Source: Acidobacteriota bacterium (GTDB lineage: Bacteria; Acidobacteriota; Terriglobia; Terriglobales; Acidobacteriaceae). Taken from it: DNA of 36,717 bases. Of this stretch, positions 1 through 36,717 are shown piece by piece. A program made the translations under genes and the position numbers. The DNA is taken from contig JAJZDM010000030.1 of assembly GCA_021806005.1 (NCBI GenBank), forward strand, positions 1-36,717, read 5' to 3'. Positions within the stretch are counted from its first letter, which is position 1; the number at the start of each line of letters is the position of its first letter. The notes under the pieces were generated by a model that worked only from the letters and a program-made list of their open reading frames with translations, ran no database searches and was not told the DNA's origin.

Positions 1-100
1 CTGCATGCAGAAGACGCCAGTGGATGTCGCCGGCTGTGCGGAAGGCGAACTGCGAGCCGCCCCTTCCCGGTAACCGCTGGCCTTCTGCACATAGCAGAGA
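1..100. other. Left edge, no gene recognised
   Basis: These bases lie downstream of the MGH1-like glycosidase gene, which stops at 101-103 on the minus strand. A 10-bp palindrome CTGCATGCAG opens the window. I see no convincing coding frame, tRNA or T-tailed terminator here. Confidence 0.4.
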
Positions 101-1795
101 TCAATCCTTGGCTCCTGGTGAAGACGGCGAGGGCAGGTTGGCCTCCAGCCGGCCAAGATCGCCCCGGCTGGCGGTGCGCCTTCCGTCCACAAAAAGGGTG
201 AGGCCGCGGCCGCGATGATATTGGGCGCCGGTCTGGTCATAGAGGATCGTCAGCAGGTGGCCGTGATAGGGCAGGCCATCGATGACGAAGTAACTCCACT
301 CGCCAGACGGGAGCAGCGGGGAGAGGACGATCTTGTTATCGGCACGGGGGCGCAGACCGATGAGGCCCGTGATCAGCGGATCGGCAAAGCCGGAGTGGTT
401 GTAGTAGTTGCCGCGGCCCACCTGCCAGGAGTGCTTCTGGATGAGGATGTCTTTGGCCAGCCATTCGTCGGTATCGGCGTCCAGATCCTCGTCGAGCCAG
501 TCGATGGTGCGTCCGCCAGGCAGCGTGATGTGCTGGGAGAGCACGTAGTTGGAGAAGAGACGATAGTAGCTCTGCTTACCGATAGCAGGATGGCTGGACT
601 GCGGCTGGTCGAGCTGATTGGCCAGGGCCAGGAGCGTCTGGGTGGTGGCAAAGGGCCAGGAGGGGCCGTTCCAGGTGCATTGATCGCTGGAGGCAAAGCG
701 GAAGCGTGGGCTGCGCCGCTCGGCGGTGGTGGGTCCGAACTTTCCGGCAAATCCTTTGGGATCGAAGAGCTGCTTCCAGGCCACATCATGGCTGGGGGTG
801 GGAGTATAGAACTCCCATGGGATGTAACCGATGAGCTCGCGCACACCGGCGAACTTGAGCACCGAGCCGGGGTCCATGAACTTCTTTTGCGCCCGGATCC
901 CTGAGTTGGATGCGGGCGAGAGATCCTCATAGAACTCATCCTTCGGGTTCCAGAGCCTGGTCTCAATGAGCTGACGGAGGGCAGCGGATCTGGCCGCGTA
1001 CTGCTGCGCGAGCGTGTTCTGCCCAAGGTCACGGGCAAAGGCTGCGATGGCTTCTCCGTCAGCGACCATGTAACTGTTGAGCGGGGTACGATAGCCGTCA
1101 CCGCCGATCGACTTCTCCATGGCGTCGCGGGTATCGATCTGCCAGTAGAGCCCGACCGATGGATCGAGGTGGTCTGCCCAGGCGGTGTAGTTGGCGATGA
1201 AAGCCGGCAGCAGAGCGGTTCCCAGCCGGGGGTCGCCTGTGGCCAGGGTCACGTCGCGCACGCTGTCTGCCCAGGGAAAGCTGTACTTGCGCGCACCCGC
1301 ATCCGGCTGGGCCCACAGACGCGCGTCATCGGCGGCGATGCTTGGATTGCGCAGCCAGCGGGCCTCACGCAGATGGAACGGCGCAGCATCCGGCAGCGCG
1401 CCCTCGTAGGGGCTGGCCGGTTTGGGCAGCCACTCCGTGATGACGTAGCCGCTGGGGGTATGCACCAGATGCTTCTCCCATGCGTACCAGCGGAAGTAGT
1501 ACATCTCCTCAAACTGCTTGTTGGAGCTGGAGAAGAGCGGGATATTGGCCGCCATCCACGGCCACTCGTCGTCCGGCGTCTTGCCGGTGGCGGCGTGCTC
1601 ATCAAGGGCAAACTGAGAGACGTAGTGTTGATAGTCCCCGGGCTGCAGCAGGGTGAAGACACCCGCGGCGGTGTGCGTCTGAGCGCGCAGCGCATTGGGC
1701 GGAACGGCGGCCAACGATGCGCAGAGCAGACTGAGGGCGGCCAACGACGAAAGAGGACGGCGGAGGTCGAAAGAGATTCGGCGGATGATTCGCAA
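101..1795 (-). CDS. Exported MGH1-like glycoside hydrolase
   Basis: A 564-residue protein with an N-terminal signal peptide: basic residues followed by a hydrophobic stretch near residues 14-32 and Ala-rich cleavage region ending about residue 39. The body has the aromatic and acidic motifs of the (alpha/alpha)6-toroid glycosidases related to GH63 and mannosylglycerate hydrolase (MGH1-like), for example WNGPSWPFATTQTLLAL and a C-terminal RGNYYNHSGFADP block. It should act outside the cytoplasm on an oligosaccharide; the substrate cannot be read from sequence. The start is a TTG, the first in-frame start codon, five bases after the alcohol dehydrogenase stop, so it is the last gene of operon A. 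The family is seen with confidence; placing it in pectin breakdown is inference from neighbours. Confidence 0.8.
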   Translation of the reverse strand: MRIIRRISFDLRRPLSSLAALSLLCASLAAVPPNALRAQTHTAAGVFTLLQPGDYQHYVSQFALDEHAATGKTPDDEWPWMAANIPLFSSSNKQFEEMYYFRWYAWEKHLVHTPSGYVITEWLPKPASPYEGALPDAAPFHLREARWLRNPSIAADDARLWAQPDAGARKYSFPWADSVRDVTLATGDPRLGTALLPAFIANYTAWADHLDPSVGLYWQIDTRDAMEKSIGGDGYRTPLNSYMVADGEAIAAFARDLGQNTLAQQYAARSAALRQLIETRLWNPKDEFYEDLSPASNSGIRAQKKFMDPGSVLKFAGVRELIGYIPWEFYTPTPSHDVAWKQLFDPKGFAGKFGPTTAERRSPRFRFASSDQCTWNGPSWPFATTQTLLALANQLDQPQSSHPAIGKQSYYRLFSNYVLSQHITLPGGRTIDWLDEDLDADTDEWLAKDILIQKHSWQVGRGNYYNHSGFADPLITGLIGLRPRADNKIVLSPLLPSGEWSYFVIDGLPYHGHLLTILYDQTGAQYHRGRGLTLFVDGRRTASRGDLGRLEANLPSPSSPGAKD

Positions 1796-1800
1796 GGTTG

Positions 1801-2967
1801 TTACAACTCCACTTCTCTGCCCTGGAAGGCAGCGCGGTAGATGGATTCAGCTTCATGCTGGGTGATGGGGCGGGGGTTATTGCGCATGAGCCGGGTGATC
1901 GCCAGGCCCTCGGCGGCCAGCGATGGAACCTCCGACTCCGCGATGCCAAGAGCGGAGAGCCGCATCTCAAGGCCGGTTGCTTCAATGATCCGCCAGAGCC
2001 GATGGATGCCCGCCAGAGCCGTATCCGCGGGGGGGCCGCATTCGGCGGCTCCCAGCGCCAGAGCGATGGCGGCGTAGCGCTGCGGCGCAGCCGAGAGGTT
2101 GAATCGCAGCACATGGGGCAGCAGAATGGCGTTGGCGTGGCCGTGCGCCAGATGATGGCGGCTGCCCAGCGGGTAGCTGAGCGCATGCACGGCCGCGGTG
2201 TTGACCGGGCCCAGGCAGAGGCCACCGTAGAGGCTGCCAAGGGCTAGATGGGTGCGGGCGTCCAGGTTGTCCGGCTCACGCACCGCGGTGGCGAGATGGC
2301 CGGCGATGTGGCGTATGCCATCGAGAGCCCAGGTATCGACCAGCGGATGGGCAAAGTTGTTGGCGTAGGCCTCCATGCAGTGGGTGATCGCATCGAGGCC
2401 GGTGGCGGCGGTGATATGCGGAGGGACGGTGAGGGTCAACTCCGGATCGATGAAACAGGCGTCGGGAACCAGGTGGGGACTGATCACCGCCCGTTTGGCT
2501 GTCGCCGCCTCATCCAGCAGGATGGAGTTGGGAGAGACTTCACTGCCGGTTCCGCTGGTGGTAGGGATGCAGAGCAGGGGCAGCGTGCGCGCGGTCAGGT
2601 TGCCGATGCCCCAGACTTCGGCGAGGGATTGGCTGCCCGTTGCGAGCGCGGCAAGGAGTTTGGCTACGTCCAGGGCGCTGCCGCCGCCGATACCGACGAT
2701 GGCATCCGGAGCGACGGAGCTTACCTGGGCCAGGAGGCGATGGAGGTCTTCCACGGTGGGCTCACGGCTGATGCTGGCGTCGATGTGAGCATCGGGGTGG
2801 AGACTTGCGGCGTGGTTCCGGCTGCTGCGCGTTGCCACGACAAAGGGGCGCACGGAGCCGAGGACGCGTAGGTAGTCCGCGGCGGCAGCCAGAGCGCCGC
2901 CGCCGAAGACCAGCCGTGGGACCTGCTGCAGGGCCAACGGCAGACGCGACTGGAGACTGGAACTCAA
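1801..2967 (-). CDS. Iron-containing alcohol dehydrogenase (group III)
   Basis: A 388-residue NAD(P)-dependent, metal-dependent alcohol dehydrogenase, the usual family length. The nucleotide-binding GIGGGS lies at 92-97 and the PTTSGTGSE motif at 135-143. The four metal ligands expected for the family are present as D192, H196, H261 and H275. Members reduce lactaldehyde, glycolaldehyde or similar aldehydes, or oxidise hydroxyacids; maleylacetate reductases are also in this superfamily. The TTG start overlaps the aldolase stop (TTGA at 2964-2967), so it is translationally coupled to the aldolase gene. This pairing suggests that it reduces the aldehyde released by the aldolase, for example lactaldehyde or glycolaldehyde. 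That substrate is inference. Confidence 0.88.
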   Translation of the reverse strand: MSSSLQSRLPLALQQVPRLVFGGGALAAAADYLRVLGSVRPFVVATRSSRNHAASLHPDAHIDASISREPTVEDLHRLLAQVSSVAPDAIVGIGGGSALDVAKLLAALATGSQSLAEVWGIGNLTARTLPLLCIPTTSGTGSEVSPNSILLDEAATAKRAVISPHLVPDACFIDPELTLTVPPHITAATGLDAITHCMEAYANNFAHPLVDTWALDGIRHIAGHLATAVREPDNLDARTHLALGSLYGGLCLGPVNTAAVHALSYPLGSRHHLAHGHANAILLPHVLRFNLSAAPQRYAAIALALGAAECGPPADTALAGIHRLWRIIEATGLEMRLSALGIAESEVPSLAAEGLAITRLMRNNPRPITQHEAESIYRAAFQGREVEL

Positions 2968-3776
2968 TGCTTGCCGCCCGAGTTGTGGAGAGCCGGCGAG
3001 GTCCTGTGGCTGAGAAGCTCCTGCACCCGGCTCAGATTGTCGCCGGCTGCCTGCTTGAGGCAGGAGATGTCATTGGAGCAGAAGAGCAGATCCACACCCT
3101 GTTCGATCCAGAAGGCGTAGTCGGCAGGGGCGCAGGCCGTAGCGACGCTCTTCTTGTGGGCTCGCGCGGCACGGACGATCCTCTCCACAGCCGCCTTCAC
3201 CTCCGGATGGCTGGTTTGGGAGGTGTGCCCAAGGCTGGCGGCCAGATCCGCCGGTCCGATGAATAGATCGGCGCCGGGAATGGCGGCTAACTCCTCCACG
3301 CGCTCCAGGCCGCTGCCAGTTTCGATCTGCGCCATGAGGCACAGATCGGCATTGATCTGCTTCTGCGTCGCGACCATATCGCTGGGCACACCGTAGCGGT
3401 AGGCTCGAGAGACCGAGAAGATGCCACGAGCACCCTCCGGGGCGAACCGGGCATACTTCTGCAGTTCGTGGATCTGCTCCGGCCGCTCGATCATGGGTAC
3501 ATCCAGAATGTCCGGCCCACACTCGGCTGCCTTGAGCACATTGGCCCGCTGGGTATCGGGGATTCGGATCATCGTGAGCATACCGGTGCCTGCGGCCATG
3601 CGACAGAGGTCGGCGGCCTCTGCAAACGAGATGTGACCGTGTTCCATCTCGATCCAGATAGCCTGATAACCGAGTTCGGCGGCGATTTCAAGGAAGAGGG
3701 GATCGTAAAAATAAAGCGCCGCACCGAAGAGCGTTCTACCACCGTTGTTATGGACAGCCTGCTGCAAGCGATTCAT
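2964..3776 (-). CDS. HpcH/HpaI-family class II aldolase
   Basis: A 270-residue member of the HpcH/HpaI (citrate-lyase-like) aldolases, which cleave 2-keto-3-deoxy sugar acids or dicarboxylates into pyruvate and an aldehyde. The WIEMEHG motif at 41-47 carries the catalytic His (H46), an Arg at 71 fits the pyruvate site, and E152 (QIETG) with D177 (GPADL) are the metal ligands. A much longer open frame extends upstream, but the ATG at 3776 is chosen because it overlaps the symporter stop (ATGA) and has AGGAG seven bases before it. Between an SSS transporter and an iron-dependent dehydrogenase it probably handles a deoxy-keto acid from L-fuconate, L-rhamnonate, L-galactonate or a similar acid; the exact substrate is unknown. 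Confidence 0.88.
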   Translation of the reverse strand: MNRLQQAVHNNGGRTLFGAALYFYDPLFLEIAAELGYQAIWIEMEHGHISFAEAADLCRMAAGTGMLTMIRIPDTQRANVLKAAECGPDILDVPMIERPEQIHELQKYARFAPEGARGIFSVSRAYRYGVPSDMVATQKQINADLCLMAQIETGSGLERVEELAAIPGADLFIGPADLAASLGHTSQTSHPEVKAAVERIVRAARAHKKSVATACAPADYAFWIEQGVDLLFCSNDISCLKQAAGDNLSRVQELLSHRTSPALHNSGGKH

Positions 3777-5332
3777 GATGGATCTCCTAATTGAAGGGGG
3801 GTGAGGGGTCTCTGCTTGCGATTGGCGAGCCAATCCCAGAGCGTGAAACGGAGGGAGGAGTCGGCCTGGGCCGGAAAGAGGATCGTGCCGAGCAGGCCGG
3901 CGGCCAGAAACAGAACGTTGCCGCAGGCGCCGATGGTGTACTCGCTCCACGGGTAGTTGAAACCGTGGAGGTTGACGATCTTTCCGCCGTCGAGGGTGAG
4001 GACGGCGTAGGCAGTGAAGATCAGGTTGGAGAAGATGCCAAGGAGAGCGCCTGTGCGACTGGCACGCCGGAAGAGAAACGCAAGCAGAAAGAGCCCTGCC
4101 AGTCCACCGGCGAGGATCGCCGTGGCTGCGTAATAGAGAGCCAGAGCCGAACCGTGCGTGCGGGTAAGCCCCAGTGCGACAGCGATGGCCAGCAGACCGC
4201 AGAACGCGATCACCCGCTTGCCGAAGCGCAACCGTTGCGCATCGGTGCGGCGGGGATAGAACTGGGAGTAAACGTCCTGCATCAGGATGAGCCCGACGCA
4301 GTTGAGATCGGACGCCAGCATGGACATGGCTGCGCCGAAGAGAGCGGCCAGAAAGGCGCCGCTGACCCAGGATGGCATGTGCGAGATCATGTAAAGCGGA
4401 AAGATCTGGTCGGCGCGTGTCACGCCGGGCGGCAGCGCCTGGCCGGTGAGATGGTAGAGCGCCCACAAGAGAGAGCCGATAAGCATGAAGGCGGTCCACA
4501 CCGGCAGGCAGAGGGATGCTCCCAGGGCCATGCCGCGCAGAGCGCCACGATCCGATCTGGCCGCAAGGTAGCGCTGTACGACGCTCTGGTCAGCGGTGTA
4601 GCGCTGCAGGTAGAAGAAGACGCCATAGATGGCCAGCGTCCAGAAGGTGGGCTGGGAGAGATCAAACCGCATGGAGCCGAGGCTCATCTTGTGGCTGGCT
4701 GCGATGAGATGAAGCATGGCCGTGGGCCGGGCGCCGGAGAAGAAGAGCAGGATCACCAGCGTAACGGCCATGCCGGCCCACAGGAGAAATCCCTGAACAA
4801 CGTCGGTCCAGATGACTGCGGAGAAGCCACCCACCAGAGTGTAAAAGACCGTGATGACGCCGAGTACAGCGATGAGCCAGCCCATACCCACGCCGGTACA
4901 ACTGGCCGCAGTAAGAGCCAGGAGATAAAATACGAAGCCCATCTTGACGAAGCTGCCCAGAGCAAAGGTGAGGGCGGCATACATTCGAACGAGTCGACCG
5001 AAACGCTGGCCGAAGTACTCGTAGACCGACATGACGACCGAGTGCCGGAAGAATGGAACAACGATGGGGCCGACGACCAGGATGACGGCGAGAAAGAGGA
5101 CGCCGGGACCAAGCAGGGTCCAGTTCCCGGCATAGGCGGCGCCAGGATAGGCGATGAAGGTGACGCTGGTGATGGTGGTGGCCAGCAGCGAAAGCCCCGC
5201 GGCCCATCCCGGCACCGAGCGGCCGGCGACAAAGTAGGCATCGGTGGTCCGCTGCCGGCCGGAGAAGCGCAGGCCGATGCCGACCAGCGTGACAATATAG
5301 GCGGTGATCAGGAGTACGACAACAGGATGCAT
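3773..5332 (-). CDS. SSS-family sodium:solute symporter
   Basis: A 519-residue inner-membrane protein with about 13 hydrophobic helices and the SSS signature region near residues 30-70 (TTDAYFVAGRSVPGWAAGLSLLA style, then TTITSVTFIAYPG). Sodium:solute symporters import sugars, sugar acids and other organic solutes. A TTG at 5359 would lengthen it by nine residues, but the ATG at 5332 begins one base after the PdxA stop (TGAGATG) and has an upstream GGAGG, so I prefer it. Its place between the PdxA2-type dehydrogenase and the aldolase suggests uptake of the sugar acid that this operon degrades. The transported substrate is inferred, not seen. Confidence 0.87.
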   Translation of the reverse strand: MHPVVVLLITAYIVTLVGIGLRFSGRQRTTDAYFVAGRSVPGWAAGLSLLATTITSVTFIAYPGAAYAGNWTLLGPGVLFLAVILVVGPIVVPFFRHSVVMSVYEYFGQRFGRLVRMYAALTFALGSFVKMGFVFYLLALTAASCTGVGMGWLIAVLGVITVFYTLVGGFSAVIWTDVVQGFLLWAGMAVTLVILLFFSGARPTAMLHLIAASHKMSLGSMRFDLSQPTFWTLAIYGVFFYLQRYTADQSVVQRYLAARSDRGALRGMALGASLCLPVWTAFMLIGSLLWALYHLTGQALPPGVTRADQIFPLYMISHMPSWVSGAFLAALFGAAMSMLASDLNCVGLILMQDVYSQFYPRRTDAQRLRFGKRVIAFCGLLAIAVALGLTRTHGSALALYYAATAILAGGLAGLFLLAFLFRRASRTGALLGIFSNLIFTAYAVLTLDGGKIVNLHGFNYPWSEYTIGACGNVLFLAAGLLGTILFPAQADSSLRFTLWDWLANRKQRPLTPLQLGDPS

Positions 5333-5333
5333 C

Positions 5334-6344
5334 TCAGCGATCGCCTCCAGAGCCGGCAACGGACGCGGCCGATCGAGCGGCCATGGACAGCTTGCCGCTG
5401 GCCATGCGTGCGGCCAGGCGCATGGCGGCCTTCATATTGGTGGCGTCGGCCAGGTTGCGACCGGCGATGTCGAATGCGGTACCGTGATCCACGGAGGTGC
5501 GCAGGATGGGAGTTCCCAGAGAGACATTCACCGTGCCGGCAAAGTCGATGAGCTTCATCGGAATGTGTCCCTGGTCGTGATACATGGCCACGATGAGATC
5601 GAACTCGCCGCGCAGGCCGCGCACGAAGATGGTGTCCGGAGGCCAGGGACCGGAGCACTCCATACCCAGAGAACACGCCTGGGCGATGGCAGGAGCGATG
5701 ATCTGCTGATCTTCGACGCCGAAGAGGCCATGCTCGCCGGCGTGCGGGTTCAGCCCGCATACGCCGATGCGGGGCGGCCGCTGCAGCATGAGGGTGAGCG
5801 CCTGATGGCCGAGTTCGATGGTGCGGAGGATACGCGGAAGCTCCAGCCGGCAAGCCTGCTGCAACGGGATGTGGGTGCTGACGTGGACGGTAGAGAGTTT
5901 TTCGGAGACCAGCAGCATGCGCGATTCGGTAGCGCCGGAGAGTTCTGCAATGTACTCCGTGTGACCGGAGAAGGAGCGGCCAGAGAGCGTCACCGCCTCT
6001 TTATTGAGAGGCGCGGTAACCATCGCATCCGCCTCGCCGCTGAGGCACATCGTTACGGCGCGACGGACGTAGCCGATGGCGGCCAGCCCGTACTCCGCAC
6101 GCAGTTGACCGAAGGCGATGGGATGATCTCCAACGAGGTCCCCGGTCTCGACGATCTCGCAGGACAGGCTGTCCGGGTCAATGTCGGCGCTGCGTCCGGC
6201 AGCGCTGAGGGCGCAACGGTCGGAGATGAGATACCAGTGGGCGAGCCGAGCAAGCGTCGGGTCGGCGAGGGCTTTCAGCGCAACCTCGGCGCCTACGCCG
6301 GCCGGGTCTCCGATACTGATGGCGATACGAGGAGTTACGGTCAT
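5334..6344 (-). CDS. PdxA2-type 4-phospho-sugar-acid 3-dehydrogenase
   Basis: A 336-residue protein of the PdxA family. GDPAGVGAE at 12-20 and the metal ligands H158 (THIP), H201 (NPHAGE) and H256 (YHDQGH) are all present. PdxA proper makes vitamin B6, but paralogues next to DUF1537 kinases (PdxA2) oxidise 4-phospho-D-threonate or 4-phospho-D-erythronate at C3, after which decarboxylation gives dihydroxyacetone phosphate. The gene overlaps the kinase stop (ATGA at 6341-6344) and is in the same operon, which makes the catabolic role far more likely than pyridoxal synthesis. Which C4 acid stereoisomer is used cannot be judged from sequence. Confidence 0.88.
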   Translation of the reverse strand: MTVTPRIAISIGDPAGVGAEVALKALADPTLARLAHWYLISDRCALSAAGRSADIDPDSLSCEIVETGDLVGDHPIAFGQLRAEYGLAAIGYVRRAVTMCLSGEADAMVTAPLNKEAVTLSGRSFSGHTEYIAELSGATESRMLLVSEKLSTVHVSTHIPLQQACRLELPRILRTIELGHQALTLMLQRPPRIGVCGLNPHAGEHGLFGVEDQQIIAPAIAQACSLGMECSGPWPPDTIFVRGLRGEFDLIVAMYHDQGHIPMKLIDFAGTVNVSLGTPILRTSVDHGTAFDIAGRNLADATNMKAAMRLAARMASGKLSMAARSAASVAGSGGDR

Positions 6345-7471
6345 GCCTGTCCCGACAGTCTGTGAAGGAGATGGTTGAGAGTGAAAGCGGCTCCGAAACC
6401 GCCCGATTTGGTAACAACGATCCTGCCCGAAGCCAACCCGCCCTGTGCTACCGCCCAGGGAATGCCGGGAGCGAACTCGCCGCGCAGCAGCAGGGAGTCG
6501 GCGCCCAAGGCCCGCAGGACGAACAGCGCGGTCTCACCGCCGGTGAGCACCAGGGCCTGCGGGTCCCGGGCGGAACATGCGGCGCGGATCTGCTCCTGAT
6601 CCCCGGGTTCGCAGCGGACACGCAGCAGGGTGGTCCCGGGAAGAGGCCCGAGATCGATCTGGCGGAGTTGCAACTCGGTGACAGGATGCGCCGTTCCAGA
6701 GATGACCAGGGTGCGTGGGGCCACGGGAAGCTCTTCCGAGTCTGTGGGCAACGCCGACACGGCAGCCAAGGCCCTGGCCAACCCGGAGGACCCTGCGTAC
6801 AGCATCCCTTCTACCTGTAGGGCGGCCGAGGCCAGCGCCTCAAGATCCCGCTGGGTCGTGCTGTCGCAGACCAGAATCGTCTTGCCGGAGTGCAGCGCCG
6901 CAGCGATCTCCTCCGCGCGCGCTATGAGCGTCATCTGCTGGTGGAGATGGTCCGGGAAGCAGGCAAAGATGGAGATCCGTTGAATGGATTCGCTCGCGTC
7001 CTGTACCCGGAGGATGCCGTCCTGCACGGTGCGCCCATTGGATGGAAAGGCAGGGGCAAGCAGGATGGCGCGGCAGCGCATGCCCTGCTGAGCCGCCAGC
7101 AACTCCGCAGCCAGAGGTCCGCGCAGGGTGGAGTCAATCTTCTTGAAGAGCAGGGTTCCATGGTTTTTTCGGAGCGCAGCGGACGCCCGGAGGACGGCTT
7201 TGGCGGCCTGCTCCGGCTCGAGGTGGCGCGATGCGGTGACCACGGCCTGTACGGTCTCCGGAGCCTCAAAGATCGCTCGATCATGGAGCCAGACACGCAC
7301 CCCCCTCCCTTTGCCGAGAAAGGCCACCGCAGCGTCGCATGCCCCGGTGAGATCGTCCGCAAGCAACTGTACATGCTCAGGCGGCGACTTCGGCACGGAA
7401 CGAGTGGAATCTGGAGTGGCCGATACAGATGTCATGCAGGAAGAGATCCTTTTATTTTCGAGAGTATACAT
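6341..7471 (-). CDS. DUF1537 four-carbon acid-sugar kinase (PdxA2-linked)
   Basis: A 376-residue ATP-dependent kinase of the OtnK/DtnK/DUF1537 family, which phosphorylates C4 sugar acids on O4. The N-terminal domain has LADDLTGACDAA (about 37-48), a KIDSTLRG motif and PAFPSNGR; the C-terminal nucleotide domain has LTGGETA and TKSGGFGAAF. It is shorter than the usual 400-plus residues, mainly in the linker between domains. The ATG at 7471 has AGGAA six bases upstream; an ATG at 7435 is the alternative. As first gene of operon A it is coupled to the PdxA2-type gene, the arrangement known for D-threonate/D-erythronate use. A candidate operator lies 37 bases upstream (7508-7524). Confidence 0.87.
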   Translation of the reverse strand: MYTLENKRISSCMTSVSATPDSTRSVPKSPPEHVQLLADDLTGACDAAVAFLGKGRGVRVWLHDRAIFEAPETVQAVVTASRHLEPEQAAKAVLRASAALRKNHGTLLFKKIDSTLRGPLAAELLAAQQGMRCRAILLAPAFPSNGRTVQDGILRVQDASESIQRISIFACFPDHLHQQMTLIARAEEIAAALHSGKTILVCDSTTQRDLEALASAALQVEGMLYAGSSGLARALAAVSALPTDSEELPVAPRTLVISGTAHPVTELQLRQIDLGPLPGTTLLRVRCEPGDQEQIRAACSARDPQALVLTGGETALFVLRALGADSLLLRGEFAPGIPWAVAQGGLASGRIVVTKSGGFGAAFTLNHLLHRLSGQA

Positions 7472-7757
7472 TTATTTCCTATTTTGTCTCTCGTGGGCAA
7501 GCAGGAAAATCCGGATGGCGGAATCTGGATCTTAAGCCGAAGACATGAATTTGCCTCCTTCATCCTCCGCCGAAGCCGGCCTGCCGGCGAGCAGGGTCCT
7601 CCGCCAGAGGGGCAAAGCATGATGCACAGCACTCGATCTGTGGGAGACAGCGGTAGCTGCTGCCGCTGGAATCAAAGTCAGCCGTCGCAACTCTCCGGCA
7701 AAGGAGTAGACGGACCAGCTTGGACGGAGGTCAGCGGTCTTATATGATCGTGGCGCG
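7472..7757. other. Divergent intergenic region with candidate operator
   Basis: This 286-base gap separates the minus-strand kinase operon from the plus-strand hydrolase. It is AT-rich near 7440-7500, contains the one-mismatch operator at 7508-7524 and a GCCGGC-CT-GCCGGC repeat near 7574-7588. I see no small gene with a convincing ribosome-binding site. Confidence 0.4.
7508..7524. promoter_or_regulatory. Candidate ATTCYG-N5-CGGAAT operator, one mismatch
   Basis: The sequence AATCCGGATGGCGGAAT fits the dyad seen at 10510 and 12296 with one mismatch in the left arm and the same five-base spacer. It lies 37 bases upstream of the DUF1537 kinase start, in the leader of operon A. Confidence 0.45.
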
Positions 7758-9086
7758 ATGGCCTTCCCTGTTTCCGACAGTTCCGTTCGGCGTCCCCGTG
7801 CCCGTCTCCGCGCTCACTGGGCTGTTCTGGTCACGGTCTTCTCCGTGTTCGCAGCCTTCCCTGCGCTGGCGCAGGTCTCCCAACGGCAGGTCAAGGCCTG
7901 GCGCTCACAGATCCGCGCGGCGCTCTTTCTTCCCCGGCGGATGCCGTCCCTGGATGCGAAGAGCTACGGCAGCTTTTCGCCAGCGCCCGGGGTGGTGGCT
8001 GACCGGGTGACCTATGTGACCGAGTACGGTCTGCGCGTTCCGGCCATCGTATACCGACCTGCAGAGGCGGAAGGAAGGCTTCCGGGCATGGTGGTGGTCA
8101 ACGGGCACGGGGCGGACAAGACCAGTTGGTACTCCTGGTATACGGGGGTGATGTACGCCCGGGCCGGGGCCGTGGTGCTCACCTACGATCCGATCGGGGA
8201 AGGCGAGCGCAACGATGAGCACCGCGATGGAACCGGGGAGCATGACAAAGTGATCGATGTTGCCGGTGTACCCCAGCGCATGGGCGGAGCGATGGTGATG
8301 GATGTGATGCAGGCTGTCTCTTACCTTGACAGCCGTTCGGATGTGGACCGGCATCACATCGGCGTGCTTGGATTCTCGATGGGCTCCTTTGTGGTCTCGC
8401 TGGCCGGAGCGGTTGATCCCGAAATTCATGCGGTATTTCTCACCGGCGGCGGGGATCTGGACGGCCCGGGGGGGTATTGGGATTCGAGCCGGATGGTGAT
8501 GTGCCAGAGCGGCCCGTACCGCTCCCTGGCGTTTCTTGGTGACCGTCCCGCGGTGATCTTCACCCTGCAGGCGCGGCGCGGGCCAACGTTCATCTGGAAC
8601 GGAACCAGCGACACGGTCGTCGCAATTCCGCAGCACGGCCCCGATTTCTTTGCGGACCTGCGCCGCCGGGTGATCGCGCTGAACGGCTCTGCCAAGAACG
8701 TCTTCACCACCTACTTCGATCCCGGCGCAAGCCATCGCCCTGCCTGGGTGACGCCCCGCGCCGCCGAGTGGCTGGCAGCCAACCTTCACTTCGCGAACTG
8801 GAGTGTGAAGAGCATTCCAGGATTGCCCACGATCCGCATCGGAGCCTGGGCCGCGGAGAACCAGGTACACCTGAACAAGAGCGCGATGCGATTGGACCGC
8901 GATGCCGGCCTGCTGACCGTGAATGTGGGAGTGCCCCGGCTGACACTGGAACAACTCAACGTTCTGCCCCTGGCGGAGTGGGAGAAGCAGAAGGCCGAGT
9001 TTGTCTACAGCTCCTGGGCGCGCGACGCCATCGCCGACGCCAATCGGCACAACGCCGCCGCATCCCTGGCCGCTCCCGCGCATTAA
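7758..9086 (+). CDS. Exported alpha/beta hydrolase (acetyl-xylan-esterase/dienelactone-hydrolase-like)
   Basis: A 442-residue protein with a signal peptide (hydrophobic stretch about 21-38, ALAQ at the end) and one alpha/beta-hydrolase domain. The oxyanion-region VVVNGHG is at 112-118. The nucleophile elbow GFSMG puts the catalytic serine at 207, with a likely acid D285 in NGTSD and histidine H326 in GASHRP. These fit esterases that deacetylate polysaccharides, although other carboxylesterase roles are possible. It stands alone on the plus strand, divergent from operon A and convergent with the propeller gene. In this locus, removal of acetyl or methyl esters from pectic fragments is plausible but inferred. 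The ATG at 7758 has only a weak Shine-Dalgarno. Confidence 0.82.
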   Translation: MAFPVSDSSVRRPRARLRAHWAVLVTVFSVFAAFPALAQVSQRQVKAWRSQIRAALFLPRRMPSLDAKSYGSFSPAPGVVADRVTYVTEYGLRVPAIVYRPAEAEGRLPGMVVVNGHGADKTSWYSWYTGVMYARAGAVVLTYDPIGEGERNDEHRDGTGEHDKVIDVAGVPQRMGGAMVMDVMQAVSYLDSRSDVDRHHIGVLGFSMGSFVVSLAGAVDPEIHAVFLTGGGDLDGPGGYWDSSRMVMCQSGPYRSLAFLGDRPAVIFTLQARRGPTFIWNGTSDTVVAIPQHGPDFFADLRRRVIALNGSAKNVFTTYFDPGASHRPAWVTPRAAEWLAANLHFANWSVKSIPGLPTIRIGAWAAENQVHLNKSAMRLDRDAGLLTVNVGVPRLTLEQLNVLPLAEWEKQKAEFVYSSWARDAIADANRHNAAASLAAPAH

Positions 9087-9096
9087 AGCCCACGTC

Positions 9097-9213
9097 TATG
9101 GCATTTTCGGTGTTGATGCGTATCCCGAAGCGGGCTTGCAGTGGCGTTTTCCTTGAGGGAAAACGCCCATCGACGTCGAGTCGCCCTCTACACCTGCACC
9201 GGAACTGCCTTAG
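9097..9213. repeat. 117-bp dispersed element, copy 1
   Basis: This stretch matches 17107-17223 over 117 bases without gaps and with about a dozen substitutions. It contains a hairpin at 9143-9167: GGCGTTTTCC, a five-base loop, then GGAAAACGCC. Both copies keep a 39-codon open frame, but most differences would change the amino acid, so it looks like a structured DNA/RNA element and not a gene. Confidence 0.85.
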
Positions 9214-9235
9214 CGAAACACGGAGCCAGCGAAGA

Positions 9236-9285
9236 GGCCTCGCGCTCACCCGGGGAAGGATGTTTCCCCTGGGTGGCACGAGGCC
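9236..9285. other. Strong imperfect hairpin between convergent genes
   Basis: Outer arms GGCCTCG and CGAGGCC pair over seven bases; inside them CACCC pairs with GGGTG and GGGGAA with TTCCCC around a GGATGT loop. The region lies between the stops of the hydrolase (+) and the propeller gene (-). There is no T-run, so a classical intrinsic terminator is not evident; it may be a transcript-end structure. Confidence 0.5.
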
Positions 9286-9305
9286 GGGTGCGAGGCTTGA
9301 GCACA

Positions 9306-9345
9306 ATCAGGGAAGAGCGCTCAGGATCAGGGAAGATCACTCAGG
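9306..9345. repeat. 20-bp tandem duplication over a stop codon
   Basis: ATCAGGGAAGAGCGCTCAGG at 9306-9325 is followed directly by ATCAGGGAAGATCACTCAGG at 9326-9345, with two differences. The second unit encodes the last residues and stop of the minus-strand propeller gene; the first is a duplicate just beyond that stop. Confidence 0.8.
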
Positions 9346-10481
9346 GGCATACGCACGAACTTGATGGTCTCGCGACGCCACGAGTAGACCATCAGCAGAT
9401 CGCCGTTGGCTGCCTGGATGATGGCTGGATAGGAGTACTGGCCCGGCCCATCCTCGAGCGTCTTGACGACGGTAAAGTGCTCGCCATCACGGCTGACCGC
9501 AAGGTTGAGCGGGGTGCGCATATCGTAGCTATTGTTGAAGATCAGAACGATGCGGCCGTCGCGCAGACGGACACCATCGATGCCGGAGTTGGGGTTGGGC
9601 AGGTCGATGAAGTGCGCCTGGGTCCAGGTAACTCCAGCGTCCATGGAGTCCGCCACGGCGATGCGGGCCGCTCGCGTGCGGCTGCGGGCATAGAAGCGAA
9701 GATGCCGGCCTCCCATGGAGACGACGGTCGGCTGGATGATGCCCACCGTGGTCTTGGACGGCGGGTAGAGCTTGGTGTGCGGCCCTGCATCGTCCGGTTC
9801 CGAGGGGGTGGGCGGAGCTTTCTGGGCTGCGATGGCCGCTGCCGCGGCCGCCAACGCAGCGGCATTGGGGATATCCAGACTGTCCGGAACCGTAATGGGG
9901 CCAAAGCTGGTCCAGGTGGCGCCATCGTTGGTGGATCTCTCGATCCAGGCTGCCCACTTGCCGTTCTCCACCGAGGAACCGCTGACGATGGTTCCGTCAT
10001 GCAGCACGAGAGGCTTGTCCTTGATGGGGCCCAGAATCCCATTGGGCAGATCTTCCGCGGCGCTCCAGGTGAGCCCCTCATCGCTGCTCCACTTGCGCGC
10101 GCCCTTCCAGTTGCTGGGGTGGGTGCCGTACTTGTAGTAGAGCCAGAGGCGGCCGTCGCGAGTGTGAAAGAGCACCGGGTTCCAGCACGCAACACCCGAG
10201 GCGCGAGCCAGTTCGACAGGCCGGGACCATACGCCCTGGTGCAGATGGGCGCCGTAGATGGCAACATCCGGCGCACCCTCCCGGGTTCCGCCGAACCAGG
10301 CCGCCATCACGTCGCCGCCTTTCAACTCGACGACCGTGGAGGCGTGGTTATCGGGCTGCGTACCAGGGAGCGCATGGCCGCTGGAGACCGGCTGAAAGAT
10401 AAAGCCACTCCCCGTCTGCGCCAGTGCGCCGGTAAGTGCCGCTGCCAGTCCTGCGATCGCTGCCCATCGGGCCATCTTCAT
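9327..10481 (-). CDS. Exported Asp-box (BNR) beta-propeller protein, sialidase-like fold
   Basis: A 384-residue protein with a signal peptide (residues 1-21, ending ALAQ) and three clear Asp boxes: SSDEGLTW near 132, STNDGATW near 183 and SMDAGVTW near 279. These mark a BNR-type six-bladed propeller as in sialidases and exo-acting hydrolases. The FRIP motif and obvious arginine triad of true GH33 sialidases are not evident, so sialic acid is probably not the substrate. An Ala/Pro-rich insert lies at 206-233. A longer frame to 10574 exists, but the ATG at 10481 has AGGAG correctly spaced and begins the signal peptide. A full candidate operator and a TATACT -10 box lie just upstream. A role on an acidic pectin sugar is inference. 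Confidence 0.78.
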   Translation of the reverse strand: MKMARWAAIAGLAAALTGALAQTGSGFIFQPVSSGHALPGTQPDNHASTVVELKGGDVMAAWFGGTREGAPDVAIYGAHLHQGVWSRPVELARASGVACWNPVLFHTRDGRLWLYYKYGTHPSNWKGARKWSSDEGLTWSAAEDLPNGILGPIKDKPLVLHDGTIVSGSSVENGKWAAWIERSTNDGATWTSFGPITVPDSLDIPNAAALAAAAAAIAAQKAPPTPSEPDDAGPHTKLYPPSKTTVGIIQPTVVSMGGRHLRFYARSRTRAARIAVADSMDAGVTWTQAHFIDLPNPNSGIDGVRLRDGRIVLIFNNSYDMRTPLNLAVSRDGEHFTVVKTLEDGPGQYSYPAIIQAANGDLLMVYSWRRETIKFVRMPLSDLP

Positions 10482-10504
10482 CGTTCTCTCCTTGGTGAAG
10501 GGAT

Positions 10505-10526
10505 AGTATATTCCGGCTATCGGAAT
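10505..10526 (-). promoter_or_regulatory. Promoter with perfect ATTCCG-N5-CGGAAT operator
   Basis: The 17-mer ATTCCGGCTATCGGAAT at 10510-10526 is a perfect six-base dyad with a five-base spacer. On the minus strand it runs directly into TATACT (10510-10505), a good -10 box for the propeller gene starting at 10481. The operator therefore fills the -35/-10 spacer, an arrangement typical of repression. Confidence 0.65.
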
Positions 10527-10598
10527 TCTTGCCATTTCTAAGGGCATCGCAACCCGCGGTGCGCAGCGCTTCATGGCTCCCCATGCGCCGCGCCGGAG

Positions 10599-12236
10599 CT
10601 ACTGTCCTCGCCCGGAGGTAGCGAGACTTGCACCCTGCACGGCCGCAGCGGTGCGAATGCGAAGCACGTAGGCCGGTTCGTCCGGCCGGGCCGGGGGCAT
10701 CTGGACGTGCAGACCATCGCTCTGCTGCTTCCAGACGAGATGGGCCGCGGAGCCCAGCATCTCTACGCTGCTGACGGGACCCGGCAGATAGGGCGTTCCC
10801 TGGAAGAGCGATTGCAGGCGCAACTCGCCGTTGGACGGCCAGCCGAGGGCGATCGCGTAGAGGCTGCCGGAGCGCGTGGTGTAACGGATATCAGCGGCAC
10901 TGAACTGCTGGCGGTCCGTGTTCATCGCCGAGGAGGCGTCCAGATGCGGCCCCTCTCCGAAGACAAACCAGGGACGGGAGCCGTAGATGGCCTCTCCGTT
11001 GACGCGCAGCCACGCTCCAATCTGCAGCAGGACGCTCTGCACCGGTTCCGGGATGGTTCCGTCCGCGCGCGGGCCCACGTTGAGCAGCAGGTTGCCGTTC
11101 TTGCTTACGACATCCACCAGTTCGTCGATCAGGGAGCCGGCGTCGCGATACGCATCGTTGGCGACGTAGCCCCAGGAGTGGATGCTCACCGAAGTATCCG
11201 TCTCCCAGGGCAGCAGCCGGGTGGTCTGCATCTTGCCACGCTCGATATCCAGCACCGCGGTATGGGCGGGCATAGCCTGCTCCTTGTAGGTGAGCACGAC
11301 GGGCTGGCCGCGGCGCGCGGCCTGATCGTAGTAGTACGCCGCGAAGCTCTTCAGATAGGGGCGGAAGGCGGGCTGGCCGATCCACCAGTCGAAGTACACG
11401 AAGTCAGGGTGGTATTTTTCAACGAGTTCGCCGCTGCGCGCCAGCCAATCGTCGAGGAAGGCTGTGTTGGGGGGAAGCCACTGCTCCAGATGATTGGGAT
11501 TGGGCTCCTTTTTGCTGACCGAGCCGGGCAGCGCCATGGGCTGAGCGGGGCCGTAGAGCGAGGCGTAACGGAGGCTGCGAACATCGGAGTCAAAGCTCAT
11601 GCCGCCGTCGTACCACCACCAGTGCTCGGCGCGGTGCGAGGAGACCCCGAAGTGCAGGCCGCGGGCGCGCGTGGCGGCGGCAAGCTCGGCGACAACGTCG
11701 CGATGGGGGCCCATCTCTGCAGCGTTCCAGGGACTGATGCTGGAGTGGTACATGGCGAAGCCGTCACAGTGCTCCGCCACGGGAACGATGTAGCGGGCGC
11801 CCGAACGAACGAAGAGGTCCACCCACTCCGCGGGGTTGAACTTCTCCCCGCGGAACATGGGAATGAAGTCCTTGTATCCAAACTTCGACTGCGGACCGTA
11901 GGTGGCAACCTGGTGCTGGAAGGCCGGCGTGCCGGGCTGATACATATTCCGGGAGTACCACTCGTTGCCGAAGGCCGGAACCGAGTAGACGCCCCAGTGG
12001 ATGAAGATGCCGAACTTGGCGTCGCGAAACCACTGCGGCACGCGGTAGGCGCCCAGCGAGTTCCAGTCCGGACGAAAGGGGCCGGCCTGGGTGGCCGCCT
12101 GGACATGTTTCAACTCCCGCTGGACAGCCGGGTTGGACTGGCCGCTAGCGCCCGAAGCACCAACAAGGAAAGAGAGAGAGGCGGCGGAGGTTAAGAGAAA
12201 ACGAAACATGCCGGGGCGTGGAGAATCAGCATCCAT
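10599..12236 (-). CDS. GH29 alpha-L-fucosidase
   Basis: A 545-residue exported hydrolase: a signal peptide (hydrophobic 11-32) and a GH29 TIM-barrel. Diagnostic motifs are KFGIFIHWGVYSVP at 74-87, the HCDGF block at 156-160 and YFDWW at 281-285, where D283 is the expected nucleophile. Retaining GH29 enzymes release L-fucose from glycans, here possibly xyloglucan or rhamnogalacturonan II chains. A small beta-rich C-terminal domain follows the barrel, as in the family. The start at 12236 has AAGG upstream; an ATG at 12209 would give a shorter signal peptide. A perfect candidate operator lies 60 bases upstream (12296-12312), so it probably shares control with the propeller gene. Confidence 0.9.
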   Translation of the reverse strand: MDADSPRPGMFRFLLTSAASLSFLVGASGASGQSNPAVQRELKHVQAATQAGPFRPDWNSLGAYRVPQWFRDAKFGIFIHWGVYSVPAFGNEWYSRNMYQPGTPAFQHQVATYGPQSKFGYKDFIPMFRGEKFNPAEWVDLFVRSGARYIVPVAEHCDGFAMYHSSISPWNAAEMGPHRDVVAELAAATRARGLHFGVSSHRAEHWWWYDGGMSFDSDVRSLRYASLYGPAQPMALPGSVSKKEPNPNHLEQWLPPNTAFLDDWLARSGELVEKYHPDFVYFDWWIGQPAFRPYLKSFAAYYYDQAARRGQPVVLTYKEQAMPAHTAVLDIERGKMQTTRLLPWETDTSVSIHSWGYVANDAYRDAGSLIDELVDVVSKNGNLLLNVGPRADGTIPEPVQSVLLQIGAWLRVNGEAIYGSRPWFVFGEGPHLDASSAMNTDRQQFSAADIRYTTRSGSLYAIALGWPSNGELRLQSLFQGTPYLPGPVSSVEMLGSAAHLVWKQQSDGLHVQMPPARPDEPAYVLRIRTAAAVQGASLATSGRGQ

Positions 12237-12295
12237 GGCAAGACCTTACCAGAGGCAGGGGAAGAGCTGCGGCCCTGTACATCGGCGCGCAGGCA

Positions 12296-12312
12296 ATTCC
12301 GCTGCACGGAAT
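12296..12312. promoter_or_regulatory. Perfect ATTCCG-N5-CGGAAT operator in divergent region
   Basis: ATTCCGCTGCACGGAAT is a perfect dyad with the same spacer length as at 10510. It lies between the divergent GH29 gene (-) and the racemase-homologue/MFS pair (+), so it could control both. The preceding GGC makes a nine-base GGCAATTCC also found at 20555-20563. I do not see a clear TATA box beside it. Confidence 0.55.
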
Positions 12313-12435
12313 GGCGGAAGGATGGATGAAATACCGTTCCGACGGAGCGCCGCACTGCCTATGCTGAAACTGAATCCACTGCGGCTGCACCGGCAGAGCT
12401 CCCATGAGCCAGATGTGCGCAATGAGTGGGAAAGG

Positions 12436-13143
12436 ATGCGCACCTTGCCGATCGATTCCAAACCTACGCTCGCCCTTATCCATACCAGCCCTTCCGTTGT
12501 GCCAGTCTTTACCGGGCTCTGCCAGAAGCATCTTCCGGACGTCAGGATCTTTCACATGGTGGACGAGAGCCTGATCCAGGAGACGATACGCGCCGGAAGG
12601 CTGCGCAGAACGACTGCCCGGCGGGTGGTGGGCCATATCACTTCTGCTGTAGAAGCCGGAGCCGATGCGGTGCTGGTGACCTGTTCTTCCATTGGACAGG
12701 CCACAAGCCTGGCGCAGCAGCTCTTCGATCTGCCCGTCCTGCGCGTGGATGAGGCGATGGCCGAAGCCGCGGTACGCCAGGCCGGGGTGGTTGGGGTAGC
12801 CGCCACGGTGCGCACCACGCTGGACCCCACGCTGGCGCTGCTCCGCGAGAAGGCGCAGGAGGCCGGCCGAGAGGTGAAGCTGATAGAGTGTCTCTGTGAA
12901 GACGCCTTCCCCGCCGTTCTTGCGGGTGACACGGCGAAACACGATGCACTGGTGTCCAAAGCATTGCTCGAAGAGCTTCAAGGAGTGGATCTGATCGTAC
13001 TGGCTCAAGCCTCCATGGCGCGTGTGGTTGAGGGTCTTCCGGCGGGGGCGTTACATGTCCCGGTTCTCACCAGCCCGGAGTTGGCGGTTCTGCGCGCGAG
13101 GCAGGCGCTGCAGTCGCTGGAGCAGGCAGAGGCCGGCGATTGA
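12436..13143 (+). CDS. Asp/Glu racemase-superfamily protein with a single catalytic-type Cys
   Basis: A 235-residue protein of the Asp/Glu/hydantoin racemase superfamily. The N-terminus IHTSPSVVPVF and the first cysteine in VTCSSIG (C83) fit the family. The second catalytic cysteine, normally in an LGCTH-type motif, is absent: the matching place reads LAQASM (189-194). One-cysteine relatives include arylmalonate decarboxylase and other non-racemases, so a true racemase is unlikely. The open frame runs upstream to 12091, but the conserved domain begins here and the upstream part overlaps the GH29 gene; starts at 12361 or 12322 are possible. It is coupled to the MFS gene by a TTGA overlap. Its reaction is unknown. 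Confidence 0.72.
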   Translation: MRTLPIDSKPTLALIHTSPSVVPVFTGLCQKHLPDVRIFHMVDESLIQETIRAGRLRRTTARRVVGHITSAVEAGADAVLVTCSSIGQATSLAQQLFDLPVLRVDEAMAEAAVRQAGVVGVAATVRTTLDPTLALLREKAQEAGREVKLIECLCEDAFPAVLAGDTAKHDALVSKALLEELQGVDLIVLAQASMARVVEGLPAGALHVPVLTSPELAVLRARQALQSLEQAEAGD

Positions 13144-14435
13144 AGCAGCAGCGCGAGCAACAGCGGCACTGGAGGCAGCGGCACTGGGTTCTGACGCTTC
13201 TAGGGCTGCTCTCTGTCCTTACCTTCCTTGACCGTCTTGCGATTGCGGTAGCCGCTCCAGGCATCCAGCGAGAGCTGCACATTGCTCCGCAGGCCTGGGG
13301 TTGGATTCTGAGCGCGTATGTGCTGGCGAACGGATTGTTCGAGATGCCCTCCGGTGCGATGGGCGACCGGAACGGACAGCGCGGCGAGTTGACCCGGATC
13401 GTCACCTGGTGGTCAGGCTTTACCGCGCTGACGGGCTGGTGTCGCGGATTCTGGCAACTGCTAAGCGTACGGTTTCTCTTTGGGATGGGCGCGGCTGGAG
13501 CCTATCCCAACGCCGCCGGGGTGATTGCTCGCTGGTTCCCACCCCGGGAGCGGGCACGCTGCCAGGGCGTGGTGTGGGCGGCGAGCCGGCTGGGTGGCGT
13601 GCTGGCGCCGCTGCTGATTGTGCCGGTGGAGAGGTACTGGGGCTGGCGGGCGGTGTTCAAGCTGCTCGGCACGATGGGCGTGGCGTGGGCAGCGGTGTGG
13701 TACGCACGCTTTCGCAACCATCCCGCGGAGCAGCCGGGGATCCTTGCGGAAGAGCTGGAGGAGATTGGAGCGTTCCAGACACATGGCGCGGGCCCGATTC
13801 CCTGGCGGCGACTACTGGAGTCGCGGCAGCTTTGGCTGCTGGTGCTGGCCTACGGCTGCTATGGGTGCGGGAGCTGGTTCTACTTCTCCTGGTTTCCGGT
13901 GTGGATGGTGCACAGCGCGGGGTTCTCGCTGGACGGCGTGCTGCTGGCCTCCCTGCCCTTTGCCATGGGCGTTGTGGGCAACCTTGCGGGCGGCGAACTG
14001 GGCGACTGGCTGGCGCAGCGTTGGGGCGCCAAAGCAGCGCTGCGCGCGATTCCGGCAGTCTGCCTGATGCTGACCGCAGGGCTGTTATGCGCCATGGCCA
14101 CGATTCACGGCAAGGTGGCGACCGTAGTGCTCTCCAGCCTGGGGTTTGGCATGATGGACCTGATGCTGCCCTCCGCATGGGCGATGTGCATTGCGATTGG
14201 ACGGCAGTGGAGCGGAACGGCCACCGGCATGATGAACACCGCGGGACAGGCCGGTGGGTTTGTGGCCACCGTGGGCTTTGGGTATGTGGTTCATGCTACC
14301 GGCAGCTACAACGCGCCGCTGTTTGTCATCGCCGGAATGGTGGCCATCGCAGCGATCCTCTTCTCTCGCGTGGATGCGACGCAGGGCGTGGAGGAAGAGG
14401 CAGGTTTGCCACCGGCTGAAGCGGCCCGCTGTTGA
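13140..14435 (+). CDS. MFS transporter, anion:cation symporter (hexuronate/glucarate-like)
   Basis: A 431-residue membrane protein with about 12 helices. The DRLAIAVAAPGI segment in helix 1, the GDRNGQR loop between helices 2 and 3, and the FGMGAAGAYPNAAGVIARWFPPRERA segment are typical of the ACS family that carries hexuronates, glucarate and other sugar acids with protons. The start is a TTG overlapping the racemase-homologue stop (TTGA), with AGAGG seven bases upstream; no ATG gives a full first helix. Its genomic partners, a RuBisCO-like protein and acid-sugar kinase on the opposite strand, suggest uptake of a branched or short sugar acid. The substrate is inferred. Confidence 0.86.
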   Translation: MKQQREQQRHWRQRHWVLTLLGLLSVLTFLDRLAIAVAAPGIQRELHIAPQAWGWILSAYVLANGLFEMPSGAMGDRNGQRGELTRIVTWWSGFTALTGWCRGFWQLLSVRFLFGMGAAGAYPNAAGVIARWFPPRERARCQGVVWAASRLGGVLAPLLIVPVERYWGWRAVFKLLGTMGVAWAAVWYARFRNHPAEQPGILAEELEEIGAFQTHGAGPIPWRRLLESRQLWLLVLAYGCYGCGSWFYFSWFPVWMVHSAGFSLDGVLLASLPFAMGVVGNLAGGELGDWLAQRWGAKAALRAIPAVCLMLTAGLLCAMATIHGKVATVVLSSLGFGMMDLMLPSAWAMCIAIGRQWSGTATGMMNTAGQAGGFVATVGFGYVVHATGSYNAPLFVIAGMVAIAAILFSRVDATQGVEEEAGLPPAEAARC

Positions 14436-14487
14436 ATCCACTGGCTGTTGAGCCGGCCCGCTCCATCAAGGCAGATGCGACGGGGCA

Positions 14488-15780
14488 TCAGGCTCCGTCG
14501 CGCACGCGGGCAAAGAAATCCTCCGGTCCGATCTGACCGCCCTTCAGCACCACCTCCAACCCGTCGAGGGTTGAGCCGGGTATGTGAAGGCGGCAGAGTG
14601 GCGCGCCAGGGGTGAGGGGCGCGGCAAAGGTGAGCGCGGTGGCTTCCAGACGGCTGATGGTGTGCGTAGCGGTATCGCCGCCGGCGATGACCAGTCGGCG
14701 CACCCCGGAGAGCAGCAGCACCTCGCGCAGCATCTCGCCCAGGGCATGACTCTGTTCGATGCCGTAGGGATCGACACCGTCCGGCGTGCCGAGCGCGGTG
14801 TAGAGCACCACGCTGCTGCCGCCAGAGAGTTCGCGCACGGCTCTGGCGACGTCCGCGGCCATTGTGGTTTCAGGATGGACGCGCCAGGCGGAGAAGCCCT
14901 GCTGCTGCGCGGCTTGAATCTGCCGCGCCGTGACGGGCGAGCAGCTTCCGCTCAGGACCAGCAGACGGTCTGCTGCGCCGGGCGATGGCAGCTCCGGTGG
15001 AGGACCGATGCGGTCGATGCTCCGCCACAGGCTCAGCAGGCCATAGGTGAGGCCGGAAGAGCCCACGGCAAAGACCGGCTGGCGGGAGGACTCTGCCCAG
15101 AGCAGCGCGGCGGCCTGCTGCAGTGTCTCTGTATCCATGCCGTCGAAGACGATGGCGCGCGCGCCGGCCTGCAGCTCCGCAAGCAGTCGAGCCGCGCCCC
15201 CGCCGGAGCGCAGCGTCAGCAGATCGACGCTGCCTATCGGCAGGCTGGTCTGCCGGGCCAGATGCAGACGCAGATCGGCCTCATCCATCGGCGTGACGGG
15301 ATGGCGGCTCATGGTGGGATGGCGGTCGATACGGTAGATCGCATCCTGCGCCTGAGCGAAGAGGTTGGCGAAGAGGACAAAGCGGCCCAGATGCGGAGCG
15401 GCGGCGACCACCGGAATCCACCGTGCCGGGAAGGCTTCAGCGCCCAGTTCCATGGCGCGGCCGATGCTGCCCCTGTGGGGCGAGCTGTCAAAGGTGGAGC
15501 AGACCTTGTAGTGATGGACCGGCGCGCCCAGAGCTCGCATGGCGGCCAAGACCGAGGGCAGATGTTCGTCCATCCACTGCGGCGAGCGGCTGCGACTCTC
15601 CCCGGCGATGCCGATGGCGCGGCAGTGGGCGAAGCCGGCACGGTCCTGGCTGCTGGGCGTGCGGGTGAAGAGCACGGCCGGGACGCCGTGTACCGCCAGC
15701 GCCTCCAGCACGTCCGTGGAACCGGTAAAGTCGTCGCCGTACCAGGCGTAGAGGAGCGGTTCCAGAGCGGTGGGACTCAC
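14488..15780 (-). CDS. DUF1537 acid-sugar kinase (RuBisCO-like-protein-linked, OiaK-like)
   Basis: A 430-residue kinase of the same superfamily as the gene at 6341, but from another branch. YGDDFTGSTDVLEAL opens the N-terminal domain (about 14-28); VIAGGDTATHT and LKGGQIGPEDFF form the C-terminal nucleotide site. The long open frame to 15954 is not the real start: a GTG at 15780 overlaps the stop of the RuBisCO-like gene (GTGA at 15777-15780) and gives the normal family length. DUF1537 kinases paired with RuBisCO-like proteins are known from D-apionate catabolism, where they phosphorylate 3-oxo-isoapionate. The fused translation of the two genes supports sequential steps. The exact substrate here is unproven. 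Confidence 0.87.
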   Translation of the reverse strand: MSPTALEPLLYAWYGDDFTGSTDVLEALAVHGVPAVLFTRTPSSQDRAGFAHCRAIGIAGESRSRSPQWMDEHLPSVLAAMRALGAPVHHYKVCSTFDSSPHRGSIGRAMELGAEAFPARWIPVVAAAPHLGRFVLFANLFAQAQDAIYRIDRHPTMSRHPVTPMDEADLRLHLARQTSLPIGSVDLLTLRSGGGAARLLAELQAGARAIVFDGMDTETLQQAAALLWAESSRQPVFAVGSSGLTYGLLSLWRSIDRIGPPPELPSPGAADRLLVLSGSCSPVTARQIQAAQQQGFSAWRVHPETTMAADVARAVRELSGGSSVVLYTALGTPDGVDPYGIEQSHALGEMLREVLLLSGVRRLVIAGGDTATHTISRLEATALTFAAPLTPGAPLCRLHIPGSTLDGLEVVLKGGQIGPEDFFARVRDGA

Positions 15781-17063
15781 GAGATGAAGGCCTCGAGCGC
15801 CGTCCGCAGCTCGGCGTGCTGCAGGGCGTACTCCGGCAGCGGGATGCCGGCCGCGGCCGCCTCCCAGGCCTGGTGCAGGCTGCGGACTCCTGCCGAGGCT
15901 CCCTGGGGATGAGCGAGGATTCCGCCACCGCAGGCGTAGATGAGGTCCACGCATCCGGACGAGCCATTGCCGAGGGCGCGAAAGGTATCGGGAACCTGAC
16001 GCGCCGACTGACCCGAGGAGAAGACCGGCATCACTTCACAACCAGCGTGCGGGGCCGGGAACATGGGCGTGAGACACTCACGCGCCGAGGCGATGACGCT
16101 GGAGTCCTCCTCGCAGAACTTGTTGCGCAGGCCGTTGACGTGGACGTGGTCGATACCGGCCAGACGCCAGAACTTTTGATAGGCGATGAAGCTCATCCCG
16201 GTGGCGTGCGAACGGCTGAACATGCCCCAGCCGTTGCGGTGGCCGTGGATGGCAAGCTGCGCGTGGCGGCGCAGCGCGGTAAGAGCCGGCAGACCGATGC
16301 TGTTGAGGCTCACCATCACGCACGTACCGCCCTCGGCCAGCACCAGATCGTGGCGCTGGAGCATCTGGTCGATCTCGCCGGTGATGTTGGCGGCGTACAT
16401 GGGCCGCTTGCCGGTCTTCTGCGCAAACTCTTCCAGTACACGCAGAACCGCGGGCACACGCTGGTCAAAGGGGCAGTGGGGTCCGTCGGCCTGCAGTTCG
16501 TCGTCCTTGATGAAGTCGACACCGGCCTCAGCGAGACTCTTTACCTGGGCGGCGGTCTGCTCCGGGGTCATGCCCACGCTGGGTTTGAGGATGGTGCCGA
16601 TGACGGGCCGGCCGTAGACGCCGGTAAGCTGCCGGGTTCCGCTGACGCCGAACTGCGGCCCCTGATAGCGGCTGAGAAAGGCCGGCGGAAGCGTGACGTC
16701 CAGCAGCTTGAGGCCGGAGAACGGTTTGAGCTCGAAGAGGTTGCCGGCCACAGTGGCCAGCAGATTAGGCAGCGACGGCCCCATATTCTCCAGCGGCCAG
16801 GAGAGCGTGACCTCCGCGGTACGGCGAGTGAAGGGGCCGGAGTGCGCCCTGGGCAGGCCCGAGCCGGCCAGCGACGGACTCTCCACGACGCCGGTCTCGA
16901 CGATCTGCTCGACCCGCGCGGCATACAGTTCGCGGAGTTCGTCGGTCTCACCGGGGACGCGGACAAAGGTGCCGGTGGATTGCTCGCCCGCCATGATGGC
17001 GGCGGCATCCTGCAGTGGATAGGCGGTCTCGATCCAGTATCTGGCTTGTACCCGCGGCTTCAT
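15777..17063 (-). CDS. RuBisCO-like protein (form IV)
   Basis: A 428-residue homologue of RuBisCO large subunit. The carbamylated-lysine motif is intact: GVDFIKDDE gives K186, D188 and E189. K160 matches catalytic Lys175 of spinach RuBisCO, but the partner Lys177 is Ser162 (ILKPSVG). H275, H308, K315 and the SSG at 349-351 match His294, His327, Lys334 and the phosphate-binding loop. The loss of Lys177 argues against CO2 fixation. Known proteins of this kind beside DUF1537 kinases decarboxylate or hydrolyse 3-oxo-isoapionate-4-phosphate. The ATG at 17063 has GGAG upstream. The downstream kinase overlaps it by four bases. A 117-bp repeat lies in its leader. Specific reaction is inferred. Confidence 0.9.
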   Translation of the reverse strand: MKPRVQARYWIETAYPLQDAAAIMAGEQSTGTFVRVPGETDELRELYAARVEQIVETGVVESPSLAGSGLPRAHSGPFTRRTAEVTLSWPLENMGPSLPNLLATVAGNLFELKPFSGLKLLDVTLPPAFLSRYQGPQFGVSGTRQLTGVYGRPVIGTILKPSVGMTPEQTAAQVKSLAEAGVDFIKDDELQADGPHCPFDQRVPAVLRVLEEFAQKTGKRPMYAANITGEIDQMLQRHDLVLAEGGTCVMVSLNSIGLPALTALRRHAQLAIHGHRNGWGMFSRSHATGMSFIAYQKFWRLAGIDHVHVNGLRNKFCEEDSSVIASARECLTPMFPAPHAGCEVMPVFSSGQSARQVPDTFRALGNGSSGCVDLIYACGGGILAHPQGASAGVRSLHQAWEAAAAGIPLPEYALQHAELRTALEAFIS

Positions 17064-17106
17064 GATTCTCCGTTCAGTCTCTTGATCTCCGCCGCAGGGG
17101 TCAGCT

Positions 17107-17223
17107 TATGGCACTTTCGCTGCTGATGGGTACCCCGAAGCGGGCTTGCAGTGGCGTTTTCATTGGAGGAAAACGCCCATCGAAGTCGAGTCGCCCTTTG
17201 CACCTGCACCGAAACTGCCTTAG
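17107..17223. repeat. 117-bp dispersed element, copy 2
   Basis: Gap-free match to 9097-9213 with about a dozen substitutions. The hairpin is kept at 17153-17177: GGCGTTTTC, a seven-base loop, then GAAAACGCC, with the loop diverged. The element's CTTAG end supplies the TAA stop codon of the minus-strand GH127 gene (17222-17220), so insertion may have reset that gene's end. Confidence 0.85.
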
Positions 17224-19169
17224 GCCTGATCAAAGTACATGGTGTAGGTTTCATCCCGCACCTGATAAAAAGGCGCGAAGCTGCGCGATCCCAGCGAGAG
17301 GAGCGCGGGCGAGCCTGCCACCGGCTGCAGCTTGCCGATGTCGAGCGGCATGGAGACGGCGGCCGGGCCGGGTTCGTAGCTGGATTCGTGGCTCGGTGAA
17401 GGGCTGGATGCGAGGCCGGATCCGACACTGCGCTCCACATAGACCAGCGGGCCGCGCAGCACGGCCGCCGTGTGCGGGTGCGCTGCATCGATCGGCTCGC
17501 TGCGCAGGGGCAGAGGCCACTCCAGCTCGACGCGATCGCCGTTCTTCCAGGTGCGGGTGAGCGTGGCGAAGCCGCGGCGCACATCGCTGCTGGCCCACTT
17601 GCCGTTCACCCGAACCTGCGGAGAAGTCTGCACCCAGGATGGAATGCGCAACTGCAGGGTGAAGGCGACCGGGTGCGCACAGGCCAGCATGAGCCGGACG
17701 GCGCCCTGCAGCGGATAAAGCGTCTGCTGCTCCAGCACCACCGCTGTCTCGCCCTGCTGCCAGCGCACCCGCGAGGGGGTGTAGAGGTTTACCGCAACGC
17801 CGCCGGCCGAGCGGAAGTAGACATCCTTCACGTAGTCTGCAACACCCTGCACCAGCGTGCCGGAGCAGCAGGGCCAGCGCTTCGGGTAGAAGCCTTTGCG
17901 GGCTTGAGCGTTGTAGCTGGAGTAGTAGAAGTAGTCACCCTGGCCATCGGGATCTTTGGCAGCGAGAAGACCGTTGTAGGCTACCCGCTCCAGGCCGTCG
18001 CCGTAACGGCCGTCACCGGTGGCGCAGAGCAGGTAGCGCGCCAGCTTGATGGCGGCGTAACTGCCACAAGGAGTCTCAAAGTGATTCTGGGTGGCGGAGA
18101 GGCTGGCGTAGAGCTGTCCTTTGCCGGGTTCGATGAACAGCTCATCCGGTCCCCAGCCGCCGGTGGCGTACTGCTGCTCGCTGCGCAGGAGATCCCAGGC
18201 GTTGCGCATGGTGCCCAGGTACCTCTCTTCGCCCAGCACCAGCCGGGCCTTGCCGGCTGAACTGAGCGCGATGACGTGGCTGTAGGCATGACGCCCAGGC
18301 AGAACATCCATCCCTTGGGCAAGCGGATCAAAGAACTCCCGGTCCAGCAGATAAGCCCTGGCGCGCTCGAGAAGAGTCTGATCCCCGGTGAGTTCATAAG
18401 CCGTAAACAGGTTCTCCGGAAGGACGAAGGTCTCGTCATAGGGGGGATCTTTTCTGCCGATGCGATCGCGGCCACGAGCCGGAATATACGGCAGCGCCCC
18501 AGCGTAGACTCGGGGGATCATCGCTCGTGCCTGCTCCAGGCCGCTGAGGCGCAGGGCATCGATGAGGCCGATGAGATGCTTGTCCAGGATGTAGCAGGGC
18601 CAGAGCTTCTCCGCGTTGGGCGCGGCGAAGACCCGGTTGCTGGCGCCCAGCGTGAGGGCGAAGCCCTCCACCAGCGCCTGCACCTTGGCATGGCACGCCG
18701 GATCGCCCGTGGTGCGGCCGATGCGCGCCAGCCCGGAGATGTACTGGCCGAGAGAGTGTCCGGGGACGAAGCCGTTGCGTCCGTACCACCCGCCCATGGG
18801 AGCGCCGGGATCCGGCAGCCCCGCGCCCTGGCGGTAGACGCGCAGCAGGCGATCGTTCTCCAGAGCGAGATAGGAGGCATGGATGCGGTCGTACTGCTCC
18901 TTGAGGGGTCCGCCGGTGAGTTCGACCGCGCCGAAGTCGAACTCTTCCAACTCCTGCGGGACAGCCGGCGCCGGTGCGTGCTCCAGCGGCGTAGCGACAG
19001 CCAGCGGAACTCCTGCCCCAGAGGCGAGGGCCGCGGCTGCGGCCACGGCCGAGACAAACTCTCTGCGCGTGAGACGCCGGCGCGCGCACTGCGCCGGGCC
19101 GCATGGCTGGTCACCGGGTTCGTTGCCAGGCAGATCTCCCGGCTGGGGTCGCGTTGGGGGGCGATGCAT
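17220..19169 (-). CDS. Tat-exported GH127-type (DUF1680) beta-L-arabinofuranosidase-like hydrolase
   Basis: A 649-residue protein with a twin-arginine signal (RRRLTRREF near 30-38, then an Ala-rich stretch) and a DUF1680 (alpha/alpha)6 barrel plus beta domains. The family uses a zinc-held cysteine nucleophile: the CC pair is seen in WPCCSGT near 434 and the Glu plus Cys in FETPC near 365. The spacing ETPC differs from the ETC of classical GH127, so substrate may differ; a GH127 in the Bacteroides rhamnogalacturonan II system removes aceric acid. An ATG at 19229 overlaps the regulator stop, but the ATG at 19169 has AGGAG and a better signal peptide. A one-mismatch operator lies at 19247-19263. 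Its stop lies in a dispersed repeat. Confidence 0.83.
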   Translation of the reverse strand: MHRPPTRPQPGDLPGNEPGDQPCGPAQCARRRLTRREFVSAVAAAAALASGAGVPLAVATPLEHAPAPAVPQELEEFDFGAVELTGGPLKEQYDRIHASYLALENDRLLRVYRQGAGLPDPGAPMGGWYGRNGFVPGHSLGQYISGLARIGRTTGDPACHAKVQALVEGFALTLGASNRVFAAPNAEKLWPCYILDKHLIGLIDALRLSGLEQARAMIPRVYAGALPYIPARGRDRIGRKDPPYDETFVLPENLFTAYELTGDQTLLERARAYLLDREFFDPLAQGMDVLPGRHAYSHVIALSSAGKARLVLGEERYLGTMRNAWDLLRSEQQYATGGWGPDELFIEPGKGQLYASLSATQNHFETPCGSYAAIKLARYLLCATGDGRYGDGLERVAYNGLLAAKDPDGQGDYFYYSSYNAQARKGFYPKRWPCCSGTLVQGVADYVKDVYFRSAGGVAVNLYTPSRVRWQQGETAVVLEQQTLYPLQGAVRLMLACAHPVAFTLQLRIPSWVQTSPQVRVNGKWASSDVRRGFATLTRTWKNGDRVELEWPLPLRSEPIDAAHPHTAAVLRGPLVYVERSVGSGLASSPSPSHESSYEPGPAAVSMPLDIGKLQPVAGSPALLSLGSRSFAPFYQVRDETYTMYFDQA

Positions 19170-19225
19170 CGGCTGCTCCTGCTCCTGATCCTCAGGGTAG
19201 AGGCGGGAGGATGGTTGGAAAAGCC

Positions 19226-20479
19226 TCATGCATGTGCCCGGCGCTGGTTCCGCGCTGCGGAATCCGATCGTCCCGGTAGCGCAACCCGCCTGAGCGTGGA
19301 CTCGGAGGACTCGTCCAGCGGATAGATCAGGTTGACGTTGCGGGGAGTGAGAAGCTGGTGCTTGACGAAGACGGTGGCGGGAACGGGCTTGTGCTGGAGG
19401 ATGTTGAGGGCCAGCGCGATCAGCTCATCGCCGTACCGCTCCGGGAAGTAGGCTACGGACCCGACCAGCCGCGTGCCCGGCCGGCGCAGCTCGGCGCGCG
19501 CGCCGCGCAGCGCATTCTGGCCCATGATGGCGCAGAGTTGTGCTGCGCCGGCCTCTTCAAAGGCACGGAGCGCGGCCAGCGCGCAGACGTCATTGACCGC
19601 GCCGACCAGAGTCTGGCGCGCGCCGCGGCGGCGCAGAAACTTGCGCAGCACCTCCAGCACCTGCTCAAAGGTGCCGCGGCCGTTGAGGCGGACCAGGGGT
19701 GTGTTGGCGATCTCCGGCAACTCCGCGCGCAGGCCATCCACCAGGCCGGCGCTGCGCAGCTCCAGCAACGAGCCGGCAATGGGCAGATCCAGCAGCACCA
19801 GTTGATCGACGCGGCCATCCCAGTGATCGCGCGCCCAACGGCCCAGCGCCCGGCCACCCATGAGTCCGGCCTTGTAGTTGTCCGCCCCGAAGTAGGTTGC
19901 ACCCGGGTGTGGAACCTCAATGGCAATGACAGGCGTATCGGCGGCGAGAAACTTTGAGGCGATGACCGGGGCGACGCGATCGTAGGTCTGAAACTCGAGG
20001 ACCAGATCCACCTGTTCCCGAATCATGGCGTCGGCGTTGCGCAGCGCCTCGCGTGCGCTGTAGCGGTTGTTGAAGGTGACCAACTGGACGTGCTCGCGGG
20101 CGGCGGCGGTGACCACGCCGCGCGTCACCTCGCGGGCAAACTCGGTATCGCCCTGAGTGGCAAAGCCGATACGAAACGGCCGCGCGGAGACCGGGCCAAA
20201 GCTGTTGCGATACACCCCCGCGCTTACCCGCTCGATGAGGCCGCCGTGAATGAGGGTTCGCAGCAGACGGAAGCTGGTGGTCTTGGGCAGGCGGGTGCGC
20301 TCCATCACCTCGGTCAACGGCAGCTCTTCACCGAGATGCCGAAAGGCCTTGAGCACCTCGCAGGCCCGCAGCACGGTCTGTGACTCGTTGCGGTCCCCGT
20401 TTCGCTCCCCTGTGCGCGCCGCCGGCTCAAGGCAGAGTTCGTCGTTGGGGTCGTATTTGTCTTGTGGATGTTGAGGCAT
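19226..20479 (-). CDS. Hybrid regulator: IclR-type winged HTH fused to periplasmic-binding-protein domain
   Basis: A 417-residue cytoplasmic regulator. Residues 33-92 form an IclR-like winged helix-turn-helix: VLRACEVLKAF, then LTEVMERTRLPKTTSFRLLRTL and the wing GLIERVSAGVYR. From about 102 (FRIGFATQG) to about 370 lies a type I periplasmic-binding (sugar-binding) domain as found in LacI or ribose-binding proteins, with no IclR effector domain. IclR-type HTH with such an effector domain is unusual. Its promoter carries a near-perfect dyad between the -35 and -10 boxes, suggesting autoregulation. It lies amid the hydrolase genes and just upstream of GH127. The ligand is probably a pectic sugar, which is inference. 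The ATG at 20479 has GGGAG upstream. Confidence 0.82.
   Translation of the reverse strand: MPQHPQDKYDPNDELCLEPAARTGERNGDRNESQTVLRACEVLKAFRHLGEELPLTEVMERTRLPKTTSFRLLRTLIHGGLIERVSAGVYRNSFGPVSARPFRIGFATQGDTEFAREVTRGVVTAAAREHVQLVTFNNRYSAREALRNADAMIREQVDLVLEFQTYDRVAPVIASKFLAADTPVIAIEVPHPGATYFGADNYKAGLMGGRALGRWARDHWDGRVDQLVLLDLPIAGSLLELRSAGLVDGLRAELPEIANTPLVRLNGRGTFEQVLEVLRKFLRRRGARQTLVGAVNDVCALAALRAFEEAGAAQLCAIMGQNALRGARAELRRPGTRLVGSVAYFPERYGDELIALALNILQHKPVPATVFVKHQLLTPRNVNLIYPLDESSESTLRRVALPGRSDSAARNQRRAHA
19247..19263. promoter_or_regulatory. Candidate operator inside the regulator's 3' end, one mismatch
   Basis: GTTCCGCGCTGCGGAAT fits the dyad with one left-arm mismatch. It lies in the last codons of the hybrid regulator gene, 78 bases before the preferred GH127 start, so it could control GH127 separately. 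Confidence 0.4.
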
Positions 20480-20531
20480 GGGTACTCCCGCAGATTACGG
20501 AAAGATGAGATCTGTAATTCCGAGGAAACAC

Positions 20532-20563
20532 CATATATTCTGTATTGCGGAATTGGCAATTCC
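20532..20563 (-). promoter_or_regulatory. Regulator promoter with operator dyad and second palindrome
   Basis: On the minus strand a TTGCCA -35 (20559-20554) and a TATATG -10 (20537-20532) are 16 bases apart. ATTCTGTATTGCGGAAT at 20537-20553 fills that spacer; it has one T in place of C in the dyad. A second palindrome GGAATTG-G-CAATTCC at 20549-20563 overlaps the -35. The start codon is at 20479. The layout suggests autorepression. Confidence 0.6.
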
Positions 20564-20595
20564 AAATTTCGGGGCTGCAACTTCTGGCAGCCCCC

Positions 20596-23139
20596 TTACC
20601 GGGTGCGGAGGTCATAGATTCCCGGCGCGTCGAGTGCAATCGCCAGGCGGGCGCCATCCTCCGCCGGTTGGCCGGCGCGCGGTGCGCCGTTCACCAGGAT
20701 CCGCGTGACGCCAGCAGAGACAGGAAAAAGCACGGTGGCATGGACACCGGCGGGCAGTTGAATGGTTGCATGGAGGCCATTCTGACGGCGCAGGTCCACC
20801 TTGAGCAGTCCGTGGGGTGTGGGTTCCTGGCCGCTGGCCCATTGCAGGTCCAGAAGGTCGGGGCGCAGGATGGTGCGGCTGAAGCCGGGGGCTACTGGCT
20901 GGATGCCGAGGACCTGCTCCATGAGCCAGTAGGCGGGCGCCGTGGACCATCCGTGGGCCAGGCTGGCAAAGTAGCCGGTGCGGCCGTCGGCCTGCAGGTC
21001 GGCGTGGGGATCGTCTTTGGGCCAGGAGGGATCGTAGGCCTCCCAGAAGCTGGTGGCTCCCTCTGCAATCATGCCGCCCCAGTACTGGCGAATCCAACCC
21101 AGCGCAGCCTGGCGGTGATTCATGCGGGCCATGGCGTCCAGCACATAGGCTCCGTAGTAGGGGGTGATGAGATTGGGCCGGAAGGTGGGCTGCCCTACCT
21201 GCGCCAGGACGTTGTTCCAGATGGAGTTGAACTGACCGGGATCGGCGACCCCGGAGAGAACCGCCATGGCGTTGGTCTGCCAGCGGGGGCCGAAGTCGCC
21301 TGAGGAAGCTGACCACAGGCTGGACTGCAGGCTCTGCTTCAACTGAGCCGCCCGCGCCTGGAAGTGCTGCGCGTTGGCTGTATCACCGAGCTGACCCAGC
21401 AGGTCAGCGCCGGCCAGATAGGAACGGACGTACTCCAGGCTTGTAGCCTGGCGCGTCTCCGCCGTGTCGCCGTAAAGATCCGGCGCCCAGTCCACGAACT
21501 GCCACGCGCCGGTGCGGTTCAGAAACTCGTCTTGCGCGTCGAACTCCTGGTCCATGAACTGCAGCAACTGCAGGAGCTGAGGGTGAACCTGGCGCAGGTA
21601 CTCAAGATCGCCGGTGTGCTGTATGTACGCCTCCAGCGAAGTCGGCCAGAAGGCGGAGTAGCCGGGGATGCCATTGATGTGCTGCTGAACGGGAGCGGGG
21701 CCGATAAGCCGGGAGAGCGTGTCTTTGAGCAGGAAGCGATCGAAGAAGATGCTGTCACTGACGCGTCCGCTCACGTCAACGTCTCCCATCCAGCGGCCAC
21801 GGTCGCGCTTGGGCGCATCCCAGATGTCGTCCTGCATGCAGAGGTGCACGGTGTAGGCGGCCGTCTCCCAGATGCGGTTCAGCAACGGGTCAGAGGATGC
21901 GAAGGAGCCCTGATAGTCGACGGGGTAGTAGATGTCTTCCAGACGAATGGCCTTGAACTTCAGCTCCGGGCCGCCGGAGAGAAAGCGGATCCGCACGTAG
22001 CGAAAGGCCGACTTGGGTCCGTGTCCAGCCTGGTGCGCCGCCAGGCGCAGCACGTTTTCTCCCAGGTAGGGATCGTGATTCAGTTCTCCCTGAGACTCTC
22101 CGTACTTGATGGAGACCGTGGCGGGTGAGTCCGTATCGGAGACTAGCTGGATGCGGCCGGAGACCTCGCGGCCGAAGTCCAGGGTGAGCGCGGGGGCATA
22201 CTGCTCACCTGGAGCGGTGCTCTTGAGCGCGACGGAGAACTCTTTTTCGGATCTCTGCTCGGTCTGGGTGAGCGCCGGCTGGGTGAGCGCCGGGAGGTTC
22301 GCAAAGCTGCTGCGTCCGGGTGTAACGTCCTCCACCTTGCTGGCAGGAAGATACATCCGGGCAAGAAAGGGCGAGCCTCCCTGATAGCCGGGCCAATCGT
22401 AGAGCCCGGCGTCTGCGTTCCACTGCAACAGATCGATGGAGCCTTCAATGGGGCTGAGCGCGGTAACGGCCGGCCACGCCGCGTCGTCGAAGGATGGTTG
22501 CTCCCAACCTGCGGCGGCGTGCAGCGTACCCTTCCACTGCGGACCGGAGAGCAGTATGGCCGGGGCGTCCACGCCGTCCGGCGCAGGGATCAGCTTGGCC
22601 AGGAGCACCTCTCCGAAGATCTGCTGCATGGCCAGCGGGCTGTTCACAAAGCCGGGAACGCCGCGGCCGCGCACCACTTCCATGGCGAGCACATTGCGTC
22701 CGGGCCGGAGCAGCCTCGCGACATTCACAGGGAAGACGTGCATATCCAGCGGATTGAGAAGGTCGCTGGAGATCTGCTCGGCGAGCACGCCGTTGACGTA
22801 GAGCGTGACCGAACACGGGCCGGCGAGATAGAGCGTGGCCTGCGCCGGCGCCTGATCGAGATGGAACACGACGCGGAAGTAGTGCGGAGCGGTCTTGTGG
22901 TAAAGGCCCGGAGAGCGGTAGTGGATGGGAGCGCTTTTGCCCACGACCGAGTCTTCACGGGTCCAGATGTACTGCTCCGGCAGGGGTGTATGCAGCGCAG
23001 AGAACAACTGTGGCTGGGCGACGGATCGGGTGGGGTCGAGTTGTCCTGCTGGAATCGTCGATTCCCGCTGCTGGGCCGGAAGGCATCCGGCGAAGAGAAG
23101 GCATAGAACCGGCAGACGGCGAAGGAGGTACGGCTGCAT
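20596..23139 (-). CDS. GH78-like alpha-L-rhamnosidase, predicted lipoprotein
   Basis: An 847-residue protein starting with a lipoprotein signal (LLFAGC lipobox near residue 19). A long N-terminal beta-sandwich region precedes the (alpha/alpha)6 barrel of the Bac_rhamnosid_6H type. DIWDAPKRDRGRWMGD near 438 matches the catalytic acidic patch of GH78, and EGATSFWEAYD near 696 the later conserved Glu block. GH78 inverts and releases terminal alpha-L-rhamnose; this DAPKRDR branch is distant from classical DCPHRE enzymes, so the exact sugar is open. The ATG at 23139 is chosen over 23205 for its AGGAG seven bases upstream and the signal peptide. The next gene downstream on the same strand is the hybrid regulator, after 116 bases. 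Confidence 0.85.
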   Translation of the reverse strand: MQPYLLRRLPVLCLLFAGCLPAQQRESTIPAGQLDPTRSVAQPQLFSALHTPLPEQYIWTREDSVVGKSAPIHYRSPGLYHKTAPHYFRVVFHLDQAPAQATLYLAGPCSVTLYVNGVLAEQISSDLLNPLDMHVFPVNVARLLRPGRNVLAMEVVRGRGVPGFVNSPLAMQQIFGEVLLAKLIPAPDGVDAPAILLSGPQWKGTLHAAAGWEQPSFDDAAWPAVTALSPIEGSIDLLQWNADAGLYDWPGYQGGSPFLARMYLPASKVEDVTPGRSSFANLPALTQPALTQTEQRSEKEFSVALKSTAPGEQYAPALTLDFGREVSGRIQLVSDTDSPATVSIKYGESQGELNHDPYLGENVLRLAAHQAGHGPKSAFRYVRIRFLSGGPELKFKAIRLEDIYYPVDYQGSFASSDPLLNRIWETAAYTVHLCMQDDIWDAPKRDRGRWMGDVDVSGRVSDSIFFDRFLLKDTLSRLIGPAPVQQHINGIPGYSAFWPTSLEAYIQHTGDLEYLRQVHPQLLQLLQFMDQEFDAQDEFLNRTGAWQFVDWAPDLYGDTAETRQATSLEYVRSYLAGADLLGQLGDTANAQHFQARAAQLKQSLQSSLWSASSGDFGPRWQTNAMAVLSGVADPGQFNSIWNNVLAQVGQPTFRPNLITPYYGAYVLDAMARMNHRQAALGWIRQYWGGMIAEGATSFWEAYDPSWPKDDPHADLQADGRTGYFASLAHGWSTAPAYWLMEQVLGIQPVAPGFSRTILRPDLLDLQWASGQEPTPHGLLKVDLRRQNGLHATIQLPAGVHATVLFPVSAGVTRILVNGAPRAGQPAEDGARLAIALDAPGIYDLRTR

Positions 23140-23242
23140 AAGAGAACTCCTGCTGCGCAGAGAGAGTGTGTGAGACCGCAAACGGAGCACATACCCGCGT
23201 GGCACTGGCTCTCCAGCGTACCGGGTTCACCGCGGGGCGCGC

Positions 23243-24367
23243 TCAACTCCAGGGCTGCGAGCGGGCGACCGAGATGCCGCGCACATCGTGCGGGTACCTG
23301 CCGGAGACGGCGGTGTAGAAGTGGTAGAAGTCACCCTGCCACGCGATGACCGATGGCTTGTGGGCAAAATCGTCATCCACGGAGCCGGGCGGGCCCGCGT
23401 CGACCAGGATGGTGCCAGTCTTTTGCGGATGATCGGGGGTGTGGCCCATGGCGAGCAGATCGCGCGCCTTGCGGTCGCGGCTGCTCAGGCCGTAGTAGAA
23501 GATCGCCCACTGGTGACGCCAGCGCACGACGCAGGGATCGCTGGCGAAGCGGTCATCCCAGCTTCCCGGGGGTCCGTTGGGGATAATGGGATTCAGCGGA
23601 GAGCGGGTCCAGTGCTTCAGGTCACGTGAGGTCGCCAGCCCGATCTGCTCTCGCCATCCGCCGCCCTCACGTTTGGGCAGGTTGTGTGTCTTCGCGTTGT
23701 AGAAGAGATAGAACGTGCCGTGCTCCTCCACCAGGCACGGCTTGTAGAGCCCTCCCTGCTCCCAGGCGGCTGCCCCCGGATCATCGGGACGCAGGCAGGG
23801 CGGTTCAAGCTCCCAGTGCAGCAGATCGTCGCTCCAGCAAAGTCCGATGACGGCCGGACCAGCCTCCATGCCGGGGTTTGGATAGGCGTGCCATGCACCC
23901 AGGTAACGGCCGTTCACCTTTTTGAGCCGTCCGGGGCTCAGCGCCTCGTTCTCCCGCACGATCCACATCATGGCGATGTTGTAGCGGAAGATCAGCGAGT
24001 TTGGATCACGCCGCAGGATACAGCCCATACGGGTCCAGTCCTGCAGATTGGTGGAGCGCGCCATTCCAGTCTGGTAGCCGGTGCCATCGAAGCCGATGTA
24101 GGTGAGGCGAAACTCATCCTGGTAGCGAAAGACGAAGGGGCAATCCACAAACTTCTCGTCGAAGTCGCCGGCGACGCCGCTGCCGGCCAGCACCAGCCGA
24201 TTGAGCTTGTAGGGCGTCAGCAAGGCATGGGGCGCGGGTGGGCCGGCGTTTACCGCGCCCGGAGAGGCGGCGAGGGCGCTGAGAGCTGCCGCGCTGGCGT
24301 CACTGGATGCCGCGCCGGCGCTGAGGGCTGCCGCGCTGGCGCAGCAGAGAAAGGTGCGTCGATTCAC
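23243..24367 (-). CDS. Tat-exported beta-propeller glycosidase-like protein (GH43/GH130/GH32 superfamily type)
   Basis: A 374-residue protein with a twin-arginine-like signal NRRTFLCCASAAAL at its N-terminus and repeated propeller-blade patterns: DCPFVFRYQDEFRLTYIG, YKPCLVEEHGTFYLFYNA, SDPCVVRWRHQWAIFYYG and HKPSVIAWQGDFYHFYTA. The D/K-P-x-V blade starts with acidic residues resemble five-bladed GH43, GH117 or GH130-like enzymes; I cannot assign one family. The GTG at 24367 is preferred to the GTG at 24427 because it puts the RR signal at the N-terminus. A 42-base in-frame duplication sits in the signal region. A candidate operator lies 229 bases upstream. Secreted action on a plant glycan is inference. 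Confidence 0.72.
   Translation of the reverse strand: MNRRTFLCCASAAALSAGAASSDASAAALSALAASPGAVNAGPPAPHALLTPYKLNRLVLAGSGVAGDFDEKFVDCPFVFRYQDEFRLTYIGFDGTGYQTGMARSTNLQDWTRMGCILRRDPNSLIFRYNIAMMWIVRENEALSPGRLKKVNGRYLGAWHAYPNPGMEAGPAVIGLCWSDDLLHWELEPPCLRPDDPGAAAWEQGGLYKPCLVEEHGTFYLFYNAKTHNLPKREGGGWREQIGLATSRDLKHWTRSPLNPIIPNGPPGSWDDRFASDPCVVRWRHQWAIFYYGLSSRDRKARDLLAMGHTPDHPQKTGTILVDAGPPGSVDDDFAHKPSVIAWQGDFYHFYTAVSGRYPHDVRGISVARSQPWS
24276..24341. repeat. 42-base-period direct duplication in signal-peptide codons
   Basis: A 24-base unit at 24276-24299 recurs at 24318-24341 with one mismatch. The 42-base period equals 14 codons, so the Ala/Ser-rich signal region of the propeller protein is lengthened in frame. 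Confidence 0.7.
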
Positions 24368-24708
24368 GTCTAGTCGTCTCCCGGTCCGTGAGTTCCGCGG
24401 CACAGGCCTCCGTTGCCTGCGCAGCACTGACAGAATAGGCTGTGATCCTCCGCGCGGGTAGCCTGTTCGCCGGTCAGGCTGTGCAACGCAGATCCAGCCG
24501 CCCCGATGTTGGGATGAATCCTGTCAAAACCTTCCTGCATCTCGACCTTCCGCCTGCGCCGGCGCCAGGCCGGCGTTCAATGGGCTGGGGCCCGCAATCC
24601 GATCTGCGGAATGGAACGCTCCCCATCACTGCTCCGCGTGCCCTGCGGTGCTTCTGGCGGGCACGATGCTCTGCCGCGCACGGCTCGTACACTCCTCCGA
24701 AGGCACAC
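24368..24708. other. 341-base gap with candidate operator
   Basis: This gap separates the end of the GH78 gene (24709) from the propeller protein start (24367), both minus strand. It holds the one-mismatch operator at 24596-24612 and GC-rich repeats near 24553-24575. A promoter for the propeller gene is likely here but no clear -10 box is visible. I see no gene with a ribosome-binding site. Confidence 0.4.
24596..24612. promoter_or_regulatory. Candidate ATTCYG-N5-CGGAAT operator, one mismatch
   Basis: AATCCGATCTGCGGAAT has the full right arm, a five-base spacer and one mismatch in the left arm. It lies in the gap upstream of the propeller hydrolase gene and just after the GH78 stop. Confidence 0.45.
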
Positions 24709-27462
24709 CTACTGCCCCGGCACGATGGAGAAGTGGTACTGACCCGATCCAATCTCGAGATCGACAGCGCCCGGCTCGCTCTTGAGCAGCGTGACGCCGG
24801 CGGCCTGCGCCACAGGCTGCCCGCTCTCCAGCAGCGTTGATCCGGCGGCCTGGGGCAGCCTCACCATGGCGCTGGCGTTGGGTGGGATGGTCACCTCCAG
24901 CCGCGTCTGGCCCGGCAGATGCTTCCAGGCCACGCGAATCGTTCCCTTCACCGATTGGTAGTCAACCTGTGCGGAGTCGATCCGCTGCAGCATCGCCGGG
25001 GCTATCACAATCTGCCGTGGCGCCGGCTGGGAGAGATCCACATGCAGGCCAGGCAGACCGGCGTAGAACCACTCTTCAGCATCGCCCAGCATCAGGTGAT
25101 CCTGTGAGCTGCCGTGGCGCGCGTTCCAGGCCTCAGTGAGAGCGGTGGCTCCCTGCGCCAGTTGGTAACCGTAGCTGGGACTATCCGTGCGCAGCAGCAT
25201 GTCCAGCATCACGTCCGATGCGCCGTTGTCCATCAGCGCATCCACCACGTAATGGAAGCCGATGTCGCCGGCTGTGACATGATTGCCATGGGCGCGGATA
25301 TCCGCCACCAGGCTGGCCAGAACCGCTGCTCGGTCAGCAGTGGGCACCAGGCCCACCACCAGCGGCATGGCGTCGGCGGTCTGGCTTCCCTTCTCGTACT
25401 GGTGGGTCTCCGGGTGATAGAAGCGCTGCTGAAACGCCTTGGCCACAGCATCGCTCAAGGGCTGCAGCCGTGCCTCCTCCTCGCTGTACCCGAGTTGGTG
25501 CGCGGCAGCGGCGAGGGTCACGACGTCCTGATAGTAGATGGCGGTTCCGGTGAGCGCCGGCGAGGTGAGCTGCGGCAGTCCGGGGCCGTGCGGGCCGATG
25601 TCATACCAGTCGCCGAGACCGTAGCCGACGATATGGTTCTGACTGCGGCTCGTCAGGTAGTCCACGTAACGGCGCATCACCGGATACTGGGCGCGCAGGG
25701 TATCCAGATCGCCGTAACGTTGATACGCGATCCAGGGATCAAGGACTGCCGCGCTGCCCCACTCCGGAGAGTCGTTGAAGGCGTTGCCCAGCCGAGGGGG
25801 GAAGATGACGTACTCCGGCGCGATGGTGGGCACTTCGCCATCCGGCTTCTGCTCATCGGCGATGTCGGTCTCGATCTTGGCGTAGAGGCTCTGGAGATCA
25901 AAGTCGTAGTTGAGCGCCGACCCCATCAGGTGGCTCTGCTCCAGCCAGCCGAGTTTCTCGCGATGCGGGCAGTCGGTGAGGATGCTCACCATGTTGTTCT
26001 CTTCCGCAAACAGGATCAGGCGGTGAATCTGATTCAGCAGCGTATTGGAGGAGACGAACTCTCCGCTGGCAGCAGCCGAGGAGTGCACCGCGTCGCCGGC
26101 GAGCGAGAGCAGACGCGCATGGCCGGTGATCTCCACCTGCACGTAGCGGAAACCGTAGTAGGAGAACCGCGGGTGCCAGCGCTCCGCGCCGTGGCCGCGA
26201 AGCGTATAGCTGAACCACTGCGCCCGGCCAGGGCCGGCGTGGGCGCTCTTCTGTGAGACGCTGCCGTCGGCGTTCTGCAGTTCGCCGCAGATGAGCTTGA
26301 CCTGCGCCCCGGACCTGCCGTGGACCACGATCTCCGGCCATCCGGCAAAGTTCTGGCCCAGATCAAAGACCTGCGCTCCGGAGGGAAGCACCTTGCTCGA
26401 GACAGGGTGATACACGTGCTCGACCCGGATCGGCGGAATCGGGTCCGGACGAAGCACTCCACCGGGGCCAGAGACAACCACGGCATCGCTCCAGTCATGC
26501 GATGCGATCCGGCCCGGCCGGTCCCAACGCTTCGGCTGCCGGCGCGCGTCGTAGTCCTCTCCACCGTAGGTGGAGGAGAAGACGATCGGGCCGGAGGTTG
26601 TCTGCCAGTTGGAGCCGGTCAAGAGGGTCTGCCGGGTTCCGTCGCGAAAGCGAAGGTGCAGCTCTGCGGTGAGCTGCGGAGGGCCAAAGGAGCCGACGAA
26701 CTTGCTGTAGCGGCCAGGGACGCGGGCGACGTTGAACATACCGTTGCCCAGCAGGACGCCGATGGCGTTCGCTCCCGGCTTCAACATGGCCGTCACATCA
26801 TAGGTATCGTAAAGAATGCGCTGGCGGTAGTCCGTCCAGGCAGGCGTCAGCTCCCGGTGGCCCACCCTGGCGCCGTTGAGATGCACCTGATACTGGCCGA
26901 GACCGGCAACATAAAGAAGAGCGCTGGCTACCGGCTTGCGCAGGGTAAGGGTGGTGCGGAAGACCGGCATGGGAGCCGTCACACCTTCTGCTTTGCCCGC
27001 GGCACCCGTGGCGGCAGCGATCCATGGCGCGCTCCAATGCGCAGGTGCTGTGGTGAACTGCGCTGCCCGGCTCCATCCGCTGGGCTCGCCGCTCTGGTCC
27101 CACACCTCCACCTGCCAGTAAACCCTTTGCTCTGGCGCGAGCGGCTTCCCCTGATAGGCGACGTCCGCAGTGCTGCCGGAGAGGATCTTCCCGCTGTCCC
27201 ACAGATCCGCCTGGCCGCTGGCAAGCAGCGTCGCCGAAGAGGCGACCAGCACGCGGTAGCCGCTCTGCCCTACCCCCCGAGCCTGTGCCTGGCTGGCCGT
27301 TAGATGCCAGCCTAAATGTGGGTGCTGGGAGGCGATGGCCACGGGATCGTTCTGCAGCTCGCAGACCAGTTGATCCGGGGGCTGCAGCAGCGAAGCTGCG
27401 CGGGCAGGCAGGGAGACGGCAAACAGAAGAAGAGCAAACCGGAGAGTCCGGTTGCGCCGCAT
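24709..27462 (-). CDS. GH78 alpha-L-rhamnosidase
   Basis: A 917-residue exported enzyme. The signal peptide (RRNRTLRFALLLFAVSLPARA) is followed by a fibronectin-like segment with HPHLGWHL and YRVLVAS, the Bac_rhamnosid_N beta domain (LLYVAGLGQYQVHLNG, then GVLLGNGMFN) and the catalytic barrel with TDCPHREKLGWLEQSHLMG near 495, the classical GH78 acidic motif. GH78 enzymes remove alpha-L-rhamnose from rhamnogalacturonans and plant glycosides. The frame opens at 27549, where an ATG overlaps the isomerase stop (ATGA); the ATG at 27462 is preferred because it begins the signal peptide. It closes operon E, linking rhamnose-type release with the isomerase, kinase and transketolase genes. Confidence 0.9.
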   Translation of the reverse strand: MRRNRTLRFALLLFAVSLPARAASLLQPPDQLVCELQNDPVAIASQHPHLGWHLTASQAQARGVGQSGYRVLVASSATLLASGQADLWDSGKILSGSTADVAYQGKPLAPEQRVYWQVEVWDQSGEPSGWSRAAQFTTAPAHWSAPWIAAATGAAGKAEGVTAPMPVFRTTLTLRKPVASALLYVAGLGQYQVHLNGARVGHRELTPAWTDYRQRILYDTYDVTAMLKPGANAIGVLLGNGMFNVARVPGRYSKFVGSFGPPQLTAELHLRFRDGTRQTLLTGSNWQTTSGPIVFSSTYGGEDYDARRQPKRWDRPGRIASHDWSDAVVVSGPGGVLRPDPIPPIRVEHVYHPVSSKVLPSGAQVFDLGQNFAGWPEIVVHGRSGAQVKLICGELQNADGSVSQKSAHAGPGRAQWFSYTLRGHGAERWHPRFSYYGFRYVQVEITGHARLLSLAGDAVHSSAAASGEFVSSNTLLNQIHRLILFAEENNMVSILTDCPHREKLGWLEQSHLMGSALNYDFDLQSLYAKIETDIADEQKPDGEVPTIAPEYVIFPPRLGNAFNDSPEWGSAAVLDPWIAYQRYGDLDTLRAQYPVMRRYVDYLTSRSQNHIVGYGLGDWYDIGPHGPGLPQLTSPALTGTAIYYQDVVTLAAAAHQLGYSEEEARLQPLSDAVAKAFQQRFYHPETHQYEKGSQTADAMPLVVGLVPTADRAAVLASLVADIRAHGNHVTAGDIGFHYVVDALMDNGASDVMLDMLLRTDSPSYGYQLAQGATALTEAWNARHGSSQDHLMLGDAEEWFYAGLPGLHVDLSQPAPRQIVIAPAMLQRIDSAQVDYQSVKGTIRVAWKHLPGQTRLEVTIPPNASAMVRLPQAAGSTLLESGQPVAQAAGVTLLKSEPGAVDLEIGSGQYHFSIVPGQ

Positions 27463-27545
27463 CTCCGCAGCTCTCCGCGGAAGGTGTAGTCTGGCGCAAA
27501 GGTGCGCTGGGGTGAGGGGCGTCGCTTGCGATCCGGGCCAGAGGT

Positions 27546-28997
27546 TCATCCAATCACCATACTCGTAGAGCCGATGGGGGGAAGCTCCGGCTGACGGTGG
27601 TGGTGGTAGACCTCCCAGCCCATATAGCGGCCCAGCGCCTCCGCCACCGATGCGGCGCAGTGGCTGCGATTCATGGCGGCGTGATGCTCAAAGCCGTTGG
27701 AGCAGATGATGTGCATCAGGCGCGGCAGATCCGGAACTTTGACCACTGCGCGGGTGCCGAAGGTCTCCAGCGGATCGGCAGTGAACTCGCCTTCACCGAC
27801 GTATGCGATGATCTTGCCGGCGCGGTCGTTGGTACTCACCCGGCCGAAGGTCATGGGCCCGGTGTCGGTGCGTCCGTCCAGCGCGCCAAAGGTGTTCTCT
27901 TCCCCCAGCGTCGTCCCAAGAATCGGCGCTGTGGAGATGCGGATGTCGGGCAGGAACTCCTTGGCCCAGTTGCCGCAGTGGAAGAAGACACACTTGTCGG
28001 GATCGCCTCCGTAGTTGTTGTTCCAGTCCACCAGCGCACTGGGACGGCCGCTGGCCAGTTGCAGAGCGTACATGCCAACAACTCCCGCTATATCCACCTC
28101 GCAGGCCGAGGGCAGCATCTGCTCGCTCATCATCGACATCAGGGTGCAGACGTTGACGCCGTAGTTCTTCTGCAGAGAACTCCAGCACTGCAGAGCGGTT
28201 GCCGTCAGCCCCAGCGATTGCATCCACTCATCCACCACCAGCGCCAGTTTGGCCATGCGCTGCATGGCCTCGTCGGGGACCGAAGAGGCGTCCGCGTAGG
28301 AGCGAATCTGGTCGATGCGCTGCCTGACGCGCGGATCCGTGGCGGCGATTTTGGCGGCGTTGCCGAAGATCTCTGACATATCGATGGTGTTGACCGAGAT
28401 CCCCGCGGCCTCCAGCAGCTTCTCACTGTAGCGCGTGGTATTGAAGGCGTTGGGGCGGGCGCCTACCGCGCCGATACGCGCTCCGCGCAGGCCGCGCACC
28501 ACCTTGCAGGTGCCGAGGAACTGCTCCAGATCCTGCCGAAAGCGCGGATCCAGAACCCGCACCGTGTGATCGCGGGTGAGCGTGTAGGGCAGGTCATACT
28601 GACGCAGATTGTTGCACACCGAGATCTTGCCGCAGAAGGCATCGCGACGACGGCTCAGGCCGAACTGGTCCAGGTCATCCGGATAGGCCTGCACCAGAAT
28701 CGGCAGACGCACATCGGCGATGCGAATGGCGTCGGCGATTCCCTTCTCATCCCCGAAGTTGGGCAGGCAGATCAGGATTCCCGCAATCTGATCGCGCTGG
28801 CTGCGGAATAAATCGCCGCAGCGGCGAGCATCCTCCCAGGTCTCGACCGCACCCAGTTTGCTCTGTTCTGGTGAAAGCCAGACAGGTTCGATGGCCATCT
28901 CGGCAAACAAGCGGGTAAGATCACGCCGCGCCTCAGAGATCAGCACGTCGGGAAAGAAGTCGCGGTTGCCGAGAATGACGCCGAGCTTTGTGTTCAT
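27546..28997 (-). CDS. L-fucose/L-arabinose-isomerase-family protein
   Basis: A 483-residue cytoplasmic enzyme of the fucose isomerase fold. Likely Mn ligands are E300 (ACEVDI), D324 (LVDWNN) and His 438/439 (GFEHHAAMNRSH), matching Glu337, Asp361 and His528 of E. coli FucI by motif. The family interconverts aldoses and ketoses. With the FGGY kinase and split transketolase of the same operon, it is a candidate for making the ketose that the kinase then phosphorylates, for instance apulose from apiose, but L-fucose, D-arabinose or L-arabinose cannot be excluded. The ATG at 28997 has AGGAG six bases upstream; a TTG at 29021 is an alternative. A degenerate operator-like dyad lies at 29026-29042. 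Confidence 0.82.
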   Translation of the reverse strand: MNTKLGVILGNRDFFPDVLISEARRDLTRLFAEMAIEPVWLSPEQSKLGAVETWEDARRCGDLFRSQRDQIAGILICLPNFGDEKGIADAIRIADVRLPILVQAYPDDLDQFGLSRRRDAFCGKISVCNNLRQYDLPYTLTRDHTVRVLDPRFRQDLEQFLGTCKVVRGLRGARIGAVGARPNAFNTTRYSEKLLEAAGISVNTIDMSEIFGNAAKIAATDPRVRQRIDQIRSYADASSVPDEAMQRMAKLALVVDEWMQSLGLTATALQCWSSLQKNYGVNVCTLMSMMSEQMLPSACEVDIAGVVGMYALQLASGRPSALVDWNNNYGGDPDKCVFFHCGNWAKEFLPDIRISTAPILGTTLGEENTFGALDGRTDTGPMTFGRVSTNDRAGKIIAYVGEGEFTADPLETFGTRAVVKVPDLPRLMHIICSNGFEHHAAMNRSHCAASVAEALGRYMGWEVYHHHRQPELPPIGSTSMVIG

Positions 28998-29025
28998 CTC
29001 TTTCTCCTGAGTGTCTTTCAATTCG

Positions 29026-29042
29026 AATCTGGAAGTCGGATT
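29026..29042. promoter_or_regulatory. Weak operator-like dyad before the isomerase
   Basis: AATCTGGAAGTCGGATT keeps the arm layout and five-base spacer but has two clear mismatches to ATTCYG-N5-CGGAAT. It sits 29 bases before the isomerase ATG, the same distance as the perfect site before the propeller gene. It may be chance. Confidence 0.2.
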
Positions 29043-29083
29043 TGAGCGCCGAATTCAAGGTCCGGTTGTTCGTCGTGGCGCGG

Positions 29084-30106
29084 TCAGTGCGTGAGCCGCG
29101 AGCCGGTAATCAGCGCCAATCCAGCCAGATAGCAGAGGAACATCGCCGCCAGCACTCTACCGGTGCCGTGCGGAGCCTGGGCAAACTCCTTCCATACCAG
29201 CACGCCCCAAACAATAGCTACCACGGGAGCGGCATTGGAGAGCGCATAGGAGATCGCCGGTCCGGCCGCGCCCACGGCAAGAAAGCTGGCCGTGATGCCC
29301 GCCGCCCAGATTACGCCTCCCAGGATACCGGTGGCGTGGGTGGTGACGCTGCCGCGCAGGTACTCGGAGAGACGCACTGCGGAGCCCTCCACGGGATGGC
29401 GCATGAAGAAGGGATTGAAGAGGAAGGTGCTGAGAAACGCTCCCAGCGAGAAGAAGAGCGCCGCGCTGAGCGGCATCAGGTTGCCCGATCCTCCGGAGAC
29501 AAAGCGGGGATCGATGGACTTGACCACCAGGCTGTAAAAGAAGGCGATCAATACTCCGGCGAAGACTGACAGGAGGATCCCCTTGGCTCCCGGCTTCCTT
29601 GCTGCGCTGGCCAGGCGTCCATAGGCTCGCATGCTGAGCAGGATGGCCAGCGCGATGACCGCGACGCCCGCGAACAGCAGCCGGGAGTTCCCGGGGTTAT
29701 GGCGGCCCTCCAGAACAACCAGGGCAAAGCTGAGAACGATGCCCAGCACCCAGGCGATGCCCCCGCCGATGGGAAACCCTACAGCCATCCCGGCGACGGC
29801 GATAGCCGCTACCAGCAGCAGGTTGCCGAGGTTCCACACCGCCCCGCCCAGCAGAGCCCACCCGATGCTGGACGGGCTCGCCTGGGCCAGATCAGCGAGA
29901 AACGGACGGCCGATGGATCCCATGGAACCGAGCGTGAATGCAGCCAGCAGCGAGGCCAGCAACAGGCCGGCGACGAAGTCCCAGTAGAACAACTCGAAGC
30001 GCCAGGAGCGCTCCGCGAGCTTCTGCGTATTGGCCCACGATCCCCAGCAGATCATGGTGAGAACACAGAGAAGGACGGCCACCGCGTAGCTATGAACGGA
30101 GATCAT
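29084..30106 (-). CDS. GRP/ureide-permease-like sugar transporter (DMT superfamily)
   Basis: A 340-residue membrane protein with about ten hydrophobic helices. The N-terminal CWGSWANTQKLAERSWRFELFYWDFVAG block is typical of the ureide-permease/GRP branch of the drug/metabolite-transporter superfamily, common in sugar clusters of Bacteroidota and Acidobacteriota. It probably imports the sugar that the isomerase and kinase of this operon use, by proton symport; that is inference. The ATG lies two bases after the FGGY kinase stop (TGA-GC-ATG), so the genes are co-transcribed. An 86-base gap follows before the isomerase. Confidence 0.82.
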   Translation of the reverse strand: MISVHSYAVAVLLCVLTMICWGSWANTQKLAERSWRFELFYWDFVAGLLLASLLAAFTLGSMGSIGRPFLADLAQASPSSIGWALLGGAVWNLGNLLLVAAIAVAGMAVGFPIGGGIAWVLGIVLSFALVVLEGRHNPGNSRLLFAGVAVIALAILLSMRAYGRLASAARKPGAKGILLSVFAGVLIAFFYSLVVKSIDPRFVSGGSGNLMPLSAALFFSLGAFLSTFLFNPFFMRHPVEGSAVRLSEYLRGSVTTHATGILGGVIWAAGITASFLAVGAAGPAISYALSNAAPVVAIVWGVLVWKEFAQAPHGTGRVLAAMFLCYLAGLALITGSRLTH

Positions 30107-30108
30107 GC

Positions 30109-31659
30109 TCAGGATTCCCTCTGCGGATACAAGGTACGCTCGATGGCCAGCCGCCAGGCGGAGCGCAGACGGTGACGCTCGTCGGCGCTCATCTGCGGCT
30201 CAAACCTCCGGGCTGAGGATTGCGACGGAGCAGGCTGGCTGGCGGCGCTCCACCAGCCCAGCGTCTGGCCGCCCAGCATGGCCGCGCCGCGTGCGGAGAG
30301 CTCCGCCTCCGCCGAGCGCACAACCGCGCAGCCGATCAAGTCAGCCTGCATCTGCATCAGGCGGTCGTTGCAGGTGGCTCCGCCGTCGGCCAGCAGCGCG
30401 GTCGCCCGGCTGCCGCTGCTGGCCTGCATGGCCTCCAGCACGTCGGCCACCTGGGCAGCGATGGCATCCAGAGCCGCGCGGGCCAGATGCGCGGAGGTGT
30501 GCGAGCGCTCCAGGTTGGCGATAAGGCCGCGGGCCGCACTGGCCCAGTGCGGCGCTCCCAGGCCCACCATGGCGGGCACCAGCACCACGCCGGCCGCATC
30601 AGGAACCGTGGCTGCCAGCTTCGCCGCATCTTCCGTCGGGTGGGGCAGTCCCAGAAACTCACCCACCCACTGCAACGCCGCACCGCTCATGGCGATGTTC
30701 CCTTCCAGGGCGTAGTGCACCGAATCCTGCGCGGTCCAGGCGACCGTCCGCGCCAGCGAAACGGTGGGCGCAGGTAGCGCCGCGGTGAGCATCATCAGCG
30801 AAGATCCTGTTCCATACGTCGCCTTGACCATGCCCGCAGTAAGGCTCCCATGCCCCACCAGGGCGGCGTGCGAGTCACCGATCATGGCCACCACCGGAAC
30901 TCCCCGCAGGGATTCTATCGCGGTGCACTCGCCGAAGAGGCTCGCCGAGGGGCGAAGCTCCGCCAGGGCGGCGCGGGGAATCCCGAACAGACCCAGCAGA
31001 TCATCCTCCCACTGCAACGAGGAGAGCCCCAGCAGGGCGGTGCGCGAGGCGTTGGTGTGGTCGGTGGCATGAACGCGGCCTCCGGTCAGGTTGTAGAGCA
31101 GCCAACTGTCCACGGTGCCCAGGCAGAGTTCGCCGGCCTCGGCCCGCGCACGCAGCAACTCGGGCTGCCGGGAGAACATCCACGCCCACTTGGTTGCGGT
31201 CAGCAGAGGATCCAGCGGCAGGCCGGATCTCTCTTGCAGAAGAGATGCTTGTTCTCCAATGCGCTCACACACCGGTTGGGAGCGGCGACACTGCCAGGAG
31301 ATGGCGTTGCCGATGGGCGTGCCGGCAGGCGGGCATCCGGTAGAACCCTGCGCCGTGCCCTGCGTCTGGATGTGCGGCGGGGACACCGGCTGGGCTCTCA
31401 TCCATGCCAGTGCCGTCTCGCGCTGATTGCTGATCGCGATGCCGGCGATGGAAACCTCGGGAAACCGGGCACAATCCTCTGCGACCCGGCACACCGATTG
31501 CCACAGGTACAGCGGGTCCTGCTCGACGAAGCCGGCCTCCGGCTGGAGCAGTTCCACCGGCGCAGCCGTACGGAACAGAACTCTGCCCTCCTGGTCCAGA
31601 AGCAGGGCCTTGGTGTTGGTGGTGCCCTGATCGATGGCCAGAATGCAGCGTCTTCTCAC
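30109..31659 (-). CDS. FGGY-family carbohydrate kinase
   Basis: A 516-residue kinase of the glycerol/xylulo/apulokinase family. The phosphate-binding DQGTTNTKA is at 9-17, ISNQRETALAW follows near 78, and the C-terminal ATP domain has GDSHAALVGHG, YGTGSS and LADGGATCND. An insertion of roughly 25 residues lies near 90-115, just before NAISWQCRR, unlike typical glycerol kinases. The GTG start overlaps the transketolase subunit stop (GTGA at 31656-31659). Beside an isomerase and a split transketolase the best fit is a ketose kinase such as D-apulose kinase, giving the 4-phosphate; glycerol or xylulose kinase remain possible. Confidence 0.84.
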   Translation of the reverse strand: MRRRCILAIDQGTTNTKALLLDQEGRVLFRTAAPVELLQPEAGFVEQDPLYLWQSVCRVAEDCARFPEVSIAGIAISNQRETALAWMRAQPVSPPHIQTQGTAQGSTGCPPAGTPIGNAISWQCRRSQPVCERIGEQASLLQERSGLPLDPLLTATKWAWMFSRQPELLRARAEAGELCLGTVDSWLLYNLTGGRVHATDHTNASRTALLGLSSLQWEDDLLGLFGIPRAALAELRPSASLFGECTAIESLRGVPVVAMIGDSHAALVGHGSLTAGMVKATYGTGSSLMMLTAALPAPTVSLARTVAWTAQDSVHYALEGNIAMSGAALQWVGEFLGLPHPTEDAAKLAATVPDAAGVVLVPAMVGLGAPHWASAARGLIANLERSHTSAHLARAALDAIAAQVADVLEAMQASSGSRATALLADGGATCNDRLMQMQADLIGCAVVRSAEAELSARGAAMLGGQTLGWWSAASQPAPSQSSARRFEPQMSADERHRLRSAWRLAIERTLYPQRES

Positions 31660-32624
31660 GGAGCCCGCCTCGAGCGCAGCAGGTCGACAGCAGCAGTCTC
31701 AATGCCCTCCGCCGTTAGACCAAAGTGCTTGAGCAGAAACGCCTCGCTGCCGGTGGGAGCAAAGACGCCCGGAACACCCATCCGGCGCACACGCACCGGA
31801 TGCTCCTCGGCGACGATCTCGCACACCGCCCCACCCAGACCACCGTAGATCGATGCCTCTTCCACGGTAAGGATCGCCCCGGTCTCGCGCGCGGCTCGCA
31901 GTACGGCCTCGCGGTCCAGGGGCGTGATGCTGGACATGTTGACTACCCGTGCCTCCATGCCGCGCTGGCTGAGCCGTTCCGCCGCCTGCAGAGCGCGGAC
32001 CACCAGCACGCCGTTGACAAAGATGGTCAGGTCGCCGCCTTCACGCAGCACCGGCGCCTGGCCGGGGATGAAGCGATGATCTTCGGGAAACAGCCGCGGC
32101 ACCGGCATGCGACTGAGGCGCAGAAACACCGGGCCGTCATGCTCTCTCGCCCACAGCAACGCCGAGCGCGTCTCCACCGGATCAGCCGGTACGATCACGC
32201 TGAGATTTGGAATCACCCGGGTCCAGGCCAGATCCTCGATGGAGTGGTGGGTGGGCCCAAGCTCTCCATAGGCCAGCCCGCTGGACATGCCGCACAGCTT
32301 GACGTTGTTCCTGGCATACCCCAGGTCAACCTTGACCTGTTCCATGGCGCGCGCCGTAAGGAAGCACGATGCACCACAGCAGAACGGAATCATGCCCCCG
32401 GAGGCCAGGCCGGCGCTGGCGCCCACCATATTCTGCTCCGCGATCCCGACGTTGACAAAACGCTCTGGAAAGCGGCGACGAAAGCCGCCCAGCTTGGTGG
32501 ACCCCACCGCATCATTCACCACCGCGCAGATGCGTGGGTCTTCCGCCGCCATCTCCTCCAGGGTGGAGGCAAAGATGTCGCGGCAGTCAAAGGTCTCCCT
32601 CTCGCTGGCCATGGACTCCTTCAT
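31656..32624 (-). CDS. Transketolase C-terminal-type subunit (AptB-like)
   Basis: A 322-residue protein equal to the pyrimidine-binding and C-terminal domains of transketolase. VNVGIAEQNMVGASAGLA (57-74) carries the conserved Glu63 that activates thiamine diphosphate. The C-terminal transketolase domain spans about 190-315. Split transketolases occur in several sugar pathways; in sugar clusters with an isomerase and FGGY kinase the described example is apulose-4-phosphate transketolase (AptA/AptB), which makes dihydroxyacetone phosphate and xylulose 5-phosphate. Start and stop overlap both neighbours by four bases, giving equimolar coupled translation with the other subunit. Apulose specificity is inference from context. 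Confidence 0.85.
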   Translation of the reverse strand: MKESMASERETFDCRDIFASTLEEMAAEDPRICAVVNDAVGSTKLGGFRRRFPERFVNVGIAEQNMVGASAGLASGGMIPFCCGASCFLTARAMEQVKVDLGYARNNVKLCGMSSGLAYGELGPTHHSIEDLAWTRVIPNLSVIVPADPVETRSALLWAREHDGPVFLRLSRMPVPRLFPEDHRFIPGQAPVLREGGDLTIFVNGVLVVRALQAAERLSQRGMEARVVNMSSITPLDREAVLRAARETGAILTVEEASIYGGLGGAVCEIVAEEHPVRVRRMGVPGVFAPTGSEAFLLKHFGLTAEGIETAAVDLLRSRRAP

Positions 32625-33466
32625 ACCGCAGCACCTTTCAGCTCTGCCAGTGCCTGCTCCAGTTCACTGTCAGACGGGATGTGATGGTGCCACTTCGGAT
32701 TGTTCTGCATGAACGAGACGCCGCGGCCCTTCACTGTATTCGCAAGGATGCAGGTGGGTTTGCCCGAGACACTGGGAGTGGATCCGAGGGCGTGAAGAAG
32801 TTCGCCGTAGTCATGCCCATCCACCTCAGCCACCTGCCAGCCGAAGGCGCGCCACTTGTCTGCCAGCGGATCCATGCGGATGATCTTGTCCACGAAGTCA
32901 CCTTGCTGAATGCGGTTACGGTCCACGATCAGGACGAGGTTGTCCAGCCCATACTGGGCGGCGCAAAGAGCGGCCTCCCAGTTGCTTCCCTCCTGCAACT
33001 CCCCATCACCGGTAAGGACAAAGGTGCGCCACGCCTCCTTGCGCATCCGAGCTGCGAGCGCGGTTCCGGTGGCCAGCGGAAGACCGTGCCCGAGCGGACC
33101 GGTATTGGCCTCCACACCTGGCACCTTGTTGCGATCGGGGTGGCCGTTCAGGATGGAGAGCGGGTCCATGAAGGTTCCCAGCACATGCTCCGCAATGAAG
33201 CCGGTCGCGGCCAGGGTGGCGTAGAGCGCGGCGGAACAGTGTCCTTTGCTCAGGATGAAACGGTCGCGCTCCGGCCAGGCTGGATCGGCAGGTCGAATTT
33301 GCAGCACTCCCAGATACAGGGTGACCAGAATATCGGTCGCGGACAAGTCGCCGCCGGGGTGACCGATTCGGGCGTGATGCACCATCTGCAGAGCCTGCAT
33401 CCGGACCCATTGAGCCGTCTCCCGCAGCCGATACTGCAGATCCTCCGTCGCTGTTGTCTCAGGCAT
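32621..33466 (-). CDS. Transketolase N-terminal-type subunit (AptA-like)
   Basis: A 281-residue thiamine-diphosphate-binding subunit. ARIGHPGGDLSA (32-43) and SKGH (73-76) are transketolase signatures; GDGELQEGSNWEA from 153 with the later VDRN forms the TPP/metal motif. It should pair with the subunit encoded immediately downstream (ATGA overlap at 32621-32624). ATG 33466 is preferred because it matches the family N-terminus; an ATG at 33520 or TTG at 33556 are alternatives and ribosome-binding sites are weak. A 14-bp perfect palindrome lies about 100 bases upstream, a likely operator for the operon. Confidence 0.85.
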   Translation of the reverse strand: MPETTATEDLQYRLRETAQWVRMQALQMVHHARIGHPGGDLSATDILVTLYLGVLQIRPADPAWPERDRFILSKGHCSAALYATLAATGFIAEHVLGTFMDPLSILNGHPDRNKVPGVEANTGPLGHGLPLATGTALAARMRKEAWRTFVLTGDGELQEGSNWEAALCAAQYGLDNLVLIVDRNRIQQGDFVDKIIRMDPLADKWRAFGWQVAEVDGHDYGELLHALGSTPSVSGKPTCILANTVKGRGVSFMQNNPKWHHHIPSDSELEQALAELKGAAV

Positions 33467-33750
33467 CGTCACAACCCATGGTCTCCGCGCTGCATAGCCA
33501 ACGCAGTCGATGGAAGTCATTTTTACATGGGAGCGAATCCGGGGACGACACTGCAATTCACTGTCGCATAATTATGCGTCAAGGCATGGGGTTTGCGCCT
33601 CCGAAATTCTGTGAGAAATGGGCGAAACCAGTCACATCCCCAAACACATGACTGTTTTGCGAGCATATCCGGTACGATGGTCCGGTTCCGAATATTGAAA
33701 CGGCTCCCTTCCGCAGCGCCGCCGTTTCCCCATCTCCGCCCATCCTTCCT
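33467..33750. other. Intergenic leader of the transketolase operon
   Basis: This 284-base gap between the SorC-type gene and the transketolase gene is more AT-rich than its surroundings. It holds the palindrome at 33562-33581 and a TTGACG (-35-like) partly overlapping it. No small gene is evident. Confidence 0.4.
33562..33581. promoter_or_regulatory. Palindromic operator candidate before transketolase operon
   Basis: TGTCGCATAATTATGCGTCA is a 20-base palindrome with one mismatched pair; its core CGCATAATTATGCG (33565-33578) is perfect. Directly beside it CAATTCAC (33554-33561) repeats the half-site of the inverted repeat at 34796-34831. On the minus strand TTGACG overlaps its upstream edge. 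The SorC-family protein encoded next door is the obvious candidate binder. Confidence 0.5.
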
Positions 33751-34701
33751 TCATTTCACGATGGCCCTGGCCGTCCAGCAATCGGTGATGAGCACATCGA
33801 TCCATTGGCCAAGGAGCGCGCCGCGAATGGCCTCCACTTTGCGCTTCCCACCGGCCAGCGCTACCACCCGCCGGGCCTTCTTGATCTGCTGGAGCGACAT
33901 GCCGATCACCCGTCCGGCAAGCTCTGTGTGCACCGGAGCTCCTTCGGGGTCAAAGAACTGAAGGCAGAGGTCGCCGGCTGCCCCCTGCTTCCGTAACTGG
34001 TTCAACTCCTGCGACGAAAAGACATTTCCGCTGCTGGCCAGCAACCGCGAAGGCTCAACCGCCCCGATGCCGACCAGCACCAGGTCCATGGCGTCAAAGA
34101 GTTTGGTGGCCGCGCGCACATAGCTCTCCTGCAGCAGCACTTTCTTTGCCTCCGCCGAAGACGTCACCCCCGGCACGGGGAGCAGGATCGCCTCTCCGCC
34201 GATGAGGTGCGCCAGGCGCTGGGTGAGGTGAGTGGCGTGGATCTGCGCCGCAGGATTCCCGAGGCCGCCCAGAATCTGCACCACCTTGCTCCCGCTGCCG
34301 ATCTTGGCAGGGTGCATGGCGTTGGTCATCTCCAGCAGCGACAGACTCCAGGAGGAGATTCCTATGGTCTGGCCCGGCCTTACCGCCAACTCCATAAAGG
34401 ATGCGCCGGCGCTGCCGATATCGCGCACGATCTGCGCCTCGTTGTTGGAGACCGAATCCACCACAACCGCCTCGCGCAGACCGAAGCGGGACTCGATCGC
34501 CTCCTCCAGATCCGCATGAACACCGCCCGGTGCGGTGACGCTGATGCGAACGATTCCGGTTTCAAGAGCTCTTTTGAGAAGCCGCGAGACCGTGGACTGA
34601 TGAACATTGAGCCGATCGGTGATCTCGGTCTGACTGATGCCCTGGGCATAGTACATGCGGGCGATCTTGGTCATCAGCCGGATCTTGTCGGATTGCGCCA
34701 T
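33751..34701 (-). CDS. SorC/DeoR-type sugar-binding transcriptional regulator
   Basis: A 316-residue regulator. The N-terminal HTH (about 8-45: IARMYYAQGISQTEITDRLNVHQSTVSRLLKRA) and the following sugar-phosphate-binding domain, with GISSWSLSLLEM, VQILGGLG and VLVGIGAVEPS, are typical of the SorC family, which responds to phosphorylated sugars. The ATG at 34701 has AAGGGG six bases upstream and matches the usual family start; an ATG at 34785 with GAGGG would add 28 residues. It lies directly upstream of the transketolase/kinase/isomerase operon in the same direction, so it likely controls it in response to a kinase product such as a ketose phosphate. That ligand is inference. Confidence 0.88.
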   Translation of the reverse strand: MAQSDKIRLMTKIARMYYAQGISQTEITDRLNVHQSTVSRLLKRALETGIVRISVTAPGGVHADLEEAIESRFGLREAVVVDSVSNNEAQIVRDIGSAGASFMELAVRPGQTIGISSWSLSLLEMTNAMHPAKIGSGSKVVQILGGLGNPAAQIHATHLTQRLAHLIGGEAILLPVPGVTSSAEAKKVLLQESYVRAATKLFDAMDLVLVGIGAVEPSRLLASSGNVFSSQELNQLRKQGAAGDLCLQFFDPEGAPVHTELAGRVIGMSLQQIKKARRVVALAGGKRKVEAIRGALLGQWIDVLITDCWTARAIVK

Positions 34702-34795
34702 GTGAATCCCCTTTTCCAGAGCCTGGGCCCGGACCAGGCCTTCCCTACCCTGCTCCACACTCTGCAAGATCCCATGGTAGGTCATAAATATCCCT

Positions 34796-34831
34796 CTGTG
34801 AATTGACCGAGCAGGCGCGGTCAATTCACAG
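34796..34831. promoter_or_regulatory. 14-bp perfect inverted repeat, SorC-type operator candidate
   Basis: CTGTGAATTGACCG (34796-34809) and CGGTCAATTCACAG (34818-34831) are perfect inverted arms around an eight-base spacer. It lies between the GH95 stop (34867) and the regulator start. No T-run follows on the minus strand, so an operator is more likely than a terminator, though a hairpin in the transcript is possible. Confidence 0.6.
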
Positions 34832-34866
34832 ATGGCCGCTGAGGCTGCCACAGGAAGCCCCGCAGC

Positions 34867-36717
34867 TCACGCCATGAGCAGTGAATATCTGCGACCCTTG
34901 CGCACCTTCAGATGGTACTCTCCACGCACAGAACCGGTTTGCTCCGGCCCGGGTGGACGACCATTGATCGACCTGATCCTTTGGCCACCAGGCAGTGCAA
35001 GCGTAATGGTGCGATCCAGCCCGGCATAGAGCGTCGTCCGCAGTGCCTTGCCGCCCTCCCATGAAAGGTCCACTTCCAGTCCGTCGCGCGCCTGCAGTCC
35101 TGCCATCCGCCCCCTGGGCCATGCGCTGGGCAGCGCAGGCAGCAGACGAACAACGCCGCCGTGACTCTGCAACAGCATCTCCGCGATCGCGGCGGGTACG
35201 CCCAGACTGCCGTCTACCTGGAAGTAGGAGTTTGGCTTTTCACCACAGACATCAAAAAAGTTGCCCAGCGTCGACCGGCGCAGCAACTCCAGCAGTTGCT
35301 CATGGCAGCGCTCGCCATCCTCCAGGCGAGCGAAGCAGTTCACAATCCAGGAACGGCTCCATCCGGTACTGCCGCCGCCATACTGCAACCTGCGATCCAG
35401 CGAGACACGGCAGGCCTGGGCCAGTTCCGGCGTGCCGCGCAGCGTGATCTGGTCATCGGGATAGAGCGCCCACAGGTGCGAGATGTGCCGATGCCCAGGC
35501 TCGACCTCCACATAGTCCTGCTGCCACTCCTGCAGGTTGCCATAACGGCCGATCTTGAAGGGCGGAAGGCGGGCGGTGGCCGCCGCCATCTGCTGGCAGA
35601 GATCGGCGTCCACATCCAGAAGCTTCGCCGCCAGCGAGGTCTTGTGAAAGATGGCGCGCGTGATCTCGATATCCATGGTCGGCGCCATGCACAGGTGAGC
35701 GGCGCTGCCGTCGGGCAGGCGGTAGGCGTTCTCCGGAGAGCAGGAGGGACCGGTCACCAGGTATCCCTCCGGAGAAGGAGTCAGATAATCGAGAAGAAAG
35801 CAGGCAATCTCGCGCAGGCGCGGATAGGCGCGTTGGCGCAGGAACTCCGTATCCCCAGAGAAGAGATAGTGCTCCCACAGATGTGTGGACATCCAGGCAG
35901 CGCCCATCGCCCAGATGCCTCCGCCGAGCCCATCGATGGGGGCTGCATCGCCCCAGATATCGGTGTTGTGATGGACCACGAAGCCGCGCGCCTTGTAGTA
36001 GCTGCCGGCCACCCTCGCGCCGGCCGTGCGGGTGCTATCCAGCAGATCAAAGAAGGGCATGGCAATATCGCCCATGCCGGTGCGCTCCGCGCTCCAATAG
36101 TTCATCTCCGCATTGATGTTGACGGTGTACTTGGAACCCCACGGAGGATCGACGGACTGGTTCCAGATGCCCTGCAGGTTCGCCGCAAGCGTTCCCGGAC
36201 GCGAACTGGAGATGAGCAGATACCGGCCAAACTGAAACAGGACGGGGAACAGGCCCTCATCATCAGCGCCATCCTTGACCCTCCGGATGCGCTGGTCCGT
36301 CGGCAGAGCGGAGAGAGCATTGGCCGCAGTTGCCTCCCCTGCATCCAGATGCAGGGAACAACGGCGGAAGATGGCGCGGTGGTCCGCGATATGACGGCTG
36401 CGCAGATCGGCATAGCTGTGCAGGCCGGCAGCCTGCAGATTCCGCTCCACGGCCGCGGACATCGCGGCTTCTCCAGCCGGATAGCGGAAGCTGGTGGCGC
36501 AGTCCAGCAGCAGGGTGATCGAATCGGCGCCGGTAACATGCAGTTGCGCCGGCTGCATTCCCTGGCCCGGAGCCGTGCTCACCTCACCTCCCTGGGCATG
36601 CACGCGCAGACAGGAGAAGAATCGGACGCCGACCTGACGCTCCTTGTCCTGCAGCCCGGGATTGTCGTTTACCGGCAGGGCTTCGCCGCGAAGGACCAGC
36701 CCGTTGGAACCGGCTAC
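34867..36717 (-). CDS. GH95 alpha-L-fucosidase/galactosidase, 5' part beyond window
   Basis: The C-terminal 616 codons of a GH95 enzyme; the reading frame is open to the right edge, with GSNGLVLRGEALPVND typical of the region before the barrel, so the start and any signal peptide lie outside. WGSKYTVNINAEMNYW contains the two conserved Asn residues that position the catalytic water, and VTGPSCSPENAY the expected general-acid Glu. The usual GDGGTGWS acidic block is GGGSTGWSRSW here, so the auxiliary Asp may be replaced. GH95 inverts and releases alpha-1,2-L-fucose or L-galactose, both pectin or xyloglucan sugars. It precedes the SorC regulator on the same strand, 165 bases before its preferred start. 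Confidence 0.88.
   Translation of the reverse strand, partial: VAGSNGLVLRGEALPVNDNPGLQDKERQVGVRFFSCLRVHAQGGEVSTAPGQGMQPAQLHVTGADSITLLLDCATSFRYPAGEAAMSAAVERNLQAAGLHSYADLRSRHIADHRAIFRRCSLHLDAGEATAANALSALPTDQRIRRVKDGADDEGLFPVLFQFGRYLLISSSRPGTLAANLQGIWNQSVDPPWGSKYTVNINAEMNYWSAERTGMGDIAMPFFDLLDSTRTAGARVAGSYYKARGFVVHHNTDIWGDAAPIDGLGGGIWAMGAAWMSTHLWEHYLFSGDTEFLRQRAYPRLREIACFLLDYLTPSPEGYLVTGPSCSPENAYRLPDGSAAHLCMAPTMDIEITRAIFHKTSLAAKLLDVDADLCQQMAAATARLPPFKIGRYGNLQEWQQDYVEVEPGHRHISHLWALYPDDQITLRGTPELAQACRVSLDRRLQYGGGSTGWSRSWIVNCFARLEDGERCHEQLLELLRRSTLGNFFDVCGEKPNSYFQVDGSLGVPAAIAEMLLQSHGGVVRLLPALPSAWPRGRMAGLQARDGLEVDLSWEGGKALRTTLYAGLDRTITLALPGGQRIRSINGRPPGPEQTGSVRGEYHLKVRKGRRYSLLMA

Follow-up and report, generated by a model that had tools for sequence, protein, structure and literature searches.

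Does the 17-bp dyad that recurs through a carbohydrate gene cluster of a soil bacterium of the Acidobacteriota mark a set of co-regulated genes, and if so, which protein would recognise it? The initial annotation of the window (the whole stretch of DNA analysed here, 36,717 nucleotides) reported the dyad ATTCYG-N5-CGGAAT at six positions and proposed that a single regulator governs the cluster. In the following sections, we examine the dyads themselves, their distribution and conservation, and the candidate regulator together with its possible ligand.

Dyads in the window

All six dyads lie at the positions given in Table 1 with a five-base spacer, in full at O2, O3 and O5 and with one mismatch at O1, O4 and O6. 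As the annotation had described, five are intergenic and the sixth, O4, is found towards the 3' end of the regulator gene, before GH127; the longer frame TATATTCYG-N5-CGGAATT that it gave for O2 and O5 is likewise correct. When two mismatches are allowed, the window contains 16 strand-matches, compared with 3.75 on average over 100 shuffles (sd 2.5, at most 11). In addition, a held-out matrix built from 50 sites of other loci, none of them from this genome, places the six dyads at ranks 1-6 of the window, with scores of 18.0-25.3 bits and a next best score of 10.4. The six dyads are real.

The next best score belongs to a weak candidate before the split-transketolase operon (33685). A split-transketolase homologue carries a strong dyad in two other loci, L055 and L056; as a dyad, 33685 is unproven, the background for scores of 8 or more being 32 of 743 windows. 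The isomerase gene, too, is preceded by a weak site, 29026; it has no conserved counterpart in L051, L052, L056 or L058, and we judge it a chance match.

Table 1. Genes and dyads of the window (scores are from the held-out matrix)
Feature	Position	Strand	Remarks
PdxA-like gene	5334-6344	-	next to kinase 6341-7471
SBD_N/NBD_C kinase	6341-7471	-	with PdxA-like gene, head of a minus-strand gene run
Dyad O1	7508..7524	.	one mismatch; score 21.6, rank 3; ~45 bp before kinase gene starting at 7471 (-), ~242 bp before esterase gene 7758 (+)
BNR_2 propeller gene	9327..10481	-	
Dyad O2	10510..10526	.	exact; score 25.3, rank 1; 37 bp before BNR_2 gene, adjoining TATACT
GH29 alpha-L-fucosidase-type gene	10599..12236	-	
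Dyad O3	12296..12312	.	exact; score 19.8, rank 4; between GH29 (-) and racemase-MFS genes (+)
Asp/Glu-racemase-like gene and MFS transporter gene	12361..14435	+	
SBD_N/NBD_C kinase	14488..15954	-	best NCBIfam model OiaK, below cut-off; actual start perhaps near 15780
RuBisCO-like protein	15777..17063	-	best NCBIfam model OiaX, below cut-off
GH127-type gene	17220..19229	-	
Regulator	19226..20479	-	HTH_IclR and Peripla_BP_4
Dyad O4	19247..19263	.	one mismatch; score 18.0; inside regulator gene 3' end, centre 26 bp before GH127 start
Dyad O5	20537..20553	.	exact to ATTCYG-N5-CGGAAT; score 25.0, rank 2; 66 bp before regulator start, between TTGCCA and TATGGT, minus strand
GH78-like gene	20596-23205	-	
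GH43/32-like gene	23243-24427	-	
Dyad O6	24596..24612	.	one mismatch; score 18.0; 177 bp before GH43/32-like gene
GH78, isomerase (Fucose_iso_C), permease, FGGY kinase, split transketolase	24709..33556	-	
Weak candidate dyad	33685..33701	.	score 10.4; before split-transketolase operon
SorC-type regulator	33751-34851		

Distribution over the genome

When one mismatch is allowed, ATTCCG-N5-CGGAAT is present at 16 places in the genome (4.16 Mb), and the pattern read backwards at one. Six of the 16 fall within the 36.7 kb window, which is 0.88% of the genome; the binomial chance of at least six falling there is 3.5e-9. A genome-wide regulon is not supported, since eight of the ten places beyond the window, C128:2811 among them, fall within called genes (genes were called by a simple codon score trained on 23 genes of the window). 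The remaining two are C96:14997, flanked by a molybdopterin-binding-type gene and a TonB-C-terminal-type gene, and C86:10928, which precedes a TonB-dependent-receptor-type gene by about 230 bp. The latter is the only candidate outside the window, and its gene, sought in ten relatives, gives matches that are just 42-46% identical, so that orthology is uncertain. The regulon is well supported as a local one.

The genomes of 20 relatives hold 5-32 dyad places each (controls 0-6), and three that lack a close regulator, G064, G236 and G140, still have 16, 5 and 9. The number of dyads per genome therefore does not discriminate genomes with a close regulator from those without one. These counts lend something to the idea that promoters rich in A+T and in palindromes yield such dyads by chance; against it, permuted half-sites and other spacers occur rarely or not at all in these regions (see below), and the clustering is that given above. 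For the six sites as a set, the shuffles, permuted half-sites, spacers and clustering together refute chance, and we give this explanation practically no weight.

Conservation in related loci

We examined the density of the dyad in the window and 26 orthologous loci (448,682 bp, 90% called coding). With one mismatch allowed, 61 dyads are present in this sample, and 41 fall outside called genes. By comparison, the mean over 179 permuted half-sites is 0.9, with 7 as the highest count, and no other spacer from 0 to 13 gives more than four dyads. The dyad is likewise conserved in front of orthologous genes. With a leave-one-out matrix, a score of 8 bits or more is reached in 24 of 26 regulator promoters and in 32 of 743 background windows. 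In the 300 bp that precede the regulator, the dyad, again with one mismatch allowed, is found in 20 of 27 orthologues (at least 67% identity, window included) and in none of the 17 members of a subfamily of 44-52% identity, and in this test the 179 permuted half-sites reach at most one. Among all 4096 half-sites, ATTCCG ranks first in the regulator-upstream set of close orthologues, and it is again the top half-site (5 of 14) in 14 separately fetched loci of 55-67% identity. Exceptions among the close orthologues are L067, which has no dyad before the regulator, L068 and L071, in which the dyad is degraded, and L069, which bears OiaX and has no good dyad; L067, L068 and L071 have no OiaX nearby. 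In Bryocella elongata (L112), the locus is present, and the regulator is preceded by no good dyad.

Over 50 sites, the twelve half-site positions are fixed at 0.84-0.99 and the spacer is free. This bears on the possibility that the dyads are not protein sites but form RNA hairpins, act as terminators or belong to a dispersed repeat. Any 6+6 dyad can form a hairpin, but a hairpin would allow paired co-change, which the fixed letters do not display; moreover, the dyads are placed between promoter elements, Rfam gives no match in the window and terminator-like sites are not in excess. We consider this explanation very improbable.

Conservation extends to other genes of the cluster. For the BNR_2, GH29 and GH43/32-like (O6) homologues, the dyad score is at least 8 in four of five loci each, window included, and of the 13 racemase homologues whose start can be read, 7 show a dyad within 450 bp when two mismatches are allowed. 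A dyad precedes GH127 in 12 other loci, of the 18 group A loci with a GH127 homologue; note that matrix scoring gives only 6 of 14 rows at 8 or more, some starts there being estimated from alignments, and so misses dyads listed otherwise. A gene's own dyad is rare farther downstream, being found at OiaX in 2 of 17 loci, OiaK in 0 of 13, MFS in 0 of 14, GH78b in 1 of 7, GH78a in 3 of 12 and the isomerase in 1 of 5, and control of most downstream genes therefore depends on read-through.

The regulator

The best candidate to bind the dyad is the product of 19226-20479. Its HTH_IclR match (46.2 bits against a cut-off of 22) is combined with a sugar-sensor domain of the periplasmic-binding type, and both HTH_IclR and Peripla_BP_4 are found in all 20 scanned members of the family, of which eight also match Peripla_BP_1 and six Peripla_BP_3. 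The IclR C-terminal effector domain is absent from the nine families matched by any of the 20 members (E 0.001), the LacI-type helix-turn-helix is matched in none of the 20, and the GntR winged helix neither in these nor in the regulator itself. The regulator model (pLDDT 68) has LacI-family proteins among its Foldseek matches. This unusual hybrid of IclR and sugar sensor was unmentioned in the initial annotation.

The annotation also held that the dyad fills the spacer between -35 and -10 at O2 and O5. This stands for O5, with TTGCCA and TATGGT; O2 has a clear -10 (TATACT) but a poor -35. Scanning 7300-24800 with a plain sigma-70 consensus gives no excess of promoter-like sites (3 versus 2.2 in shuffles), and the promoter reading thus rests on conservation. 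Among 22 regulator promoters, a TTGC- or TTGTCA-type element adjoins the dyad in 14 and TA follows within 5 nt behind it in 17, and in many of them the dyad lies between a TTGCCA-like -35 and a TA-rich -10. Blocking of transcription fits this arrangement best. An activator, or a regulator that activates and represses according to position, would fit the distant sites (O6, and O1 with respect to the esterase gene), and some IclR-type regulators are activators; in view of the adjoining promoter elements, we regard this as unlikely.

It is somewhat less likely still that the dyad serves another regulator of the same genome and the hybrid is merely a target. The SorC-type regulator and a 37% paralogue on contig C203 are both encoded in the genome; the paralogue has a KTT-type helix and a loosely similar upstream dyad (GATCCGCAATGCGGGAT, three mismatches), and a SorC homologue lies within the L122 transketolase cluster. 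However, SorC homologues occur in none of the 26 group A loci, 21 upstream regions of the paralogue subfamily have no shared dyad, and the dyad tracks the hybrid regulator across genera, with a half-site that varies by subfamily of that regulator.

The dyad is very probably the docking site of a two-part repressor from the same cluster, site and protein alike being conserved in many relatives, and we hold it highly likely to be the operator of the 19226-20479 regulator acting as a repressor. Motif density and conservation upstream of orthologues, two of the refuting tests set out in the annotation, support the annotated proposal of one governing regulator in the form of a local regulon, with repression read from the position of the sites.

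Recognition helix and probable operator class

Over 77 classed relatives, the operator class follows the recognition helix, an altered helix going with a change of half-site from RTTCYG to RTTTYG. T68 is found with 35 C-type and 5 T-type operators and M68 with 0 and 34, respectively; R, Q or K at residue 74 is found with 32 C-type and 1 T-type, and Y74 with 0 and 33. Note that, on a tree built from the sensor part, this association comes down to only about two changes. A test with independent pairs yields only two pairs and has no power: residue 74 is mostly the same within pairs (no difference in 1.4 of 2), and M68 goes the same way in 1.2, with no difference in 0.8.

Cluster genes and possible ligand

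The RuBisCO-like protein matches 3-oxo-isoapionate-4-phosphate decarboxylase OiaX with 434.4 bits, and the kinase behind it matches 3-oxo-isoapionate kinase OiaK with 457.9 bits, both under the NCBIfam equivalog cut-off of 700. For the isomerase, the FGGY kinase and the C-half of the transketolase, no NCBIfam model names an apiose enzyme (of the transketolase, that scan covered the C-half). An OiaX homologue is present in 16 of 26 group A loci and in none of 14 loci of the 44-52% group; among separately fetched loci, 2 of the 3 new close ones and 4 of 13 in the 55-67% group have it, and 0 of 4 and 0 of 38 of those more distant. In L055, L056, L099, L122 and L123, a split-transketolase gene lies beside the regulator. 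The regulator often has OiaX/OiaK-like or split-transketolase genes as neighbours, which makes D-apiose, or a product of it, plausible as the inducer; we regard an apiose-type ligand as close to an even call, slightly on the doubtful side.

Proposed mechanism

We propose that a regulator dimer would bind with a winged helix to either ATTCCG half-site; the centres of the two lie 11 bp apart, about one helical turn. The ligand-free regulator would occupy the dyad and, at its own promoter, where the dyad stands between -35 and -10, exclude RNA polymerase. The genes repressed in this way would be that of the regulator itself, the BNR_2 gene, the GH43/32-like gene, the kinase genes starting at 7471, GH127 together with the OiaX/OiaK-like genes that follow, and GH29 along with the racemase-MFS pair divergent from it. 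The repressor may be released when its sensor binds a sugar set free from plant glycan, D-apiose or a product of it being the most plausible.

A broader reading, somewhat more doubtful than the apiose-type ligand, is that the Acidobacteriota have their own family of IclR-helix/sensor repressors with a two-letter operator code. To judge from the helix and operator letters, the helix KTT or RTT, mostly with R, Q or K at 74, would call for RTTCYG, and the helix K(T/S/G)M with Y at 74 for RTTTYG. The RTTCYG branch would co-ordinate both known apiose routes, joining the RuBisCO-like decarboxylase and split-transketolase D-apiose routes with polysaccharide-opening enzymes.

Comparison with known systems

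The closest parallel is AraR of Bacillus subtilis (PMC4218819), also a repressor of two parts, in which a GalR/LacI-type sensor is joined to a winged helix from another family. It has at least eight palindromic operators (PMC4218819), of which one precedes the araR gene and others precede polysaccharide and sugar genes, an arrangement seen here too, and paired boxes in some promoters likewise recall the present case. AraR differs in its GntR DNA-binding part, where the present regulator has one of the IclR family, in its operator, At(T/A)tGTaCGTAcaa(A/T)T as against ATTCCG-N5-CGGAAT, and in its target genes and phylum (PMC4218819). With the IclR family, the regulator shares a winged helix above the Pfam cut-off, but its sensor is Peripla_BP_4 and no IclR effector domain is matched (20 of 20); with LacI/GalR repressors, it shares the periplasmic-binding-type sugar sensor, but no LacI helix-turn-helix is matched in the 20 members.

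D-apiose catabolic gene clusters were reportedly described by Carter et al. in 2018. A narrow set of queries covering few subscription journals, which is weak evidence of absence, found no publication whose entry points to the dyad motif or to an IclR/Peripla_BP_4 fusion. The present locus resembles D-apiose clusters (PMC6302742) in bringing together genes for a RuBisCO-like protein, an SBD_N/NBD_C kinase, an isomerase, an FGGY kinase and a split transketolase. It differs from them (PMC6302742) in that both gene sets stand together, among glycoside hydrolases, and in that OiaX and OiaK are below the equivalog cut-offs, their function being a predicted one.

Conclusion

The dyad provides a testable operator, with a candidate regulator, for a plant-polysaccharide cluster of Acidobacteriota, and permits the genes that respond to the sensed sugar to be delimited. 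The paired helix and operator variants form a ready set for studying how an IclR winged helix selects bases. If the ligand is D-apiose, the system would be a dedicated apiose switch.

Distribution of the dyad in the genome

All six 17-bp dyads proposed in the initial annotation are verified in the window sequence, each with its five-base spacer (see the table); three match ATTCYG-N5-CGGAAT exactly and the other three carry one mismatch. The genome comprises 4.16 Mb in 212 contigs, of which the contig under study covers 36.7 kb. When one mismatch is allowed, ATTCCG-N5-CGGAAT occurs at 16 places genome-wide, six of them on this contig (binomial chance 3.5e-9), and a control pattern read backwards occurs at one.

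The initial annotation had also placed these sites under one repressor. This proposal is supported as a local regulon, but the genome-wide scan does not extend it: eight of the ten places outside the contig lie within called genes and two are intergenic, so that, as a set, the sites beyond the cluster resemble background. The one plausible target among them is at C86:10928-10944 of the same genome, G000 (L090:7929), where ATTCTG-N5-CGGAAT precedes a TonB-dependent-receptor-type gene by about 230 bp; this could be a true outlying target.

Features of the window (empty cells, no value given here)
Feature	Position	Strand	Context
17-bp dyads, six sites	7508, 10510, 12296, 19247, 20537, 24596		
Regulator gene	19226-20479	-	dyad-preceded
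SBD_N/NBD_C kinase gene		-	dyad-preceded; head of gene run
PdxA-like, SSF symporter, HpcH/HpaI-aldolase-type and Fe-ADH genes		-	run behind this kinase gene
BNR_2 propeller gene			dyad-preceded
GH29 and divergent racemase-MFS pair			dyad-preceded
GH127			dyad-preceded
RuBisCO-like protein			behind GH127, same direction; best NCBIfam model OiaX, 434.4 bits
SBD_N/NBD_C kinase			behind GH127, same direction; best NCBIfam model OiaK, 457.9 bits
GH43/32-like gene, then GH78-like gene			dyad-preceded
GH78, Fucose_iso_C isomerase, ureide-permease-like transporter, FGGY kinase and two transketolase halves		-	further genes
SorC-type sugar regulator gene	33751-34851		adjoins split-transketolase operon
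117-bp repeat, first copy	9097-9213		intergenic
117-bp repeat, second copy	17107-17223		intergenic

Conservation across loci

We define group A as the 26 loci whose regulator is at least 67% identical, together with the window. In 20 of these 27 loci, the 300 bp preceding the regulator contain a dyad with at most one mismatch (L053, one of the seven misses, has just 57 bp of upstream sequence); none of the 17 upstream regions (300 bp) of regulators with 44-52% identity contains one. In the same regions, spacers of 0-4 and 6-11 bases give no match and a spacer of 12 gives one, and each of 179 permuted half-sites matches at most once upstream of the regulator. Among all 4096 half-sites, ATTCCG ranks top in group A (20/27) and ATTTCG in the 44-52% group (10/17).

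Over 448,682 bp of loci, 90% of which is called as coding, 61 dyads are found. Of these, 41 nevertheless fall outside called genes, and 53 precede a called start by no more than 300 bp; for permuted half-sites the mean is 0.9 and the maximum 7, a difference in density that bears out the initial annotation. Five of the 61 dyads lie deep within genes and probably reflect chance. When trained on 50 sites from other loci, a matrix ranks the window dyads 1-6 (18.0-25.3 bits; next 10.4). In this matrix the half-site letters are fixed but the spacer varies freely, which favours a protein site over an RNA hairpin. Using a leave-one-out matrix, 24 of 26 regulator promoters reach at least 8 bits versus 32 of 743 background windows; conservation upstream of orthologues thus holds. 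The link between dyad and regulator is not universal among close orthologues: no good dyad is found in L067 and L069, and it is degraded in L068 and L071.

Proposed assignment of the dyad to the regulator

The regulator combines an IclR winged helix with a Peripla_BP_4 sensor. In a chosen set of 20 scanned relatives, all have both domains and none matches the IclR effector domain. The AlphaFold2 model is middling (pLDDT 68.4, pTM 0.46), the winged helix being better than the whole, and Foldseek matches it with binding proteins for ribose, glucose and galactose as well as with LacI-family proteins. Relatives at E 1e-60 or better occur in 184 of the 398 family genomes searched. A scan of a named genome collection yields 141 relatives, the best 80 of which are all Acidobacteriota by title (some of their groups we take to belong there), with the reservation that the query consisted of peptides conserved in close relatives, so that distant relatives elsewhere could be missed.

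G000 also encodes a 37% identical paralogue (C203:37568-38602; L020, L093), whose gene adjoins two others, one encoding an FGGY kinase and one an aldolase-II/short-chain-dehydrogenase fusion; these neighbours suggest L-rhamnose catabolism. At about 36-41% identity, matches are listed for many of the family's genomes.

As for other candidate binders, the SorC-type regulator has a homologue in none of the 26 group A loci, and the 21 upstream regions of the 37% paralogue subfamily share no dyad. We typed the best upstream site of 99 regulators (window included) as RTTCYG (C-type) or RTTTYG (T-type), and 77 were classable. At recognition-helix residue 68, T accompanies 35 C-type and 5 T-type sites, and M 0 and 34; at residue 74, Arg/Gln/Lys accompany 32 and 1, and tyrosine 0 and 33. 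These counts trace back to a single deep split and not to repeated independent changes, since a tree of the sensor part implies about two changes of operator class and an independent-pair test finds two pairs, has no power, and mostly has the same residue 74 within pairs. Because the commonest upstream dyad shares the 17-bp layout in both branches, we read the helix-operator pairing as tying the dyad to this regulator family.

Promoter layout and predicted regulon

The dyad before the regulator often stands in the frame TTGCCA-dyad-wTA: in 14 of 22 regulator promoters it directly adjoins a TTGC- or TTGTCA-type element, and in 17 of 22 TA follows within five bases. A bound dimer would occupy the stretch between -35 and -10. 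Four related loci (L072-L075) have paired dyads 76-84 bp apart upstream of the regulator, adjoining a divergent gene, which in L073 and L075, the two loci scanned, belongs to the FG-GAP-repeat type. This arrangement is compatible with a repression loop and recalls AraR, for which a passage of PMC4218819 describes paired, looping boxes.

Genes with their own dyad (matrix, at least 8 bits, window included) are BNR_2, GH29 and GH43-like (4/5 each) and the transketolase N-half (3/3). Own dyads are seldom found before OiaX (2/17), GH78b (1/7), GH78a (3/12) and the isomerase (1/5), and never before OiaK (0/13) or MFS (0/14), which is what a mostly internal position of these genes in operons would predict.

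The dyad observation is confirmed, and a predicted local regulon, with the dyad as the regulator's putative operator before nearby sugar genes, is supported. A repressor with a palindromic operator that governs its own gene and adjacent sugar genes is a well-known type of system; a literature search did not find the domain combination, the operator or the operator/helix-variant pairing, which is weak evidence of absence.

The 117-bp repeat, whose window copies are 90% identical, is a dispersed REP- or MITE-like element with at least 40 genome matches (88-100% identity; 40 scored of 98 candidates), a strong RNA fold (z -3.6, ends paired) and no match in Rfam.

Gene content and a possible inducer

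Two routes are described for D-apiose, one using an isomerase, a kinase and a split transketolase, and the other OiaK and the RuBisCO-like OiaX. In the window, neither the OiaX nor the OiaK homologue reaches the curated NCBIfam cut-off (700 bits). A passage of PMC6302742 states the RuBisCO-like part of the route, citing Carter et al. 2018, and that rhamnogalacturonan-II contains apiose. As in the window, a SorC homologue accompanies the transketolase genes of L122 (Paludibaculum), so that the split-transketolase genes may be shared by two regulators.

Of the group A loci, 16 of 26 contain an OiaX homologue, versus 0 of 14 in the 44-52% group. Among separately fetched loci, it is found in two of three new close ones, four of 13 in the 55-67% group, and none of 4 and none of 38 more distant ones. 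These fractions are not strictly comparable, since the stretches reach at most 20 kb in the first two sets but at most 13 kb in the separately fetched ones. Within the 55-67% group, a further two loci carry a split transketolase next to the regulator, and one carries an isomerase. The two apiose-type routes are thus the regulator's most constant company, which would make D-apiose, or a compound derived from it, the likeliest inducer, a tentative choice that we rate slightly short of an even chance.
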